The position numbers were made by a program, and so were the translations under genes. Positions 1 to 64,000 of a stretch of DNA of 64,000 bases are shown here, in pieces. The stretch is taken from positions 2,976,001 through 3,040,000 of the forward strand of contig NZ_KB907307.1 in assembly GCF_000381925.1 (NCBI RefSeq), given 5' to 3'. Numbering within the stretch: position 1 is the stretch's first letter; the number at the start of each line of letters is the position of its first letter. The notes below the pieces were generated by a model. It had not been told where the DNA came from. It saw nothing but the letters and a program-made list of their open reading frames with translations, and did not search any database. Origin of the DNA: Nocardia sp. BMG111209. GTDB lineage: Bacteria > Actinomycetota > Actinomycetes > Mycobacteriales > Mycobacteriaceae.

Positions 1-930
1 GAGTTCGTGCCCCACCGCGCCGGGGGTCATCAGCGCGGTGACCGCGCTGATCGCCGCGAACACCCCGACCGCGGTGTGCGGCTGCACCGGGATGAACGAG
101 CGGGTGCCGACCTGACCGCCGTCGCGGCCGGGGGAAACCAGGATCGTCTTCGGCACCGAGGACTCCGCCACATCGCCGAGGCCCATCAGCGCGGCGGCCT
201 TGCGCCGCAACCCGTCCACGCGTTCGAGCAGCGCGGCGTCGGCGGCCAGTTCGGCATGCGTCTCGCCACCGGTGAGCCCGAACGCCGCGGCCTCGGCGAC
301 CACGACCGGCATGCCGTTGTCCACGCAGGTGATCTCGACACCGTCGATCTCGTCGCGGATCCGGCCGGTCGGGAACAGGCCCGAGGTGGCCGAGCCCGCG
401 ATGTCCTCGAAGGCCAGCAGTACCGCCGCGGCCGTACCCGGGACGCCGTCGATCGCGGTGTCGCCGTCGTAGACCGGCCGGCCGTCGCGGATCGGGAAGG
501 TCGCGGTGGCGATACTGTCGGAGTTGACGAGATGGATGCGCACCGAACAGCTTTCGGCGCCCGGCGCGACCTCGACCAGTCCGGATTCGACCGCGAACTG
601 TCCCACCCCGGCGAGGATGTTGCCGCAGTTCTGCTTGTCCGACACCGTCGGCCGGTCCACGCCGAGTTGCAGGAACAGGTAGTCGACGTCGACGCCGGGC
701 CGTCGCGCGGGCGAGACCACGGCGACCTTACTGGTCAGCGAGGTCGCGCCGCCGAGGCCGTCGATCTGCCGCGGATCGGGGGTACCCATGATCCGCAGCA
801 GCAGGTCGTCGCGGGCGGCCGGATCCGCCGGCAGGTCCTCGGCGCGGAAGTAGCCGCCCTTCGAGGTGCCGCCGCGCATCCACAGGCAGGCGATCCCGTC
901 CGCCGCGGACCGCCGCACCCAGTCGCTCAC
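1..930 (-). CDS. PrpF-family 4-oxalomesaconate tautomerase-like protein (3' end off window)
   Basis: The protein belongs to the PrpF isomerase family (diaminopimelate-epimerase-like fold), whose members include 2-methylaconitate isomerase and the 4-oxalomesaconate tautomerase GalD. Visible family blocks are the N-terminal WMRGGTSKG, the QNCGNI segment with a conserved Cys, and PTG followed later by VDNGMP. The GTG start at 930 overlaps the stop of the RraA-like gene as GTGA, so the two are translationally coupled. The C-terminus lies beyond position 1. Next to an RraA-type aldolase, a tautomerase acting before 4-carboxy-4-hydroxy-2-oxoadipate cleavage is the best guess; the matching hydratase is not visible. 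Substrate is inferred, family is clear. Confidence 0.85.
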   Translation of the reverse strand, partial: MSDWVRRSAADGIACLWMRGGTSKGGYFRAEDLPADPAARDDLLLRIMGTPDPRQIDGLGGATSLTSKVAVVSPARRPGVDVDYLFLQLGVDRPTVSDKQNCGNILAGVGQFAVESGLVEVAPGAESCSVRIHLVNSDSIATATFPIRDGRPVYDGDTAIDGVPGTAAAVLLAFEDIAGSATSGLFPTGRIRDEIDGVEITCVDNGMPVVVAEAAAFGLTGGETHAELAADAALLERVDGLRRKAAALMGLGDVAESSVPKTILVSPGRDGGQVGTRSFIPVQPHTAVGVFAAISAVTALMTPGAVGHEL

Positions 931-1634
931 TTCGGCTCTCCGGCAACGTGATCCGCGTAGGAGACGTAGGTGATGCCGAAATCGTCCAGCCGCGCGCGCA
1001 GCCCGTAGATGTCGAGGCCGAGTTCGCCGCGGCGGAACGCCAGGCGGTTGCGTTCCTCCTTCTCCAACCGCGCCTGCGACGCCTCGAGCACCGCGGGGAC
1101 GTTCGCGCGGGCCACCACGGCCACGCCGTCGTCGTCGGCGACGATCACGTCACCGGGGTGGATCACCTGGCCCTCCACCACGATCGGCACGTTGATCGCG
1201 CCGGCGGTGGCCTTCACCGAACCCTGCGCGCTGACCGCCGTCGACCAGGCGGGGAAGCCCATCTCGCGCAGTTCGGCGACATCGCGCACACCGCAGGACA
1301 GCACCACGCCGCGCACTCCGCGCCGGTGCAGCGCGGTGGCGAACAGCTCACCGAACAGGCCGTCGGACGACGGCGAGTTGGTGGCCACGACCAGGATGTC
1401 GCCCTCGCGGCACTGCTCGACCGCGACGTGGATCATCAGATTGTCGCCGGGCCAGCACAGCACGGTCACCGCGGTGCCGCCGATGCGCGCGCCGGGCCAC
1501 GCGGGCCGCAGCCGGGGGCCGAGGTAGCCGATCCGGCCGGCGGCCTCGTGCACGGTGGCCGTGCCGTAGGTACCGAGCGTGGTGGCGTCCGTGAGCGCGG
1601 CCCGCGGCGGATCGGTCACGACGACCGACTTCAT
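927..1634 (-). CDS. RraA-family aldolase, probable 4-carboxy-4-hydroxy-2-oxoadipate aldolase
   Basis: A 235-residue RraA-fold protein. The motif GVVLSCGVRDVAELREMGFP holds the Arg-Asp pair that binds metal and pyruvate in LigK/GalC-type aldolases, and a DGVAVV block is also present. The start is ATG at 1634 because AGGAGGAC lies just upstream; reading further upstream gives only low-complexity sequence. It is coupled to the PrpF-type gene by a 4-nt overlap. In that family the reaction cleaves 4-carboxy-4-hydroxy-2-oxoadipate to pyruvate and oxaloacetate. RraA itself (an RNase E inhibitor) is less likely in this metabolic context. Positions 1635-1809 hold no gene I can see. Confidence 0.82.
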   Translation of the reverse strand: MKSVVVTDPPRAALTDATTLGTYGTATVHEAAGRIGYLGPRLRPAWPGARIGGTAVTVLCWPGDNLMIHVAVEQCREGDILVVATNSPSSDGLFGELFATALHRRGVRGVVLSCGVRDVAELREMGFPAWSTAVSAQGSVKATAGAINVPIVVEGQVIHPGDVIVADDDGVAVVARANVPAVLEASQARLEKEERNRLAFRRGELGLDIYGLRARLDDFGITYVSYADHVAGEPK

Positions 1635-1809
1635 GATGTCCTCCTGTGTTCGGCCGGCGGCAGCTCTCGGCTGTCCCCGGCGTCGACGAAATTGCCGGTA
1701 ATTCGATGTCCCGGGTGGGGCCCGGCGTGCCCTCATCCGCACCGCCGGACACCACCCGAGTGCGATCCGGCGGGGACCTGCCGGACCACGTTTCGGCGAT
1801 CCGAGCGGG

Positions 1810-2688
1810 CTACCCGGAACCCGCGACCGTCGGCCGTGCGGCATCGCCACGCGGTTCGGCGGCCAGCGCGCGCAGCGCGTCCCGGGTGGCGGCCGCTATC
1901 CGCGGTTCGATCCCCAGATCGGTCAATTGTGCTGCGGCAGCGGCCATTTCCTCGGCGCGGCGCACCGCGTGGGTGTAGCTGCCCGCGATGAACCGATCGA
2001 CCATATCGGGTTCGAATCGGATGAATTCGGTGGTCAGATGCTCGTGGAACCAGTCCTCGCAGCCGGCGGCGCGGGCGCCGGCCATCGCCTCGACGATCGC
2101 GGCGGCCAGGCCCTTGTAGACGACACTGCGCAGGAGTTTGCGCGAACTCGCCACCCCGACCGGGCCGGGCATGTGCTCGACGGCGATGTCGTAGGGCGCG
2201 AGCATCGTACGGAACCGGTCGGCGTCGGGCCCGGAGACGTACATCGGCACGCGCAGGCCCTTCCCGGGTACCGGCGCCATGATCGCGACGTCGACCAGTG
2301 CGGCGCCGGTCCCGGCGACGAGTTCGGCCAGCCGCACCTTCAGCGCCGGGGAGACCGTGTTGGCCTCCGCCCACAGCGTGCCGGGCCGCAGACCGGGCAG
2401 GGCCGCGCGGGTGGCGGCCTCGGCCTCGTCGCCGGTGGTCAGATCGAAGACGAGGTCGGCATCGCGGACCGCGTCGGCATCGCTGTCGCGCGGCCGGACG
2501 CCGGCGGGTGCGGCGGCCTTCGGGTCGTATCCGCGCACATCGGCCCCGGCCGCCACCAGATCACGGGCGAAGGCGGATCCGGCCTCCCCGAGCCCGAGCA
2601 CCGCCACCCGCAGCGGAGCACCGTCCGCCGCCGCGTCCACCGCGTTCCCCGGCACAGGATCACCTCGACTCGTCGCTGTATCCGGCAT
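1810..2688 (-). CDS. NAD(P)-binding dehydrogenase with DUF1932-type C-terminal domain
   Basis: A 292-residue member of the 6-phosphogluconate/3-hydroxyisobutyrate dehydrogenase superfamily. A Rossmann motif VLGLGEAGSAFA lies at about residues 30-42, followed by the substrate-side VDVAIMAPVPG and the catalytic-type lysine in SSRKLLRSVVYKG. The C-terminal helical part resembles DUF1932. It lies upstream of the RraA and PrpF genes on the same strand, 175 bp away, so may feed that pathway. The substrate is unknown. The N-terminal 25 residues are low-complexity, and a GTG start a few codons downstream is possible. Confidence 0.75.
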   Translation of the reverse strand: MPDTATSRGDPVPGNAVDAAADGAPLRVAVLGLGEAGSAFARDLVAAGADVRGYDPKAAAPAGVRPRDSDADAVRDADLVFDLTTGDEAEAATRAALPGLRPGTLWAEANTVSPALKVRLAELVAGTGAALVDVAIMAPVPGKGLRVPMYVSGPDADRFRTMLAPYDIAVEHMPGPVGVASSRKLLRSVVYKGLAAAIVEAMAGARAAGCEDWFHEHLTTEFIRFEPDMVDRFIAGSYTHAVRRAEEMAAAAAQLTDLGIEPRIAAATRDALRALAAEPRGDAARPTVAGSG

Positions 2689-2762
2689 CCGAAGGAGCGG
2701 CCGGAGAACGCGCGCGGTGCGCGCGTCACCTTCGCCACCGACGTTAGGCGCGTGTCCGCAGG

Positions 2763-2774
2763 ATTGTCAACAAT
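2763..2774. promoter_or_regulatory. Candidate GntR/FCD operator (ATTGT-CA-ACAAT)
   Basis: A perfect 12-bp palindrome sits between the GntR gene and the start of the dehydrogenase-RraA-PrpF genes, 75 bp upstream of the first start codon. Operators of FCD-type GntR regulators commonly contain TTGT...ACAA half-sites, so the adjacent regulator is the natural candidate to bind here. Binding is inferred. Confidence 0.5.
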
Positions 2775-2830
2775 TTCGTCGCCCGAGTTGGGATCTGCAC
2801 ATTCGAGCAGGTCCGAGCGTCGCGGGCGGA

Positions 2831-3493
2831 TCAGTCGAACTGCGCGAGCGCCTTGATCACACTGTCCAGATGGTCGCGCATCGCCTGCTCGGCGGCGGCC
2901 GCGTCACCCGCGATGACGGCGTCGACGATCGCGAGATGTTCGCCGAGGGAGACCTGCGGGCGGCCCGGCAACAGCGCCACCTGGAACTGGTGCCGGACGA
3001 TCTGGGCGTTGAGCCGGGAGATCAGATCGGCGGCGGCGGCCTGACCGGCGATCTCGCGCAGCACGGCGTGCAGTTCGTGATTGAGGCTCGAGTACTTCAG
3101 CGGCTCGCCGTCGCGCACCGCGGTCGACAACCGATCGGAGTAGTCGCGCAGCCGGTCCTGATCGGCGGGGGTGGCCCGTTCGGCCGCCTTGGCCGCGATC
3201 AGGCCCTCCAGGACCTTGCGGCACTCCAGGATCTCCACCGCCTGCCGGCGCGACACCGCGCGCACCCGGGCGCCGCGGTTGTGGATGCGCTCGATCAGGC
3301 CCTCGGCGGTCAGTTCGTCGATCGCGGAGCGGACGCTGCCGCGGGTGACCCCGAACTGCTCGACGAGTTCGGCCTCCACGAGCCGCTGCCCGGGAGCCAC
3401 CTCGCCGGCCCGGATGGCCCGCCGAAGCCGTTCGGCGGCAATGGCCTTGCCCTGCGTCCCGCGTTGCAGCTCGCGAATATCCGACACCGACAC
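2831..3493 (-). CDS. GntR-family transcriptional regulator, FCD (FadR-like) subfamily
   Basis: A 220-residue regulator. The N-terminal winged helix contains RRAIRAGEVAPGQRLVEAEL and FGVTRGSVRSAIDELTAEGLI. The C-terminal all-helical FCD ligand domain has the spaced metal/ligand histidines in SSLNHELHAVL, NAQIVRHQF and GEHLAIVDAV. I place the start at GTG 3493 (or GTG 3486) because GGGGAG lies about nine bases upstream; the longer TTG start at 3529 would lie against the palindrome at 3533. It probably represses the neighbouring tautomerase/aldolase genes and itself; the effector is unknown. Confidence 0.88.
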   Translation of the reverse strand: MSVSDIRELQRGTQGKAIAAERLRRAIRAGEVAPGQRLVEAELVEQFGVTRGSVRSAIDELTAEGLIERIHNRGARVRAVSRRQAVEILECRKVLEGLIAAKAAERATPADQDRLRDYSDRLSTAVRDGEPLKYSSLNHELHAVLREIAGQAAAADLISRLNAQIVRHQFQVALLPGRPQVSLGEHLAIVDAVIAGDAAAAEQAMRDHLDSVIKALAQFD

Positions 3494-3532
3494 GTCTTGG
3501 TGCTCCCCACGATCACGTTTTGTAGGCAATTA

Positions 3533-3549
3533 TGCCAAATTTTTTGGCA
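3533..3549. promoter_or_regulatory. Candidate autoregulatory operator of the GntR gene
   Basis: A perfect inverted repeat TGCCAAA-TTT-TTTGGCA lies just upstream of the GntR gene. An overlapping GGCA-ATTA-TGCC repeat occupies 3525-3536. The stretch is unusually AT-rich for this genome. Its place at the promoter suggests autoregulation; no binding evidence exists in the sequence itself. Confidence 0.5.
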
Positions 3550-3621
3550 ACAATTCACCGGGTCATTGCCGGCGTGCCGCGCATCACACCGCGGCGAGCC
3601 GGGTATCGGGCCGGTGCGATA

Positions 3622-5226
3622 TCACCGGACGGTTTGTGCCGGTGCGGTCACCGGGTCGAACGGGTGGTCCGCCCAGATTCGCGCGGACGCCTGCTCGGGA
3701 TAACGGCCGACGCCGGACACGATATCGAACAGCCGGGTCTGTTCCGCCTCCGGCCCGTACGCGGGCCAGCCGGGAGAACCGTTCGCGGCGAACGCGATCC
3801 ACGCGTCGCGCAGTTGCTCGCCGAGTGCCGTGGCGGCGGGATCGGGGCGACCGGTGCCGAATACCAGCGGCACCTCGGCGCCGTGCCCCGATCCGCCCAC
3901 GGTGCGTTCGTCGCGGAATTCGTACAGATAGGACGTACCACCACCGCGGGTGTGTGCCCGCGCCAGGAACAGGCTCGGCATCCGGTAATAGAAATCCGAA
4001 TGCACGATCTCGTACAACTGCCCCTCGCCGATACCGGGATAGGCCGCGCGGTAGGCCCGGATCCCGTCGGCCACCGGCGCGAGCTGCCGCAGCGCCTCGT
4101 CCGTGCGGACGGCGGCCACCTGCTGGATCGCGCCGGCCAGGTACACCCGGTACTCGTCGCGGGTGTGACCGGTGATCAGCGGGATGTCCCGGCTCGCCCC
4201 GCGGGCCAGCGCGTGATGCGGGGCCTCGGGCAGGACGGCGCCGTCGACCACGGGATGGAAGACCGTGACCGCCACGCCCGGACCCCAGCGGGCCCGGTTC
4301 CCGGCGCCGTCGCGGGCCGCGGCCCATACCGCCGCCCCCAGCGCGGCCGGTGACAGCGCACCCAGATCCGCGGTGGTGGCCTTCCGATTCAGCCGGGCGG
4401 CAAGCACATCCGCGATATCGCGGGCCAGTTCGGGCCGCTGCGACGACAGCGGGACGCTCTGGCAGATCGCGCCGTGGAACAGCCCCGCGGCGGCGGGCAT
4501 GGCCAGCAGGCAGGCGATCGAGCCGGCCCCGGCCGACTGCCCGAACACCGTGACCCGCCGCGGATCACCGCCGAAGGCCGCGATGTTGTCGCGCACCCAG
4601 GCCAGCCCCGCGACCTGGTCGAGCAGTCCCCGGTTGTCCGGGGCGCCGGCCATGTGCAGGAAGCCCTCCGCGCCGACGCGGTAGTTGAGGCCGACCACCA
4701 CGGCCCCGCGCGCGGCGAGGTGGCGGCCGTCGTAGGCCGGCAGGCTGGCCGCGCCGCCGGACCAGGCGCCGCCGTAGATCCACACCAGCACCGGGAGGCC
4801 GCGGGCCCGCAGATCCGGCGACCACACGTTGACGGTGAGCCATTCGTCCCCGGCGGCACCGGAATTCGCGGCGATGTTCTGCACGCTCCCCGACACCGGG
4901 GGCGGCGGCGGCCCGAACTCCCCGGCGTCGCGCACCCCGAGCCAGCCCGGATGCGGCGCCGGGGCCCGGAATCGCCGCTCCCCCACCGGCGCCGACGCGA
5001 ACGGGATCCCGCGGAACACCGCGATCTCGCCGTCCATCCGGCCCCGGACCACCCCGGTACCGGTCCGCACATGCGGTCCCGTCGCCGGCCGCGGTGCGGC
5101 CGAGGCCGCCAACACCGAGGCACCCGCCACGGCACTCATTCCGAGAAACCGGCGGCGGTCGAATCCCTGCGCGCTCCCCCAGCGCGGCCGCCGGTTGCCC
5201 GACACTTCACACCATCCTGCATACAT
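3622..5226 (-). CDS. Type B carboxylesterase with twin-arginine signal
   Basis: A carboxylesterase/p-nitrobenzyl-esterase family protein of the alpha/beta hydrolase fold. The nucleophile elbow GQSAGAGS carries the catalytic Ser, WIYGGAW forms the oxyanion-hole region, and the acid-containing middle and terminal NGSPGWPAYG block are typical. A twin-arginine signal (DRRRFLGMS followed by a hydrophobic Ala-rich stretch) indicates Tat export, so it likely hydrolyses esters outside the cytoplasm. ATG 5226 is used; GTG 5205 is an equal alternative, since neither has a strong ribosome site. The upstream region 5227-5424 holds no recognisable gene. Confidence 0.88.
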   Translation of the reverse strand: MYAGWCEVSGNRRPRWGSAQGFDRRRFLGMSAVAGASVLAASAAPRPATGPHVRTGTGVVRGRMDGEIAVFRGIPFASAPVGERRFRAPAPHPGWLGVRDAGEFGPPPPPVSGSVQNIAANSGAAGDEWLTVNVWSPDLRARGLPVLVWIYGGAWSGGAASLPAYDGRHLAARGAVVVGLNYRVGAEGFLHMAGAPDNRGLLDQVAGLAWVRDNIAAFGGDPRRVTVFGQSAGAGSIACLLAMPAAAGLFHGAICQSVPLSSQRPELARDIADVLAARLNRKATTADLGALSPAALGAAVWAAARDGAGNRARWGPGVAVTVFHPVVDGAVLPEAPHHALARGASRDIPLITGHTRDEYRVYLAGAIQQVAAVRTDEALRQLAPVADGIRAYRAAYPGIGEGQLYEIVHSDFYYRMPSLFLARAHTRGGGTSYLYEFRDERTVGGSGHGAEVPLVFGTGRPDPAATALGEQLRDAWIAFAANGSPGWPAYGPEAEQTRLFDIVSGVGRYPEQASARIWADHPFDPVTAPAQTVR

Positions 5227-5424
5227 ACGTCCGAACCGCCCGATTCTGATCGATCCGGCGGCGGCCGTCCAGCCCGATTCGCCGGGCCGCCGGGGTCGCA
5301 CCCGGCCGACCGGGCGATTTCCCGATCCGGCGAATCAGCTGTTCACGAGCGTTTCATCGGCCCGACCCCGGCCGTTGTGGCGCGCCGCGCGGTCGGTCCG
5401 ATCACGATGTCCGATCGGCCGGGA

Positions 5425-6585
5425 CTAGGTCCCGGGACCGGACAGCAGCGTGACCGCCGAGACCGCGGTGGGTCCGCCGAGGTTGTGCGCCAGGCCGATC
5501 CGGGCGCCGTCCACCTGGTTGGCGGCCTCGCCGCGCAACTGCTGGAACAGCTCCACGCACTGCGCGACGCCGGTGGCCCCCGGCGGGTGGCCCTTGGTCT
5601 TCAGGCCGCCGCTGGGATTGACCGGGAGCGCGCCGCCGACGGAGGTCACACCGGCCTCCAGCAGCTTGTAACCCTCGAACCGGTCGGCGAATCCGAGATC
5701 CTCGTAGCTCATCAGCTCGATACCGGTGAAGTAGTCGTGCACCTCGGCGACGTCGACATCACCGGGGGTCAGCCCGGCCATCGCGAACGCCTGCCGCGCG
5801 GCGCGCACGGTCGCCGGGAAGGTCGTCATGTCCCGCTTGTGCTGGTGCATCACCGAATCCAGGCCCAGGCCCACCCCGCGCACCCAGACCGGGCGATCGG
5901 TGTAGCGGTCGGCCACCTCCGCCGCGGCCAGCAGGACCGCCGCGGCGCCGTCGCTCTGCGGGGCGCAGTCGTAGAGGCCGAACGGGGACACCACGGTCGG
6001 GGCGTTCAGCACCTGTTCCAGGGTGATCTCGAAACGCAAGCGCGCCTTGGGATTTCGCACACCGTGCCGATGGTTCTTCACCGCCACCTGAGCCATGTGC
6101 TCGCGGGTCGCGGGCGACTCGTGCAGGTAACGGGCCACGTGCAGGGCGAATCCGGCGGGGGCGATCAGGCCCAGCGGGTAGTCCCAGGCCTGGTCGCGGG
6201 TCATCGCCTCCCACTCCCAGACCAGATTCTTCGACGGGGTCTCCCGGACCTTGTCGGCGCCGACCACCAGCGCGACATCGAAAGCGCCCGAGGCGATTCC
6301 GAACAGGGCGTTGCGGATCGCGTCGTTGCCGGTGGCACAGGAGTTCTCGATGCGGGTGACGGGAATGTCGGGCAGCCCCAGCGCATCCGCGAGGATGCCG
6401 GAGGCGAATCCGTCGGTGGTACCCATGGCCCCGAACCAGGCCGCCTGCACATCCGACTTGGCCAGGCCCTTGTCCACGCTGGCGGCGCACTCGGAGTACG
6501 CCATCGGCAGCAGATCCTTGATGCCCAGCGCGAAATGCTCGGCGAACGGCGTCATTCCGGCGCCGACGATGGCGACCTTCCTCAC
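5425..6585 (-). CDS. Thiolase-family protein (SCP-x/acetyl-CoA acetyltransferase type)
   Basis: A 386-residue thiolase-fold protein. The nucleophile Cys is present in ENSCATGND (about residue 84). The later active-site blocks are KTKGHPPGATG with its His and AHNLGGPTAV near the C-terminus. It should catalyse CoA-dependent thiolytic cleavage or condensation of a 3-oxoacyl-CoA. GTG 6585 overlaps the preceding stop as GTGA, so it is co-translated with the HMG-CoA-synthase-like protein. SCP-x-type thiolases with a separate OB-fold partner are known from side-chain degradation pathways, which matches this pairing. Confidence 0.88.
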   Translation of the reverse strand: MRKVAIVGAGMTPFAEHFALGIKDLLPMAYSECAASVDKGLAKSDVQAAWFGAMGTTDGFASGILADALGLPDIPVTRIENSCATGNDAIRNALFGIASGAFDVALVVGADKVRETPSKNLVWEWEAMTRDQAWDYPLGLIAPAGFALHVARYLHESPATREHMAQVAVKNHRHGVRNPKARLRFEITLEQVLNAPTVVSPFGLYDCAPQSDGAAAVLLAAAEVADRYTDRPVWVRGVGLGLDSVMHQHKRDMTTFPATVRAARQAFAMAGLTPGDVDVAEVHDYFTGIELMSYEDLGFADRFEGYKLLEAGVTSVGGALPVNPSGGLKTKGHPPGATGVAQCVELFQQLRGEAANQVDGARIGLAHNLGGPTAVSAVTLLSGPGT

Positions 6586-7754
6586 GGGGCTCCCTCCAGC
6601 TCGGGTTCGAACGCATACCCGTAATCGGGCACGCCGGAGCGAATCGCCACCCGGCGCAACACCATCCGGCCGCGGTCGCCGATGCCGACGACGCCGGGAT
6701 CGGCGCCGGTCACCTTCACCAGCGCGCGCACGCCGACCTCGTCGAGTTCGACGATCACCAGCGAATACGGGCTGCGCAGTCCGGGCACCGGAACCTGCAC
6801 GGTGACACCGGTGTACACGCTGCCGGTGCGCGGCAGCGGCACCAGCGTGTAGTCGGTGCTCAGGGTGCCGTCGCCGCCCACCCGGTAACGCGGCGGGAAG
6901 TCCAATTCTTCACTGCCGGAATGCTTTCCGGCCTCCCAGCGCACCTTCGCCTCGAAGGCCCGCTCGTAGGCGGCCAGCGAGATCGGGATGTCGCCGCCGG
7001 GTACGACATACCCCTCGGGCACCGACCGCGCGGCGGGCTCGTGCCGGTGCACGACCGGGACGCCGTCGGCGACGGTCACCCCGGACAGGCTGGCCTGCTC
7101 GATACCGGCCAGCAATCCGGTCTGCCCCCATTCCGCCATCGCGGCCAGCGCGAACAGTCCGGAGCTGGCGCCGAGGGTGGGCAGCCGGGCCGGTTCGCCG
7201 ACGCACAGCGCCGCCGCCTCCCGGTGTTCCACCCCCGCGACCGCCGCGGGGGTGTCGACCCAGGCCGCCGTGAGCGAGGCGATCAGGCCACGCTCGTGCA
7301 GCAGTCGCGGATCGCCGTAATCGTGGATACCGACCGCGTTGCGGGTCCGGACCGGCAGGCTGCGCGCGATCCGGGCGGCGGTGCGTACCTGCAGTCCCCG
7401 CTCCCCCACCAGCGCGGCGGCGGCGCCGGCCGGTTCGGTGTCCACCCCGATGATCAGGGTGCGGGGGCGGGCGGAACTGAGCGCGTCGAGCGTGGCGGGC
7501 GCACCGCCGAGCCGCTCGGTCACCTCCAGTTCCGGGTCCAGGCCGAGCCCGGCCAACAGGACCGCCGCGTTGCTGCTCTCCAGCAGCGGCAGATCCCGGC
7601 TGACCAGGACGACCCGTTCCGCCGTGGCGCCGGCCAGCGCGGCGCGCCCGGCCTCGACGGCGAGGGTGATGGCATCCTCGTCGTCACCGGGCACGCGCGC
7701 GTGCGGGGCGCCCCAGCAGGGCAGATAGGTACCTATCGAAGCGATGTACGGCAT
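6582..7754 (-). CDS. HMG-CoA-synthase/KAS-III-like protein fused to a Cys-less DUF35 OB domain
   Basis: A 390-residue protein. The first ~260 residues have a degenerate thiolase-like (3-oxoacyl-ACP synthase III/HMG-CoA synthase) fold beginning MPYIASIGTYLP. The last ~110 form an OB-fold of the DUF35 type (VTVQVPVPGLRSPYSLVIVELD ... GDRGRMVLRR). The zinc-ribbon cysteines normally before the OB-fold are absent, and I see no Cys at the expected nucleophile position (RLGGAPATLDAL). It may therefore be a scaffolding or CoA-presenting partner for the downstream thiolase rather than an enzyme. Start ATG 7754 is chosen by homology; the frame is open upstream but not protein-like. Confidence 0.72.
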   Translation of the reverse strand: MPYIASIGTYLPCWGAPHARVPGDDEDAITLAVEAGRAALAGATAERVVLVSRDLPLLESSNAAVLLAGLGLDPELEVTERLGGAPATLDALSSARPRTLIIGVDTEPAGAAAALVGERGLQVRTAARIARSLPVRTRNAVGIHDYGDPRLLHERGLIASLTAAWVDTPAAVAGVEHREAAALCVGEPARLPTLGASSGLFALAAMAEWGQTGLLAGIEQASLSGVTVADGVPVVHRHEPAARSVPEGYVVPGGDIPISLAAYERAFEAKVRWEAGKHSGSEELDFPPRYRVGGDGTLSTDYTLVPLPRTGSVYTGVTVQVPVPGLRSPYSLVIVELDEVGVRALVKVTGADPGVVGIGDRGRMVLRRVAIRSGVPDYGYAFEPELEGAP

Positions 7755-7773
7755 GGCGGCTTTCTCCGGCGGA

Positions 7774-9006
7774 CTAGGTGATCGCGCCCGCGGTCTTGAG
7801 GGCGATGATCCGGTCCCAGTCCAGGCCGAGTTCGAGCAGGACCTCCTCGGTCTGGGCCGCGAATTCCGGCCCGGGCCGCAGGTCCGGCGCGGTGACGTCG
7901 AACTGCACCGGACTGGCGACGAGCGTGAGATCGCCTGCCTGCCGGACGAATTCGTTGGCCCGCACCTGCGGGTCGTCGACCGCCTGCAGTGCGTCCTGCA
8001 CCGGCGCCCAGGGGCCGGACAGGGTCGCGAGCTTCTCGGTCCACTCGGCGAGGGTGCGCGAGCCGATGGCCTCGCGCAGGATCGCCACGCCCTCCTCGGT
8101 GTGCTCGGCGATCGAGGCCGCGGTGGCGAACCGCGGGTCGTCGGCGAGTTCCGGGCGGTCGATGTGCCGGGCCACGTCGGCCCAGAACTTGGTGGGCTGC
8201 AACATGACGAACGACAGGTACCGGCCGTCCTTGGTGGCATACAGCCCGGACAGCGGATTGGTCGGCGCGCCGTGCGAACCCACCGGCGGGGCCTGCAACG
8301 GCTCCTTCACATAGGCCGACAGCGCGATGGTGTGACCCATCGACCACAGGCCGCTGGACAGCAGCGACACGTCGACCACCGAGGGCTCGCCGGTGCGTTC
8401 CCGCTTCAGCAGCGCCGCGGCGATACCGCCGGCCAGGTTGGTGCCGGAGATGGTGTCGCCGAAGGCCGGACCGGGCGGGTTGATCATGCCGTCCACGTTC
8501 GGCGGCGTGATGGTGGCCGCGACCGAGCCGCGGCACCAGTACGCGGTCATGTCGAAACCGCCCTTGCCGGACTCCGCGCCGCGCGGGCCCAGCGCGCTGC
8601 CGCGCGCGTAGACGATCTTCGGGTTGACCGCGCGGATGTCGTCGACGTCGATCCCGAACTTGGTGCGGTGCGCGGGCAGGAAGCTGGTGAGGAACACGTC
8701 GGCGGTCTTGGCCAGCTCGTGGATCACCGCCCGTCCCTCGGGATTCGACATGTCGACGCCGATGCTGCGCTTACCGCGGTTGGCGTGCTCGACGTTCGGG
8801 TTCGGGTCGCCCTCGACCTTGAACTTGCCGATCTGCCGCAGCCCGCGCTGCGGGTCGCCGGTCACCGCGTGCTCGACCTTGATGACGTCGGCGCCCCAAT
8901 CGGAGAGCACCGCGCCGGCCGACGGCACGAAGCCGTACATCGCGACCTCGAGGACGCGAATCCCGGCGAGCGGACCGCTGCGCTCGGGCTGTTCGTTGTC
9001 AGACAT
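7774..9006 (-). CDS. CaiB/BaiF family class III CoA-transferase
   Basis: A 410-residue CoA-transferase. The start region LAGIRVLEVAMYGFVPSAGA and DWGADVIKVEH is the standard N-terminal CoA-binding signature. RGKRSIGVDMSNPEGR and the aspartate in GGFDMTAYW (the covalent CoA-ester Asp of this family) follow. It transfers CoA from a donor acyl-CoA to a free acid. ATG 9006 overlaps the aldehyde dehydrogenase stop by 8 nt, so they form one transcript. It is presumed to activate the acid made by that dehydrogenase. Confidence 0.92.
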   Translation of the reverse strand: MSDNEQPERSGPLAGIRVLEVAMYGFVPSAGAVLSDWGADVIKVEHAVTGDPQRGLRQIGKFKVEGDPNPNVEHANRGKRSIGVDMSNPEGRAVIHELAKTADVFLTSFLPAHRTKFGIDVDDIRAVNPKIVYARGSALGPRGAESGKGGFDMTAYWCRGSVAATITPPNVDGMINPPGPAFGDTISGTNLAGGIAAALLKRERTGEPSVVDVSLLSSGLWSMGHTIALSAYVKEPLQAPPVGSHGAPTNPLSGLYATKDGRYLSFVMLQPTKFWADVARHIDRPELADDPRFATAASIAEHTEEGVAILREAIGSRTLAEWTEKLATLSGPWAPVQDALQAVDDPQVRANEFVRQAGDLTLVASPVQFDVTAPDLRPGPEFAAQTEEVLLELGLDWDRIIALKTAGAIT

Positions 9007-10507
9007 TCTGGGCCACCTCCGCCAGGGCCTTGATCTCAAGGAACTCTTCCATACCGGCGACGCCGCTCTCCCGGCCGATCCCGGACTGCTTGAATCCGCC
9101 GAAGGGCACGTCCGCGGCGAAGTAGTTGCCGCCGTTGATGCTGAAGGTGCCGGTGCGGATGCGCCGCGCCACCGCCTTCGCCCGCTCCTGATCGCCGGAG
9201 AACACGCCGCCGGACAGGCCGTACTGCGAATTGTTGGCGATCGCGACGGCGTCATCGTCGTCGTCGAACGGGATGACGGCCAGCACCGGGCCGAACACCT
9301 CCTCCTGCGCGATCTCGCTGTCCGGGTGGACGTTCGCCAGCAGGGTCGGCTGGTAGAAGAAGCCCGGCTCGACCTTCTCACCGCCGAAGGCCAGCGTCGC
9401 GCCCTCGGCGACCGCGCGCTGGACCAGGCCGTCGACCTTGTCGCGCTGCCGCTCGCTGATCAGCGGGCCCATATAGGTCTTCGGGTCGTGCGGATCGCCG
9501 TACCGGACCATGCCGAAGTTGGCCTTGACCAGCTCGACGATCTCGTCGTGATGCTGCCGCGGGACCAGCATGCGGCTGGTGAGCGCGCAGCCCTGACCGG
9601 CGTGGGTGACGATGGAGAAGCCGACGAACTGCGCGGCCTGCTTGAAATCGGCGTCGTCGAGCACGACCGCCGCCGACTTGCCACCCAGTTCCAGGAACAC
9701 CCGCTTGAGGGTATCGCTGGCCGCCGCCATGATCTTCCGGCCCACCGGGGTGGAGCCGGTGAAGGTCACCGCGTCGACGGCCGGATGGGTGGTCAGCAGC
9801 TCGCCGACGGCGATCTCGGTGCCGCCGAGCACGTTCACGACACCGGCCGGGATATCGGTCTTCGCGATGATCTCGCCGAGGGCCAGCGTGGACAGCGGGG
9901 TGTCGGGGGCGCCCTTGAGCACGACCGTGCAGCCGGCGGCCAGCGCCGGGGCCAGCTTGGCCAGCGCCAGCTGGTGGGGGTAGTTGTAGGCGGCGATCGC
10001 GGCGACCACGCCGCCCGCCTCCTTCTCCAGCCAGCGGTGGTGCTTGGTGCCGCGCACCTCCACGACGCCGAGATCCTCGGTGAAGGAATAGGTCTTCAGC
10101 AGATCCGCGTAGTAACGGACGATCTCGATCGGGATCTCCAGCTGATTTCCCTTGGTGAGCACCACGGTGGCGCCGACCTCGGTGATGGTGAGCTCCCGGA
10201 GTTCCTCCAGGTCGTCGCGCAGCGCCTGATACAGCTGCTCCAGGCAGTGCTGCCGGAAGGCGGCGTTCGTGGACCAGTCGGTGGTGTCGAAGGCGCGTCG
10301 CGCGGCCAGGATCGCCTGCTCGGCCTGTTCGACCGAGGCATCCGGCGCATATCCGAAGATCTCACCGGTGGCCGGATTGATCGAGGGGAACGTGCGCTCG
10401 GCGGTGACCAGTTGTCCGTCGATCAACAGCCGCTTCACCACATCCTCCGGCGCCGCACTGATCGCGGTATCGGCCGAGGTAGCTGCCGCTGTGTCCTGAG
10501 ATGGCAT
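8999..10507 (-). CDS. NAD(P)-dependent aldehyde dehydrogenase
   Basis: A 502-residue aldehyde dehydrogenase. The cofactor-binding region has FTGSTPVGRKI, the general-base Glu lies in LELGGKS and the catalytic Cys in GQGCALTSR. The C-terminal NGGNYFAADVPFGGFKQSG block is typical. It oxidises an aldehyde to the acid. It heads a minus-strand operon (aldehyde dehydrogenase, CoA-transferase, HMGS-like protein, thiolase), with GGAGGAGACGGG before the ATG. The palindrome at 10531-10555 lies directly over its promoter region. Confidence 0.94.
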   Translation of the reverse strand: MPSQDTAAATSADTAISAAPEDVVKRLLIDGQLVTAERTFPSINPATGEIFGYAPDASVEQAEQAILAARRAFDTTDWSTNAAFRQHCLEQLYQALRDDLEELRELTITEVGATVVLTKGNQLEIPIEIVRYYADLLKTYSFTEDLGVVEVRGTKHHRWLEKEAGGVVAAIAAYNYPHQLALAKLAPALAAGCTVVLKGAPDTPLSTLALGEIIAKTDIPAGVVNVLGGTEIAVGELLTTHPAVDAVTFTGSTPVGRKIMAAASDTLKRVFLELGGKSAAVVLDDADFKQAAQFVGFSIVTHAGQGCALTSRMLVPRQHHDEIVELVKANFGMVRYGDPHDPKTYMGPLISERQRDKVDGLVQRAVAEGATLAFGGEKVEPGFFYQPTLLANVHPDSEIAQEEVFGPVLAVIPFDDDDDAVAIANNSQYGLSGGVFSGDQERAKAVARRIRTGTFSINGGNYFAADVPFGGFKQSGIGRESGVAGMEEFLEIKALAEVAQNV

Positions 10508-10530
10508 CCCGTCTCCTCCAACATGGAAAC

Positions 10531-10555
10531 ATCATTCTCGTTATTGGAGAATGAT
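10531..10555. promoter_or_regulatory. Palindromic operator candidate at aldehyde dehydrogenase promoter
   Basis: Perfect inverted repeat ATCATTCTC-N7-GAGAATGAT, 24 bp upstream of the aldehyde dehydrogenase ATG. Its half-sites (GAGAATG/CATTCTC) match half-sites of the 15-bp palindromes listed at 10694, 27546, 31834 and elsewhere, but face the opposite way. It may be two overlapping degenerate copies of that site or an independent operator. Confidence 0.55.
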
Positions 10556-10693
10556 ACATTCGTCTGCGGCGGACTCTAGCAACAATCCAGGACCCGCGAC
10601 ACCCCAGCCCATGACCTCCGATTTCACCGTCGCCGCAGATCTGCGGCCACCCGACGGCGAGATTGCTACAGCCCTTGCGTAGCCATTCCGCGC

Positions 10694-10708
10694 GAGAGTA
10701 CGGTTCTC
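10694..10708. promoter_or_regulatory. GAGAG-N5-TTCTC operator candidate before the TauD-P450 operon
   Basis: GAGAGTACGGTTCTC lies 22 bp upstream of the TauD GTG start, where a repressor would block the promoter or transcription start. The same 15-bp design appears before several other catabolic operons in this window (27546, 30089, 31834, 37950, 41551). Confidence 0.6.
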
Positions 10709-10729
10709 ACATCCGAAAGGGAGATTCTT

Positions 10730-11533
10730 GTGATCGACACTACAGCACTGAGCCCCGCCTTAGGGGTGGAGGTGACCGGCGTCGACGTCCTCGACGACGC
10801 CGTGATCACCCGGTGCCTGGAGGCGCTGAAATGGCGCGGCGTGCTGCTCATCCGCGGCCTGCACCTCGACGACGAGGCACAAGTGGCGTTCAGCCGCAGG
10901 CTCGGCACCGTGCTGGCGCCGCACGGCCGCGAGGTCTTCACCGTCTCCCTGGATCCCGCCAAGACTCCCGCCGCCGATTATCTCCGGGGCACGCTCTGCT
11001 GGCATATCGACGACACGACCAACGACGTCCCGGCGAAGGCGACCATGCTCACCGCGCGCCACGTCGCGATGATCGGCGGCGGTACCGAATTCGCGAGCAC
11101 CTACGCCGCCTACGAGGCGATGACCGACGAGCAGAAGAAGCGCTACGACGGCCTGCGCGTGGTGCACAGCTTCGAGGCCGCGCAGCGGCTGGTCAATCCG
11201 GAGCCGACCGACGCGCAGCTGGCCGACTGGCGGCGGCTGCCCACCCACGAGACCGATCTGGTGTGGCAGCGCGCCGACGGCCGCCGCTCCCTGGTCATCG
11301 GCGCCACCGCCGACCACATCGTGGGCATGGAACCCGGCGAGAGCCGTGAACTGCTCGACGAACTCCTGGAGTGGACCACCCAGGAACGTTTCCGCTACAC
11401 CCACGACTGGACCGTGGGCGACGTCGTGATCTGGGACAACACCGGCATGCTGCACCGCGCGCTGCCGTACGACCCGAAATCCGAGCGGACCATGCATCGC
11501 ACGACCATCGCTGGAGAGGAAGCTTGGGCATGA
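10730..11533 (+). CDS. TauD/TfdA-family Fe(II)/2-oxoglutarate dioxygenase
   Basis: A 267-residue dioxygenase. The Fe-binding facial triad is visible: His and Asp in CWHIDD and the distal His in DNTGMLHRALPY, followed by the 2-oxoglutarate-binding Arg in TMHRTT. TauD-type enzymes couple 2-oxoglutarate decarboxylation to substrate hydroxylation. The start is GTG 10730. It opens a long plus-strand operon; its stop overlaps the next start as ATGA. A paralogue lies at 31911-32744 beside another P450, so TauD/P450 partnership recurs here. Substrate unknown. Confidence 0.9.
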   Translation: MIDTTALSPALGVEVTGVDVLDDAVITRCLEALKWRGVLLIRGLHLDDEAQVAFSRRLGTVLAPHGREVFTVSLDPAKTPAADYLRGTLCWHIDDTTNDVPAKATMLTARHVAMIGGGTEFASTYAAYEAMTDEQKKRYDGLRVVHSFEAAQRLVNPEPTDAQLADWRRLPTHETDLVWQRADGRRSLVIGATADHIVGMEPGESRELLDELLEWTTQERFRYTHDWTVGDVVIWDNTGMLHRALPYDPKSERTMHRTTIAGEEAWA

Positions 11534-12243
11534 GTGGGAAGACTGCCATCGTCACCGGCGGTGCGTCGGGTATCGGCGCCGGGATCGTCACGCGGCTGCG
11601 CGCCGACGGCTACAACGTCGCCATCCTGGACCTGAACCCTTCGGAGAGCGACGATTTCGCGTATCGCGCGGATGTGACCAACCCCGAGGAGATCGCCTCC
11701 GCGGTCACCTCGATCCGCAGCAAGCTGGGTCCGGTCACGGTGCTGGTCAACGGCGCCGGGCTGGAGAAGTACCGCCGCTTCCGCAACCTCAGCTTCGAGG
11801 AGTGGCAGCGGATCATCGACATCAACCTGCACGGCGTCTTCCACGGCGTGCAGGCCGTTCTGCCGGACATGCTCGAGGCCGGCTGGGGACGCATCGTCAA
11901 CATCTCGTCCTCCAGCACGCATTCCGGCCAGCCGTTCATGGCCGCCTATGTGGCGGCCAAGTCGGCGGTCAACGGCCTCACCAAATCCCTTGCGCTGGAA
12001 TTGGGTCCGCACGGGATCACGGTGAACGCGGTGCCGCCGGGGTTCATCGACACCCCGATGCTGCGGCGTTCGGAGGAGAAGGGCCTGCTCGGCGGCACCA
12101 TCGACGACCACATCGAGCGCACCCCGGTGCGCCGGGTCGGGCGCCCCTCCGACATCGCCGCCGCCGTCGCCTTCCTCGTCTCCGAGGACGCCGGGTACAT
12201 CACCGGGCAGATCCTCGGTGTCAACGGCGGTCGCAACACGTAA
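11530..12243 (+). CDS. Short-chain dehydrogenase/reductase (FabG-like)
   Basis: A 237-residue classical SDR. The Rossmann motif TGGASGIGAG is followed by NGAG, the catalytic Ser region NISSSST, and YVAAK with the Tyr-Lys pair. The C-terminal GYITGQILGVNGG is typical of 3-oxoacyl reductase-like SDRs. ATG 11530 overlaps the TauD stop by 4 nt, so translation is coupled. It probably oxidises or reduces a hydroxyl/keto group created by the dioxygenase or P450. NAD versus NADP preference was not judged. Confidence 0.92.
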   Translation: MSGKTAIVTGGASGIGAGIVTRLRADGYNVAILDLNPSESDDFAYRADVTNPEEIASAVTSIRSKLGPVTVLVNGAGLEKYRRFRNLSFEEWQRIIDINLHGVFHGVQAVLPDMLEAGWGRIVNISSSSTHSGQPFMAAYVAAKSAVNGLTKSLALELGPHGITVNAVPPGFIDTPMLRRSEEKGLLGGTIDDHIERTPVRRVGRPSDIAAAVAFLVSEDAGYITGQILGVNGGRNT

Positions 12244-12250
12244 CCCCTTA

Positions 12251-12274
12251 TCCCACCGAGCTTTTCGGGTGGGA
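12251..12274 (+). terminator. Hairpin between two SDR genes (weak terminator or processing stem)
   Basis: TCCCACC (12251-12257) pairs with GGTGGGA (12268-12274) around a short loop, in the 64-bp gap between coding regions. There is no U-tract, and the downstream gene has its own AAGGAAAGG site. It may be an attenuating or mRNA-stabilising stem rather than a full terminator. Confidence 0.35.
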
Positions 12275-12307
12275 CAGCCCAAGAGAAGAACAAGGAAAGG
12301 ACAAGCC

Positions 12308-13168
12308 GTGGGACGCGTTGAGGGCAAGGTCGCCTTCGTCACCGGCGCCGGGCGCGGTCAGGGCCGCAGCCATGCGGTCAAGCTGGCCGAAGAAGGCGCG
12401 GACATCATCGCCATCGACATCTGCAAGCAGATCGAGACGATCCAGTACCCGCTGTCGCGACCGGAGGATCTCGAGGAGACCGTGCGTCTCGTCGAGAAGA
12501 CCGGCCGCCGGATCCACGCCGAGCAGGCCGACGTCCGCGAGGCCGCCGCGCTGAAGGCCGTGCTGGAGCGCGGTGTCGCCGAGTTGGGGCACCTCGACAT
12601 CGTCGTCGCCCAGGCCGGCATCGCCGGTATGAAGGGCGAGCCGGCCTGGCAGGCCTGGTCGGACGTCATCGACACCAACCTGATCGGCGTCATCAACGCC
12701 GTGCAGGCCGCGCTGCCGTACCTGGACGAGGGCGCCTCCATCATCGCGACCGGCTCCACCGCCGCGCTGATGGACGCCTCCAACAAGCCGCAGGTCGGCA
12801 CCGATCCGGGCGGCGTCGCCTACATGGTCGCGAAGCGCCTGCTGTCGCAGTACATCAACGACATCGCCACGCATCTCGCCGCGCGCAAGATCCGGGCCAA
12901 TGTCGTGCATCCGACCAACTGCAACACCCCCATGTTGCAGAGCGAGCCGATGTACCAGTCGTTCCGGCCCGATCTGGAGCACCCGACCAAGGAGGACGCG
13001 ACCCCGGCCTTCTATGTGCAGCAGGCGATGCCGGTGCCGTGGATCGAGCCCGAGGAGATCAGCAACATGGTGCTGTTCCTCGCCTCCGACGAGTCCCGGT
13101 TCGTCACCGGTACCCAGCAGCGGGTCGACGCCGGTGGTTACCTCAAGTGGTACGACTACCACGTCTAG
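12308..13168 (+). CDS. Mycofactocin-coupled SDR family oxidoreductase
   Basis: A 286-residue SDR. The signature GKVAFVTGAGRGQGRSHAV and LAEEGADIIAIDIC marks the mycofactocin-coupled SDR family, which holds a non-exchanging NAD(H) and passes electrons to mycofactocin. The insert after the second strand (IETIQYPLSRPEDL) is the usual family feature, and GGVAYMVAKR carries the catalytic Tyr/Lys. The start is GTG 12308 behind AAGGAAAGG. It is likely an alcohol or hydroxy-acyl dehydrogenase within the P450 operon. The mycofactocin maturation genes are not in this window. Confidence 0.92.
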   Translation: MGRVEGKVAFVTGAGRGQGRSHAVKLAEEGADIIAIDICKQIETIQYPLSRPEDLEETVRLVEKTGRRIHAEQADVREAAALKAVLERGVAELGHLDIVVAQAGIAGMKGEPAWQAWSDVIDTNLIGVINAVQAALPYLDEGASIIATGSTAALMDASNKPQVGTDPGGVAYMVAKRLLSQYINDIATHLAARKIRANVVHPTNCNTPMLQSEPMYQSFRPDLEHPTKEDATPAFYVQQAMPVPWIEPEEISNMVLFLASDESRFVTGTQQRVDAGGYLKWYDYHV

Positions 13169-13177
13169 GAGAGATGG

Positions 13178-13369
13178 ATGAAGGTTCGTGTCGATCCGGA
13201 GCGCTGCCAGGGCCATACGCTCTGCGCCATGATCGCTCCGAAAGCGTTCCAGCTCAGTGAAATCGACGGTCATTCGACCCCGGTGAGCGAAGACGTGCCC
13301 GCCGATCAGGAGGATGCGGTCCGCGAGGCCGTGCACTCCTGCCCGGAACAGGCCATCTCCATCTACTGA
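13178..13369 (+). CDS. Single-cluster ferredoxin (3Fe-4S type), P450 redox partner
   Basis: A 63-residue ferredoxin beginning MKVRVDPERCQGHTLC. Cluster ligands are Cys10, Cys16 and Cys55, with His13 in the variable ligand position, as in actinobacterial P450-associated ferredoxins. Position 20, a Cys in the sister ferredoxin at 30260-30448, is Ala here (MIAPKAF), so a 3Fe-4S cluster is expected. It starts nine bases after the preceding stop and is followed by the P450 14 bases later, so it almost certainly delivers electrons to that enzyme. Confidence 0.92.
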   Translation: MKVRVDPERCQGHTLCAMIAPKAFQLSEIDGHSTPVSEDVPADQEDAVREAVHSCPEQAISIY

Positions 13370-13382
13370 GAGAGGAAAAGCA

Positions 13383-14753
13383 GTGACCGTGGAGAACGGC
13401 CCCGCCGTGACCGAGCAGGCCGCACACCGACAGCCGACGTTCCATTTCGATCGGCACACCGCGGAATATCGTGAGCAGTTCGGCGATATCACCCGCGACA
13501 TGCAGGAGAAGTGCCCCGTCGCGTGGTCGGAGACCTACGACGGGCACTGGGTGGCCGCGGGCAACCGCGAGGTGTTCGAACTCGCCCGTTGCCCCCACGT
13601 CTCCAACGAGAACGATTTCGACAACACCCGCCGCGGGTACAAGGGCATCTCGATTCCGACCCCGGCGCGTGCCCGTGGCGTGCGCGGCGGGATCCTCGAG
13701 ATGGACGGGTCGGAGCACCGCGAGCTGCGCGGTGCGCTGAACCCGTATCTCTCACCGGCAGCGGTGAATCGGTGGATTCCGTTCGTGGACGAGGTCGTTC
13801 GCGCCGCTCTCGACGAGAAGATCGAGAGCGGCCGGATCGACTTCGTCGACGAACTGGCGAACATCGTTCCGGCGGTGCTCACCCTGGCGATGCTCGGCAT
13901 CCCGCTGAAGAAGTGGGTCGTCTACAACGAGCCGGTGCACGCCGCCGTGTACACCCCGCCGGACTCGCCCGATATCGATCGGGTCACCGCCCTGCACGCC
14001 GAGATGGGCCGGGATCTGCTCACCAATTACTTCGAGGTGAAGCAGAATCCGCGTCCGGGCATGATCAAGGCCGTCGCCCAGTCCACCATGAACGGCGAGC
14101 CCCTCCCCGACATGGAGGCCCTGGGCATGCTGGGCCTGATCATCGGTGGTGGTTTCGACACCACCACCGCGCTGACGGCCCACTCCCTGGAGTACCTGGG
14201 CCAGAATCCGGACAGCCGCGAATTGCTCAGCAAGGAACGGGATCTGATTCTGGACTCGGCCACCGAGGAGTTCCTCCGCTACTACACGCCCGCCCCCGGC
14301 GACGGTCGAACCTTCGACGCCGACGTCGAGGTCGCGGGCAAGGAGTTCAAGGAGGGCGAGCGGCTGTGGCTGTCGTGGGCCATGGCGAACCGGGATCCCT
14401 CGATCTTCGAGAACCCGGACGAGATCGATCTGGAGCGGAAGGGTAACCGCCACTACAGCTTCGGTCTCGGCGTCCATCGCTGCATCGGGTCGAACATGGC
14501 CCGCATGGTGTTCAAGCGGATGCTGCTGGCCGTGCTGGACCGGATGCCCGACTACGTCTGCGACGAGGAGGCGACGGTGCACTACGACACCATCGGCGTC
14601 ATCCAGGGCATGCGGCACCTGCCGGCCACGTTCACCCCGGGACCGAGAATCGGTGCCGGACTGGACGAGACGCTGGAGAAGCTCCAGCAGATCTGCGACG
14701 AGCAGCAGCTCGCCGAGCCGGTGACCGTCCGCAAGGACCAGGCACAGATCTGA
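13383..14753 (+). CDS. Cytochrome P450
   Basis: A 456-residue P450. The I-helix oxygen-binding stretch is GGGFDTTTALTAH, the K-helix ExxR lies in EEFLRYY, and the heme-binding loop FGLGVHRCIGSNMAR carries the thiolate Cys near residue 366. It has no membrane anchor. GTG 13383 follows GAGAGG. Electrons should come from the ferredoxin immediately upstream. It is highly similar over its whole length to the P450 at 41631-42995, including an identical C-terminal VTVRKDQAQI, so one arose by duplication. Substrate unknown. Confidence 0.95.
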   Translation: MTVENGPAVTEQAAHRQPTFHFDRHTAEYREQFGDITRDMQEKCPVAWSETYDGHWVAAGNREVFELARCPHVSNENDFDNTRRGYKGISIPTPARARGVRGGILEMDGSEHRELRGALNPYLSPAAVNRWIPFVDEVVRAALDEKIESGRIDFVDELANIVPAVLTLAMLGIPLKKWVVYNEPVHAAVYTPPDSPDIDRVTALHAEMGRDLLTNYFEVKQNPRPGMIKAVAQSTMNGEPLPDMEALGMLGLIIGGGFDTTTALTAHSLEYLGQNPDSRELLSKERDLILDSATEEFLRYYTPAPGDGRTFDADVEVAGKEFKEGERLWLSWAMANRDPSIFENPDEIDLERKGNRHYSFGLGVHRCIGSNMARMVFKRMLLAVLDRMPDYVCDEEATVHYDTIGVIQGMRHLPATFTPGPRIGAGLDETLEKLQQICDEQQLAEPVTVRKDQAQI

Positions 14754-14760
14754 TCCGCCC

Positions 14761-14799
14761 GCCCCGCTGTCGCCGCGTATCCCGTTGCGGCAGCGGGGC
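14761..14799 (+). terminator. GC-rich hairpin after P450
   Basis: The arm GCCCCGCTGTCGCCGC (14761-14776) pairs with GCGGCAGCGGGGC (14787-14799) with a small bulge, directly after the P450 stop. No U-tract follows, and the next gene begins 27 bp later with its own ribosome site. It could be a partial terminator that reduces expression of the downstream half of the operon. Confidence 0.45.
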
Positions 14800-14825
14800 G
14801 ATCCGTGCACACGAGAGGAGACGAC

Positions 14826-16493
14826 ATGGCCGACGCATCGGGGCGTCCCCTGCCGCAGCTGACCCTGCAGAACGAGTTCTTCTGGACCTCGGGCGAAGAC
14901 GGGCAACTGCGCATCCAGGAATGCCTGTCCTGCAATTCCCTGATCCATCCGCCGCAGCCGGTGTGCCGGTACTGCCACGGACACGAGATGGGCATACGGG
15001 TCGTCTCCGGCACCGCCACCCTCGCCGGATTCACGATCAACCACCGGTTCCCGCTGCCCGGGGTACCGACCCCGTTCGTCATCGCGCAGGCCGCGCTCAC
15101 CGACGATCCGCGGGTCCGGTTGACCACCAACATCATCGACGCCGACCCGGAGCAGCTCGAGCTCGGTCAGCGGCTCGAGGTCGTCTTCGAGCAGCACGAG
15201 GACGTGTGGCTGCCGATGTTCCGGCTCGCCGCGCAGCAGCCCGCGCAGCCGGATCCGTTGCCGCGCGACGAGATCGAGCCCGGTGACTTCGGCAAGCACA
15301 TCCGGCCGATGCTGCGGCAGGAGAAGTTCGAGGACGCCGTCGCGCTCACCGGGATCGGTATGTCGCAGATCGGCCGCCGGCTGATGCGCCCGCCGCTGGC
15401 GCTGACGGTCGAGGCGTGCGAGCGCGCGGTCGCCGACGCGGGCCTGACGATGGCCGATATCGACGGTCTGGCAACGTATCCCGGCGGCGGCGAGATGGGC
15501 GGCTTCAACGAGGGCGGCGTCACCGCGCTCGAGTCCGCGCTCGGCCTGCGCCCCACCTGGCACAACGGCGGTATGGAGAGTTTCGGCCCCAGCGGCTCGA
15601 TCATCGCCGCCATGATGGCCGTCGCCACCGGAATGGCCCGGCACGTGCTGTGTTTCCGCACGCTGTGGGAGGCCACCTTCACAGACCTGATGCGCCAGGG
15701 CAAGATTCGCGGCGGCCGCGGCGGCCGCACCGGCAGTTACCTGTACCCGTTCGGCGCCTCGTCGGCCGCGCACACGCTGGCGATGAACGCGCAGCGGCAC
15801 TTCCACCGGTACGGCACCACCAAGGAGACCCTCGGCTGGATCGCGCTGAACGCCCGCGCGAACGCCGAGCTGAATCCGACCGCGATCTACCGGGATCCGA
15901 TGACGATGGACGACTACCTGTCCGCGCGCCCGGTCACCTCCCCGTTCGGCCTCTACGACTGCGATGTGCCGTGTGACGGCGCGGTCGCGGTGATCGTCTC
16001 CGCCGTCGACACCGTCGCCGACCTGCCGGTGAAGCCGATCCTGGTGGAGGCGGTCGGTACCCAGATCGTGGAGCGCATCGACTGGGACCAGTCGACGCTG
16101 ACCCACGAGCCGCAGGTGCTCGGCCCCGCCGCGCACGTGTGGACGCGAACCTCGTTGCGCCCCGACGATGTCGACGTCGCCGAACTCTACGACGGCTTCA
16201 CCATGAACGCGCTGTCCTGGCTGGAAGCCCTGGGGTTCTGCGGGATCGGCGAAGCGAAGGACTTCCTCGAGGGCGGTAAGAACATCGCCCGCGACGGCCG
16301 GATCCCGTTGAACACCCACGGCGGCCAGCTGTCCCACGGCCGCACCCACGGAATGGGCCTGCTGCACGAGGCGATCACGCAGCTGCGCGGCGAGGGCGGG
16401 GACCGTCAGGTCGCCGACGCGCGCGTGGCCGTGGTCTCCAGCGGCGGTCTCACCCCCGGCGGGGTGCTGCTGCTCAGAGCGGCGGATTCGTGA
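14826..16493 (+). CDS. DUF35 Zn-ribbon/OB domain fused to a thiolase-like (Ltp2-type aldolase-like) domain
   Basis: A 555-residue fusion. Residues 1-135 form a DUF35 domain: a zinc ribbon with Cys33, Cys36, Cys47 and Cys50 (two CxxC pairs), then an OB-fold. Residues ~155-555 form a thiolase-like domain. The thiolase nucleophile Cys is missing: ESFGPSGS occupies the place of xSCxSG. Late blocks LYDCDVPCDGA, AELYDGFTMN and THGGQLSHGR remain. In steroid side-chain degradation a DUF35 domain pairs with a Cys-less thiolase-like retro-aldolase (Ltp2). This single chain may join both parts of such an aldolase. ATG 14826 follows GAGAGGAGACGAC. The substrate is inferred only by analogy. Confidence 0.82.
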   Translation: MADASGRPLPQLTLQNEFFWTSGEDGQLRIQECLSCNSLIHPPQPVCRYCHGHEMGIRVVSGTATLAGFTINHRFPLPGVPTPFVIAQAALTDDPRVRLTTNIIDADPEQLELGQRLEVVFEQHEDVWLPMFRLAAQQPAQPDPLPRDEIEPGDFGKHIRPMLRQEKFEDAVALTGIGMSQIGRRLMRPPLALTVEACERAVADAGLTMADIDGLATYPGGGEMGGFNEGGVTALESALGLRPTWHNGGMESFGPSGSIIAAMMAVATGMARHVLCFRTLWEATFTDLMRQGKIRGGRGGRTGSYLYPFGASSAAHTLAMNAQRHFHRYGTTKETLGWIALNARANAELNPTAIYRDPMTMDDYLSARPVTSPFGLYDCDVPCDGAVAVIVSAVDTVADLPVKPILVEAVGTQIVERIDWDQSTLTHEPQVLGPAAHVWTRTSLRPDDVDVAELYDGFTMNALSWLEALGFCGIGEAKDFLEGGKNIARDGRIPLNTHGGQLSHGRTHGMGLLHEAITQLRGEGGDRQVADARVAVVSSGGLTPGGVLLLRAADS

Positions 16494-16594
16494 CCCGCAC
16501 CACCGTTTTCACCCCCGCGCAGAGCGCCGACGTCGCCGTGTACTGCCGTGGCCGCCGCACCCCCGACCGGGTGCCGACTCGGAGGACCCCGTGA
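16490..16594 (+). CDS. Possible 34-residue coupled small ORF
   Basis: A GTG-started frame of 34 codons exactly bridges two genes. Its GTG overlaps the fusion-protein stop as GTGA, and its own TGA overlaps the hydrolase GTG start as GTGA. The peptide (VTRTTVFTPAQSADVAVYCR and 14 more residues) matches nothing I recognise. The exact double overlap is suggestive, but in high-GC DNA it can arise by chance. It may simply be a translational bridge or a remnant. Confidence 0.3.
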   Translation: MTRTTVFTPAQSADVAVYCRGRRTPDRVPTRRTP

Positions 16595-17544
16595 CGATCA
16601 CCGACACCGAGCTACCGGTGCCGATCAACGACGACCCCACTCGCATGGTGGTCGACGTCGACGGCATCCCGATCTCGGGCCTGTTCGCCCCCGCCGCCGA
16701 TCCCCGCGCCGTGGTCGTCGCCCTGCACGGCGGCGCAACGACTTCCGCGTACTTCGACTGCCCCGGCCATCCGGAACTGTCGCTGCTGCGGACCGGTCCT
16801 GACGCCGGATTCACCGTGATCGCGCTGGACCGGCCGGGCTACGGCAGCTCGCTGCCGTTCGGCGAGCAGGTGGCCGACGGACAGCTCCGGGTCGATCTGA
16901 TGTTCGGCGCGGTGGACCGGATCCTCGGCGAATTGCCGCGCGGCGCGGGGCTTTTCGTCCTCGCGCACTCGGCCGGTTGCGAACTGGCGGTGCGGATGGC
17001 CGCCGACGCCGGCCGGGGCGAGGGCCTGCTGGGCCTGGAACTGTCCGGCACCGGACGCGAACGCCAGCCGATCGCCGACGAAATCCTCTCCGTGCGACCG
17101 CGTCCGGACAACGTGAAGGTCGGCAAGCTGCTGTGGCAGCCGGGCCGGCTGTATCCGCCGGAGCACGTCGGCGGCGCGCTGATCGGCTCGAACGGCCCGC
17201 GCTACGAGGGCACCCTCGTGAACGAGTGGGCCGGGGAGATCTTCCCGGTACTGGGCCCGCGGGTGCGGGTCCCGGTGCGCTTCACCGTCGCCGATCACGA
17301 GCAGGTGTGGCGCAACGATCCCGCGGGCATGCCGGCGGTGGCCGAATTGTTCCCGGCCGTACCGCGATTGGTGTTCGCCACCCAGTACGACGCGGGCCAC
17401 AACATCAGCGTCGGCCGGACGGCCACCGCCTACCACTTGCAGGCACTGGCCTTCGCCGAGGAGTGTGTGGTGGCCCGGGAGTCCGGGGAGAACGCCGGTC
17501 CGGCAGAACAGTTCGGCGCCACGGCGCCGGGACGGAGGAGTTGA
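16591..17544 (+). CDS. Alpha/beta hydrolase
   Basis: A 317-residue alpha/beta hydrolase. The oxyanion region ALHGGATTSAYFD and LDRPGYGSS are followed by the nucleophile elbow AHSAGCE, a candidate acid in FTVADHEQVW, and the catalytic His in YDAGHNISVG. There is no signal peptide. GTG 16591 follows CGGAGGACCCC. It sits in the P450/aldolase operon, so it may hydrolyse an ester, lactone or CoA thioester intermediate; specificity is not readable. DoxX follows four bases after its stop. Confidence 0.85.
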   Translation: MTITDTELPVPINDDPTRMVVDVDGIPISGLFAPAADPRAVVVALHGGATTSAYFDCPGHPELSLLRTGPDAGFTVIALDRPGYGSSLPFGEQVADGQLRVDLMFGAVDRILGELPRGAGLFVLAHSAGCELAVRMAADAGRGEGLLGLELSGTGRERQPIADEILSVRPRPDNVKVGKLLWQPGRLYPPEHVGGALIGSNGPRYEGTLVNEWAGEIFPVLGPRVRVPVRFTVADHEQVWRNDPAGMPAVAELFPAVPRLVFATQYDAGHNISVGRTATAYHLQALAFAEECVVARESGENAGPAEQFGATAPGRRS

Positions 17545-17548
17545 GGCA

Positions 17549-18070
17549 ATGCACGTCACGGATGTCGCGCTGCTGCTGATCCGCGTGGTCGTGGGGATCA
17601 CCATGATCGCGCACGGGGTCAACCATTGGGTCGGCGGCGGCAAGATCGCCGGTACCGCACGGTGGTTCGGCGGCCTCGGCCTGAAACAGCCGGTGCTGCA
17701 GGCCTGGTTGAGCGTGCTGACCGAGGTCGGCGCGGGCGTACTGCTGATCGCCGGCCTGCTCACCTCGTTCGCGGCCGCGGCCGTCGTCTCGGTGATGCTG
17801 GTCGCGGGCCTGCTCGCGCACCGGCCCAACGGATTCTTCGTATTCAAGGAGGGCTACGAGTACGTGCTCGTACTCGCCGTGGTGTCGGTCGCGATCGGCA
17901 TCCTCGGGCCGGGCTGGCTGTCGCTGGACCACGCCGCGGGTATCGAGATCACCGGCTGGGCCGGCGGCGGTATCGCACTGCTGCTCGGTGTCGCCGGGAC
18001 CGCGGCCCTGCTGGCCACGTTCTACCGCCCGCAGCCCAAGGCCGCGGCGAACGAGCCCGCGGCTCAGTAG
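17549..18070 (+). CDS. DoxX-family integral membrane protein
   Basis: A 173-residue protein with four predicted membrane helices: VALLLIRVVVGITMIAHG, VLTEVGAGVLLIAGLLTSF, a paired helix around VSVMLVAGLLAH, and the C-terminal GIALLLGVAGTAALLATF. The first helix with MIAHGVNHW is typical of DoxX-like proteins. These often accompany oxidative catabolic genes, but their biochemical role is poorly defined. ATG 17549 follows GGAGGAGTTGAGGCA. Confidence 0.85.
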   Translation: MHVTDVALLLIRVVVGITMIAHGVNHWVGGGKIAGTARWFGGLGLKQPVLQAWLSVLTEVGAGVLLIAGLLTSFAAAAVVSVMLVAGLLAHRPNGFFVFKEGYEYVLVLAVVSVAIGILGPGWLSLDHAAGIEITGWAGGGIALLLGVAGTAALLATFYRPQPKAAANEPAAQ

Positions 18071-18125
18071 TGATCGGGTGAACGCGCTTGCGGCACCTAT
18101 TGTTCGGATGTCAGGAGGACAGCTG

Positions 18126-18944
18126 ATGCGGGTCGGATTCATCGGCCTCGGCAGCCAGGGCGGGCCGATGGCGCGCCGGATCGTCGAAGAAGGTTACGAG
18201 ACCACCCTGTGGGCGCGCCGCCCGGAATCGCTCGAGCCGTACGCCGATACGGCGGCGAAGTCGGCGGCCACCCCGGCGGAGCTGGCGGCCGCCAGCGATC
18301 TGGTGTGCCTGTGCGTGGTCGCCGACACCGACGTCCGCGCGGTGCTCGAGGGTGAGAACGGCGTACTGGCCGGCCTGCAGCCGGGCGGTATCGTCGCCGT
18401 GCACTCCACCGTGCACCCCGACACCTGCCGCGAACTGGCCGACAAGGCGGCCGCACAAGGTGTTTCGCTCATCGACGCCCCGGTCAGCGGCGGCGGCATC
18501 GGCGCGGCCGAACGCCGCCTGCTGGTGATGGTCGGCGGCCCCGACGACGTGGTGGCGAAGGTGCGACCGGTCTTCGAGACCTATGCGAACCCGATGGTCC
18601 ACCTCGGTGGCATCGGCTCCGGTCAGGTCGCGAAACTGCTGAACAACCTGCTGTTCACCGCGAACCTCGCCACCTCCGCCACCGCCCTCGCCCTCGGCGA
18701 GTCGCTCGGTGTCGACCCGGCCAACCTCGGCAAGGTCATCTCGCACGGCACCGCGAACAGCTTCGCCCTCGGCCGCATCGTCGACGCCGGCGGCACCCTG
18801 GACCGCCTGGCCCAGCACGCCGGCGGCCTGCTCCGCAAGGACGTCGGCCTGATCGCCGAACTGGCCGAGAGTGCCGGCGCCACACCGGGAGTCGTCCTCG
18901 ACGCCGCCGACGCGACCCTGGGCCTGATGAACTACCCGCGCTGA
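18126..18944 (+). CDS. 3-hydroxyisobutyrate dehydrogenase-like NAD(P)-dependent oxidoreductase
   Basis: A 272-residue beta-hydroxyacid dehydrogenase. The Rossmann motif is VGFIGLGSQGGPMA, the substrate-binding block IDAPVSGGGIGA, and the catalytic Lys lies in QVAKLLNNLL. ATG 18126 follows AGGAGGACAGCTG. It oxidises a 3-hydroxy acid (or reduces the semialdehyde). A second family member follows at 19077; the pair is probably specialised for two substrates or stereochemistries of the same pathway. Confidence 0.88.
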   Translation: MRVGFIGLGSQGGPMARRIVEEGYETTLWARRPESLEPYADTAAKSAATPAELAAASDLVCLCVVADTDVRAVLEGENGVLAGLQPGGIVAVHSTVHPDTCRELADKAAAQGVSLIDAPVSGGGIGAAERRLLVMVGGPDDVVAKVRPVFETYANPMVHLGGIGSGQVAKLLNNLLFTANLATSATALALGESLGVDPANLGKVISHGTANSFALGRIVDAGGTLDRLAQHAGGLLRKDVGLIAELAESAGATPGVVLDAADATLGLMNYPR

Positions 18945-19076
18945 CCCGTGCCCGCCCCGCCTCCCCCCGGACCCGGCCCGGGTGCCGCGGCGATCCCTGC
19001 TGCCACCATCGCTTCCGCCCCGGCGGCGGTCACCCGAGGGCAGTGCTCACCACTCATCGACGAGGAGACGATTCAC

Positions 19077-19868
19077 ATGCGACTGGGATTCGTAGGCGCC
19101 GGCCGCATGGGCCGGCCGATGGTGGACCGGCTGGTACAGGCCGGCCACGATGTCCACGTGCTGGGCCGCTCACCCGAGAGCCGCACCGCCCTGGCCGATT
19201 CCGGCGCCGTGGTGCACGCCACGCTCGCCGACGTCGCCGCGGACGCGGACGTCGTCCTGGTCTGCGTCTTCACCGACGGCCAGGTCCGGCAGGTATGCGT
19301 CGACGACGGCCTGCTCGCCGCCATGCGCCCCGGCGCCACCCTGGTGGTGCACACCACCTGCAATCCCCGCACGGTCGAGGGTCTCGCCGAACACGCTGCC
19401 CGGCACAGCGTCTCGGTGACGGATGCCGCCGTCAGCGGCGGCCCCCACGACATCGCCGCGGGCCGCCTGACCATCCTCGTCGGCGGCGACGAGGCCGCCT
19501 TCGACGCGGCCCGCCCGGCCCTGTCCGCCTACGGCGACCCGGTCCTGCACGTGGGCCCGCTCGGCCACGGCCAGCGCGTGAAACTCGTCAACAACGCCGT
19601 CTTCACCGCCAACATCGGATTGCTCTCCGCCGCAGTCGATCTCGGCAAACAGCTCGGCGTCGACGAGGCCACCCTGCTGTCCGCCCTCCCCCACGGCAGC
19701 GCCGCCAGCCGCGCCCTGCTGGGCGTCGCCGGAAAGGGTTCGGTCGCAGCGTTCTTCGATTCCGTCGGCGAATTCGTCCGCAAGGACATCGCCGTGGTCC
19801 GCAGCGTCACCGCCGACCTCGGCACCGACCTCGGCGTCCTCGACACGGTCATCCCGGCCGACTCCTGA
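19077..19868 (+). CDS. Second 3-hydroxyisobutyrate dehydrogenase-like oxidoreductase
   Basis: A 263-residue paralogue of the preceding gene. The Rossmann motif is LGFVGAGRMGRPMV, the substrate block TDAAVSGGPHDIAAG, and the catalytic-type Lys lies in RVKLVNNAVF. ATG 19077 follows GAGGAGACGATTCAC. A 132-bp Pro/Gly-rich gap with no recognisable gene separates it from its neighbour. It is the last intact gene before a stretch of decayed sequence, so it may close the operon that began at 10730. Confidence 0.85.
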   Translation: MRLGFVGAGRMGRPMVDRLVQAGHDVHVLGRSPESRTALADSGAVVHATLADVAADADVVLVCVFTDGQVRQVCVDDGLLAAMRPGATLVVHTTCNPRTVEGLAEHAARHSVSVTDAAVSGGPHDIAAGRLTILVGGDEAAFDAARPALSAYGDPVLHVGPLGHGQRVKLVNNAVFTANIGLLSAAVDLGKQLGVDEATLLSALPHGSAASRALLGVAGKGSVAAFFDSVGEFVRKDIAVVRSVTADLGTDLGVLDTVIPADS

Positions 19869-19904
19869 CCGGCGCGGCCGGCAGCGCCCAGCTCGGCCGG
19901 ACCA

Positions 19905-20035
19905 TCACCCCACGCGTGCTGGCGTGTTCCGGCAAGCGCCGAAGAACGCCCGCAGATCCGCGACCAGGAGATCGGGAGCCTGCCGTGCGGCGTAGTGACC
20001 GCCGCGATCATGGGCGGTGAAGGCCAGCGGACCGG
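19905..20035 (-). pseudogene. Alpha/beta (epoxide-type) hydrolase C-terminal remnant
   Basis: On the minus strand a frame ending at 19905 encodes DRGGHYAARQAPDLLVADLR followed by AFF and a short tail. This is the catalytic-His region and final helix of epoxide-hydrolase-like alpha/beta hydrolases (usual form DRGGHFAAWEEPE). Nothing upstream continues the domain, so only about 40 codons remain. It is a truncated relic. Confidence 0.6.
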
Positions 20036-20540
20036 ATGCGGATGCTCGGCAAGGACCCGATCGGACGGCCAGTCGCCGGCGATCGCCCGCGGCGAGTGCT
20101 TCTTCGCGATCGGATGAGCGAGCCCGACTCCGGCTCGGACCTCGCCGGCGTGCGCACCAGGGCCGTACGGGCCGAGGACGGCTGGCGGATCATCGGCACC
20201 AAAGGGTGTGGACCTCCGGGCCCATCTTCATCTGCCTGGCCTGCAGCCGCCCGCTGGACCGTGAGCACCGGCACGACGGGCTCTCCCCGTTCATCGTGGA
20301 TCTGTGTTCCCCCGCCGTGGACATCCGGCCGATCATATAGATGACCGGGTCACACCAACCGTGCTCGGCACCACTACCGAAGGCGACATCGCCGAATTCG
20401 CCGGCGCGCTCACGGATGCCGCCGCGCCACCGGAGAACCGGAAGCTGGTCGACGAGGCCGCGTTGCAGCGGCCCGGATTCACTCTGCGGGGCGGCACCAA
20501 CAAAGTGCGGGGTCATCGCACCAGGCGTCCACCCTCTGCG
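20036..20540 (+). pseudogene. Broken acyl-CoA dehydrogenase (frameshifts and internal deletion)
   Basis: The ACAD motif MSEPDSGSDLAGVRTRAVRA is clear but out of frame with the preceding IARGECFFAI, implying a one-base loss. A second shift near 20205 moves WTSG...LSPFIVDL into another frame, which stops at TAG 20337-20339. It resumes near 20341 with the C-terminal FTLRGGTNKVRG, so about the middle third of the protein is gone. It was once a FadE-like flavoprotein and cannot be functional. Confidence 0.75.
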
Positions 20541-21048
20541 ACGACACGCTGTGGCACCAGCTCGGTGAGCTCGGCCTCACCCGCCCTCACCGGGCCCGAG
20601 CAGCCGACGGGAGCGGCGCGGGCTGGTACGAGGCCGCGGAACTCCTGCGCGCAGCCGCTTACCACGGTGTCGCGCGCCCCTGGCCGAACACGACCTGCTC
20701 GCTGCTGGACACCGCCGGGCTCGAGACCGACGACGCCCGCCGCATCGTATGTGTCCTCGAAAGCGGTACCGCCACCGATTGTTCCCTGCGCGTCCTGGGC
20801 CGACCGTGTGGTCGCCGTCCGGGCCGAGAACGGCAGCCGGCGAGTCGCCGAGTCGCCGACATCGGCATCGCCGGCGAACCACGGGACACAGTATCCGGCG
20901 CGGCACTGTCCGGCACCGAGATCCCGGAAACCTTGGTGCACCAGCTTTTCCTGCGCGGCGCGCTCGGCCGCGGCCCGCAGGTGTGCGCCGTGCTCGACCG
21001 AATCCTCGAATCCTCCCATTACCACCAGGGATGGCGAGTGAATACATA
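20541..21048 (+). pseudogene. Second decayed acyl-CoA dehydrogenase, N-terminal half
   Basis: Fragments in more than one frame read as an ACAD N-terminal and middle region: LWHQLGELGLT, GSGAGWYEAAELLRAAAYHG, LLDTAGLETDDARR, then a later in-frame GAALSGTEIPETLVHQLFLR and VCAVLDRILESS. Intervening frameshifts break the chain, and it ends near 21048, against the 3' end of the CMP-kinase-like gene. It looks like the partner of the preceding pseudogene; ACADs of this type are often encoded in pairs, as at 35471-37913. Confidence 0.65.
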
Positions 21049-21720
21049 GGCGAGCACCTGTGCGACAAGTTCGTCGAGGTCGATGGCACTGGTATCGAAT
21101 ACCGCGACTCCGGATCGCGGGTGAAGGAAATCGCTTACTGCCGCATCAGCCGCATCCCGTTCGGCAGCTCGAATTCCACCTTCGCAGACGTCGGTACGGC
21201 GTGCTTGCGCCTCCCGGTCGACCACGAGCAGGATTTTGACTTCGGCGTCGGGCACGACGACGGTTGTCGCATCACGCCCGTCGATGACGATGCCGCCGTA
21301 CTCGGATACGGCTTGCCGTACGATCTCCCGCTGCCGCGTGTTCATGATTTCCCGGACTCCGGAATGCCGAGCAATCATCGGCACAACGCTGCTCACCTCG
21401 GCGGTTTTGAGCTGATCGGAAACATCGTAGCCGGCCAAAGTAACCGCGGTATTTCCGTCTTCGAACGAAACGAAGACCGGATAGCTGCCCGCAGCGACGA
21501 CCGTCGCGCCGTCGGCATTATCGAGCGAGAGGCCCTGAGTGACACACCACAGCGCAAGGGCCCGATACAGCAGACCGGCATTGAAATAGGGAATCCGGAG
21601 CCGTTGCGCCACAGAGGTACACACCGACGACTTGCCGGTTGCGACACCCCCGTCGACCGCGATGACAAGGCGGGACCCGCTACGACGTGGTTGAATACCC
21701 ACCAGAAGAGTGTAGTTCAC
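21019..21720 (-). CDS. Cytidylate kinase-like P-loop kinase
   Basis: About 233 residues and related to Cmk. The P-loop is IAVDGGVATGKSS (usual GPxGxGKS). FNAGLLYRALALW corresponds to the DTGAMYRA block. ARHSGVREIMNTRQREI and IDGRDATTVVVPDAEVKILL match the CMP-binding GRDIGTVVFPDA region. It would phosphorylate CMP/dCMP or a related nucleotide or sugar. It is divergent from housekeeping Cmk and lies outside that gene's usual context, so a pathway-specific role is likely. The start is uncertain (GTG 21720, GTG 21702 or an upstream TTG). Lower GC than its neighbours. Confidence 0.8.
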   Translation of the reverse strand: MNYTLLVGIQPRRSGSRLVIAVDGGVATGKSSVCTSVAQRLRIPYFNAGLLYRALALWCVTQGLSLDNADGATVVAAGSYPVFVSFEDGNTAVTLAGYDVSDQLKTAEVSSVVPMIARHSGVREIMNTRQREIVRQAVSEYGGIVIDGRDATTVVVPDAEVKILLVVDREAQARRTDVCEGGIRAAERDAADAAVSDFLHPRSGVAVFDTSAIDLDELVAQVLAYVFTRHPWW

Positions 21721-21846
21721 GCAGACACTCTTCGAGAGTCGAAACAATCTGCATGACAGCAGGATTCGGCCCGGACAGCGTTCCCTACCGACCGGTTCCT
21801 GCTACACTTTGCCATTCGCCGAGAACCCAACGGTAGGACACCGACC

Positions 21847-22368
21847 ATGTCGAGCAGCGACCGAATAGCTGCAGTGCGCGCGATCGAATCACAACAGTTA
21901 CTGCTGCCACTCGACGATCCATACAAACCCGTACGGTCTGATCCCATCATGGCAGTCGGCGACGGTCCGGTGATCTCGGACCCGTCGTGCATCTTCTGTC
22001 GCCATGCAGATCCCACTGTCAACACGGTCGTTCGCCGCCGTGGCACGATGTACGCCCGCTGGGACAATTTTCCGGCCAGTCGAGGACATATCGAAATCGT
22101 ACCGTTCAGACATATTCTGTCATTTTTCGACATGTCCGAGCGGGAAACACGAGATCTACATATTCTTGCACAATCCATGCGCAAAAAGCTTGATTCCATG
22201 TTCTGCCCGGACGGATTCACCATAGGCGTCAATGACGGATCGGCCGCGGGACGTACCGTACCTCATCTTCATCTCCACATAATTCCACGGTGGTACGGAG
22301 ATGTTCCGGATCCGCGCGGTGGGATCCGGCAGGTATTCTCCGACTGCGACCCGGATTCCTGGAGCTAA
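21847..22368 (+). CDS. HIT-family (histidine triad) protein
   Basis: A 173-residue HIT protein. The N-terminal CIFC pair, RWDNFPASRGHIEIVPFRH, and the triad HLHLHIIPRW near residue 145 with the following PRGGIRQVF are diagnostic. HIT proteins hydrolyse or transfer nucleoside-monophosphate groups through the middle triad His. It is transcribed divergently from the CMP-kinase-like gene and converges with a methyltransferase, overlapping its stop. Codon use is AT-richer than in the flanking catabolic genes, a sign of transfer. The substrate nucleotide is not known. Confidence 0.88.
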   Translation: MSSSDRIAAVRAIESQQLLLPLDDPYKPVRSDPIMAVGDGPVISDPSCIFCRHADPTVNTVVRRRGTMYARWDNFPASRGHIEIVPFRHILSFFDMSERETRDLHILAQSMRKKLDSMFCPDGFTIGVNDGSAAGRTVPHLHLHIIPRWYGDVPDPRGGIRQVFSDCDPDSWS

Positions 22369-22970
22369 TATCTTTCCGGTTTGACCGCTATGGCGAGAAG
22401 CCAGTCATTTCGAGACGGTCCGGTTATTCGAATCCGTTCGAAGCCGGCCCGCAGTAGCCAACCGTTCAGCTCCGGCCTGCTGGTATAGGTGAAGAACCGG
22501 CCATCGCCGCGGCGTTCACTTCCCCGTCCCTCCTTCATACTCAAGCCGATCGGTGCTCCGGGCCGCAGTATTTCGAAGCACCGTGACACAACCGCGGGGA
22601 TCTCGTGTCGCCGCAAATGCAGCATACTGCCACATGCCCATATCCCACCGGCCGAGCCGCGTGCGAACGGCAGAGCAAGCAGATCGGCGTTGACACCGAG
22701 AACCCGTCGCGACATATCTGCCTCGACGAGACATCGCCGCAACAGTGCGGGACTTGCGTCGACCGCTATCACGGAGTGCCCCGATTCGACTATCCGCCGC
22801 GCATCTCTGCCCCCACCTGAGCCCAGATCAATAACGGTCGAATCGCTCCGCAGGAAATTCATGAATTCCATCAGGTCCGCTTCGAGGCCATGGAAGAACT
22901 CGAAAGAACCGGTTCGCTCGATGTAATGTGCGGCATTGGTTTCGTACCACGACAGGGTGTCGCCGTCCAT
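22365..22970 (-). CDS. Class I SAM-dependent methyltransferase
   Basis: A 201-residue methyltransferase. Motif I is VIDLGSGGGRDARR, the acidic loop is VIAVDASPALL, and the GGIWACGSMLHL region is motif IV-like. The C-terminal GRFFTYTSRPELNGWLLRAGF suggests a small-molecule rather than DNA methyltransferase. ATG 22970 lies one base after the stop of the membrane protein gene, so the two are cotranscribed. Its acceptor is unknown. Confidence 0.82.
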   Translation of the reverse strand: MDGDTLSWYETNAAHYIERTGSFEFFHGLEADLMEFMNFLRSDSTVIDLGSGGGRDARRIVESGHSVIAVDASPALLRRCLVEADMSRRVLGVNADLLALPFARGSAGGIWACGSMLHLRRHEIPAVVSRCFEILRPGAPIGLSMKEGRGSERRGDGRFFTYTSRPELNGWLLRAGFERIRITGPSRNDWLLAIAVKPERY

Positions 22971-22971
22971 G

Positions 22972-23739
22972 TCACATCTCGTCGAATCCGTGCGCCTGCA
23001 TCCGCAGGGCCAGTTCATTCAACAGTTCCGGCACCTCGGATGAGGCGAGAGCGAGATATTCGCTCTTGGCGTCGAAGCTCAGGCAGCCGCGGAAATTATG
23101 GTTATTGTCCCGGATCGGCGAAGCGAAAACCGCACCACGATGACGAACCCGCTGGAACTCGTCCCATGCCAACCCCATCACTGCGGCATTGCCCTCCGCA
23201 GCTCGCAGGGCATCGAACGCCGCCTCGGTATTCGCGACCGCCGCGAGCTTCTCCGCATCGAATGCCGCCTCGGTATTGTTCTCCCAGCACATGCCCACGA
23301 CACCCTGCCCACGCCTCGGCTCGAACTTGCGAAGCACGATATTGCCGCCGAGTCGATAGGTGGCGACGCGGTGCAGCCGCCTCTCCCCGAGCGGCCCCCA
23401 CGGCCGCTTCATCTGCCATGCGTGCAAACCGAAATCTTCGAAATGGGAACCTTTCGTCACGCGGTCCGCCTCTCGGATCATCTTTCCGAACTGGACGAGC
23501 ACCTCCCGCTCGAGTTGCGTACGCCGACCGACCAGGCTCCGCTGCGCCCGAGCAGCGAAGGGGCCGAGGGTGAAGACTGCCGCAACAACCAACAGCACCG
23601 GTATGAGCACCGGCACGCGGTCGGTCACGTCGGCCCACAGTCGTTGATCGGGAAAGCTCTGGCTCTTGGCAGCCAGAACCGCCAGCGCCGCAGTGGCAAT
23701 ACCCTTGTCCCAAGCGGCAGCAACCTTAGATCTCAACAC
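22972..23739 (-). CDS. Membrane-anchored protein with a GAF-like soluble domain
   Basis: A 255-residue protein. One strong transmembrane helix lies at about residues 43-64 (VPVLIPVLLVVAAVFTLGPF), followed by a charged helix and a soluble domain. The domain reads RGQGVVGMCWENN ... RGAVFASPIRDNNHNFRGCLSFD, a pattern like GAF/sensor domains. It contains an internal NTEAAFDA repeat. GTG is used as the start. Function unknown; it may sense a ligand or anchor an activity near the membrane. It is cotranscribed with the methyltransferase. Confidence 0.6.
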   Translation of the reverse strand: MLRSKVAAAWDKGIATAALAVLAAKSQSFPDQRLWADVTDRVPVLIPVLLVVAAVFTLGPFAARAQRSLVGRRTQLEREVLVQFGKMIREADRVTKGSHFEDFGLHAWQMKRPWGPLGERRLHRVATYRLGGNIVLRKFEPRRGQGVVGMCWENNTEAAFDAEKLAAVANTEAAFDALRAAEGNAAVMGLAWDEFQRVRHRGAVFASPIRDNNHNFRGCLSFDAKSEYLALASSEVPELLNELALRMQAHGFDEM

Positions 23740-23881
23740 CGATTCCTATCGATTCCACCAGCGCACAACGAACCTTCATCTTCGGGCGACGCGGATGCTA
23801 CCGCAGCGGAGTGACCGGTACCACATGGCGACCAGCCGGTTTACCACACGCCTCGCAGTATCAGCGTGTGATACGTCAATA

Positions 23882-24613
23882 ATGTTAGTACGCAACAGAT
23901 TTCGTGAGCACGATCGACACCCAGCTGTTAGGCTTGTCCGGGTGGGGCCAACTGAATTTTGTGACAGATCGGACCTGTGTGCCGAGTTTTCCGGGACCGC
24001 GGATACCGAATTCTCGCGCACGTATCCCCGGACCGGGCGATACCTGGCTGCGACGGCCGACAGCGTAGCGGTCGTCGATCTTTCACCGCTGGTCGTGGGG
24101 CATGTACTGGTTTGCCCTCGGATGCACTATTTCAGCGCCGCCCAAGCGATAGCAGATCCCGAATGCGACTTCAAGATGTTCCTGGTCGGGTTTCTCAAAA
24201 TATACGCGGACATTTTCGGACGATTCGTAATACTCGAACACGGATCGACCGAAGCGATGCGGTCGGCCTGCATCAGTCACGCGCATCTTCATGTACTGCC
24301 ACTCGCACTCGAACCCATGGTCGAGCGCATGACCGACGACGGGCTGCCGCTCTCAATACTGGACGGTTGGCAAGAAGTAGCTGGTTTGTGCATCGACCGG
24401 TTGCCGTACTATCTTGCCTCCGATGGGGAACGATTCTTCGTCGCCCGGCCACAGCGACGCATGATCAGCCAGTATCTCAGAGTAGTAGCCGGGGCGAGCA
24501 TCGCAATTCCTCCGGAGGAATGCGACTGGGCAGTTGTGGTAAGGCGAGAACTTTTTCATCGAACTATTCATTGCTGGGCGACCGGAGTCGCCACCGAAGG
24601 AGCTGTGTTGTGA
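23882..24613 (+). CDS. HIT/GalT-like nucleotide-processing protein
   Basis: A second histidine-triad protein: SHAHLHVLPL is the HxHxHx triad, and VVDLSPLVVGHVLVCPRMHY matches the strand before it. The N-terminal CDRSDLCAEF resembles the zinc-binding CxxC of larger HIT/GalT-like proteins, with altered spacing. A C-terminal extension of ~90 residues goes beyond the HIT core. The start is uncertain (ATG 23882 or GTG 23942); no clear ribosome site. Its stop overlaps the next GTG as GTGA, so it is translationally coupled to the ThiL-like protein. Confidence 0.72.
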   Translation: MLVRNRFREHDRHPAVRLVRVGPTEFCDRSDLCAEFSGTADTEFSRTYPRTGRYLAATADSVAVVDLSPLVVGHVLVCPRMHYFSAAQAIADPECDFKMFLVGFLKIYADIFGRFVILEHGSTEAMRSACISHAHLHVLPLALEPMVERMTDDGLPLSILDGWQEVAGLCIDRLPYYLASDGERFFVARPQRRMISQYLRVVAGASIAIPPEECDWAVVVRRELFHRTIHCWATGVATEGAVL

Positions 24614-25665
24614 CGATATACGCACCGACTGCGGAAAGCCCTCTTGACGAGCCGTCCAAGATTTCGGAGATAATCGTGCCGGCCATGGGCGTCGAGAAGT
24701 CGCATACGGTTCTGGACAACGGCGCCAGTGCCCGACTGCTCCTGGGTGTTGCCGCGCAGGATGACTGCGCTGCGTTCCGACTCGGTGGAGATCAAATTCT
24801 GGTGGCCGGATCCGATTATGTTCGCGGACCCAAGTTCAGTCTCTACGAGAGAGGGTTCATGACCAATTACGATATCGGCTGGTATCTCGCGGGAGCGAAT
24901 ATCAGCGATATCGCGGCCATGGGCGCGATACCACTTGGACTGCTGTCGGTCGTGCGCTATCCAAAAAATCTTCCGGACAGTGACTTCCTCCAACTGGTCG
25001 AAGGGATTCGCGATGGCGCGCGCGCGGCCCAAGCGCTCAACGTCGGTGGCGATATCGGCAGTGCTGAGCGAATCATCTTGTCCGCCAGTGCCTTCGGTGT
25101 TGTCGAGCCCGGAAACTTGCTTGTTCGTACAGGTGCCCGGCCGGGCCAGTTGCTGTGCATCACCGGGCCGACCGGACTTGCCGGCAGCGCCATGAAACTT
25201 GCCAATGCCGGGGAAAATATCGCTTGCGACGAGTACTCGTCACTACTCGCAAAATGGCAACGAGTCAGCCCGCGGGTGGCGCACGGCAGAATTTTTGCGC
25301 GCCATCCGGCGGTAACTTCTTGCATCGACACCTCGGACGGACTCAAAGGTGCGGTGGAGACACTGTCCCGCGCCAGCGGGGTCTCTATCACCCTCGATGA
25401 AGGCCAATTGCCGGTCCAGCATGCAGTACGGCGAGCCGCCGTGCGCTTGAACTGCGATGTGCTCGACCTCTTGTTCGGTGACTCCGTCGACTTCGAATTG
25501 GTGGCGACAGTCGATGCGCCCGCGCTTGATTCCCTGGCGGCGGAATGCGCGCGGTCCGGCCTCGATCTCCATGTCATCGGCCGAGTGGAATCCGGATCCG
25601 GCTCGTACCTGCTCCGAGACCAACAGGCGACCGATATTCCCGGCGCCTCCTGGCGGCATGTATGA
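24610..25665 (+). CDS. ThiL/AIR-synthase-superfamily kinase-like protein
   Basis: A 351-residue protein of the PurM/ThiL/SelD/HypE superfamily. The N-terminal DDCAAFRLGGDQILVAGSDY corresponds to the GDDAAV...TTD segment of ThiL. YDIGWYLAGANISDIAAMGA is the conserved NxSDIAAMGA metal/ATP region. Later blocks are GGDIGSAERI and CIDTSDGL. ThiL phosphorylates thiamine monophosphate; this divergent copy, coupled to a HIT protein and near a CMP-kinase-like gene, may act on another phosphate ester. Length fits the family. The substrate cannot be read from sequence. Confidence 0.78.
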   Translation: MTIYAPTAESPLDEPSKISEIIVPAMGVEKSHTVLDNGASARLLLGVAAQDDCAAFRLGGDQILVAGSDYVRGPKFSLYERGFMTNYDIGWYLAGANISDIAAMGAIPLGLLSVVRYPKNLPDSDFLQLVEGIRDGARAAQALNVGGDIGSAERIILSASAFGVVEPGNLLVRTGARPGQLLCITGPTGLAGSAMKLANAGENIACDEYSSLLAKWQRVSPRVAHGRIFARHPAVTSCIDTSDGLKGAVETLSRASGVSITLDEGQLPVQHAVRRAAVRLNCDVLDLLFGDSVDFELVATVDAPALDSLAAECARSGLDLHVIGRVESGSGSYLLRDQQATDIPGASWRHV

Positions 25666-25703
25666 CGTTCCGGCCGTGACAGCCCTCGAATGCGTATATT
25701 CGA

Positions 25704-26708
25704 TCAGCAGTTGCGCAGTCGCTGCACCAGTTCCGCGGTCTGATCGGTGTCGAGGCCGGTCGGTGGGTGGAAGGACAGGCGGGTCAGCAGGCCGCCGAAG
25801 CGTTGCGCGACCAGGGCGGGTAGTTCGTCGAGGGGGGCGATCAGGGCGAAGGCGTTCAGCATCTCGTCGGTGATCAGCGGCGGCATATCCTGCCAGCGGC
25901 CGGATTTCGAGAGGGCGGTGAGTTCCTCGTTCACGCCGTCCCAGCCGTGCAGTTCGAAGATGCCGCGGTAGGACGGGGTGGAGGCGTAGAAGGCGATGCG
26001 GGCGCGGGTTTTCGGGATGCCCTCGGTGATCTGCTGGTCGGTGCCGGTGACGACGAACGGGGTGGCGAGGATGTCGAAGCCGTCGAGGCTCGCGCCGGCG
26101 CGCTCGCGGCCGGCCCGCAGGGCGGGCAGGGTTCGTTCGCGGATCCAGCGCGCGGTGGTGAAGCCGTGGCACAGGAAGCCGTCGGCCACCTCGCCCGCGA
26201 CCCGGGTCATCGCCTCGCCGACGCCGGCCAGCAGTACCCGTGGCGGGCCGTATTCGTGGTGTGGCGGAACGAAATCCGGTGGCATCAGGGTGTGCCGGTA
26301 GTACTCGCCTCGGAAGTCCAGGGCGGTGCCGTCGGACCAGGCCGACCAGATCGCGCGCAGCGCCAGGACGTATTCGCGCAGTTGCGGCGCCGGTCTGCCC
26401 CACGGCATCCCGAATCGGCGCTGCACGTGTGGTTTCACCTGGGAGCCCAGGCCGAGGTGCAGGCGGCCGCGCGAATGTCGTTGCAGGTCCACCGCGGTGT
26501 AGGCGAGGGTCATCGGCGAGCGCGCGAACGCCACCGCGATCGAGGTGCCGATATCGATGCGCTCGGTGACCTCCGCGGCGATCGCCAAGGGCAGGAACGG
26601 ATCCCCGTTCAGTTCACCGGCCCAGAGGCCATCGAAGCCCGCGGCCTCCACCTCCCGGGCGCGGGCCGCGGCGCCGGTCAGGCCGCCGAAGGTCGTATCT
26701 ATCCGCAT
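25704..26708 (-). CDS. LLM-class (F420/FMN-dependent) oxidoreductase
   Basis: A 334-residue TIM-barrel luciferase-like protein. EAAGFDGLWAGE, DIGTSIAVAFARSPM, GRLHLGLGSQVKPHVQRRFG and VLLAGVGEAMTRVAGEVADG are typical of the LLM class with F420-type annotation. ATG 26708 lies 4 nt after the SDR stop, so it is cotranscribed with it. It may oxidise an alcohol or reduce an enoyl/keto intermediate with F420. It borders the low-GC island, and high GC resumes here. Confidence 0.88.
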   Translation of the reverse strand: MRIDTTFGGLTGAAARAREVEAAGFDGLWAGELNGDPFLPLAIAAEVTERIDIGTSIAVAFARSPMTLAYTAVDLQRHSRGRLHLGLGSQVKPHVQRRFGMPWGRPAPQLREYVLALRAIWSAWSDGTALDFRGEYYRHTLMPPDFVPPHHEYGPPRVLLAGVGEAMTRVAGEVADGFLCHGFTTARWIRERTLPALRAGRERAGASLDGFDILATPFVVTGTDQQITEGIPKTRARIAFYASTPSYRGIFELHGWDGVNEELTALSKSGRWQDMPPLITDEMLNAFALIAPLDELPALVAQRFGGLLTRLSFHPPTGLDTDQTAELVQRLRNC

Positions 26709-26712
26709 CGCG

Positions 26713-27498
26713 TCACACCGGTTCCAGGCCGTCGACCCGCAGCAGCGAGCCGGTGGTGTACGAGGACGCGTCGCTGGCGAAATACAGTGCCGCGGTGACG
26801 ATCTCGTCCGGATAGCCGAACCGGCCCAACGGGGCGCCGGGTACCTCCGCACCCGGGGTCGCCCAGCCCTTGGAGATATCGGTGTAGAAGCCGCCGGGCG
26901 AGATGACGTTGAAGCGCACCTTCGGCGCGAATTCCTGGGCGAAGGCCACGCTGATCGCGTTCAGCGCGGCCTTCGATCCGGCGTAGGGGCCGAAATTCGG
27001 CGACGGCCGCAGCGCGCCGCTGCTGGAGATGCTGATCACCGATCCCCCGTCACCCGCGGCCATCCGCTCCGCGATCAGCGCCGACAGCCGGAACGGGCCC
27101 TTGAAGTTGACCGCGACGACCTTGTCGAACAGGTCCTCGGCGGTCTGCGCCGACGACGGCGCCAGCGGCGACAGGCCGGCGTTGTTGACCAGGATGTCGA
27201 CCCTGCCGAAATATTCGTAGGCGCGGTCGGCCAGCGCGCCCAGATCGTCCCAGTGGCCGACGTGGCAGGCCACCGGCAGTGCCCGGCGGCCCAGCGCCGT
27301 AACCTCGCGCGCGACCGCCTCGCAGGCCTCGAGTTTGCGGCTGGCGACGACCACGTCCGCGCCCGCCGCGGCCAGCCCGAGCACGATCGCCCGGCCGAGC
27401 CCGCGGCTGCCGCCGGTCACCAGCGCGACCTTGCCGGTCAGGTCGAACAACTGGGCCGGTGACCTGGTCACCTCCGGTCGCGTCCGCTCGTCGGCCAT
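26713..27498 (-). CDS. Short-chain dehydrogenase/reductase
   Basis: A 261-residue classical SDR. TGGSRGLGRAI, NNAGLSP, the Ser block ISISSSG and YAGSKAA show the complete catalytic set, and FNVISPGGF and YTTGSLLRVDGG-like ends are normal. It is divergently transcribed from the enoyl-CoA hydratase-like gene; the shared 149-bp region contains the palindrome at 27546-27560, only 48 bp from this start. Likely a hydroxyacyl or alcohol dehydrogenase of the regulon. Confidence 0.92.
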   Translation of the reverse strand: MADERTRPEVTRSPAQLFDLTGKVALVTGGSRGLGRAIVLGLAAAGADVVVASRKLEACEAVAREVTALGRRALPVACHVGHWDDLGALADRAYEYFGRVDILVNNAGLSPLAPSSAQTAEDLFDKVVAVNFKGPFRLSALIAERMAAGDGGSVISISSSGALRPSPNFGPYAGSKAALNAISVAFAQEFAPKVRFNVISPGGFYTDISKGWATPGAEVPGAPLGRFGYPDEIVTAALYFASDASSYTTGSLLRVDGLEPV

Positions 27499-27545
27499 CG
27501 CTCCTCCTCACCGGCCGCCGTCGTGACGTCCACCGTCGACGCTAT

Positions 27546-27560
27546 GAGAATCTTGCTCTC
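27546..27560. promoter_or_regulatory. GAGAA-N5-CTCTC operator candidate in divergent SDR/hydratase promoter
   Basis: GAGAATCTTGCTCTC is a copy of the 15-bp palindrome found elsewhere in the window, placed between two divergent genes. A weaker related sequence (AAGAATGCAGTTCT) follows at 27567-27580. Position suits control of both transcripts. Confidence 0.6.
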
Positions 27561-27647
27561 GTCGTCAAGAATGCAGTTCTGGACACCGATGAGACCGCCG
27601 GGCATGATCGCTGTGACATCCGAATCGCATTCTCCGCGGAGGTGGCC

Positions 27648-28448
27648 GTGTCCGAACCCCTCGTCCTGGTCGATACCGCCGATCGCATCGCGACCGTGAC
27701 GCTCAACCGTCCCGGGGCCCGCAATGCGCTCAGTCGCGCACTGTCCCGGCAACTCTGGGACGCGGTGGCCGCCGCCGACCGTGACCCCGACGTGGACGTG
27801 GTGATCCTGACCGGCGCCGATCCGGCGTTCTGCGCGGGCGTCGATCTGGCCGAGGCGGCCGCCGGGCGGCCGCCGCAGCCACCCCGGCCGGCCGGTACCG
27901 GACCGGAGCGCACCAGCAACGGCCTCTACCGCTTCCTGCCGGTGACCGAGAAGCCGATCATCGGCGCGATCAACGGCGCGGCGGTCACCGGCGGCCTGGA
28001 GGTGGCATTGCAGTGCACCTTCCTGGTGGCCTCCGAGCGGGCCCGGTTCGCCGACACCCACGCGCGCGTCGGTGTCATGCCCGGCGGCGGGATGACCGTG
28101 CTGCTCGCCCGCACGGTCGGCCTGCGCCGCGCCCTGGAGCTGTCGCTGACCGGCAACTTCCTCACCGCCGACGAGGCGCTGCGGCTGGGCCTGGTGAATC
28201 ATGTGGTGCCGCACGAGGATCTGCTCCCGTTCACCCGCCGGCTGGCCGCCGACATCGCGGGCAACGACGGCACCGCCGTGCGGCTGCTGTTGCAGCACTA
28301 CCGGCGCCTGGCCAATACCGCCACCCTCGACGAGGCGCATCTGCTGGAGGGGATCCTCGCCGAAACCTGGGCTCCCGGCACCGATCTCGTCGCCGAGCGG
28401 CGGGCCGGGGTGACCGCGCGCGGCCGCGCCCAGACCGGCCGCGGCTGA
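27648..28448 (+). CDS. Enoyl-CoA hydratase/isomerase family protein
   Basis: A 266-residue crotonase-fold protein: VTLNRPGARNALS, DPAFCAGVDL (first oxyanion-hole block), INGAAVTGGLEVALQC (second) and RVGVMPGGGMTVLLAR. The Glu found at the PE position of true hydratases (FgqPE) is not present (FADTHARVG), so hydration may not be its reaction. The GTG 27648 start follows GCGGAGGTGG. It belongs to the acyl-CoA block; the ligase at 28488 is convergent with it. Confidence 0.87.
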   Translation: MSEPLVLVDTADRIATVTLNRPGARNALSRALSRQLWDAVAAADRDPDVDVVILTGADPAFCAGVDLAEAAAGRPPQPPRPAGTGPERTSNGLYRFLPVTEKPIIGAINGAAVTGGLEVALQCTFLVASERARFADTHARVGVMPGGGMTVLLARTVGLRRALELSLTGNFLTADEALRLGLVNHVVPHEDLLPFTRRLAADIAGNDGTAVRLLLQHYRRLANTATLDEAHLLEGILAETWAPGTDLVAERRAGVTARGRAQTGRG

Positions 28449-28487
28449 CCCGAGCGCAGTCGCGACCGGCCGGTTCCCCCGGGCGGA

Positions 28488-30041
28488 TCAGATGACCAGG
28501 GAATCGTGTCCCTCCCAATACTGTTCGCGCAGACGGCGTTTGTACAGCTTCCCGCTGGGGTCGCGGGGCAGTTCGGCGACGAAGTCGACCGTGCGCGGGC
28601 ATTTGTAGGCGGCCAGTTCGGCCCGGCAGTACGTGATCAGCTCGCCCGCCAGTTCCGGTCCGGCCGCATCCGGATCCATCAGCTGCACAACGGCTTTCAC
28701 CTGCTCGCCCATCTCCGGATCGGGTACGCCGATCACCGCGACGTCGGCCACGGCCGGATGCCCGGCCAGCAGATTCTCCGTCTCCTGCGGGTAGATGTTC
28801 ACGCCGCCGGAGATGATCATGTGGGCCTGGCGGTCGGTCAGGTACAGGTACCCGTCCGCGTCGAGATAGCCCATGTCGCCGAGGGTGCGCCAGCCCTTGG
28901 GATGCGCGGCCGCGGCGGTTTTCGCCGGATCGTGGTGATATTCGAACGGCCGCCCGCCGTGGAAGTAGACGATGCCCACCTCGCCGGTGCCCAGTTCCTC
29001 GCCGTCCTCGCCGACGATGTGGCACTCCTGCATCGGCCGCCCGACCGAACCCGGATGGGCCAGCCATTCCGCGGCGGTGATCTGGGTGTGCCCGACATCC
29101 TCGGTGCCCGAATAGTATTCGCTGATCTTCGGGCCCCACCACTGCATCATCTGCCGCTTCACCGCCACCGGGCACGGCGCCGCGGAATGGGTGACGTCGA
29201 CCAGGCTGGAGATGTCGTACCGGTCCCGCACCTCCGGCGGCAGCTTCAGCAGCCGGATGAACATGGTCGGCACCACCTGGGCGTGCGTCACCCGGTACTG
29301 CTCGACCAGTTCCAGGAACCGTTGCGGCTCGAAGCGTTCCATCACGATCACGGTGCCGCCGATGCGCTGCCAGGACATCGAGAACACCAGCGGCGCACCG
29401 TGATACAGCGGCGCCGGGGACAGGTACACGGCGCCCTCGGCCGCGCCGGTGATGGCCAGCCCGCGCGCGATCTGCACCGGGCCCGCGCTCGGATCGCCGA
29501 GCGGGGTGGCGGGCAGCGGCTTGCGAATCCCCTTGGGCCGCCCCGTCGTTCCCGACGAGTACAACATCTCCCGGCCCTCGCACTCGCCGTCGAGCGGCCC
29601 GCCGGGCTGTTCGGCGAGCAGGTCCTCGTACCGTTCGAAACCGAGGTCGCCGCCCGCGGACACCCGCACACCGAGTTTCGACAGGTCCAGGCCCACGATC
29701 ACATCGGCCATGGACGCACTGCTGATCAGGGCGGTGGCCCCGCAGTCGTCCAGGATGTACTGCACCTCACCGGCCCGCAGATGCCGGTTCACCGCCGTGT
29801 AGTAGAGCCCGGAACGCTGTGCCGCCCAGGTGATCTCGAGAAATGCGCGATTGTTCTCCATGACGATCGCGATGTGATCGCCGACGGTCAGCCCGCGTGC
29901 CCGCAGCGCCTGCGCGAAGCGGACGGAGCGGTCCTCCAGCTGGGCGTAGGTCACCGTCTCGCCACCGAAGCCCATGACGATCGCCGGGCGGTCCGGATCC
30001 TTCTCGGCGAATCGGGCCGGGGTCAGTTCCGCGGCACTCAT
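28488..30041 (-). CDS. Acyl-CoA synthetase (ANL superfamily)
   Basis: A 517-residue AMP-forming acyl-CoA ligase. The P-loop-like MLYSSGTTGRPKG, the YYSGTEDVGHT motif, GWRTLGDMGYLDADGYLYLTDR, and the C-terminal catalytic Lys in SGKLYKRRLR are all visible. It activates a carboxylic acid with ATP and CoA, consistent with entry of the substrate into beta-oxidation. The palindrome at 30089-30103 lies 48 bp upstream of its ATG. The 209-bp gap 30042-30259 otherwise shows nothing recognisable. Confidence 0.94.
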   Translation of the reverse strand: MSAAELTPARFAEKDPDRPAIVMGFGGETVTYAQLEDRSVRFAQALRARGLTVGDHIAIVMENNRAFLEITWAAQRSGLYYTAVNRHLRAGEVQYILDDCGATALISSASMADVIVGLDLSKLGVRVSAGGDLGFERYEDLLAEQPGGPLDGECEGREMLYSSGTTGRPKGIRKPLPATPLGDPSAGPVQIARGLAITGAAEGAVYLSPAPLYHGAPLVFSMSWQRIGGTVIVMERFEPQRFLELVEQYRVTHAQVVPTMFIRLLKLPPEVRDRYDISSLVDVTHSAAPCPVAVKRQMMQWWGPKISEYYSGTEDVGHTQITAAEWLAHPGSVGRPMQECHIVGEDGEELGTGEVGIVYFHGGRPFEYHHDPAKTAAAAHPKGWRTLGDMGYLDADGYLYLTDRQAHMIISGGVNIYPQETENLLAGHPAVADVAVIGVPDPEMGEQVKAVVQLMDPDAAGPELAGELITYCRAELAAYKCPRTVDFVAELPRDPSGKLYKRRLREQYWEGHDSLVI

Positions 30042-30088
30042 CGCACCGCTCCGGCACCGGTCATCGAAGAATGGAACTGTACAACGAA

Positions 30089-30103
30089 GAGAACTTTATT
30101 CTT
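30089..30103. promoter_or_regulatory. GAGAA-N5-TTCTT operator candidate before acyl-CoA synthetase
   Basis: GAGAACTTTATTCTT differs from the shared palindrome only at the last base and sits 48 bp upstream of the ligase start, the same distance as the 27546 copy from its SDR. Confidence 0.5.
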
Positions 30104-30259
30104 GCCCACCTGAACGATGCTCCCACCGCGCGCGATGCGGCGGAGCGAAACGGGCAAGTTCACCCGGGCGCCGGACGGGTCCGGCCGTCCGGCTCGGAAC
30201 ACACGAAAGCCACTGCGGTACAAGCAGTCTCGCTCGGTACCGCAGCGGCTCGCGCGTAC

Positions 30260-30448
30260 TCAGCTCAGGTCGATCGCCCGCTCCGGGCAGGCGTCGGCGG
30301 CATTGCGCGCCGCCGCCTCGAGCTCCGCCGGCACGGCCGGATTCGGCACCTCGGCGTACCCGTCGGCACTCAGTACGAACACATCGGGGCAGATCGTCGT
30401 GCACACACCGTGTCCACGGCAGCGATCCCAATCAACGGAAGCCTTCAT
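30260..30448 (-). CDS. Single-cluster ferredoxin with an extra cysteine
   Basis: A 62-residue ferredoxin beginning MKASVDWDRCRGHGVC. Cluster Cys10, Cys16 and Cys54 are accompanied by His13 and an additional Cys20 (CTTICPDVF), where the paralogue at 13178 has Ala. A 3Fe-4S cluster is expected, but a fourth Cys could allow 4Fe-4S. Its ATG overlaps the P450 stop as TGATG, so it is the dedicated redox partner of that P450. Confidence 0.92.
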   Translation of the reverse strand: MKASVDWDRCRGHGVCTTICPDVFVLSADGYAEVPNPAVPAELEAAARNAADACPERAIDLS

Positions 30449-31761
30449 CAGGCCGGCACCTCCACCAGATCGAATTCCATGTGCAAGGACATCAGGCCGC
30501 GCAGGATGAACGTCGGCAGATAATCGAACCGCCGCGCACCGGCCGGGCCGTGGACCGACTCGACGATGCGGAGGCCGGTGGTGCGATCGAGGATTCGCTC
30601 GAGCGCCACCCGGGCCTCGGCGCGCGCCAGCGGGGCGCCCGGGCAGGTGTGCGGGCCGCGGCCGAAGGCGATGTGCGAGCGGGCATTCGAGCGGGCCGGG
30701 TCGAACCGGGTCGGATCCTCGAATTTGCGCGGGTCGCGGTTGGCGGCGCCGTTGCTCACCATCACGGTGGTCCCGGACGGCAGATCCACGCCGCCGACCG
30801 TGGTCGGCACCTTCGACAACCGGAAGTCGCCCTTGACCGGGCTCTCGGTGCGCAGCACCTCCTCCAGGAAGTTGCCGATCCGGCTGCGATCCCCGCGCAG
30901 CCAGGTCTCCAGCTCCGGATCGTCGGCGAGCAGCTTCAGCGCGTTGCTCACCAACCGGACCGTGGTCTCCTGACCGGCCGAGAACAGGTTCACCGCGACC
31001 CGGACCACATCCAGCACCGTCGGTTCCGAGCCGTCCGGGAAGGTCGCGGTGGCCATGCTGGTCAGCACGTCGCCGGTCGGCTCGCGACGACGGTCCTCGA
31101 CGTAGGCGGAGAACTTGCCGTAGAGGAACTCGATCGGGTTGTGCGCCATCTGCTCGCCCTCGGTGCTGCCGAGGCCGCCGCCACCCTCGTGGCCGCCGCG
31201 CTGCAACGCGTGGAGGAACTCCTCCTGGTCGGGCTCGGGCACTCCCAGCAGGTCGGCGATCACGTAGAGGGTGAACGGGCCGATGAAGTCGGCGATGACG
31301 TCGCCGGATACGACGCCGTTCGCGTCGGGCACCAGGAAGGTGTCGAGGACGCGGTCGGCCAGCGACCACATCGCGTCCTCGTTCTCCTTCAACCGTTTCG
31401 GGGTGATCAGCCGCATGAGCAGCGCCCGATGGTCGGTGTGCACCGGCGGATCGAGGCAGGGCAGCTGATCGGACAGCGGCAGGCCGTCCCGATACTGCGC
31501 GATGATCTCGTCGACGTCGTCCCGGCCCTCGACCGGCACCGGCAGGCCCGGGAAGGGGCCGGTCACCGAGATGCACGACGAGAAGCGCTCCACGTCGTTG
31601 AGCACCTCGAGCGCCTCGTCGTAGCCCGTCACCATGGCGACGTTGTGATGCGGCTCCCGGGTGACCGGGCACCGGGAGCGCAACGCGTCGAGATACGGGT
31701 ACGGATCCGTGACCAGTCCGCTGTCGGTGAAATAGTTCAGCGACTCGATGTCGTCCGTCAC
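30448..31761 (-). CDS. Cytochrome P450 (distinct from the twin pair)
   Basis: A 437-residue P450. The I-helix is LFSAGQETTVRLV, the ExxR lies in EEVLRTESPV, and the heme loop FGRGPHTCPGAPLAR places the thiolate Cys near residue 371. It is only distantly related to the P450s at 13383 and 41631. GTG 31761 follows AAAGGGAGTC; the open frame upstream is not P450-like. It is cotranscribed with the ferredoxin. The palindrome at 31834-31848 is 73 bp upstream. Confidence 0.95.
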   Translation of the reverse strand: MTDDIESLNYFTDSGLVTDPYPYLDALRSRCPVTREPHHNVAMVTGYDEALEVLNDVERFSSCISVTGPFPGLPVPVEGRDDVDEIIAQYRDGLPLSDQLPCLDPPVHTDHRALLMRLITPKRLKENEDAMWSLADRVLDTFLVPDANGVVSGDVIADFIGPFTLYVIADLLGVPEPDQEEFLHALQRGGHEGGGGLGSTEGEQMAHNPIEFLYGKFSAYVEDRRREPTGDVLTSMATATFPDGSEPTVLDVVRVAVNLFSAGQETTVRLVSNALKLLADDPELETWLRGDRSRIGNFLEEVLRTESPVKGDFRLSKVPTTVGGVDLPSGTTVMVSNGAANRDPRKFEDPTRFDPARSNARSHIAFGRGPHTCPGAPLARAEARVALERILDRTTGLRIVESVHGPAGARRFDYLPTFILRGLMSLHMEFDLVEVPA

Positions 31762-31833
31762 TCGACTCCCTTTCACACCGCGGCCGGCGATATTGCCGTT
31801 CTGCCCGCGATGCCTTCTTGTTGGCCTCCGAGC

Positions 31834-31848
31834 GAGAATGCCACTCTC
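31834..31848. promoter_or_regulatory. GAGAA-N5-CTCTC operator candidate before P450-ferredoxin operon
   Basis: GAGAATGCCACTCTC lies in the 149-bp gap between TauD and P450, upstream of the P450 start. It is another copy of the recurrent 15-bp palindrome. Confidence 0.6.
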
Positions 31849-31910
31849 AATATAAGACGTGCCGATTCTCACAGTTGCGGCCGGAGGCGTCAACCTCGGG
31901 ACGGTCGCGG

Positions 31911-32744
31911 TCAGGCCACGGCTTCCTCGCCGACCAGGGTGGTGCGGTGCATCAACCGGCTCGATCCGGCATCGTACGGCTGCGCGCGGTGCAGCATGCC
32001 GGTGTTGTCCCAGACCACGAGATCGCCCGCCTTCCACTGGTGGCGCAGCGCGAACCGCGGCTGCGAGGACCATTCCACCAGCCGGTCCAGCAGCGCGCGG
32101 CCGTCCTCCTCGGACCAGCCGACGATCGACGCCGCGGTCGCGCCGATCAGCAGCGACCGGCGGCCGTTGGCCCGGGTCCACACCAACGGATGCACCCGGG
32201 TGGGCACCCGGTCCCAGGCGGCGCGCTGCTTGGGCGTGGGGTCGGGATTGGCCAGTTCCTGCGAATGCGCGAAGCTGTGCACGACCTGCAGGCCGTCGAT
32301 CTCGGCCCGCTCGGCCTCGGACAGCGCCTCGTAGGCGGCGAACGTGTTGGCGAATTCGGTATCGCCGCCGTCGTCGGCGACCACCTTCGCGGTCAGCAGC
32401 GTGGCCTGCTGCGGCACCGCGTCGGTCGCACCGTCGATGTGCCAGAAGAAGGTGCCCTCGCGGTAGGCGGCCAGCACGCTCTTGGACGGGTCGCGGGTGA
32501 CCGCCTGCACCTCCGGGAACTCCTTCTCGCCGCCGAAGGGCGCCACCACCACCTCGCCGAGACGGCGGCTGAGCGAGACCAGGTCGGCGTCGGTGATGTG
32601 CGCCTCGCGATAGACGATGACGCCGTAGCGGTCCAGCGCGGTGCGCAGCTGCTCGGCCGCGGTCGCGCCGACGAGGTCCGCGCCGGTCATCCCGGTGACC
32701 TCGAGCCCGATGTGGTCGCTGATTTCGGTGGTGGTGACGGTCAC
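31911..32744 (-). CDS. TauD/TfdA-family Fe(II)/2-oxoglutarate dioxygenase (paralogue)
   Basis: A 277-residue dioxygenase. The Fe ligands are His and Asp in FFWHIDGATDA and the distal His in WDNTGMLHRAQPY; the 2-oxoglutarate Arg is in LMHRTTLVGEEA. It is clearly paralogous to the TauD at 10730 (shared DNTGMLHRA and the final HRTT-GEEA block). GTG 32744 follows GAAGGGGTC. It lies upstream of the P450-ferredoxin pair and divergent from a TetR gene. Substrate unknown. Confidence 0.9.
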   Translation of the reverse strand: MTVTTTEISDHIGLEVTGMTGADLVGATAAEQLRTALDRYGVIVYREAHITDADLVSLSRRLGEVVVAPFGGEKEFPEVQAVTRDPSKSVLAAYREGTFFWHIDGATDAVPQQATLLTAKVVADDGGDTEFANTFAAYEALSEAERAEIDGLQVVHSFAHSQELANPDPTPKQRAAWDRVPTRVHPLVWTRANGRRSLLIGATAASIVGWSEEDGRALLDRLVEWSSQPRFALRHQWKAGDLVVWDNTGMLHRAQPYDAGSSRLMHRTTLVGEEAVA

Positions 32745-32838
32745 GGCCGACCCCTTCGATCCGGCAGCCCCCGGGAGCGCGTCACTCCTCGGGTGCTGAA
32801 CTGGTGCTCAAACAATTGGCGTGCTTATGCTTAACACC

Positions 32839-33483
32839 GTGAGTGAAGAGAGGTCAAGAGGCCACCGATCCGGGGCCGCGCGCGCCACGCGGCGCGTCGG
32901 GGCCGAGGATTCCGCCACCCGGCTGGCGATCCTCGACGCGACGGCGAAGATCATGCGCGAGGAGGGCAGCGCGGCGGCCACCTCCCGCCGCATCGCGGCC
33001 GTCGCCGGGGTGAAGCCGCCGCTGGTGCACTACTACTTCCCGACCATGGACGATCTGTACCTCGCGGTGTTCCGGCGCGGCGCCGAGGCGTACGTGGAGT
33101 TGCAGCGCCGGGCGATCTTCTCCGATCGCCCGCTGCGCGCGCTGTGGGATCTCAGCCGCGAACCGCACGGCACCCGGCTGCAACTGGAGTTCATGGCCCT
33201 GGCCAATCAGCGGCCCGCGATCCGCGCCGAACTCGCCGCGTACACCGATCGGTTCCGGGAGATCCAGGTGACGGCCCTGACCTTCATCGCCCGCGAACGC
33301 GGCCTGGACCTGGGTGAATTCCCGCCGGTGGTGATATCGCTGCTGATCGCGAGCCTGTCCGGGGCGCTGGCCACCGAGAGCGCGCTGGGCATCCATCGCG
33401 GGCACGCGGAGATGCTCGCCTTCGTCGAATCCCATCTGGACCGGTTCGAGGCCGCCGCCGCGGATCACCCGGCCGCCGGCTGA
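32839..33483 (+). CDS. TetR-family regulator
   Basis: A 214-residue TetR repressor. The helix-turn-helix is SAAATSRRIAAVAGVKPPLVHYYFPTMDD without its last residues, followed by a ligand-binding helical domain. The DNA-binding domain is nearly identical to the second TetR module of the next gene, so they share ancestry and perhaps operators. GTG 32839 is chosen; ATG 32827 and GTG 32821 are in frame too. A TATGCT element just upstream could make this transcript leaderless. It is divergent from TauD and a candidate controller of the recurrent 15-bp palindrome. Confidence 0.85.
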   Translation: MSEERSRGHRSGAARATRRVGAEDSATRLAILDATAKIMREEGSAAATSRRIAAVAGVKPPLVHYYFPTMDDLYLAVFRRGAEAYVELQRRAIFSDRPLRALWDLSREPHGTRLQLEFMALANQRPAIRAELAAYTDRFREIQVTALTFIARERGLDLGEFPPVVISLLIASLSGALATESALGIHRGHAEMLAFVESHLDRFEAAAADHPAAG

Positions 33484-33551
33484 GGGCCTGGCATCCGCTC
33501 AGCTCATTTTTTAGCAACCGCTCAGCACCGGCGAGCCCGGCGTCCGGATTC

Positions 33552-33577
33552 GAAACTATACGACGAGGTCTAGTTTC
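33552..33577. promoter_or_regulatory. Inverted repeat before the double-TetR gene
   Basis: GAAACTA (33552-33558) and TAGTTTC (33571-33577) form a perfect 7-bp inverted repeat with a 12-bp spacer, 33 bp upstream of the double-TetR ATG. It is a natural autoregulatory operator candidate and differs from the GAGAG-type palindrome. Confidence 0.5.
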
Positions 33578-33609
33578 TCCCCGCGCCCCGACCTGGCAGA
33601 CTGCACCGC

Positions 33610-35367
33610 ATGACGCCGAGCCGCACCTCTCCCGCCTCGGGCGACAACGCCGATTCCCGCACCCGGCGCGGTGGACGGCCGACACGCGCCCAGGCCACCG
33701 AGCTGGACCGGACGCTGCGCCGGGCGGCGTTGCAACTGTTCCTGGATCAGGGTTACGACGGCACCTCGATGGACGCGATCGCCCGCGCGGCCGGCACCAC
33801 CAAGGCGTCGCTGTACACGCGATTCCCGAGCAAGGAGGCGATGTTCCGCTCGGTGCTGGAGTGGGCGGTGCAGCGCGCCGACCGACCGGCCCCCGCCTAC
33901 ACCGCCTCCGGCGATCTCACCACCGCCCTGACCGAGATCGCCACCGCCGCGTGGGATCGGGCCGTACACCCCGATCTGATCAAACTCCGCCGGATCGCGG
34001 CGGCCCAGGCGGAACGGCATCCGGACCTGGCGCGGCAGGCCACGGCGTGGCCGTCGCCGAATCCGGTCGCGGAACTGCTGCGCCACCACGCCCGCACCGG
34101 CACGATCGTCGCCGACGACCCGGACCTGCTGGCCGACCACTTCCTGGCCATGGTCACCGCCCCCGCCTGGTCCACGGTCTTCGGCCATCCCCGTCCCGGC
34201 GCCGCCGACGCGGAACGGACCATCGGGAGCGCGGTCGCACTGTTCGTCCGCGGCCTGCGGTCCTTCGCCGTCCCGGCGTCGGCCGCCGCATCGGCCCGGG
34301 TCGGCACACCCGTCCAGGCCGCCGCATCGGCCCAGGCGGCCGAATCGGTTCAGCTCGGCACATCGGTCCAGGCCGGCGCGTCGGCCCAGCTCGCCACACC
34401 GGCCCAGGCCGGCGCATCGGCCCAGCTCGCCACACCGGGAGCTGCGTCGGCCGAGACATACAGCGCGCCGGCCGCATCCACGGCCGCGGCCTCGACGGCC
34501 GCCGACGCCGTATCCCCCGCTGCGGCTTCGGCATTCACCGTCGCCACGGCAGATTCCTTGTCGGAGAACCCGACCCAGCCCGCTGCCGTCCCGCCCCCAT
34601 CGGCTTCCGCTGGGGCGAGCACACTTTCACCGGCCGGAACCACGGGCAACGGCTCCGGCCACTCGACTTCCGCAGGGACAGCCCAGCCGCCGACCGGGAC
34701 CGTCGGCACCGCCGCGGACCAGGCCGCCTCGCTCCGGGCCACGACCGGCGCACCGGCACAATCCCTTCCGCCGGACATCGATCCGATGCCGCGCCGCCGC
34801 AACGGGAGCGGTGAGCCGAGTGCCCGCGACCAACTGCTCAACGCCACCGCCCAGGTGATGGTCACCGAGGGGTACGCGGCGGCGACCTCGCGCCGCGTCG
34901 CCGCCGTGGCGGGCGTGAAACCCGCACTCGTGCACTACTACTTCCCCACCATGGACGACCTGTTCCTGGCGGTGTTCCGCCGCGGCGCCCAGCGTCACCT
35001 GGACCGGGAGCGCCATGCCCTCGACGCCGGCCGGGCACGGTCGATGTGGGATCTGCACAACACCAATCGCGACACCGCCCTGGTACTGGAGTTCATGGCA
35101 CTGGCCAACCACCGCAAGGAGATCCGCTCCGAGGTGGCGCTCTACACCGAGATCTCGCGCGAGAACCAGCGCACCGCCCTGGGCCGCCTGCTACCGCACG
35201 GCCTGCGCCCGGCCACCATGTCGCCGCCCGTGCTGGGCTTCATCCTGGCCGCCGTCACCCGCCTGCTGGTGTCCGAGCAGATGCTCGGTATCACCGCCGG
35301 CCACAGCGACACGATCACCTACTTCACCGCACTGCTCGCCGATCCGCTCCGCCGCTCCCCCGCCTGA
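33610..35367 (+). CDS. Tandem TetR-TetR fusion regulator
   Basis: A 585-residue chain with two complete TetR repressors. Module 1 (about 28-217) has HTH MDAIARAAGTTKASLYTRF and its own ligand domain. Residues ~218-393 form an Ala/Ser/Thr/Pro-rich linker with 12-residue repeats. Module 2 (about 394-585) has HTH SRRVAAVAGVKPALVHYYF and closely matches the neighbouring TetR at 32839. TetR proteins normally are ~200 residues and bind as dimers; two DNA-binding heads in one chain are unusual. No stop or frameshift separates the modules. The function of the fusion is unknown. Confidence 0.88.
   Translation: MTPSRTSPASGDNADSRTRRGGRPTRAQATELDRTLRRAALQLFLDQGYDGTSMDAIARAAGTTKASLYTRFPSKEAMFRSVLEWAVQRADRPAPAYTASGDLTTALTEIATAAWDRAVHPDLIKLRRIAAAQAERHPDLARQATAWPSPNPVAELLRHHARTGTIVADDPDLLADHFLAMVTAPAWSTVFGHPRPGAADAERTIGSAVALFVRGLRSFAVPASAAASARVGTPVQAAASAQAAESVQLGTSVQAGASAQLATPAQAGASAQLATPGAASAETYSAPAASTAAASTAADAVSPAAASAFTVATADSLSENPTQPAAVPPPSASAGASTLSPAGTTGNGSGHSTSAGTAQPPTGTVGTAADQAASLRATTGAPAQSLPPDIDPMPRRRNGSGEPSARDQLLNATAQVMVTEGYAAATSRRVAAVAGVKPALVHYYFPTMDDLFLAVFRRGAQRHLDRERHALDAGRARSMWDLHNTNRDTALVLEFMALANHRKEIRSEVALYTEISRENQRTALGRLLPHGLRPATMSPPVLGFILAAVTRLLVSEQMLGITAGHSDTITYFTALLADPLRRSPA
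34297..34440 (+). repeat. 36-bp in-frame tandem repeat in TetR-TetR linker
   Basis: Units at 34351-34386 and 34387-34422, with a partial third from 34423 and a diverged copy at 34297-34332, all begin or resemble CAGCTCGCCACACCGG. Each encodes 12 residues of the type QLATPAQAGASA. The 36-bp period keeps the frame, so linker length can change by slippage without breaking the protein. Confidence 0.8.
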
Positions 35368-35470
35368 TCACCACACCGGCCGTCTTGACCGGGTCGGCGG
35401 ACGGGTGTTAGACATGAGCCATCTTTGTTTGGGCATTTGCTCAGGGCGTCTTCCGGAGGGCCGGACAATC

Positions 35471-36613
35471 ATGACTTTCGAGCTGACCGCGGACCAGCGG
35501 TTGTTCCAGTCGACCACGCGGGAATTTCTCGCCGACACCATGTCGATCACGGCGGTACGCGCCGCCGGGGAGACCGAGGCCGGATTCGACCGCGGCTGGT
35601 GGCGGCGGGCCGTCGAACTGGGCTGGACGGCGATGCTGGTGCCGGAGCAGTGGGGCGGCGGATCCGTCTCGGGGCGGCCGTTGACGGAACTGTCGCTGGT
35701 CGCCGAGGAATTGGGCCGCAGCTGCGCGCCGGGACCGCTGATCACCACCAGCGCCGTCCTGGCCGGGCTCGCCGCCGGCGGCGAGCGGTTCGCGGAGGTG
35801 ACCGGCGAGGTCGTCGCCGGGGAGCGGATCGCGGTGTGGGCGGTCTACGAACCGGGCCACGGGCTCGAATTCCCCGTCGGCGCGACGGTGCCGGATATCG
35901 GCACCCGGCTGACCGCCGACGGCGACGGCTATCGGCTCAGCGGGCTGAAGGATCGGGTGGAGGCGGCCGGACAGGCCGACCTGTTCCTGGTGACCGCGAC
36001 GGGTCCGGACGGGCCGGTGCAGGTACTCGTGCCCGCCGACGCGGCGGGTGTGACCGTGACGCCGACCTGGACCCTGGATCTGGTGCGCCGCACCGGCGAG
36101 GTGCGCTTCGAGGAGGTCGCGGTCCCCGCCGACGCGGTGGTGCACACCGGCGCCGCCGCCGCGGCCGCGCTGGAGGCCGAGATCCAGGTGGCGGCGATCC
36201 TGACCGCCGCGGAGACCGTCGGCGCCACCGACCGCGCCTTCGACGCCACCGTCGGCTGGATGTTCGACCGCTACACCTTCGGCCGCCCGCTGGCGTCCTA
36301 CCAGGCGCTGAAGCATCGGATGGCCGACAACAAGACCTGGCTGGAGGCCTCCCGCGCCACCGCCGCCGCGGCGGCCGAGACCCACGACGACGATCCGACC
36401 GGCGCCGCCGAGGTGGTCAGCGTCGCGAAATCCTATGTGAGCGCGAAGGCGCCGGTGATCGTGCAGGACTGCGTGCAGATCCACGGCGGCATCGGTGTCA
36501 CCTGGGAGCACGACCTGCACCTGTACCTGCGCCGGGTCACCCTGGGCCGGGCCCTGTACGGCACCCCGGAGGAACACCGCCGCCGCATCACCGACCTGAT
36601 CACCGCGGCCTGA
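35471..36613 (+). CDS. Acyl-CoA dehydrogenase (pair member 1)
   Basis: A 380-residue ACAD. The flavin/CoA blocks include the C-terminal RYTFGRPLASYQALKHRMAD and QIHGGIGVTWEHDLHLYLRR, typical of the FAD-binding subunit region. The N-terminal half is shorter and lacks the SEP(R/D)GGSD motif that its partner has. It lies directly before a second ACAD; in actinobacterial sterol/cholate degradation such pairs form alpha2-beta2 heterotetramers. That arrangement is inferred here. ATG 35471 is 16 bases after GGAGGG. Confidence 0.9.
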   Translation: MTFELTADQRLFQSTTREFLADTMSITAVRAAGETEAGFDRGWWRRAVELGWTAMLVPEQWGGGSVSGRPLTELSLVAEELGRSCAPGPLITTSAVLAGLAAGGERFAEVTGEVVAGERIAVWAVYEPGHGLEFPVGATVPDIGTRLTADGDGYRLSGLKDRVEAAGQADLFLVTATGPDGPVQVLVPADAAGVTVTPTWTLDLVRRTGEVRFEEVAVPADAVVHTGAAAAAALEAEIQVAAILTAAETVGATDRAFDATVGWMFDRYTFGRPLASYQALKHRMADNKTWLEASRATAAAAAETHDDDPTGAAEVVSVAKSYVSAKAPVIVQDCVQIHGGIGVTWEHDLHLYLRRVTLGRALYGTPEEHRRRITDLITAA

Positions 36614-36692
36614 TGCGCATTCGCCACCGGCGCGCCGGAACCGCTGCGCCGCAACCACATTCCCGCCGATCGAGAAAGGCCGGTGTGCCGGC

Positions 36693-37913
36693 ATGACCGA
36701 ACTGGAATCCGTCGAGGAGTTCCGCGACCGCGCCCGCCGCTGGCTGAAGGACAACCTGCCCGCCGCGACCGGCCGCTACTCCGGCCCCGAGAACGACGAC
36801 GTCTGGGACCGCTCCCGGCAACTGCAGCGCATCCTCTTCGACGGCGGCTTCGCGGGCATCTGTTATCCGAAGGAGTACGGCGGCCAGGGACTGACCACCG
36901 CACACCAGCGGGCGTTCACCGAGGAATCCTTCGAATACGAGATGCCGTTGGTGTTCAACATCCCGACGCTATCGATCTGCGCGCCGACGATCCTCGACCT
37001 CGGCACCGAGGACCAGAAACACAAACACCTCACCGGCGTCCTGCGCGGCGACCAACTGCTCGTGCAGTTCCTGTCCGAACCGCGCGGCGGCTCCGATCTG
37101 GCCGGGCTCACCACCCGCGCCGACCGCGACGGCGACGAATGGGTACTCAACGGCTCCAAGATCTGGAGCTCCGGCGCCTACGCCGCCGACTACGGGATCT
37201 GCCTGGCCCGCACCAACTGGGACGCGCCGAAGCACGAGGGCCTCACCCTGTTCCTGGTGCCGGTCCACGCACCCGGGGTCACCATCCAGCGGATCAAGCA
37301 GGTCACCGGCAGCACCGAGTTCTGCCAGGAATTCTTCGACGACGTGCGGCTGCCCGCCGACTCCGTGCTCGGCGAGGTGAACGGCGGCTGGGCGGCGGCG
37401 TCACGGCTGCTGTTCCACGAACGGTCCGCGATGGGCGGCACCTCGCCGTACATGAGCGGTTCCCGGCCGCGGCTGTCGGTCGACCTCAGCGAACTGGTCG
37501 AACTGGCCCGCTCGGTGGGCCGGCTCGACGACCCCTCGGTGCGGGAGGACATCGGCGAGGCGCGGGCGATGTTCCGGGTTCGGGACCAGCTGGTCGCGCG
37601 GGTGTCGCGGCAGCTGGCCAGCGGTGAGCTGCCGCCACCGGCCAGCTCGATCGTGCGGCTGTTCAGCGCGGAGAACGCGCAGTTCCAGATCGACAAGGCG
37701 ATCCGGATCGCGGGCGCCTCGGCGGCCACCGCCGCACCCGACGGCACCGGCCGCCAGCTGGGCATCGACTATCTGTTCCGCAATTCCTGGAGCCTGGCCG
37801 GCGGTAGCGCCGAGATGTCGCGCAATGTGATCAGCGAGCGGCTGCTGGGTATGCCGCGCGAGTTCGCCGCCGACCGCGGCGTGCCGTTCAACCAGGTCAA
37901 ACACGGCCGCTAG
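36693..37913 (+). CDS. Acyl-CoA dehydrogenase (pair member 2)
   Basis: A 406-residue ACAD. QFLSEPRGGSDLAGL and WVLNGSKIWSSGAYAADYGI form the substrate/FAD-binding middle domain. The C-terminal NSWSLAGGSAEMSRNVISERLLGMPRE is the usual end block. It follows the first ACAD after 79 bp and shares its direction. The complementary motif set between the two supports a heteromeric enzyme. A strong hairpin closes the transcript at 37925-37956. Confidence 0.92.
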   Translation: MTELESVEEFRDRARRWLKDNLPAATGRYSGPENDDVWDRSRQLQRILFDGGFAGICYPKEYGGQGLTTAHQRAFTEESFEYEMPLVFNIPTLSICAPTILDLGTEDQKHKHLTGVLRGDQLLVQFLSEPRGGSDLAGLTTRADRDGDEWVLNGSKIWSSGAYAADYGICLARTNWDAPKHEGLTLFLVPVHAPGVTIQRIKQVTGSTEFCQEFFDDVRLPADSVLGEVNGGWAAASRLLFHERSAMGGTSPYMSGSRPRLSVDLSELVELARSVGRLDDPSVREDIGEARAMFRVRDQLVARVSRQLASGELPPPASSIVRLFSAENAQFQIDKAIRIAGASAATAAPDGTGRQLGIDYLFRNSWSLAGGSAEMSRNVISERLLGMPREFAADRGVPFNQVKHGR

Positions 37914-37924
37914 CCGGCCGACCG

Positions 37925-37956
37925 GCCTCTCGCCGCACCACGCGGCGGCGAGAGGC
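37925..37956 (+). terminator. Terminator hairpin after the ACAD pair
   Basis: A perfect 12-bp stem GCCTCTCGCCGC/GCGGCGAGAGGC with an 8-nt loop begins 12 bases after the ACAD stop and is followed by TTGTTCTCC. It is a convincing stem for transcription termination in high-GC DNA. Confidence 0.75.
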
Positions 37957-37964
37957 TTGTTCTC
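37950..37964. promoter_or_regulatory. GAGAG-N5-TTCTC site before the LLM gene (weaker candidate)
   Basis: GAGAGGCTTGTTCTC fits the shared palindrome and precedes the LLM-SDR operon by 108 bp. Its left half is also the right arm of the terminator hairpin, so the match could be partly fortuitous. A second inverted repeat CCATTC-N4-GAATGG overlaps its end at 37964-37979. Confidence 0.4.
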
Positions 37965-38071
37965 CATTCGAAAGAATGGTAGATGCAATAGAGGCTAAAC
38001 AACGTTCTCGCCCAGGCGTGACGCCCGCCCACCGGACCGGCGCGGCCCCGGCATCGAGCAATGAGGTGACG

Positions 38072-38977
38072 ATGCGTTTCTTCTTCCATTACCCCGAGAC
38101 GGCCGGGTACGAGGGCGACGTACTGGATGCCGGTCCGCTGCGCGACGTGGCGGTCACGGTGGAACGCTCCGGATTCGACGGCTTCTCGCTCAGTGAGCAT
38201 CCGATCCCGGGTGCACGCTGGCTGGCCTCCGGCGGACATCAGACCCTCGACCCGTTCGTGTCGCTGGGCTTCGTGGCCGCCGCGACCGAGCGGCTGAAGC
38301 TGCTCACCTATCTGGCCGTCGCCCCCTACCGCAACCCGTTCCTGCTCGCGAAATCGGCTGCGACACTGGACAAGCTGTCCGGTGGCCGCGCGATCGTCGG
38401 CATCGGCACCGGGTACCAGAAGAGCGAATTCCACGCGCTGGGAGTCGATTTCGACGAACGCAACGCGCTGTTCGAGGAGACCCTCGACGTCCTGCCCCTG
38501 CACTGGAGCGGTGAGCCGTTCAGCTACCAGGGCCGGCACTTCAGCGCCCGCGACGTGGTGGCCCGGCCGCGGCCGGTGCAGAGCCCCATCCCGATCTGGA
38601 TCGGCGGCAACTCGAAGCTGACCCAGCGCCGGGTCGGCCAGCGCGCGCAGGGCTGGATCCCGATGAGCGGCGGCGGCGAACTGAACTCCACCGCGCGCAC
38701 CCCGGAACTCGGCGACTTCGACGAGCTGGCCGGGAAGATCGCCGATATCCGTTCCGCCGCAAGGGAAGCCGGGCGCACCGAACATATCGACGTGGTCTAC
38801 TCCTACAACGACACCAGCATCCTGAACCCGACCGCGGACGCGGACCGGCACCGTGAGGTGTTCGGGCATCTGGAGAAGATCGGCATCGACTGGATCACGG
38901 TGTCCAGCCGCACCAGCGAGGCTTCCGCGACCTTCGATTTCATCGAGGGCTTCGGCGCCGCCTACCTGCGGGGCTGA
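38072..38977 (+). CDS. LLM-class flavin/F420-dependent oxidoreductase
   Basis: A 301-residue LLM-class TIM barrel. SGFDGFSLSEHPIPG, LLTYLAVAPYRNPFLLAKSAATLDKLSGGR, VGIGTGYQKSEFHALGVDF and IPIWIGGNSKLTQRR-type blocks are diagnostic (each cited in part). Such enzymes use FMN or F420 for oxidation or Baeyer-Villiger type chemistry. ATG 38072 follows AATGAGGTGACG. It is five bases from the SDR that follows, so they form an operon like the LLM-SDR pair at 25704-27498. Confidence 0.85.
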   Translation: MRFFFHYPETAGYEGDVLDAGPLRDVAVTVERSGFDGFSLSEHPIPGARWLASGGHQTLDPFVSLGFVAAATERLKLLTYLAVAPYRNPFLLAKSAATLDKLSGGRAIVGIGTGYQKSEFHALGVDFDERNALFEETLDVLPLHWSGEPFSYQGRHFSARDVVARPRPVQSPIPIWIGGNSKLTQRRVGQRAQGWIPMSGGGELNSTARTPELGDFDELAGKIADIRSAAREAGRTEHIDVVYSYNDTSILNPTADADRHREVFGHLEKIGIDWITVSSRTSEASATFDFIEGFGAAYLRG

Positions 38978-38982
38978 CGGCG

Positions 38983-39852
38983 ATGGGATGGTTCGAGGAG
39001 CGCGGCGGGCTCGACGGCACCGTCGCCGTGATCACCGGCGGCGCAGGCGGTCTCGGTCAGGCGATCGTCACGGATCTGGCCGCCAACGGGGTCCGCACCG
39101 CGGTCCTCGACATCGACGGCGAGGCGATCGAGCAGCTGCGGGCCCGCCTCGCCGAGGACGGCCACGACGCCCTGCTGATCCAGGGCGACGTCCGCGATCC
39201 GGACACCCTGACCGGCCTGTTCACCGCGGTCGACGAGCGCTGGGGCCGGCTGGACACACTGGTGAACGTGGTGGGCGGCACCTTCCGGGCGTCGTTCACC
39301 GACACCAGCCCGAACGCGTGGAACGCCCTGCTGCGGATCAACCTGCTGCACGTGTTCCAGGCGTGCGCACTGGCCGTGCCGCGGATGCGCGCCGGCGGCC
39401 GCGGCGGCAGCATCGTCAACATCACGACGATCGAAGCACACCGCGCCGCACCGGGTTACGCGGTCTACTCCGCGGCCAAGGCCGCGGTGGAACAGTTCTC
39501 GCGCACCCTGGCCGTCGAGGTCGCCCCCGACAACATCCGGATCAACAACGTGGCACCGGATTTCGTGCCCACCCCGAACATGGACAAGATGGCCGGCGGC
39601 AACGGCCACTCCAGCGATCGGGCGATGTACGACCCGGAGGGCGTCGCGGTGGCCATCCCGATGGCCCGCCCCGGCCAGGTCACCGACATCTCGAACTGCG
39701 TGGTGTTCCTGGCCTCCCGCCTGTCGACCTACCTGACCGGCACCACCCTCCACCCCGACGGCGGCACCTACGCCTCCGCCGGCTGGTTCAACTGGCCCGG
39801 CGACGGCTGGGCCAACCACGCTCCCCTGCACCTGATCCGCGGCGAGCACTGA
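38983..39852 (+). CDS. Short-chain dehydrogenase/reductase
   Basis: A 289-residue SDR. TGGAGGLGQAI binds the cofactor, VYSAAKAAVEQF carries the Tyr-Lys pair, and NITTIEAH is the Ser/Thr region. The usual NNAG block is altered to NVVGGTF. A C-terminal extension rich in Trp and Gly (GWFNWPGDGWANHA) goes beyond the core. It is cotranscribed with the LLM oxidoreductase. The exact substrate is unknown. Confidence 0.9.
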   Translation: MGWFEERGGLDGTVAVITGGAGGLGQAIVTDLAANGVRTAVLDIDGEAIEQLRARLAEDGHDALLIQGDVRDPDTLTGLFTAVDERWGRLDTLVNVVGGTFRASFTDTSPNAWNALLRINLLHVFQACALAVPRMRAGGRGGSIVNITTIEAHRAAPGYAVYSAAKAAVEQFSRTLAVEVAPDNIRINNVAPDFVPTPNMDKMAGGNGHSSDRAMYDPEGVAVAIPMARPGQVTDISNCVVFLASRLSTYLTGTTLHPDGGTYASAGWFNWPGDGWANHAPLHLIRGEH

Positions 39853-39910
39853 GGACGAGCCCGTCTCGTGGCGCTGCCGCGGCGGGCGACCTCCTGAACC
39901 GTTCGGCGGC

Positions 39911-40579
39911 TCAGTGCGGTAGGGGCCAGGACAGGCTGTCGTGGACGTCGAGGTCGGCGATGGCGGCGAGGGCGGCCGGGGATGCGGGGGCGGTGAGGAA
40001 GCCGACGAGGCCGTCCAGGACGTCGCGGACGTGGACCTCGAAGGGCAGGACCGTGCGGCCCGCCGCGGCGGCCTGTTCGTTGAGCGCGGCGGCGTGGACG
40101 GCGAAGGACAGGGCCTGGGCGATGCGGTGGGTGCGCAGGGGTTCGGGGAGGTCGGGCAGGTCGGCGCGGACGCGGTTCCGGAATTTCTCGTTCTCGTCGC
40201 GGTATTGGGTGGAGACGCGGTCGAAGACGTCGCGGTGGCCGTGCTGCTGGAGCATCGCGATGAAACTCAGGTAATTGCTGCCCGCCTCGGCGCCCTGTTC
40301 CAGGATGGGCCGCACATGACATTCGATGCGGGTGGCCAGATCGGCCGGGCGGCGTTCGGCGGTCAATTCCGCGCGGCGCTGCCGCAGCCGGGGCTCGCGA
40401 TATTCGAATATCGCCTGGATCAGTTGATCCTTGGAGCCGAAATGGTATTGCACCGCGGAATTGTTGGCATTTCCGGCGGCGGCGCCGATCTGCCGCAGGG
40501 AGACTCCCTCGATCCCGTGCCGGGCGTAGAGCCGTTCGGCCGTGACGATGATCGCCTCCCGGGCCGGAAGCAGCGCCAT
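39911..40579 (-). CDS. TetR-family regulator
   Basis: A 222-residue TetR protein. The HTH VSLRQIGAAAGNANNSAVQYHFGSKD (in part) is near residues 26-50, with a helical C-terminal domain. GAGGAGGGGAG precedes ATG 40579. It is divergent from the CMD-domain gene; the palindrome AAGACA-AC-TGTCTT lies between them, so it likely represses that gene and itself. It is not closely related to the other two TetR genes here. Confidence 0.9.
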   Translation of the reverse strand: MALLPAREAIIVTAERLYARHGIEGVSLRQIGAAAGNANNSAVQYHFGSKDQLIQAIFEYREPRLRQRRAELTAERRPADLATRIECHVRPILEQGAEAGSNYLSFIAMLQQHGHRDVFDRVSTQYRDENEKFRNRVRADLPDLPEPLRTHRIAQALSFAVHAAALNEQAAAAGRTVLPFEVHVRDVLDGLVGFLTAPASPAALAAIADLDVHDSLSWPLPH

Positions 40580-40652
40580 CTCCCCTCCTCTGCGGGCCGC
40601 CTGATACCGGGAAGCATCCTAACAGGGTCGCGAAAGAGACCCTGGATTCGTA

Positions 40653-40666
40653 AAGACAACTGTCTT
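40653..40666. promoter_or_regulatory. Palindromic operator candidate in the TetR/CMD divergent promoter
   Basis: AAGACA-AC-TGTCTT is a perfect inverted repeat, extended imperfectly by T/A bases on each side, located 74 bp from the TetR start and 43 bp from the CMD-protein start. Typical placement for a TetR-controlled divergent promoter. Confidence 0.6.
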
Positions 40667-40708
40667 AAGGTGGTGACGGACAGCCGCAGCGCAACGAAGG
40701 AGCGAACC

Positions 40709-41470
40709 GTGCCGGACCGTGCCCAGCAGATCTATCGCGAGGTCATGACCATCGAGCCGCCCGAGCCGGCGACCCCCTTCGAGGCGGCGACCTTCGAATT
40801 CGTCTTCGGGCAGGTATGGTCGCGGCCCGGCCTGTCCCGCCGGGAGCGGCGCTGGGTCACGCTCACCTGCGTCGCGGCCGCGGATTCGCCGCAGCCGATC
40901 GCCGATCACGTCTACGCCGCCCTGCGCAGCGGCGATATCACCCTGCCGGAAATGCTGGAGTTCGTGCTGCATTTCGCGGTCTACTGCGGCTGGCCGAAGG
41001 CCTCGCATCTGGAGGGTGAGGTCCGCGCGCAGTGGGCCCGTCTGCACACCGAGCGCGGCGAGACGGCCCCGCCGTGGCCGCGCATCGACAACGCCGAACT
41101 CGGCCCGGACGACTGGGAGCGGCGAATGGAGCTGGGCGCGAAGGAGTTCGCGGAGGTGAACCTGATCTCCGCACCGCCGGCGAACACCCCGTACCAGCAC
41201 GCCGGCATCCTGAACTTCGTGTTCGGGCACGTCTGGCAGCGTCCGGGCCTGACCCGCCGCGACCGCCGGCTCATCACGATTCCCGCGGTGGCCCTGGACG
41301 ATTCGCCGATGCCGCTGCGCGCGCACGTCACCTCGGCGGTGGAGTCCGGCGACGTCACCCCGGTGGAACTCGACGAGATCGTCCTGCAGTTCTCGGCCTA
41401 CTACGGCTTCGCCAAGGGCCAGGCGCTCCAGGACGCCGCGGACCTGGCCCGCGCGAAGGCGCCGGTGTAG
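40709..41470 (+). CDS. Tandem carboxymuconolactone-decarboxylase (CMD) domain protein
   Basis: A 253-residue protein with two CMD/AhpD-like domains. Repeat 1 has VWSRPGLSRRERRWVTLTCVA and EMLEFVLHFAVYCGWPKA; repeat 2 has VWQRPGLTRRDRRLITIPAVA and ELDEIVLQFSAYYGFAKG. Neither has the CxxC of AhpD, so it is closer to the PcaC-like decarboxylase group than to peroxidase-linked AhpD. Start GTG 40709 follows GAAGGAGCGAACC. A lactone or decarboxylation reaction is inferred from family only. Confidence 0.82.
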   Translation: MPDRAQQIYREVMTIEPPEPATPFEAATFEFVFGQVWSRPGLSRRERRWVTLTCVAAADSPQPIADHVYAALRSGDITLPEMLEFVLHFAVYCGWPKASHLEGEVRAQWARLHTERGETAPPWPRIDNAELGPDDWERRMELGAKEFAEVNLISAPPANTPYQHAGILNFVFGHVWQRPGLTRRDRRLITIPAVALDDSPMPLRAHVTSAVESGDVTPVELDEIVLQFSAYYGFAKGQALQDAADLARAKAPV

Positions 41471-41550
41471 GGCGGCGCCGGAGGCGGTGGCCACCGCCGA
41501 GCGAATTCGGTTGATCGAGGAAACCGAAAACGCTCCGGGGGAGCTGGGGC

Positions 41551-41565
41551 GAGAGTAGCGTTCTC
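41551..41565. promoter_or_regulatory. GAGAG-N5-TTCTC operator candidate before the second P450 twin
   Basis: GAGAGTAGCGTTCTC is the closest match to the site before the TauD-P450 operon (GAGAGTACGGTTCTC), differing at two bases in the spacer. TTCTCAT then repeats at 41573. It lies 66 bp upstream of the P450 ATG. Confidence 0.62.
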
Positions 41566-41630
41566 ATTTGAGCAAGTGTGGTTCTCATCACGTCGGGAAG
41601 CCGCACGACTCGAGAGGAGGACACCCGTCG

Positions 41631-42995
41631 ATGAGCGACGAGACGGCCGTCACCGATGATGCTGAGAAACCGAAGCGCTATCACTTCGATCGGCACACCG
41701 CAGAATATCGCCACCGGTTCCAGGAGATCACCGAGGAGATGCACTCCGGGTGTCCACTGGCCTGGTCGGACACCTACGGCGGCCACTGGGTGGCCGCGGG
41801 CAACCGGGAGGTGTTCACCCTCGCCCGGTCGCCGCACATCTCCAACGACAACGACCTGTTCGGCGAGCGCCGTGGCTACCGGGGCATCTCGATCCCGCCC
41901 CCGGACCGGAGCACGCAGCACGCCCGCGGCGGGATCCTCGAGATGGACGAGCCCGAGCACCGCGAGTACCGCCAGCTGCTGAATCCGTACCTGTCGCCGG
42001 CGGCGGTGACCCGCTGGATCCCGTTCGTCGACGAGGTGGTGCGCGCCTGCCTCGACGAGAAGATCGAGAGCGGCAGTATCGATTTCGTCGACGATCTGGC
42101 GAATATCGTTCCCGCCGTGCTGACTCTGGCGATGATGGGCATCCCGCTGAAGAAGTGGACCATCTACAACGAGCCCGCGCACGCCTCGGTCTACACGCCC
42201 CCGCATTCGCCGGACATGCCCCGCGTCGTCGAACTGCTGATGGCCGAGTACACCGATCTGGCCCTGAACATGGCCGAGATCAAGGAGGATTCGCGTCCCG
42301 GCATGATCAACGCGCTGATCCAGGCGCGCATCGCCGGCGAACCGCTGCCGGACGTGGAGATCCTCGGCAATCTCGCCCTGATCATCGGCGGTGGCTTCGA
42401 CACCACCACCGCGCTGACCGCGCATTCGCTGGAGTGGCTGTCCCAGCATCCCGAGGATCGCGAAATCCTCAGCCGGGAACGGGAACTGCTGCTCGACTCC
42501 GCGACCGAGGAATTCCTGCGCTATTACACCCCCGCCCCCGGCGACGGCCGCACGCTCGCCGCCGACCTCGAACTCGACGGCATGACCCTCAAAGAGGGTG
42601 AGCGGCTGTGGTTGTCGTGGGCGATGGCCAACCGCGACCCGGACCTGTTCCGGGATCCGGAGCAGATCGTGCTGGATCGGAAAGGCAACCGCCACTACAG
42701 CTTCGGCCTCGGTGTGCACCGCTGCATCGGATCCAATGTGGCGCGCACCGTGTTCAAGCGCATGCTCACCGCGGTGCTGGATCGGATGCCGGACTTCCGC
42801 TGCGATCCCGAGGGTGCGGTGCACTACGAGACCATCGGCGTCATCCAGGGCATGCGGAACCTGCCCGCCACCTTCACCCCCGGCGCCCGCCTCGGCGCCG
42901 GACTGGAGGAGACCCTGGAGAAGTTGCAGCTGGTCTGCGACGAGCAGCGGCTGGCCGAGCCGGTGACGGTCCGCAAGGACCAGGCCCAGATCTGA
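41631..42995 (+). CDS. Cytochrome P450 (twin of the 13383-14753 enzyme)
   Basis: A 454-residue P450. The I-helix GGGFDTTTALTAH and heme loop FGLGVHRCIGSNVAR (Cys near residue 364) match its twin at 13383 almost word for word, as does the final VTVRKDQAQI. ATG 41631 follows GAGAGGAGGAC. No ferredoxin gene is adjacent, so it may use one of the two encoded elsewhere in the window. It is a recent duplicate, or one copy was transferred with its operator site, since both carry the same upstream palindrome. Confidence 0.95.
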   Translation: MSDETAVTDDAEKPKRYHFDRHTAEYRHRFQEITEEMHSGCPLAWSDTYGGHWVAAGNREVFTLARSPHISNDNDLFGERRGYRGISIPPPDRSTQHARGGILEMDEPEHREYRQLLNPYLSPAAVTRWIPFVDEVVRACLDEKIESGSIDFVDDLANIVPAVLTLAMMGIPLKKWTIYNEPAHASVYTPPHSPDMPRVVELLMAEYTDLALNMAEIKEDSRPGMINALIQARIAGEPLPDVEILGNLALIIGGGFDTTTALTAHSLEWLSQHPEDREILSRERELLLDSATEEFLRYYTPAPGDGRTLAADLELDGMTLKEGERLWLSWAMANRDPDLFRDPEQIVLDRKGNRHYSFGLGVHRCIGSNVARTVFKRMLTAVLDRMPDFRCDPEGAVHYETIGVIQGMRNLPATFTPGARLGAGLEETLEKLQLVCDEQRLAEPVTVRKDQAQI

Positions 42996-43047
42996 CCGTC
43001 CCGCCGGGCGCCGGCCGGAGTCGTGGCCGGCGCGGCGCCCGCCCGAG

Positions 43048-43077
43048 GGGCCGGATCACTTCGAGGTGATCCGGCCC
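43048..43077. terminator. Bidirectional terminator hairpin between P450 and hydratase genes
   Basis: GGGCCGGATCAC pairs perfectly with GTGATCCGGCCC around a 6-nt loop. It lies after the P450 stop and contains the last codons of the convergent hydratase-like gene, so it can serve both transcripts. Confidence 0.75.
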
Positions 43078-43814
43078 TTCGTCGCGTTCAGGCGGGCGGC
43101 GAATTCCGGTGAGTCGATCGAGGCCAGCTGCGGCACGATCTCGATGTCGACCGCCTCGGCGTGGGTGGCCAGGGTCCGGGTGGTGCGCATCGAGCGCTTG
43201 GTGGTGATCAGCAGGTCGCGCGGCGCCTCGGCGGTGACGGCCGCGAACTCGACCGCCGCGGACACCAGGGCCTCGTGATCGCCGTCGACCACACGATGTG
43301 CCAGCCCGGCAGCGATTGCCGCCTCGGCGCCGAGGATCTCGCCGAACAGCGTCATCGCCGCGGCGCGCTGCGGACCCACCAGCGCCTGCAACATCCAGGT
43401 CATCCCGCCACCGGGATGGATGCCCAGCCGCAGGAAGCGCGCGTCGAAACGGGCACGCGGACCGGCGATCCGGACGTCGGCGGCCAGCGCCAGATTGAGC
43501 CCGGCGCCGACGGCCGCGCCACCGACCGCCGCGACCGTCGGCAGCGCGCACTGCGCGACCGCGAGGAATCCGGCGTAGATGGCCCGCAGGCCCTGTTCCC
43601 GGGCCTCGCCCAGCGCGGTCAGGTCGGCGCCGGCGCAGAAGGCGGGCGGCGTGCCGGTGACCACGAGCGCGTGTACCGAAACGTCTCGTTCCGCGGCCGC
43701 GACGGCGGCCGCGAGCTCGGCGGACAGGTCCAGCGTCAACGCATTTCGGCGGTCCGGGGCGTGCACGGTCACCACAGCGACCCGGTCCCGGTGCTCCACG
43801 AGGATCTCGTCCAT
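43056..43814 (-). CDS. Enoyl-CoA hydratase/isomerase family protein
   Basis: A 252-residue crotonase-fold protein: VVTVHAPDRRNALTLDL, PPAFCAGADLTAL and VGGAAVGAGLNLALAADVRI form the CoA and oxyanion-hole blocks. The position of the hydratase Glu is occupied by Phe (FDARFLRLG), and the next block is GIHPGGGMTWML, similar to the protein at 27648. Its reaction is therefore uncertain. ATG 43814 faces the MFS gene; the shared region carries the TTAG-N6-CTAA repeat. Confidence 0.86.
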   Translation of the reverse strand: MDEILVEHRDRVAVVTVHAPDRRNALTLDLSAELAAAVAAAERDVSVHALVVTGTPPAFCAGADLTALGEAREQGLRAIYAGFLAVAQCALPTVAAVGGAAVGAGLNLALAADVRIAGPRARFDARFLRLGIHPGGGMTWMLQALVGPQRAAAMTLFGEILGAEAAIAAGLAHRVVDGDHEALVSAAVEFAAVTAEAPRDLLITTKRSMRTTRTLATHAEAVDIEIVPQLASIDSPEFAARLNATKGRITSK

Positions 43815-43864
43815 ACCCCGATCCTAGGCAGCGCACTTGCGCTGTGCGGAGGGCCACACTGTAG

Positions 43865-43878
43865 TTAGTATGCGCTAA
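43865..43878. promoter_or_regulatory. Inverted repeat TTAG-N6-CTAA before the MFS gene
   Basis: TTAGTATGCGCTAA lies in the 114-bp divergent gap between hydratase-like and MFS genes. It is short but AT-richer than its surroundings, and could be an operator or part of the promoter. Confidence 0.35.
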
Positions 43879-43928
43879 GCAACTATTTTGGACCGGGTCG
43901 GCGCTCCGTCCCCCTAGGAGGCGCAACG

Positions 43929-45803
43929 ATGTCAGACTCCCGCACCGACTCCCGTCCGGATCTCGGGGATTCCGGCCCGCGCGGCCGGTTCCGGGTCGGG
44001 CGCGAGCATCCGAACTACAAATGGGTGGTGCTGTCGAACACCACGCTCGGCATGCTGGTGGTCACGATCAACTCGTCGATCGTCATCATCTCGCTGCCGG
44101 CCATCTTCCGCGGCATCGACCTGAATCCCCTGGCCCCCGGCAACGTCAGCTATCTGCTCTGGTTGTTGATGGGCTTCATGCTCGCCTCGGCGGTGCTGGT
44201 GGTGATGTTCGGCCGCCTCGGCGACATGTACGGCCGGGTCCGCATCTACAACTACGGTTTCGTGGCATTCACGATCGCCGCGATCGCCACCTCGTTCGAC
44301 CCGTTCCAGCACGGCGGCGGCGCGATCTGGCTGATCACCTGGCGCGTCATCCAGGGCATCGGCGGCGCCATGCTGATGGCCAACGCGGCGGCGATCCTCA
44401 CCGACGCCTTCCCGGCCGAACAGCGCGGGATGGCGCTGGGCATCAACCAGGTCGCCTCGATCGCCGGGCAGTTCCTCGGCCTGGTCGTGGGTGGCGCACT
44501 GGCGGAATGGGATTGGCGCGCGGTGTTCTGGGTCAGCGTGCCGTTCGGCGTGATCGGCACGATCTGGTCCTACCGCTCACTGCACGAGATCGGCCGCCGC
44601 ACACCGGGCTCGCTGGACCTGCCCGGCATCGTCACCTTCGCACTGGGCCTGACCGCCCTGCTCACCGGCATCACCTACGGTATCCAGCCCTACGGCGGTT
44701 CCACCACCGGCTGGACCAACCCGTGGGTGCTGGCGGGCATCATCGGCGGCCTCGCGCTGCTGGTCGTGTTCTGCGTGGTGGAAACCCGAGTGGCCCAGCC
44801 GATGTTCCAGCTGGCGCTGCTGCGCAACCGGGCCTTCGCCCTGTCCAACCTCGCCGGTCTGATGTCCTCGGTGGGCCGCGGCGGATTGCAGTTCATGGTG
44901 GTGATCTGGTTGCAGGGCATCTGGCTGCCCCTGCACGGCTTCAGTTTCGAGTCCACTCCGCTGTGGGCCGGTATCTACATGCTGCCGACGACGGTCGGAT
45001 TCCTCGCCGCCGGACCGCTGTCGGGCTGGCTGTCCGACCGTTACGGCGCGCGCTGGCTCGCGACCGGCGGATTCCTGGTCACCGCAGTGGGTTTCGTGCT
45101 GCTGATCGCGATACCCGTGGATTTCCAATATCTCTGGTTCGTACTGATCCTGTTCGGCGCCGGATTCGGGATGGGCATGTTCTCCTCGCCGAACACCGCG
45201 GTCGTGATGTCGAGTGTGCCCGCCGCGCAACGCGGTGCGGCCTCGGGTGTGCGCGGCACGATCCTCAACAGCGGCCTGGCCATCTCGATCGGAGTCTTCT
45301 TCTCGCTCATGATCGTCGGCCTGTCCCGGACGCTGCCCGGCACCCTCGGCACCGGCCTGCGCGATCAGGGCGTCCCGGCCCACATCGCCGATCAGGTGGC
45401 GAATCTGCCACCGGTGGGCAGCCTGTTCGCGGCCTTCCTCGGCTACAACCCGATCAAGGAATTGCTCGGGCCCACCGGCGCATTGGACCAGCCCGGCGTC
45501 CACGGCGACGTACTCACCGGCCAGCAGTTCTTCCCCCACCTGATCTCCGGCCCGTTCCACTCCGGCCTGGTGGTGGTGTTCCTGGCCGCCGCGGTGATGA
45601 TGCTCGTCGGCGCGGTCGCCTCCTGGTTCGCCGGTGACGGCCGGGCCCGGCCGGAGGCCGAGGACCTCGTCCCCGCCGCCGCCCCGCTCGCCGAAACCCC
45701 CACTCCCGGACCGGCTCTCACCAACGGCCACACCGCCGGGCCCGGACCCGCGGGCAACGGCGGCAACCTCGCACAGGCCCACCCGCGAACCGGCGAGCAG
45801 TAG
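43929..45803 (+). CDS. MFS transporter, DHA2/EmrB-type (14 helices)
   Basis: A 624-residue multidrug-type MFS exporter. The loop motif VMFGRLGDMYGRVR (motif A), the TWRVIQGIGGAML stretch (motif B) and many hydrophobic helices fit the 14-TM DHA2 family. A long periplasmic-side loop near the end (about 455-520) and a disordered Pro/Ala-rich C-terminal tail are present. CCTAGGAGG precedes ATG 43929. It may export the catabolic substrate, toxic intermediates or antibiotics; specificity is not readable. Confidence 0.92.
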   Translation: MSDSRTDSRPDLGDSGPRGRFRVGREHPNYKWVVLSNTTLGMLVVTINSSIVIISLPAIFRGIDLNPLAPGNVSYLLWLLMGFMLASAVLVVMFGRLGDMYGRVRIYNYGFVAFTIAAIATSFDPFQHGGGAIWLITWRVIQGIGGAMLMANAAAILTDAFPAEQRGMALGINQVASIAGQFLGLVVGGALAEWDWRAVFWVSVPFGVIGTIWSYRSLHEIGRRTPGSLDLPGIVTFALGLTALLTGITYGIQPYGGSTTGWTNPWVLAGIIGGLALLVVFCVVETRVAQPMFQLALLRNRAFALSNLAGLMSSVGRGGLQFMVVIWLQGIWLPLHGFSFESTPLWAGIYMLPTTVGFLAAGPLSGWLSDRYGARWLATGGFLVTAVGFVLLIAIPVDFQYLWFVLILFGAGFGMGMFSSPNTAVVMSSVPAAQRGAASGVRGTILNSGLAISIGVFFSLMIVGLSRTLPGTLGTGLRDQGVPAHIADQVANLPPVGSLFAAFLGYNPIKELLGPTGALDQPGVHGDVLTGQQFFPHLISGPFHSGLVVVFLAAAVMMLVGAVASWFAGDGRARPEAEDLVPAAAPLAETPTPGPALTNGHTAGPGPAGNGGNLAQAHPRTGEQ

Positions 45804-45816
45804 CCGGAACCGCGAA

Positions 45817-45855
45817 GCGCGCCGGGTCGGTGTCACCCGCACCGACCCGGCGCGC
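45817..45855. terminator. Strong bidirectional terminator between convergent MFS genes
   Basis: A perfect 16-bp stem GCGCGCCGGGTCGGTG/CACCGACCCGGCGCGC with a 7-nt loop sits between the two convergent stops (45803 and 45871). Confidence 0.85.
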
Positions 45856-45870
45856 TACCGAACTCGACCG

Positions 45871-47286
45871 CTACCGAACCGCCGCCGGCCTGCGCGCGAC
45901 CACCAGATAGACCACCGCGGTCAGCAGCGTGGTGGCCACAATCAGCCACCAGCCCTGCCGGAACACATGTTCCGGATCACCGGCGCGGGCGAGGATCGCG
46001 ACCAGCCCCGCGACGCCGAGCACCGCGCCGACCTGGCGGGCCATCGACACCACCGCGGACCCGGTGGCGAAGCGGTCCGGCGGTACCGCGGTGACCGCCG
46101 CGCCGATCAGGGTCGGCAGGGTCAGCCCCACGCCGATACCGGTGAGCAGCATGCCGGGCAGCATGGCGACGGGATAGTCGGCTGCCGCGCGCATGGTGGC
46201 GATCCACCAGCCGATACCGGCCGCGAAGATCACGCAACCGGCCGCGGTCACCCGGGCCGGGCCGAAGCGGGTCACCAGCGGCCCGCCCTCGGCGGCCAGC
46301 AGCGGCACCATCAGCGGCCCGGGTGCGACCGCGAGGCCGGTGCGCATGGCCGACCAGTGCCAGACCGTCTCGGCCCACAGCACACTCGACAACAGCATCG
46401 CCGCGAACGGCACCGCGAACAGCAGATTCGCCAGCGACGCCGCGGCGAAGGGCCGAATCCGCAACAGCGACAACGGAAGTACCGGCGCGGCCGCCCGCGC
46501 GCACCAGGCGAGGAACAGGGCCAGCAGTGCGGCACAGGCCAGCAGACTGCCCAGCACCGCCGCCGACGTCCAGCCCCAGTCCGAACCCTTCACCACCGCC
46601 AGCGACAGCAGGCCGATCGCCGCGGTGACCAGCGCGGCGCCCGGCAGATCGGGCAAGCGGGTGCCCGTGCGCGCCGGCGCCTTCGGCAGCAGCGCCGGAC
46701 CGGCGGCCAGCACGACCAGCCCGATCGGGACGTTGATCAGGAAGACCCAGCGCCACCCGGCCTCGGTGAGCACGCCGCCCAGCGCCGGACCCAGCGCCGC
46801 CGCGGCGCCGCTGATCGCGGTCCAGCCCCGGATCGCGGTCAGCCGCTTCTCCGCCGGGGTGGCCGCCAGCAGCACACCCAGCGAGGCCGGGACCATCGCC
46901 GCCGCCCCCACCGCCTGTACCGCCCGGAACGCCACCAGCAGCCAGACGTTCGGCGCCAGCGCGCAGGCCAGCGAGGCCACCGTGAATCCGGCGATCCCGC
47001 ACAGGTAGACCCCGCGCGCCCCGAAGCGGTCGGCCAGATTCCCGGCCGGTACCAGCAGCGCGCCGAACAGCACCGCGTAGGCGTTGAGCACCCACGACAC
47101 CGAGCTCAGCGACTCGTGCCCGAGCCGGTCCCCGATCTGCGGCAACGCCACGTTGACGATGAACTGGTCCAGATTCGACATCGCGATACCCGCGGCGACC
47201 AGCAGGAAGACCACGCCGAAGGCGCGGCCCGGCGGCCGATCCACCGAATCCCGTTGTGTCACCGGTTCACTCGCCAGTTCGCTCAC
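45871..47286 (-). CDS. MFS transporter, EmrB/QacA-type
   Basis: A 471-residue MFS transporter. AMSNLDQFIVNVALPQIGDRL and WVLNAYAVLFGALLVPAGNLADRFGARG (in parts) are the helix 1 and motif A regions; FRAVQAVGAAAMVPASLG is motif B. Probably 14 helices. GTG 47286 follows AGGTGGCGGT. It is divergent from the HxlR regulator with palindromes between them, so its expression is probably controlled by that protein. Typical role: efflux of hydrophobic or cationic compounds. Confidence 0.92.
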   Translation of the reverse strand: MSELASEPVTQRDSVDRPPGRAFGVVFLLVAAGIAMSNLDQFIVNVALPQIGDRLGHESLSSVSWVLNAYAVLFGALLVPAGNLADRFGARGVYLCGIAGFTVASLACALAPNVWLLVAFRAVQAVGAAAMVPASLGVLLAATPAEKRLTAIRGWTAISGAAAALGPALGGVLTEAGWRWVFLINVPIGLVVLAAGPALLPKAPARTGTRLPDLPGAALVTAAIGLLSLAVVKGSDWGWTSAAVLGSLLACAALLALFLAWCARAAAPVLPLSLLRIRPFAAASLANLLFAVPFAAMLLSSVLWAETVWHWSAMRTGLAVAPGPLMVPLLAAEGGPLVTRFGPARVTAAGCVIFAAGIGWWIATMRAAADYPVAMLPGMLLTGIGVGLTLPTLIGAAVTAVPPDRFATGSAVVSMARQVGAVLGVAGLVAILARAGDPEHVFRQGWWLIVATTLLTAVVYLVVARRPAAVR

Positions 47287-47319
47287 ACCGCCACCTCGCC
47301 GTCGCACGCCGATCCTGTA

Positions 47320-47336
47320 AGTTTGGAAATCAAACT
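47320..47336. promoter_or_regulatory. Operator candidate AGTTTG-N5-CAAACT between MFS and HxlR
   Basis: A perfect inverted repeat AGTTTG-GAAAT-CAAACT lies 34 bp upstream of the MFS start. A second repeat GGTTG-N7-CAACC is at 47357-47373, next to the HxlR ribosome site. The two are good binding candidates for the HxlR protein. Confidence 0.55.
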
Positions 47337-47381
47337 CACATGAGGCTAAGCGAGTCGGTTGGATATGACAACCTAGGAGGT

Positions 47382-47894
47382 ATGGCCGTGGAAACCACCC
47401 CCGCACGGCACTCGGCCGCCGAACTGCCGGGCCGGCCCTGTTCGATCGCGACGGCACTGTCGATCGTCGGCGAGCGCTGGGCGCTGCTGGCGATCCGGGA
47501 GATCAGCCTGGGCAACCGCCGGTTCGGCACGATCGCGGCGGGCACCGGCGCGCCCCGGGACATCCTCACGGCCCGGCTGCGGGCCCTGGAATCGGCGGGA
47601 ATCCTGTACCGCACGCAGTACAGCGAACATCCGCCACGCTTCGAATACCGCCTCACCACCGCCGGTCGCGATCTGCAACCGGTGCTGACCGCGCTACGGC
47701 TGTGGGGCGATCGCTGGCTGGCCGAGGAACCCCCGGTGGTCTTCGAGCACGAGTGCGGCACCCCGATCACCGTGTCCACCCGGTGCCCGCGGTGCGAGGT
47801 CGACATCGATCACACGACGGTCACCCCGCACGCGAACGATCCGCACTGGCACCGGAACAATCCCGCCTGGCCCGGACCGGATCCGTCGCACTGA
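47382..47894 (+). CDS. HxlR-family winged-helix regulator
   Basis: A 170-residue regulator. CSIATALSIVGERWALLAIREISLGNRRF begins the HxlR domain (cited in part), followed by RDILTARLRALESAGILYR and the wing FEYRLTTAGRDLQPVLTALRLWGDRW. A C-terminal extension with HECGTPI and CPRC could bind zinc. ATG 47382 follows the strong TAGGAGG. It likely controls the divergent MFS pump. HxlR proteins often respond to thiol or electrophile stress through an N-terminal Cys, and one is present (PGRPCSIA). Confidence 0.9.
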   Translation: MAVETTPARHSAAELPGRPCSIATALSIVGERWALLAIREISLGNRRFGTIAAGTGAPRDILTARLRALESAGILYRTQYSEHPPRFEYRLTTAGRDLQPVLTALRLWGDRWLAEEPPVVFEHECGTPITVSTRCPRCEVDIDHTTVTPHANDPHWHRNNPAWPGPDPSH

Positions 47895-47926
47895 GTCGAC
47901 ATCTTGCCACAGTGCGTGTGATGCCA

Positions 47927-50011
47927 CTACAGCAGTAGCCGCCGATTCTCGGCGACAACACCACGTGCGACCGTCTCGTCGCCCAACCGCCGCCCCAGCG
48001 TCTCCTCGGCCAGACGAGGTGGTAATGCGGCGGAGAATTTCAGGCCCGCCACAGCATTTCGGCTGACTCCCGGCGGGCTCCACGTCACCTCGGCAAGAGC
48101 GGAGGATACTTCCTGTATCGACAGCCCGGGAAGCAGCCGCAGCGACTGCTCATCGACACGCTGTCGTGGATCGACAATATCCGGCAAGGATGCCTGCAAG
48201 GTGCGGTTGGCCGCCGTTCCGGCCCATGTCCACCAACGCCCCGCCCCGCCGGGAGGCAGTGTGACGACAACTGCGTCCAGCAGAATAGTGGACTCGTGGC
48301 GCATGCGCAGTGCAGTGAGCGCAGCAATCGCACGCTTGGTCAGTTTAACCCCGTCGGGGACCTCACCCAACAGAACCGCACGCATCCCTCGTGTGACCTC
48401 ATAGGACACACCGGATCCCAGGCCCGACCATTTGGCTCGACCGCCTGATTCGACAGCCTCGACCAAACATCGCCTACGCGACCAGTCCACGTGGGTGACC
48501 TGCCAGGACCGGCCGCCGAGTAGCAGCACACGGGGCCCGTCGACCTCTTCGACAAGCAGGTCGGTACCGATCGTGCCGATCTCGTTGCGGCCCGCCATGA
48601 CACGGAGTTCCGGGGGCGCGCTGAATACTGCGGTCAGATCGGAGAAATACCGTCGGCCGAACCGCCGTTCCGCCTCCGGCCCGATGTGCAGGAAGTCGCC
48701 GTCCCGCTCGAAATAGCCTTCGGTACAGAGGAATTCCAAGATCTGCTCGGCCGTCTCGTCGAACACGGGAAGCGAACCCCACCATCGCCGCCAGGTCCGC
48801 AGCCCGAGTTTGCCCTCTTGCAGGCACACAGCGAGCAACTGCTGGGCAGCGATGTGGTGTGGTGAGGGCGGCGGAATGATCGGTTCCACCCAGCCGTGCG
48901 ACCAGCGATGCAGCATTCCCAACGCCAGCAGGACCGTGTCTTCGTCCAGGCACAGAAACAGGCAGTTGCGCACCGAACCCGCTCGCCGTCCGGTCCGGCC
49001 GAGCCGCTGCAGAAACGACGCGACCGTTCGGGGCGATCCGATCTGGATCACCCGATCGAGGTCACCTACATCGATGCCCAGCTCGAGTGTCGACGTGGCG
49101 ACGATGACTGTATCCCTGGCCTCCGCGAACGCCTCCTCCGAGCGTTTCCGCTCGGCTGACGACAATGACGAGTGCGAGAGGTAGGTCTGAATTCCTCTTG
49201 CTCGTAGCGCAGCACCGAGCTCCTCGGCACGCCTTCGCGAATCTACGAATACCAATCGTTTCTCGCCCTGATGCAGCGCAGCAATGATGGTCGCTGCGTT
49301 TTCGATGGACCCGACGTGGTCGACCGTTATATCAGGTGTGCCGGCAGTATCGACAATCGCGGGCGCTACAACAACCCGCGGACGGTCCACAAAACCGCCC
49401 TGCAGCCACTTCAGCAACTCGTCAGGGTTACCGACCGTCGCTGACAGACCGATTCGCTGTATTTCCCGGCCGCTGATCCGCGACAACCGCTCCAGCACGG
49501 CGAGCAGGTGCCAACCACGGTCGTCACCTGCGAAGGCGTGCACCTCGTCGACCACAACAGCCCGCAGCCCGGAGAACAGCACACGCGATTCGACCTTGGT
49601 CGAAACCAGCATCGCTTCGAGCGACTCCGGCGTGGTCAGCAAAATATCCGGCCGATCTCGCATGATCCGCTGCCGCGCGTCCTGCCCCACATCACCGTGC
49701 CACACGGTGGCTACCCGGCCCAGCCACTGTGCGTAACCGTGCAGTCTGGGCTGCAAGTTGTTCAGCAGCGCGCGCAATGGACAGATGTAGAGCACCGAAA
49801 CACCCTGCCAGTCCTTTTCTGACATCTCCGACAACAACGGAAACATAGCCGCCTCGGTCTTTCCACCCGCCGTAGGGGCAATGACCAGCGCATCCGAACC
49901 GGCCATGATCGGTCCGACTGCGGCCGCTTGGGTGGGCCGCAACCCATCCCAGCGCAGGGTGTTCGCCAGGTGATACTGCACTCCGGGATGCAGTTGCGCG
50001 AACACGTCCAC
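47927..50011 (-). CDS. brxHI: BREX type 2 helicase BrxHI (Lhr-like DEAD/DEAH helicase)
   Basis: A 694-residue superfamily 2 helicase. Motif I is APTAGGKTEAAM, motif II VVVDEVHAF, motif III GLSATVGN, and motif VI QRLGRTGRR. The C-terminal half resembles Lhr-type domains. It is the last gene of the operon; its GTG overlaps the BrxD stop as TAGTG. In BREX type 2 systems this helicase accompanies PglWXYZ and BrxD in phage exclusion. No gene or clear terminator stem is seen in the 32-bp gap to the convergent HxlR gene. Confidence 0.92.
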   Translation of the reverse strand: MDVFAQLHPGVQYHLANTLRWDGLRPTQAAAVGPIMAGSDALVIAPTAGGKTEAAMFPLLSEMSEKDWQGVSVLYICPLRALLNNLQPRLHGYAQWLGRVATVWHGDVGQDARQRIMRDRPDILLTTPESLEAMLVSTKVESRVLFSGLRAVVVDEVHAFAGDDRGWHLLAVLERLSRISGREIQRIGLSATVGNPDELLKWLQGGFVDRPRVVVAPAIVDTAGTPDITVDHVGSIENAATIIAALHQGEKRLVFVDSRRRAEELGAALRARGIQTYLSHSSLSSAERKRSEEAFAEARDTVIVATSTLELGIDVGDLDRVIQIGSPRTVASFLQRLGRTGRRAGSVRNCLFLCLDEDTVLLALGMLHRWSHGWVEPIIPPPSPHHIAAQQLLAVCLQEGKLGLRTWRRWWGSLPVFDETAEQILEFLCTEGYFERDGDFLHIGPEAERRFGRRYFSDLTAVFSAPPELRVMAGRNEIGTIGTDLLVEEVDGPRVLLLGGRSWQVTHVDWSRRRCLVEAVESGGRAKWSGLGSGVSYEVTRGMRAVLLGEVPDGVKLTKRAIAALTALRMRHESTILLDAVVVTLPPGGAGRWWTWAGTAANRTLQASLPDIVDPRQRVDEQSLRLLPGLSIQEVSSALAEVTWSPPGVSRNAVAGLKFSAALPPRLAEETLGRRLGDETVARGVVAENRRLLL

Positions 50012-51291
50012 TACAGATCCAACTCGATGTCGTCAACTGACGCGATCTCGCGTTCGGTATCGGACAGCTCGGATTCGGTGATCTTCACCGTGTAGTCGGT
50101 ATAGGGATCGAAGTCAGGACTCAGTTCGATCACATCGAGTACATCGACAAGTTTGCGCAAGAACAGCCTCGGTGCCACGCCCACTCGGCCACCGAGCTTG
50201 CCGGCGACCGATGCGGCGAATCGATGCAAGAACTTGTCGTCGGCAACAGAACGTATGCGGTCGGCATCTTCCACCCCGGAAATGAAGAGCTCACGTACGC
50301 GGCCACCGAGTTCCACCAGCCGATCCAGATCGAAACCGGTGAGCCGCAACTGTGGTGCACGCGGATTGTCGAACTTCGGATCGCGGGAGAAATCGGTGTG
50401 CAGCCGGTCCGCAAGGGGGGGCAGCAGCGCAATGCCTTGACGCCCTTCGAAAAACGCGGGTGTCCCGGTGATCAATAGAAAGAGGCCGGGGAAGTGCCCA
50501 TCGTGCACCTCGTCCACCAGTTGCCGCAGCGCGTTGAGCGCCTTGGCTCGTGAGTCAGTGCGAACCCGTTGCAGAGTCTCGACCTCGTCGAGAACGAGCA
50601 GTAGCCCGGCACTACCCGCATCAGCTAACACAGCGAGCAGCCCCCGAACGAATCCAAGTGCCAACGAGTTGTCGAGATCACCCTTTATTCCGGCCTGCCG
50701 TTTGACCGACGCTCCCACATGCGGCTGACCTCCCAGCCACGCGACCAGCCCGTCGGCGGAATCGTTGTCGCCCTCGGCGACGTGCCTGCGATACGCACGA
50801 ATTGCCATGGGGAACACCGGTGCCCGCGTCGCGACAGCGGCCAGCCTACGTTCCAGCAGCGCGTCGATATCGATGCCCTGGGATTCGGCGTCGTCCTCGA
50901 TGGTGAACAGCCATCCATCCAGGATCGGCCTCAGCGCACTCGGCGGCACTGAGGCGGTGCGTAGCGACTCGATGCTGCGTCGGTACACCGCTTCCAACCG
51001 GTGCAGCGGGGTATCGATCTCGTTGATCTGCACCTCTGCCACCGCGAAACCGCGTTTGAGCGCACGGTCGGCGAGCCAACGGGCGAAAAAGGTCTTTCCG
51101 GAGCCGTAGTCGCCCCGCACCGCCTTGAACATTGCCCCGCCGCCGGCGACCACACTCAATTCGGCGTCCAACTCGTTCTCGAACCGATCGAGCCCGACAG
51201 CCAGCTGATCCAGTCCGTTGGACGGCACCGTGCCTCGGCGCAGTGCGTCGAGGATTTCGCGGCGGCGGCGTGCAGAGACGGGGGCGGTCAA
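50011..51291 (-). CDS. brxD: BREX ATP-binding protein BrxD
   Basis: A 426-residue AAA-type ATPase. The N-terminal SARRRREILDALRRGTVPSN is typical of BrxD. The Walker A is GDYGSGKTFFARW and Walker B is LLLVLDEVETLQR. No ATG or GTG suits the N-terminus; the likely start is TTG 51291, which overlaps the PglZ stop as TTGA. The protein is a core component of the BREX type 2 set together with BrxHI; its exact mechanism in defence is not resolved. Confidence 0.92.
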   Translation of the reverse strand: MTAPVSARRRREILDALRRGTVPSNGLDQLAVGLDRFENELDAELSVVAGGGAMFKAVRGDYGSGKTFFARWLADRALKRGFAVAEVQINEIDTPLHRLEAVYRRSIESLRTASVPPSALRPILDGWLFTIEDDAESQGIDIDALLERRLAAVATRAPVFPMAIRAYRRHVAEGDNDSADGLVAWLGGQPHVGASVKRQAGIKGDLDNSLALGFVRGLLAVLADAGSAGLLLVLDEVETLQRVRTDSRAKALNALRQLVDEVHDGHFPGLFLLITGTPAFFEGRQGIALLPPLADRLHTDFSRDPKFDNPRAPQLRLTGFDLDRLVELGGRVRELFISGVEDADRIRSVADDKFLHRFAASVAGKLGGRVGVAPRLFLRKLVDVLDVIELSPDFDPYTDYTVKITESELSDTEREIASVDDIELDL

Positions 51292-53984
51292 CGGGATACC
51301 CCGAATTGTTCCCGCAGTGCGGCCTCGTCGAGCCGGACGGCACCATCGTCCAGCAGCAGCACCTCGTAGCCCTCGACATCGAGCACTCGTTTGATCTGCA
51401 GCAGTGCACCCTTGATGCGGGCAGGCGGAACTTGCACCACCGTCGCCGCCTTGGCGAGCGGGAGTTCACGTGAACCGGCCGCGGCCAGCGCATCGATCAG
51501 AGCGGAGATCTGTTCCGGTCGAACCACGACCCGGCCGGCAAGCCGCAGTTGTTCGACGAATATCGCTGTGGCCAAAATACTTTCGGACAGCTTCGGTGTC
51601 GCCGCAACGGGCTCGTCGAAAAGGCTGGGTTCCGACGGCACCGACTTGCGTTGACCCGCGGGTGCGACGCGGACCGGGACCGGCTCTTGGGTAATGGGCA
51701 GAGCCGCGTTCCACCATTGCGGCTCGACCGCGACATCACCCGAATCCAGCGATTCCGGACACTGGCCGGTATAGAGCGCGATAACCGGCACCACTACCTC
51801 GGCCGGCGAGCCACCACCGTGGTAGCCGGCGTTGACCACGCCATAACGCACGGTGTCGTCAACGGCGAGTACGGCGGCGCTGGTATCGGTCAGTACCCTC
51901 GGACCCTCCACCAGTATTTCACTGTCGTCGACCCGGCCTGTGTCGGCGTGTGCGCGTTGCCCGTACAGATTGGCGCGGTCCAGTCTGACGCTTTCGCGGC
52001 GTTCGATGACGTGCCCGTGGTCGGAGGTGACAATCACCGCCCGTCCCGCACGATGGGCGGCTTGTAACAGTGGCCGGAGGTGCGGGATCGTGTCCACGGT
52101 CCACGTAGCACGTCCCGGATCGGTGTGGTGCAGCGTGTCGTCCACGTAATTCAGCACAGCCGCCACAAGTCGCCGGCCTTCGGTGTCCCCTATCGCGTCG
52201 TTCACCTCGGTCGCGAGTGCCGCCCCGGCGGGCACACTGTCGAGTGCCTTCTTGTGGAAGATGGGATCGGCCCGGCCGTCGGGTGCCTGAAGCCCGGATG
52301 CGCGCAGAACCGCCGCAAATCCGGCACGTTCGGCCTGTTCATCTCCCTCACGCAGATCTCCGCACAGCAATGAACAGCGACTGCGCCGGGTAAGTGTGGG
52401 CAGTACCGCGAGGGCTCCTGCCCGGCGTGGCGTTCCGCTGCCGACCAGGCCCGGAACCGATGCTTCGGTCCAGCTGAGTTCGGTTGTGCCCGAGAAGAGT
52501 TCATTCGTCACCGCCATCGACAACCCGTCGAGCACCAGAAGTAGGGTGGGCCGGGACTCCGCGAGTGGCAGCACGACCCGCCGCAGGATTTCTTCGACCC
52601 CGGGAACCGCAGGCTGTGATGCGGCGGCGAGGGCTCCGGCGAATTGCCGATCATGGCGGCGGCGGCGTTGGGAGACGAGGTCGATGACCGTACGCAGCGT
52701 GGCGATCGAGCCGGGCAGCTCCGCTCCGCGCCGAGCTGCGGAGAGGGCGGTGTCCACCCAACTGTCTTCGGCCACATACCGATCGGTGAGGTCTGCGAGA
52801 TCGCTCGATACCGGGGCAGCCGAGGCGAGCCAGCGAACCAAGCGGACACCCGCAGCGAACGCGGCGCAGGCCGCGTCCGTCTTGGCCAGGTAGTGCTGCT
52901 GCACCCGCAACCAGGCGGCCTCCATCGAGGCCAGGCCGACGCCGGAGATCGCGACATCCGGATCACCGAGGGCGGCAGGAAGCATCGCATCGATAGCTTC
53001 GGAAAGGGCGCCCAACCGGGCCTGCAGACCTCGGGGCAGGAATTCCGAACCGCCAGCCAATTCATCGATGCCGAGTGCGTGGACATGCCGCTCGGCGTCG
53101 GCGAGGACAACATGGATCTCGCGCGTGGTCAGCGATCGGGTGAGGAGGCTCGCCGAGTCCTGATACCATCCGCGGAGATCGTCCAAACTCGGTGCACCGA
53201 GCTCGAATCGGCCGAGGAACAGCCCGCGGGCGAGTTCGCTTCCGGACTGTTGCGGCTCGAGCAGTCCGGCGATGAGCCCCAGCGGTACCAGGTCGGCGAT
53301 CCGGCCGGAGCGCAGCAGCGAGCTCACCACGCGGCCGAGCCGGCCCGAGCGTTCTCCCAACCACTCGGTGAATGCGGCGAACAACCCCGGACCGCCCACT
53401 CTGGCCAATTCCGTCACCTGCGCGGCGACCCCGCTGTGCCGGCTCCATTCCAGGACGGTGAGGGTGTCGATCTCGATGGCAGGATCGTCGGTCATTGCCA
53501 GCGCGCTGCGGGCGACGGCGCTCATCGCATGTGCGCGAGTCAGGACGCCACCGCGAGCCGGCGTATACGCCGACGACGACAGCACAGCGAGAAGACCGGT
53601 CGCCAGCGCACGATCGTTGTCGACGCGGTACAGCGCAGGTTCGATGGTCGCTGCGGCGAAGTTGCTGCGCAACGCATCCCACGGATCGGGAGTGAGCAGT
53701 CGGCCGTCCACCAGATGCGCGAGCACCCCGGAACCGAGCTCATCTTCTTCCAAGGGTGTCAATATCACCAACCACTCACCGTCGCTGCGGTTTTCGAGCG
53801 CTTCCCAAACCGCAAGAGTGGAAGGGCACGCGGCGACGGTGACCCGGACGCCGTCGTGGGCGAAGCTGCCACTGTCCCATTGGGGAGCGGCGCGCAGCCC
53901 GAGTACCCCGTGCCGATAGCGCTTCTCCCCCGCCTTCGCGAGTTTGGCGGCGATGAGCGGCTGAGAAACCGGCGCGGTGGTCAC
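51288..53984 (-). CDS. pglZ: BREX type 2 phosphatase-like protein PglZ
   Basis: An 898-residue PglZ. The alkaline-phosphatase-superfamily domain lies in the C-terminal half: LLLVLDGLSMAV (metal Asp), VIVTSDHGHVIERR (Asp-His) and NAGYHGGGSPAEVVVPV. The long N-terminal half is helical and unassigned. GTG 53984 is preferred over upstream GTGs because it gives the GTGA overlap with PglY that recurs in this operon. PglZ is the hallmark protein of BREX/Pgl systems and is required for exclusion. Confidence 0.94.
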   Translation of the reverse strand: MTTAPVSQPLIAAKLAKAGEKRYRHGVLGLRAAPQWDSGSFAHDGVRVTVAACPSTLAVWEALENRSDGEWLVILTPLEEDELGSGVLAHLVDGRLLTPDPWDALRSNFAAATIEPALYRVDNDRALATGLLAVLSSSAYTPARGGVLTRAHAMSAVARSALAMTDDPAIEIDTLTVLEWSRHSGVAAQVTELARVGGPGLFAAFTEWLGERSGRLGRVVSSLLRSGRIADLVPLGLIAGLLEPQQSGSELARGLFLGRFELGAPSLDDLRGWYQDSASLLTRSLTTREIHVVLADAERHVHALGIDELAGGSEFLPRGLQARLGALSEAIDAMLPAALGDPDVAISGVGLASMEAAWLRVQQHYLAKTDAACAAFAAGVRLVRWLASAAPVSSDLADLTDRYVAEDSWVDTALSAARRGAELPGSIATLRTVIDLVSQRRRRHDRQFAGALAAASQPAVPGVEEILRRVVLPLAESRPTLLLVLDGLSMAVTNELFSGTTELSWTEASVPGLVGSGTPRRAGALAVLPTLTRRSRCSLLCGDLREGDEQAERAGFAAVLRASGLQAPDGRADPIFHKKALDSVPAGAALATEVNDAIGDTEGRRLVAAVLNYVDDTLHHTDPGRATWTVDTIPHLRPLLQAAHRAGRAVIVTSDHGHVIERRESVRLDRANLYGQRAHADTGRVDDSEILVEGPRVLTDTSAAVLAVDDTVRYGVVNAGYHGGGSPAEVVVPVIALYTGQCPESLDSGDVAVEPQWWNAALPITQEPVPVRVAPAGQRKSVPSEPSLFDEPVAATPKLSESILATAIFVEQLRLAGRVVVRPEQISALIDALAAAGSRELPLAKAATVVQVPPARIKGALLQIKRVLDVEGYEVLLLDDGAVRLDEAALREQFGVSR

Positions 53985-56900
53985 TCCACCCACCACTTCA
54001 CCCGCACTCGGCTGCCGTGCTTTGCGAATGCGGCACGCAGTTGCTCGGTCACTTCGTCGACATCGTCGAGCCCGTGCAGGGTCACCGTTTCCGGATCGGT
54101 GACCGGACGCAAGGATTCGGGTTCGGATCGCGATGGCGGGTCGATATCCGGAGTGGGCTCGCGCGATGGCACAACAACCGCCGGCGGCGTGGGTGCCGAC
54201 GCAGGGGTTTCGCTTACCACCCAGTCGACGATCCGGTTCTCGCGATGCCCCAGCTCTTCGGTCAGCGATGTTCCGGGCACCGAAAGGGTTTCACGCAGTT
54301 GCCGGAGCAGATCCCGCGCGGAATCCGCGCGAGGCCCCGACTGTGCGGCCGCCACCTGCACCGTGTCGAGCAAGCGCCATTTGAAACCGCGCAGGGCGCG
54401 GACATCACGGGCCGCATCCGCTCGAATCTGCCCTGCCGTCGGGTGAGCGACCGGCAGGGTCAGCGCGGCCAGCTGGTCTATGACCGCGACATTGCCCGCA
54501 GTACTGTGCAATCGATCCAGGGCCTGCACGAGTTCGGTTGCGGCCGTGCATCGGTCGCTGCTTCCCGCGGCGAAGTCGAGCCGGTTGTGCGCTGCGGTCA
54601 GCTCCCGGACGAGCTCGTCCAGATCGCCGCGCTTCTCGGCCGCCCGTACCCGGACCTGCTGTGCGAAGTCCGCGACATTGGCACCGGTGAGGTAGGTCCG
54701 TGGCATCGTGTACCCGAACAGCTCCGAGGCTCGAGTGCGCGCGGTATCCCAGGCGGCCTGTTCGGGCAGCTGCTCGGCCCGCAGTTCGATACTTTCGCGG
54801 ATCCGCCCCAGCGGCGGCGCCGCGATCGGGGCGCCGGCCTCGAACCAGGCTCGTTTACGCAACAGAGCCCACGCACTGACCACCAAGTCGCGTGCTTCCG
54901 GACGCAGACCCCATGCAGGAGTAAGGGAATCGAGGCGGCGCTGCAACGTACCCACCGTGACCGTACTGCCGGATTCGGCTGCGGCACGGTCGAGTTCACC
55001 AGCCCAGAACGCAAAGGTGTCCTCGCCGAACAGAAAATGATCTTCGGTCGCCTTGCCGACCCGCAACGGCGCGGCCACCCGGCGGACGGTCTTGCGATCT
55101 GCACCGGGCAAGGTCGGCACCCGGCCGTCGCGATGGGTACAGGCCTGCTCCACGTAACCACGCACGACCTCGAACTGCCGGGCCGTGATCTCCTCGGCGG
55201 CTGGTTCGAATTGCGGGTGCGCGGGGTAGGTGGCGGCAAACGCTTGGTCCACAACCTTCTCGAAGGCATCCAGTAAGCCCAGTGCAGCAGGCAGTTTCGG
55301 CTGGAAGTCCTTACTCAGCGACACCAGTATCTCGGTGTGCCCGGGGTCGTCGACGAACCGTTTGGGGTCTGCCGCCTCGATCCCGTATGCCTGGCGCAGC
55401 AACAACTCCAGGCTGGTTGTCGTACCACGCCAGAGATTCTCCAAGATTCCGCGCGCCTGTGCCCGATCGCTGACGGAGAGGTGGTCGGAGTTCTCCTGCC
55501 AGCGGTCACCACTGCCCGCGAACAGCCAGTCGAGTTTTACCAGCAGGGCCAGATCGTCCATCGCGGCAGGCGAGAAGAACTTCGGCAACCACACAACAGT
55601 GTGCTGGTCGCCGGACATCATGAGCCGTTCGACCCGAATGATGTCGTCGGCGGTGGAGAAGTCGTGCTCGTCGAACGGGTAGTCGATGATGAAACGCCAA
55701 GTACCCGGGCGCGCTTCGAAGCTCTGTTCCGGCACCGAAGCAGGGTCGCGGACGTTGCCGTACACCACATCCACCTCACGGCGCGAACCGCGGAAATACA
55801 CAGTGCGGGTTGCGGCGCCGGCCAAATCGTCCTGGGTGGTGATCTCCAGCGCATGGTGGATGAGCTTGCGCAGCAGCACGCGGCGGCGGCCCACATTGTC
55901 CTCGCCGCGCACCCGATCGATCACCGATTGATAGTCGACCTCGGCAAGCTGGAGCCGGATGATCGGATCCTGCCCGTCGGCAACGCTGATCTCCGGAACG
56001 TCCTTGCTGGCCCAGTCCCGTACGGCCGCGAGTGCCACTCGCCATTCACCGCCGCGCAGCCGCGTCTTGATCGAGCCGTGGTTCAGCGCGGCCAGCCTGC
56101 TGGCAGTGATATCGCGCAGCGCAGGCACTTTCGGCGCGATCGCAGAAAGCAGCAGCGTCTTGGCGATCCGCTCGTGCGCGCGGAAACCCGACGGCACACT
56201 CGCCGGATCCTGCTCCAGCTGTTCGGCACTGATCTGATGCTTGTCCAACAGCATCGGCAGCATTTTTCCGCGAAACAGTTCCGAAGCTGCCTTGAACAAG
56301 GTGCCCGCGTGTGCGTCGATCGGCTCGTTGCCTTCGACGATCCGGTCGAAGGCATCCCCGACCGGGATGAGATCGTCCACCGTGAGGGTGTCGCGGCGTT
56401 CGACGAGCATGCGCTGCATCACCTTCAGCGCGGTACGCTCGCGCTGCATCACCGTCGACAGGTTGCGCAGGGTCGCAACCAGCGCCGGGGAGAACGGGTA
56501 GGTCAGCTCGAATTCGCGCTCCGACGCGCCACGGTGCTCATCGGAGGTATTCATGCTGTCGCGCAGCACATCCCACACTGCAGGCGTGCGGCTGACCGCT
56601 TTGAAGGCATCAGCAAGAATCTGGCGAGCGTTGTCGTCCTTGGGCCGCAGCAGCCGCGCATGTGCCACTTCGGCGAGGTTGTCGTCACCGAGTTCGATGT
56701 CACGGAACCGGCCCTGTTGGTAGTTCAGTGAGCGGTCGATTGCCTCCTGCTCGGCGCCGGACGCACCAGCGTCAGCAAACCATTTGCGCAGATCCATCTG
56801 ACGAGAGATGAACGAGACCAACGGAATCGGACGCCGAGTGCCGGAGGACTCGACCAGCTTGGTGATCTTCTGCGATTCACGGGCGAAGAACTCGGTGTCA

Positions 56901-57724
56901 CTCACCGAGAACGCCAGCCACAGCACGAGTTCATCGAGGAACAGGACCGCGGCGTCGTAGCCCAACGATTGGGCGTGCGCGGCGAGCACCGGCAGGCCGC
57001 GGTCCAGGTCGACGTAATCGGCCTGCTCGACGAACGCCGAGAAATAGTTCTGCACCAGCGCCGACACCAGTTGGGTACGGCTCTCGTCCTCGGGCGGCGC
57101 GGTGAGCGCGTTCCGGTAGCGGATCAGATCCCAAGCGCCCCCGCCGAGCACCCCGCCCCAGCCGTCGCTCGCACTGGTATCCAGGCCGGCGAGGAACTTC
57201 TCGTCACCCATCCTGGCGCGCAGGTTCTCGGCATCGCCGAGCAGCTTGTCGGATTTGTGTACCGCGGGCAGGTCTGCCTCGGGGTGCAACCGCATGATCT
57301 GCTCGACATAGCCTTGGAAAATGGCCTGTTCCAGGCTCTTCGCGCCGAGCAGATGGTAGGTGAGGCGCAGGAACTTCTTGCCGCTGAGCTGGCTGTCGTA
57401 GCGGCCGGTGAGATCGTTGAACTTCGCGGTCCGCAACCCTGGATGGTTGCCGAGCAGGGCGTAGAGGACCGCCATGAAGTGGCTCTTGCCCGAGCCGAAC
57501 GAACCGACCAGGTACGCGGCGCGGGAGGTGTTCTGCTTCACCGCGTCGGTCACCAGATTCAGTGCGCTGGTGAAGTTTTCGCGCAACGAGTCCGTGAGGA
57601 CGTACTCGTCGAGCGTCGCACGGATCTGGTTGTCGTCCTCCGTACTCGTGGTGAGCTTGAGGACATAATCGTCGCTGCCGACCTGTTCGGGGATGTCGAT
57701 GACATCGCGAAGCAGCACACTCAT
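53981..57724 (-). CDS. pglY: BREX type 2 ATPase PglY
   Basis: A 1247-residue ATPase. The Walker A YLVGSFGSGKSHFMAV is near residue 73 and Walker B VLFLDELVLWLAF near 260. The remaining ~900 residues are largely helical. Size, N-terminal LLRDVIDIPEQVG and gene position match PglY of BREX type 2. ATG 57724 overlaps the DUF262 gene stop as ATGA. A Pro-rich low-complexity stretch (about 1165-1215) precedes the C-terminal domain. Confidence 0.94.
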   Translation of the reverse strand: MSVLLRDVIDIPEQVGSDDYVLKLTTSTEDDNQIRATLDEYVLTDSLRENFTSALNLVTDAVKQNTSRAAYLVGSFGSGKSHFMAVLYALLGNHPGLRTAKFNDLTGRYDSQLSGKKFLRLTYHLLGAKSLEQAIFQGYVEQIMRLHPEADLPAVHKSDKLLGDAENLRARMGDEKFLAGLDTSASDGWGGVLGGGAWDLIRYRNALTAPPEDESRTQLVSALVQNYFSAFVEQADYVDLDRGLPVLAAHAQSLGYDAAVLFLDELVLWLAFSVSDTEFFARESQKITKLVESSGTRRPIPLVSFISRQMDLRKWFADAGASGAEQEAIDRSLNYQQGRFRDIELGDDNLAEVAHARLLRPKDDNARQILADAFKAVSRTPAVWDVLRDSMNTSDEHRGASEREFELTYPFSPALVATLRNLSTVMQRERTALKVMQRMLVERRDTLTVDDLIPVGDAFDRIVEGNEPIDAHAGTLFKAASELFRGKMLPMLLDKHQISAEQLEQDPASVPSGFRAHERIAKTLLLSAIAPKVPALRDITASRLAALNHGSIKTRLRGGEWRVALAAVRDWASKDVPEISVADGQDPIIRLQLAEVDYQSVIDRVRGEDNVGRRRVLLRKLIHHALEITTQDDLAGAATRTVYFRGSRREVDVVYGNVRDPASVPEQSFEARPGTWRFIIDYPFDEHDFSTADDIIRVERLMMSGDQHTVVWLPKFFSPAAMDDLALLVKLDWLFAGSGDRWQENSDHLSVSDRAQARGILENLWRGTTTSLELLLRQAYGIEAADPKRFVDDPGHTEILVSLSKDFQPKLPAALGLLDAFEKVVDQAFAATYPAHPQFEPAAEEITARQFEVVRGYVEQACTHRDGRVPTLPGADRKTVRRVAAPLRVGKATEDHFLFGEDTFAFWAGELDRAAAESGSTVTVGTLQRRLDSLTPAWGLRPEARDLVVSAWALLRKRAWFEAGAPIAAPPLGRIRESIELRAEQLPEQAAWDTARTRASELFGYTMPRTYLTGANVADFAQQVRVRAAEKRGDLDELVRELTAAHNRLDFAAGSSDRCTAATELVQALDRLHSTAGNVAVIDQLAALTLPVAHPTAGQIRADAARDVRALRGFKWRLLDTVQVAAAQSGPRADSARDLLRQLRETLSVPGTSLTEELGHRENRIVDWVVSETPASAPTPPAVVVPSREPTPDIDPPSRSEPESLRPVTDPETVTLHGLDDVDEVTEQLRAAFAKHGSRVRVKWWVE

Positions 57725-59592
57725 CGTCGCAGATCCTCCAATCGGTCCGGCGACCAGATCTTGCCGACCAGCGCCAGCAGGAGTTTGCCGCGCCCCTCCT
57801 GCGCGTCCTTACCGAACGTCCGATACGGCTCGAACTGCAGATTCTCCCGCGTGCGGTACTGCATGAACTGTGGTTGACGCCGGTAGGCGGCATCGGTCAG
57901 GCTCGCGGCGTAGAAGTTCTGCTTCGCGTAGTCCGCAGCCTTCACCTCGAACGGCTCGTCCTGAAGGCTGCGGTTCACGTCGGCAGGCAGAAGAAGCAGT
58001 GCGGCGACATCGTCGCGCCAGAGGCTGAAATCTTGCCGACTGTCGAATTGGTCTCGGTAGCGTGTGTACTTGTCAGGCCAGATGTGTTCGATGTCGAACG
58101 GGTTCTTCTGGTTTCGATCGACGTAATGATCGAATTGGTCCCCCTTGCCCGCTCCAACCTCCACTTCGGCGGTTACGCGCGCGAGCAGATGGTAGATGTA
58201 CCGGCGACTGAACTGGTTGAGCCCGAACTCGTACAGCCCACCCCGCCCACGACTCGCACTGCTTTCGAAGGTGGTGTCGTCACTGTTCAGCTTACCGATG
58301 AGGACGTCGATGAGGTCATCGAGCGATTTCCGCCGAATGTCCTTGCACAGCAACCACATCGGGTACGCGGCATAGGAATAGCCGACACGGATGTAGTTCA
58401 CCACTCGCCGCATCAGCCAGATGTCGAGATAGGCAGCGGTCGCCTCGAGCTTACGACGAACGGTGTCGCTGTCGTCCTCGACGGTCAACGGTGCCAGCAG
58501 AACGGTGCTCTGCCAGGTGAAGTCGTTGTGTGCGTTGTAGTAGACCGACTTCAGCCCCGGTGTGTAGGTACGCCCGGCTTCCAGGATCTGCCGATATGCT
58601 CGTGCGAAGAACGGGAATTCCTCGGTCATGATGAACAGGTTCTGCTGATCGCCGCCTGCACCGATTCGTTTCTCGTTGTCCCGAGCCCAGCGATGAAACG
58701 TGCTGCCGATGAGTTCCCAGTCCTTGTCCGCGGCTCCCTTCCTGCGCTCCCGGATACTGTCGGCGTACTGCGCACGCAGCCACGCCTTGATGCAAGCGGA
58801 GTCGCGCTCCTGGTCCGGATCGGGTGCCCACGAGGTGAGCTCGAGTACTGTGCTCTTCCAATCGCGGTTGGCCTGGCTGCGCCCGTTGTCGGAATCAATC
58901 GGCGCCAGCAGATACGCCTTCAGCATGTCCACCGGGCTCAATGGTTTGCCACGGTCGTTCATCGTCTCGAAGATCGAGTAGGCGTGCGCGTCGGTCTCGG
59001 TCGCGATCTCGATCAATCCGACCTTGCGGATCAGCCAGTAGACGAAGGTCGCCAAACCCTCGCCGAGTATGCGAGTCAGTTCGAAGTTCTCGATGTCCTG
59101 GTAGCGCGCGACGATTGTCCGGATCGACTCCTCTTTACCATCGACGTTGTAGGGTTCGCCGTTGAACAGAGCCCGGATCACCGGAACTCGTTCGGCGATA
59201 TCGAGATTGAAACTGGGCTCACCGAAGTTGTCCGAGAAGATCAGCGGTTCCAGCGCACTCGCGGCGGGCAGGTCTTGCGCCTTGGTCTCCCGGTACAGAT
59301 GGATCAACAGTAGTGTCAGCGAGGTAACCCGCTGCTGACCATCCACCAGGTAGTTCTTACTGCCCCGCTGGGTGACGATGATCGACCCCAGGAAGTAGTC
59401 CGCGTAGTCGCTGGCAGCTTTGGGCGAATCACCCGGTTGGTAGGACGTTTCGAACTTACCGAGCAGGTCGGAGAGTAGCTCCTCGATGTTGCGGCTCTCC
59501 CACTTGTATTCGCGCTGGTACTCATCGATCGAGAACGAACGGCTCTGCAGCAGTTCGGTGATGGTCCGATAGTGCGGAACGATGCTACTCAT
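57721..59592 (-). CDS. DUF262/DUF1524 protein (GmrSD/BrxU-like) embedded in the BREX operon
   Basis: A 623-residue protein. The N-terminal DUF262 carries YLVDGQQRVTSL near residue 82, with the DGQQR motif used for nucleotide binding/hydrolysis in GmrS-like proteins. The C-terminal DUF1524 has FDIEHIWP near residue 498, an HNH-like nuclease motif. Such fusions cut modified DNA in type IV systems (GmrSD, BrxU). ATG 59592 overlaps pglX as ATGA and its stop overlaps pglY as ATGA, so it is a stoichiometric part of this operon. The canonical type 2 gene list (pglW, pglX, pglY, pglZ, brxD, brxHI) does not include it; activity is inferred. Confidence 0.88.
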   Translation of the reverse strand: MSSIVPHYRTITELLQSRSFSIDEYQREYKWESRNIEELLSDLLGKFETSYQPGDSPKAASDYADYFLGSIIVTQRGSKNYLVDGQQRVTSLTLLLIHLYRETKAQDLPAASALEPLIFSDNFGEPSFNLDIAERVPVIRALFNGEPYNVDGKEESIRTIVARYQDIENFELTRILGEGLATFVYWLIRKVGLIEIATETDAHAYSIFETMNDRGKPLSPVDMLKAYLLAPIDSDNGRSQANRDWKSTVLELTSWAPDPDQERDSACIKAWLRAQYADSIRERRKGAADKDWELIGSTFHRWARDNEKRIGAGGDQQNLFIMTEEFPFFARAYRQILEAGRTYTPGLKSVYYNAHNDFTWQSTVLLAPLTVEDDSDTVRRKLEATAAYLDIWLMRRVVNYIRVGYSYAAYPMWLLCKDIRRKSLDDLIDVLIGKLNSDDTTFESSASRGRGGLYEFGLNQFSRRYIYHLLARVTAEVEVGAGKGDQFDHYVDRNQKNPFDIEHIWPDKYTRYRDQFDSRQDFSLWRDDVAALLLLPADVNRSLQDEPFEVKAADYAKQNFYAASLTDAAYRRQPQFMQYRTRENLQFEPYRTFGKDAQEGRGKLLLALVGKIWSPDRLEDLRR

Positions 59593-62500
59593 GCCGGTGT
59601 GGTCGCTTTCTTGGTCCGCCGCCCACGCTTGGTGGTAGCCGGCCGCCAAGCCGCCAGCTCTTCGGTGGTGACGCCGACCTGCGCACAGCGCGTACGCAGT
59701 TCCTCATCGATCGTGTCGGCTACCGATTCACCATATTCGGGGTCGATCTCGCTGTGCCACTGCCGAACCCACGGCGCCAACTCCGCCAGACCCGCCAGCA
59801 TCGGGGTCAGCTTGTCCGCCTCCCAGCCGTCATCGATGCGAGCGCCGATCAGTTCGGCGAGAGCCAGTGCCTGCTCGGCATGATCCCAACCTGCCCAGCC
59901 GAGCAGCTCGCTCGGGTCGGAGTCACGGCTGGCACTGGGGTAGGAGATGAAACGTTCTTTTGGCACATCGAACTTGCCTCGGCGGGACCAGTACGCAGGG
60001 GTCCTGAAATCGGCTGGCTTATAATCGGGCGGGATGGCGATCGGCGTCGCCAGCTTTTCACCTTCGTCCTCGCGGCGCTGAAGTTCCCACGTATTTTCCC
60101 ACGCACTACGCTTATCTAAGCCGGACGGCTCGTAACGCAAAGCCGCAAGGTACGGCACACCCTCGTCGGTTAACAGCCGATTCAGCGCAGTTGAGGTAGA
60201 GATATCGATACTACCGGCCCATAGTTGCAACGCACTCCGGAAACCCTCGTCGCGATCTAGATGATCCGCCAACACGGCAACGCTCCGCATTGTGGGGCGT
60301 CCGTCGCCGTCAAACCAAAGTGCGCGGTCCTCGATACGATCGAGCAGCCAGTCACGAAGGGCCTCGGTGACTCGCTTGCTCCACGGTTCGGCTGCCCAAG
60401 TACGTTTGTACACCGGCTTCTCTAGGAACCTGATTTTCGGATTGGCCGCTATGATATCTAGACGGCGCTGTAGCAGTGACTGATAGTCGCCGGGCAGGTG
60501 TGTCGGAATCTTTGTAATCGGCTTCGACCGGTGGCGCTCGAACCAGACAGTGCGTTCGCCAGTTTCCATTGATCGAGCCAGTACAATCTCGAAAGCCCGC
60601 TCACCCAAAGCGACTCCGGGCACCTCATTCGTATAGACGAGGTCGCTCCCATCGAGCAAACCGTATAGCCCGTAGCATTCCCAGTCCAATTCCTCCTGAT
60701 GGGAGATCATCAGAGCACGAATGTGTTCGAATTTTTTAGATGCAGCATCGAGCAACTCGGCGTTCGGAGTTCCAGTCCCTACAACCACAGAGGGAGAGGT
60801 TGCAGCGAGTTCCTGTGCAAGCTCGTCCAAAATGCGAGCACGTTCCAATATGCAGGTTGGCGGTAGCGGAAATCTCTTCACCTTCGTGGCATTGAATTGA
60901 TACCTCTGCTCCCAACTCTCATCGGAGTCGCCGCGCCCAATACCTCCACCCGCCTTGTTCTGGCAATTCTGTTTCAGCCAAAAACACGCTACCGAACTGT
61001 TAAGGACTCCCAGTAGTCGCAAGTGATCGTCTTCACTCGCCCCTTCCGGCAACTTGACCACAGGCGCGGTTCGATTAAACACTTTACCGAGACGATCGAT
61101 AGTAAAGTGATTATGGGTCGCTATTTCAGCGTAAGCAATAGCAAAATCGGAAGTTCCCACGTCCCGTGGAAGTTGATGCCACTCATACCATTTGCGGCCC
61201 GATGAAAAGTATGTACCGCCACCGAAGGTGGATCGGCCTCCGAGGCTTGACCGAAAACTCCAAAGATACTTCTGAATATCAAAATTCAGATCATCAAAAT
61301 CCATAAGCACTCGAGACTCGCTGTACGGAATGAGAGCAACAGCTACAGATTGAGCATCCCAATCACGTACGTTCTCACCCCTAGACGATGCGACAAGGTA
61401 GCTTGCTGGTGCACCCGCACGGCGTGCAAGCTCTATCGGAAGAAAGAATACTTCGTCGGCATGACTGTCACCAAAAAATCCGGTTCTCCGTTGGCTTGAA
61501 TCGAGCCTACGCTCGGCCCCACTCTCGATTATTTCAGCAAGTTCCGCAGCACCACCACCGCGGAGGCTCCAGGGATGCGTCGCTAGCGAGACGCGGTCTA
61601 AATCCTCCACCGTAATCCAACCGTTGGCGAAATTGGGCTCATCAACATGGTCGGCGATCGCAGACCATACGATCCCTTTCGCTGGGACTTCCGGACGCCC
61701 CGGCTCTCCACGGACGCCCAGCACTGTCCGCACAGTAGCGCCGACTGGAGTGCAATTGCGTCCCACCAAGATCACGGTCGGCGTCCCGTGCCCAGGAATG
61801 TATGCACCGGACGTGTCGATTACCCGGCGAAGATCACGAGTGCACAAGAATTCTTCGATCAATTTCGAACCGAATTCACGCTTCATGAACGAATTCGACG
61901 TTATTTGACCGACCCAGCCAGGCCCCGACGCCACACCTTCAGACTTCGCCAGGTCGAAGAATAATTCCATGAACGGCACCGTAAGCGCATAGGTACCTTT
62001 GCAGAAGTGATAGAGTCCCCGATAGGTCTGATTTTGAGCTTTGTCCTTCACCGTGATGTATGGCGGATTTCCCATCACCGCATCATGTTCTCGTTGCAGA
62101 ATCGCCTTGAGCTTCTCCTGATCCTCGGTCGAGTAGGCAAACCGCGCCTGCCCAAAAGTCAGCAGATCGTCATCCAAAGCCTGTTGCCGTGCACCCCACA
62201 GCAGCGAGTCACCCGCAGCCAGATTCAGCTTGATGTCGATCATTTTTTCAATCGACTTGTCACCACTGGCTTCCAGCGCAGCGACCATGAGGCGGAAACG
62301 GGCAATGGCCACCGCTGATGGGTTGATGTCCACGCCGAACACGCCCTCGAGAGCCTTGCTCACAAGATAGCGGGGTTCGAGCGCCGGTGCTTCACGTTGC
62401 CAGCGTTCGAGCAACCGATGGAAGGCTCCGAGTAGAAAGTGCCCTGATCCGCATGTCGGGTCGATGACAGTGAAACCTTCGAGCGACCGCTCGTCCAGCG

Positions 62501-63185
62501 CTGGCTCGAGAGTCTGGTCCAGGATGAATTCCTCGACGAACTCGGGCGTCTGCAAAAGCGCGTATGTCTTCTTCGCATACTCGGACAGATCCTGGTAGGC
62601 ATCACCTAGGAAGCGGGTGTCGACTCCCGTGAAACCCCACCGCGACTCACCGGAATCGTCCTTCTGCCACCAGAACTCGAGCAGCGCACGCGCCGCGTCA
62701 CCGGAGGGTGTCACCTGGTGCAACGGCGAGAACTCATCCACCAGTCCCTTGGTGGCGTCGAGCCTGGCGAAGTGCTCGATGATCTGCCCGAGCCATTCGC
62801 GATCGGTGTGCTCGCGATTCTCGGTGAAGTACGCGCGGCGCGCATCGAGTGCCTGTTGTCGTGCGTCACTGTTCGGGCCGGCGATCCACAGTCGCGAGAC
62901 CAAAGCGTTGTCCTCGCAGTAACGGGCGAACACCGTGAGCAGCACCCACGCCACCGCAGACTGCGTCACCCGCTCGTTGCGCCATTCCTGCCAGGAGGCG
63001 GCCGTTCGTTGCGCGGTGAGTGCGTGATCGTATTCGCTTCTCCAGCGATCGAAGACGCCGGGTTGACGGGTGTCGGGATCAACCCCGTCCACTCGGTCGC
63101 GCAGGTCGCCTTCCAGCGCTGTCACCTGTTTACGCAGTACCGCAACCAATGTGGTCGCCGAGAACCCCTCACTACCCGTCATCAT
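59589..63185 (-). CDS. pglX: BREX type 2 adenine-specific methyltransferase PglX
   Basis: A 1198-residue DNA methyltransferase. Motif I is VIDPTCGSGHFLLGAFHRL (near residue 240), with FGVDINPSAVAIARFRL after it, and motif IV is VMGNPPYITVKDK (near 372), an N6-adenine type NPPY. The C-terminal ~700 residues should include target recognition. ATG 63185 overlaps the preceding stop as ATGA. Base composition falls noticeably across about 60,020-62,010, covering residues ~390-1055, unlike the flanks. It marks host DNA in BREX. Confidence 0.94.
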   Translation of the reverse strand: MMTGSEGFSATTLVAVLRKQVTALEGDLRDRVDGVDPDTRQPGVFDRWRSEYDHALTAQRTAASWQEWRNERVTQSAVAWVLLTVFARYCEDNALVSRLWIAGPNSDARQQALDARRAYFTENREHTDREWLGQIIEHFARLDATKGLVDEFSPLHQVTPSGDAARALLEFWWQKDDSGESRWGFTGVDTRFLGDAYQDLSEYAKKTYALLQTPEFVEEFILDQTLEPALDERSLEGFTVIDPTCGSGHFLLGAFHRLLERWQREAPALEPRYLVSKALEGVFGVDINPSAVAIARFRLMVAALEASGDKSIEKMIDIKLNLAAGDSLLWGARQQALDDDLLTFGQARFAYSTEDQEKLKAILQREHDAVMGNPPYITVKDKAQNQTYRGLYHFCKGTYALTVPFMELFFDLAKSEGVASGPGWVGQITSNSFMKREFGSKLIEEFLCTRDLRRVIDTSGAYIPGHGTPTVILVGRNCTPVGATVRTVLGVRGEPGRPEVPAKGIVWSAIADHVDEPNFANGWITVEDLDRVSLATHPWSLRGGGAAELAEIIESGAERRLDSSQRRTGFFGDSHADEVFFLPIELARRAGAPASYLVASSRGENVRDWDAQSVAVALIPYSESRVLMDFDDLNFDIQKYLWSFRSSLGGRSTFGGGTYFSSGRKWYEWHQLPRDVGTSDFAIAYAEIATHNHFTIDRLGKVFNRTAPVVKLPEGASEDDHLRLLGVLNSSVACFWLKQNCQNKAGGGIGRGDSDESWEQRYQFNATKVKRFPLPPTCILERARILDELAQELAATSPSVVVGTGTPNAELLDAASKKFEHIRALMISHQEELDWECYGLYGLLDGSDLVYTNEVPGVALGERAFEIVLARSMETGERTVWFERHRSKPITKIPTHLPGDYQSLLQRRLDIIAANPKIRFLEKPVYKRTWAAEPWSKRVTEALRDWLLDRIEDRALWFDGDGRPTMRSVAVLADHLDRDEGFRSALQLWAGSIDISTSTALNRLLTDEGVPYLAALRYEPSGLDKRSAWENTWELQRREDEGEKLATPIAIPPDYKPADFRTPAYWSRRGKFDVPKERFISYPSASRDSDPSELLGWAGWDHAEQALALAELIGARIDDGWEADKLTPMLAGLAELAPWVRQWHSEIDPEYGESVADTIDEELRTRCAQVGVTTEELAAWRPATTKRGRRTKKATTPA

Positions 63186-64000
63186 TCGCTCTTCCCACTG
63201 TCGCCGACAGCTTCTGACCACGTCACGAATTGTCCACCAGGAGAACTCAATTGGATCGGTCTGCCGTCCACCAACGCTCCCCGCTGACCGCGGATCTGCG
63301 GAAGCACTAGCCATACGGGCCGCCGGCGCGGCGCCGACAGATCGCTGAGCCGGGCCAGGAGATCCATGTACCCGTAGCGGGCGAGAGGCGAAAGTTCGGT
63401 GAAAATCACCGGTCCCGCCCCCTCTCCGGAAAACACGGTGGATTCGAGCCGCAAGACCAGTTGCGGCATCACCTGATCCAGCACCGCCTGCAAGCCCTGT
63501 GCGTCGCGGCTGCCCTCGATGGCGGCGTCCGCGCTGCGAACCAGGGCCCATGGCACCCCACGCTCTGCGGCGAGTTCGCGCATCGCCGTGATGATCTCGT
63601 CCGTCACGTCGATGATCTCACCGTGAAACGAGGTGGCCAGAGAATGTGCGACCCGCACGTGCTCGCCGGCGCGGTCCGCCGGAATCGGGACGCCGATCGC
63701 GACGAAGCCGTTCTCCTGCAACGATTGCCGTAGCAGTGTGTGGCGGGTGGACAGTATGGGGCCAAGCTGCGCTCCGGGCCCTGACACGGGTGATTCTCCG
63801 GTAAGGGTTGCCGCCCGAGTATGCACCGAGGTTTCGCTCGGGGGCACCGCATCCCGATAGCGATAAACGCCGTCTGCCCAGGTCAATCCGAGTCCGGCCC
63901 GATCGACCATCGCATCGAGCACGGGCCGCGCGGGCAGTCGCTCCAATGCCGGGAATCGAGCGGCAACGCGAGCACGAACCTCGTTGGGAGTCAACGACTC
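63182..64000 (-). CDS. pglW: Probable C-terminal part of PglW (5' end off window)
   Basis: An open frame of about 270 codons runs off the window edge and ends with GKSE, overlapping pglX as ATGA. It shows LTPNEVRARVAARFPALERLP and later VIFTELSPLARYGYMDLLARL (in parts), with no kinase motif in the visible portion. PglW is the Ser/Thr kinase normally encoded directly upstream of pglX in BREX type 2, and its C-terminal region would lie here. The call rests on position and size; a separate unknown protein is possible. A TTG at 63994 would be an improbable start. Confidence 0.6.
   Translation of the reverse strand, partial: ESLTPNEVRARVAARFPALERLPARPVLDAMVDRAGLGLTWADGVYRYRDAVPPSETSVHTRAATLTGESPVSGPGAQLGPILSTRHTLLRQSLQENGFVAIGVPIPADRAGEHVRVAHSLATSFHGEIIDVTDEIITAMRELAAERGVPWALVRSADAAIEGSRDAQGLQAVLDQVMPQLVLRLESTVFSGEGAGPVIFTELSPLARYGYMDLLARLSDLSAPRRRPVWLVLPQIRGQRGALVDGRPIQLSSPGGQFVTWSEAVGDSGKSE

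Follow-up and report, generated by a model that had tools for sequence, protein, structure and literature searches.

A recurrent palindrome as the probable operator of a conserved TetR-type repressor of catabolic genes in Nocardia and mycobacteria

A short palindrome that recurs at promoters in the window (the whole stretch of 64,000 nucleotides of Nocardia DNA that was analysed) most likely binds a conserved repressor that controls a large set of genes for the breakdown of fats and rings in Nocardia, in many mycobacteria and in relatives of these. Judging from sequence comparisons, it is probably the operator of one autoregulated family of TetR-type repressors, represented in this genome by the protein P0004. 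The gene for the repressor is most likely located outside the window. The host genome is that of a Nocardia close to N. aurantia.

An earlier note on this DNA described a recurrent 15-bp palindrome placed 22-108 bp upstream of gene starts in intergenic promoter regions, a description that the present scans bear out. The pattern GAGARNNNNNYTCTY (GAGARN5YTCTY) is found exactly, with zero mismatches, at all six listed places, and a scan of the whole window returns no further exact match. Its best core is GAGAATNNNATTCTC, with a spacer of 3, and the window carries the variants GAGAGT...RTTCTC. Five of the six sites fit on both strands, so that the non-palindromic operator feature of the Mce3R type is absent, while the site at 30089 matches on one strand only and has one mismatch on the other. 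The site at 37950, which the earlier note had held to be less sure, matches as well as the other five. None of the six overlaps a predicted gene, and they lie 21-107 bp before predicted starts, taken from a codon-based gene prediction made in this analysis. About 6% of the region from 5 to 47 kb falls no more than 130 bp upstream of such a start, a limit set after the sites were known. The sites, their neighbours and the gene of P0004 are as follows.

7774-9006, CoA-transferase III, after the aldehyde dehydrogenase at 8999..10507
8999..10507, minus strand, aldehyde dehydrogenase, divergent from the 10694 site
10694..10708, primary palindrome GAGAGTACGGTTCTC, 21 bp before the TauD start
10715..10729, secondary copy GAAAGGGAGATTCTT, 21 bp downstream of 10694, overlapping the likely ribosome-binding site
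10730..14753, plus strand, TauD - SDR - SDR - 4Fe-4S ferredoxin - P450, presumed operon
25704..27498, minus strand, SDR and LLM oxidoreductase, on one side of the 27546 promoter
27546..27560, primary palindrome between the divergent SDR and enoyl-CoA hydratase genes, 47 and 87 bp from their starts
27567..27581, secondary copy AAGAATGCAGTTCTG, +21 from 27546
27648..28448, plus strand, enoyl-CoA hydratase, on the other side of the 27546 promoter
28488..30041, minus strand, acyl-CoA ligase (AMP-binding)
30067..30081, weak secondary copy, -22 from the 30089 site
30089..30103, primary site GAGAACTTTATTCTT, 47 bp upstream of the acyl-CoA ligase gene
30448..31761, minus strand, P450, closest among solved structures to CYP150A6 (E 1.3e-137)
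31834..31848, primary palindrome, 72 bp upstream of the CYP150A-like P450 gene
31856..31870, weak secondary copy, +22 from the 31834 site
32827..33483, plus strand, TetR P0002, proposed by the earlier note; probably regulates locally rather than reading the motif
33610..35367, plus strand, TetR-TetR fusion P0001, its linker long and rich in Ala/Ser
37950..37964, primary palindrome, 107 bp upstream of the LLM oxidoreductase gene
37972..37986, half-conserved secondary copy (AAGAAT...) of low score, +22 from 37950
38072..41470, plus strand, LLM - SDR - double CMD-domain genes, downstream of the 37950 site
41551..41565, primary palindrome, 65 bp upstream of the P450 gene that starts at 41631
41572..41586, secondary copy GCAAGTGTGGTTCTC, +21 from 41551
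41631..42995, plus strand, P450, twin of that at 13383-14753
C1:3217734-3218384, TetR P0004, 217 aa, about 178 kb past the window end

Could such a short motif arise by chance or base composition? The window holds 11 strand-matches versus a mean of 0.25 and a maximum of 2 in 100 shuffles, and a control with swapped half-sites gives none in the window; when one mismatch is allowed, the count (22 versus a mean of 12.8) is barely over chance, with 5 of 100 shuffles equally high. Run as the earlier note had proposed, a scan of the whole genome puts the motif well above background, with 41 forward and 41 reverse matches versus 4 and 7 for the reversed pattern. These matches correspond to 46 distinct places, 36 of them matched on both strands. 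Thirty-seven are intergenic and stand no more than 250 bp ahead of a predicted start, 7 lie inside predicted genes and 2 fit neither class; some of the matches are chance occurrences, as the 7 within genes indicate. Two places of the form GAGAGC-N3-GCTCTC (L005 and L036) are counted among the 46, though they resemble a different operator. Many of the genomic sites precede acyl-CoA and oxidative genes. The proposed link between the two catabolic blocks of the window is supported, the sites marking a single catabolic regulon that reaches across the genome. With the shuffled, reversed and swapped-half controls already contradicting it, and with the sites conserved across genera, an origin by chance is extremely improbable.

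Each of the six window sites has a counterpart in at least one other Nocardia. At least 26 further Nocardia genomes, every one P0004-positive, share the 15-mer at 10694, and its secondary copy GAAAGGGAGATTCTT is conserved at 22 bp in G133, G137 and G009. At 37950, N. aurantia has the same letters and the final base is lost in Nocardia sp. alder85J; the site at 27546 is altered in G108 and G102, where the pattern is still matched. Conservation also reaches M. interjectum, in which the promoters at 10694 and 31834 have counterpart sites, the former as the same 15-mer with one change and a similar secondary copy. The best matches of the aldehyde dehydrogenase and the CoA-transferase III (74 and 76% identical) lie behind the divergent site of that species, and a P450 64% identical to that at 30448..31761 likewise has a site. 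P0004 and relatives of the site-bearing window genes are gathered there within one stretch of about 100 kb. Over 115 kb, seven of nine places precede genes, including that of P0004, whose Nocardia counterparts (62-83% identity) bear sites, and the swapped-half control gives 3 versus 9.

P0004 is a single TetR, not a two-unit chain of the Mce3R type, with an N-terminal TetR_N HTH (PF00440, E 2.5e-07, 30.8 bits versus a cut-off of 24). The predicted structure of a 97%-identical N. aurantia protein comprises nine helices (mean pLDDT 76.7, HTH region 57-73). An inverted repeat by the regulator's own promoter, a trait of TetR operators, is present here: a site begins 126-202 bp before the P0004 start in all 80 named relatives kept, the best 80 of 385 found, and the swapped-half control in these loci gives 93 versus 242. 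Among 20 Nocardia loci, 18 have a site upstream of P0004 and 2 have none; a site behind the gene is also found in 18 of the 20.

P0004 and the sites also travel together across 148 Nocardia and 118 mycobacterial genomes, sampled and counted without correction for kinship. Every Nocardia genome with at least three core sites has P0004 (62/62, in G002 only as a 59-residue piece), and none of the 73 without P0004 reaches that number. The same holds for the mycobacteria, where at least three core sites occur in 90 of 95 genomes with P0004 versus 0 of 23 without, such that P0004 is present in 90/90 of the genomes at this level. Variants of the window type average 3.5 per P0004-positive Nocardia genome versus 0.36 without, the reversed control giving 16 across all 148. 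Fewer than three core sites despite P0004 are seen in 13 of 75 Nocardia and 5 of 95 mycobacteria. Six P0004-positive Nocardia have no core site at all; in four of them the best match upstream, with only 9-10 of 12 letters, stands at 121-123 bp, and about 9% of random 300-bp stretches score at least 9/12.

The earlier note had looked for the regulator inside the window, proposing the TetR at 32827 (P0002) or the TetR-TetR fusion (P0001), either of which could act locally on the sites of this island. Both are indeed encoded amid the sites. The 32827 family is confined to P0004-positive genomes (58/58 Nocardia), all with at least four core sites, a restriction due at least partly to linkage, as 10 of its 29 genes in the ten genomes compared have a core site no more than 7 kb away, versus 0.53 expected. 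Against this, neither P0002 nor P0001 has a site in its upstream region, and only 1 of 20 loci of the 32827 type has one within 350 bp upstream, compared to 18 of 20 for the P0004 type. Four Nocardia gave no hit to the 32827 family at E <= 1e-20, yet their genomes contain 6-10 core sites and 3-7 sites of the window type. P0002 and P0004 are hardly similar (BLASTP E 0.047), and a different specificity is therefore likely. The two window proteins are probably not the regulator, and local control of the sites by either of them is improbable.

A somewhat less remote alternative, still unlikely, is that several paralogous TetRs of the P0004, P0005 and P0003 types read overlapping subsets of the motif; the regulon would then be common to them, and a paralog may control the subset in the window. 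P0005, encoded on contig C2, is 65-66% identical to P0004 with a nearly identical HTH, and P0003, just beyond the window, is of a distantly related type (32% over 96 residues); each has its own site 72-73 bp upstream of its start. Furthermore, the window sites often read GAGAGT/GTTCTC instead of GAGAAT/ATTCTC. Yet at the thresholds used only one or two copies are present in 62 of the 75 P0004-positive Nocardia and in each of the 95 P0004-positive mycobacteria, and M. interjectum, with a single P0004 copy, has both site types. Paralogs whose recognition helix is the same, such as P0005, could share the sites. No upstream match of at least 10/12 is seen for six distant paralogs whose recognition helices differ. 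One P0004-type repressor family stays the preferred reader of the palindrome.

The palindrome is frequently accompanied by a weaker copy. Among 38 non-redundant sites counted with the own genome left out, 21 have such a copy 21-22 bp away and 17 have no clear one, the two offsets being taken by 14 and 7 of 76 flanks versus 0-4 at others; in the own genome, offsets of 19-20 bp are raised too. In 78 distinct though related sequences of the P0004 promoter, both copies are conserved (1.83 and 1.61 bits per column), compared with 0.37 for the left flank, 0.42 for the spacer and 0.72 for the right side. An origin of the second copy as a -10 promoter element was set aside by judgement because its outer half (TCTC) is also conserved there. 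In the mechanism proposed, a P0004 dimer would sit on the strong palindrome GAGAATNNNATTCTC and, at many promoters, a second dimer two helical turns off on the weaker copy. Bound near the promoter, P0004 would block transcription until a pathway intermediate, perhaps an acyl-CoA, releases it, and release would jointly switch on P450s, dioxygenases, dehydrogenases, ligases and beta-oxidation genes. The two-turn spacing makes cooperative binding directly testable.

As for the pathway, the NCBIfam matches listed for the ACADs, ligases and P450s all fall below their cut-offs. The P450 twins at 41631..42995 and 13383-14753 share the same best-match gene in G108 (94 and 73% identity), and the nearest solved P450s are CYP150A6 and P450cin. 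According to the available portion of PMC6237146, beta-ionone is hydroxylated by M. marinum CYP150A5, which gives no more than a hint of terpenoids. It is a real possibility, although one that falls just short of an even bet, that P0004 is a master repressor on the scale of KstR, not described before, whose bipartite operator would be occupied by a pair of dimers at a distance of two helical turns, perhaps linked through the protein's long, conserved basic first helix, and which would govern the degradation of a cyclic lipid or terpenoid-like compound widely in environmental mycobacteria, Nocardia and Rhodococcus. A testable candidate regulator and operator can now be named for a large catabolic set that includes P450s near CYP150A6 and P450cin, TauD and LLM oxygenases and acyl-CoA dehydrogenases, and the sites help to delimit the pathway across genera. 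As the best P0004 copy is 76-84% identical in 95 of the 118 mycobacterial genomes sampled, results on P0004 would help to annotate many genomes.

The literature searched on the motif itself, Nocardia TetR regulons, Mce3R, KstR3, tandem operators and CYPs, thin on some of these topics, yielded no description of this regulon, and a P0004-type repressor is apparently undescribed so far. BkaR, EthR and other mycobacterial TetRs have palindromic or complex operators near divergent genes according to the text of PMC4482099, the basis of the comparison here, and the palindrome may be related to one of the motifs predicted there. KstR3 of M. neoaurum (HBC operon) is a TetR that represses a steroid side-chain operon containing an aldolase and a DUF35-type gene; the passages of PMC10398937 name only four upregulated clustered genes for it, and no operator. 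Mce3R, the double-TetR repressor of M. tuberculosis, is a TetR-TetR fusion like that at 33610-35367 and regulates genes linked to lipid metabolism, but its operator, two asymmetric 25-bp sites 53 bp apart in the part of PMC11667970 available, differs in kind from the palindrome. A close parallel is the KstR regulon, which the available sections of PMC1995591 depict as an autoregulated TetR with a short palindrome, 16-31 predicted intergenic sites and lipid and redox genes. Its box, TAGAAC-N2-GTTCTA in the same sections, shares the half-sites AGAA/TTCT with the palindrome and serves similar kinds of genes, so that the sites might be taken for KstR boxes of the cholesterol regulon or close variants. 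That reading is nonetheless highly implausible: the full box TnnAACnnGTTnnA is found within 45 bp of none of the 46 places and nowhere in the window, the AACnnGTT core occurs at 2 of the 46, and none of the 16 solved-structure matches of P0004 is a KstR-named chain, several of the names being generic. The spacer is 2 in TnnAACnnGTTnnA versus 3 in GAGAATNNNATTCTC, and the P0004 system, unlike KstR, has a second copy at 21-22 bp and is patchy in Nocardia. Taken together, it resembles KstR in logic, with a different box.

The palindrome GAGARNNNNNYTCTY occurs without mismatch at six places in the 64-kb window (10694, 27546, 30089, 31834, 37950 and 41551) and at no other, giving 11 strand-matches where 100 shuffles average 0.25, which bears out the recurrent element described in the earlier note. 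Its claimed proximity to gene starts holds as well, the sites lying 21, 47/87, 47, 72, 107 and 65 bp from starts placed by our own codon-based gene prediction. Pfam families around them are TauD, SDR, ferredoxin, P450, LLM, enoyl-CoA hydratase, AMP-binding ligase, acyl-CoA dehydrogenase and CMD. Separately from this finding, window 47927-63551 carries large minus-strand reading frames of up to 1320 aa.

The genome-wide scan suggested in the earlier note places the motif above its control and mostly outside genes. In the 9.14-Mb genome, of which the window is C1:2976001-3040000, the pattern gives 41 forward and 41 reverse matches versus 4 and 7 for the reversed pattern; 37 of the 46 distinct places are intergenic and at most 250 bp upstream of a predicted start, 7 fall inside predicted genes, with one of the 7 also a short way ahead of the next start, and 2 are neither. 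GAGAATNNNATTCTC is found 12 times, its reversed control 0 times. A family scan of 39 nearby proteins outside the window returned acyl-CoA ligases, acyl-CoA dehydrogenases, SDRs, crotonases, amidohydrolases, alpha/beta hydrolases, a thioesterase, reductases and three TetRs, together with a seemingly unrelated sigma factor, AAA ATPase, LuxR-type regulator and PHP-domain protein, and one protein without a family. Beyond the window the regulon goes on, two sites lying 4.5-6.7 kb from the window's end (L017:2001 and L017:4129; C1:3044545 and 3046673), one ahead of the TetR P0003 and one between glyoxalase-like and acyl-CoA dehydrogenase genes. A few places of the form GAGAGC-N3-GCTCTC are probably sites of another regulator. 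Such palindromes stand at L005:1501 and L036:2001-2050, with two copies 35 bp apart in L036, and the genes behind them are F420 quinone reductase-like and bestrophin-like/DUF2568.

Three TetR genes stand behind sites. One of them, P0004, lies ~178 kb past the window (C1:3217734-3218384), with sites both before and behind the gene. The core motif is present in 74 of 148 Nocardia genomes (reversed control 0), and P0004 relatives (E <= 1e-20) in 75 of 148, G002 having a 59-residue piece only. All 62 Nocardia genomes with at least three core sites have P0004, while 0 of 73 P0004-less genomes reach that number (Fisher 4e-29, uncorrected for kinship). Of 118 genomes sampled from the genus of M. interjectum, 95 have P0004 (E <= 1e-60); at least three core sites occur in 90 of these versus 0 of the 23 others, the reversed control matching in 1 genome. 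Names of P0004 relatives are a generic regulator or none among the 120 matches listed of 5454.

The promoter of P0004 itself carries a site. In the best 80 of 385 named relatives, from Nocardia, Mycobacterium, Mycolicibacterium, Rhodococcus, Aldersonia and one metagenome bin labelled Acidobacteria, the first base of the site lies 126-202 bp before the gene in all 80, and 136-138 bp in 71. The consensus of 78 distinct, related sequences is close to GAGAATANTATTCTC-N7-GAAAGTTACAATCTC. The two copies reach 1.83 and 1.61 bits per column, compared with a left flank of 0.37, a spacer of 0.42 and a right flank of 0.72. Six distant paralogs whose recognition helices differ have no upstream match of at least 10 of 12 letters. 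The HTH is almost invariant across 25 relatives, including P0005, a paralog on contig C2. The N. aurantia protein, 97% identical, was modelled with a mean pLDDT of 76.7; the first helix of that model covers residues 9-44, within a conserved basic stretch, and is long for a TetR. Any role for it would be a guess, since model confidence there is low (block means 55-71).

Six Nocardia genomes (G050, G058, G078, G087, G154 and G163) keep P0004 with no core sites. In several of them the site at the P0004 promoter seems to have changed, as though the regulon had eroded and left its regulator in place. Four of the six have their best match 121-123 bp upstream, agreeing in 9-10 of 12 letters; in the other two it stands at 98 bp (11 letters) and at 56 bp (9 letters). 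At least 9 letters are reached by about 9% of random 300-bp stretches.

The earlier note had suggested, as a possibility, a regulator inside the window: the TetR here placed at 32827, or a TetR-TetR fusion. Placement of an upstream site separates P0004 from the 32827 type, being found at 18 of 20 Nocardia P0004 loci versus 1 of 20 loci of that family, and argues against the 32827 TetR. The 32827 family has ten matches (E <= 1e-20) in its own genome; 58 of the 62 site-bearing Nocardia carry it, and it is confined to P0004-positive Nocardia (58/58). Its members probably act as local regulators within P0004-controlled clusters: of 29 members in ten genomes, 10 have a core site within 7 kb, where 0.53 are expected. 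The fusion (33610-35367) joins an AefR-like TetR, a ~170-residue Ala/Ser-rich linker and a TetR of the 32827 family, with counterparts in N. aurantia and Nocardia sp. alder85J. Like Mce3R, it is a double TetR; the sites bound by Mce3R are non-palindromic (PMC11667970).

Sites of the window type follow P0004 as well. GAGAGT...RTTCTC, the form of three of the six, averages 3.5 per P0004-positive Nocardia genome versus 0.36 per P0004-negative one (reversed control 16 over all 148), and numbers 3, 5, 7 and 3 in the four genomes that are rich in sites and lack the 32827 family. Among the matches listed, the exact 15-mer of 10694 recurs in at least 26 further genomes, each carrying P0004. A 115-kb stretch of M. 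interjectum, selected by its core sites, contains 9 places against 3 for the swapped-half control; 7 of the 9 precede best matches of site-bearing Nocardia genes.

M. interjectum sites preceding best matches of site-bearing Nocardia genes
Amidohydrolase
ALDH and SDR-SDR-P450 genes (site GAGAGTAAGGTTCTC plus second copy), counterpart of window 8999-14753
Acyl-CoA dehydrogenase adjoining P0004
CYP150A-like P450
CMD protein
P0004 itself
Ligase/reductase pair

Of the other two, one precedes a P450 of just 32% identity and one lies between two match-less genes; a further core site is far from this stretch. At window 10694-11533 a TauD gene separates the conserved site from the SDR-SDR-Fdx-P450 genes; the SDR directly follows the site, with no TauD between, in G133, G137, G009 and M. 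interjectum.

Many sites have a weaker neighbor at a preferred distance. Around the 46 own-genome places, 9 of 92 flanks have a copy above the 98% score at 21 bp and 11 have one at 22 bp, an excess over the 5 and 6 at 19 and 20 bp and the 0-3 elsewhere. For 62 strict sites of other genomes, reduced to 38 once alike flanks were removed, a copy of at least 8 of 12 letters stands at 22 bp in 14 of 76 flanks, at 21 bp in 7 and at other offsets in 0-4; per site, 21 of 38 have one at 21/22 bp, 4 at 26/27 bp and 0 at 31/32 or 41/42 bp. Second copies in the window start at 10715, 27567 and 41572, with weaker ones beside the other three sites. Related-genome alignments keep most of both copies as parts of the flanks drift, some sets being too close to discriminate.

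A TetR repressor likely occupies either a single dimer site or two neighboring ones separated by two helical turns, and would close the promoters and its own gene until an acyl-CoA or acid of the pathway releases it. To the observed sites, spacing, conservation, co-occurrence and autoregulatory placement, this adds putative binding, two dimers, repression and a ligand, by analogy with the TetR family. The literature searched, mostly open-access papers and covering the text but not the motif logos of PMC4482099, yielded no description of the motif or regulator. The KstR regulon (PMC1995591) comes closest among known systems and follows the same logic, with a different box that occurs at 0 of the 46 places.
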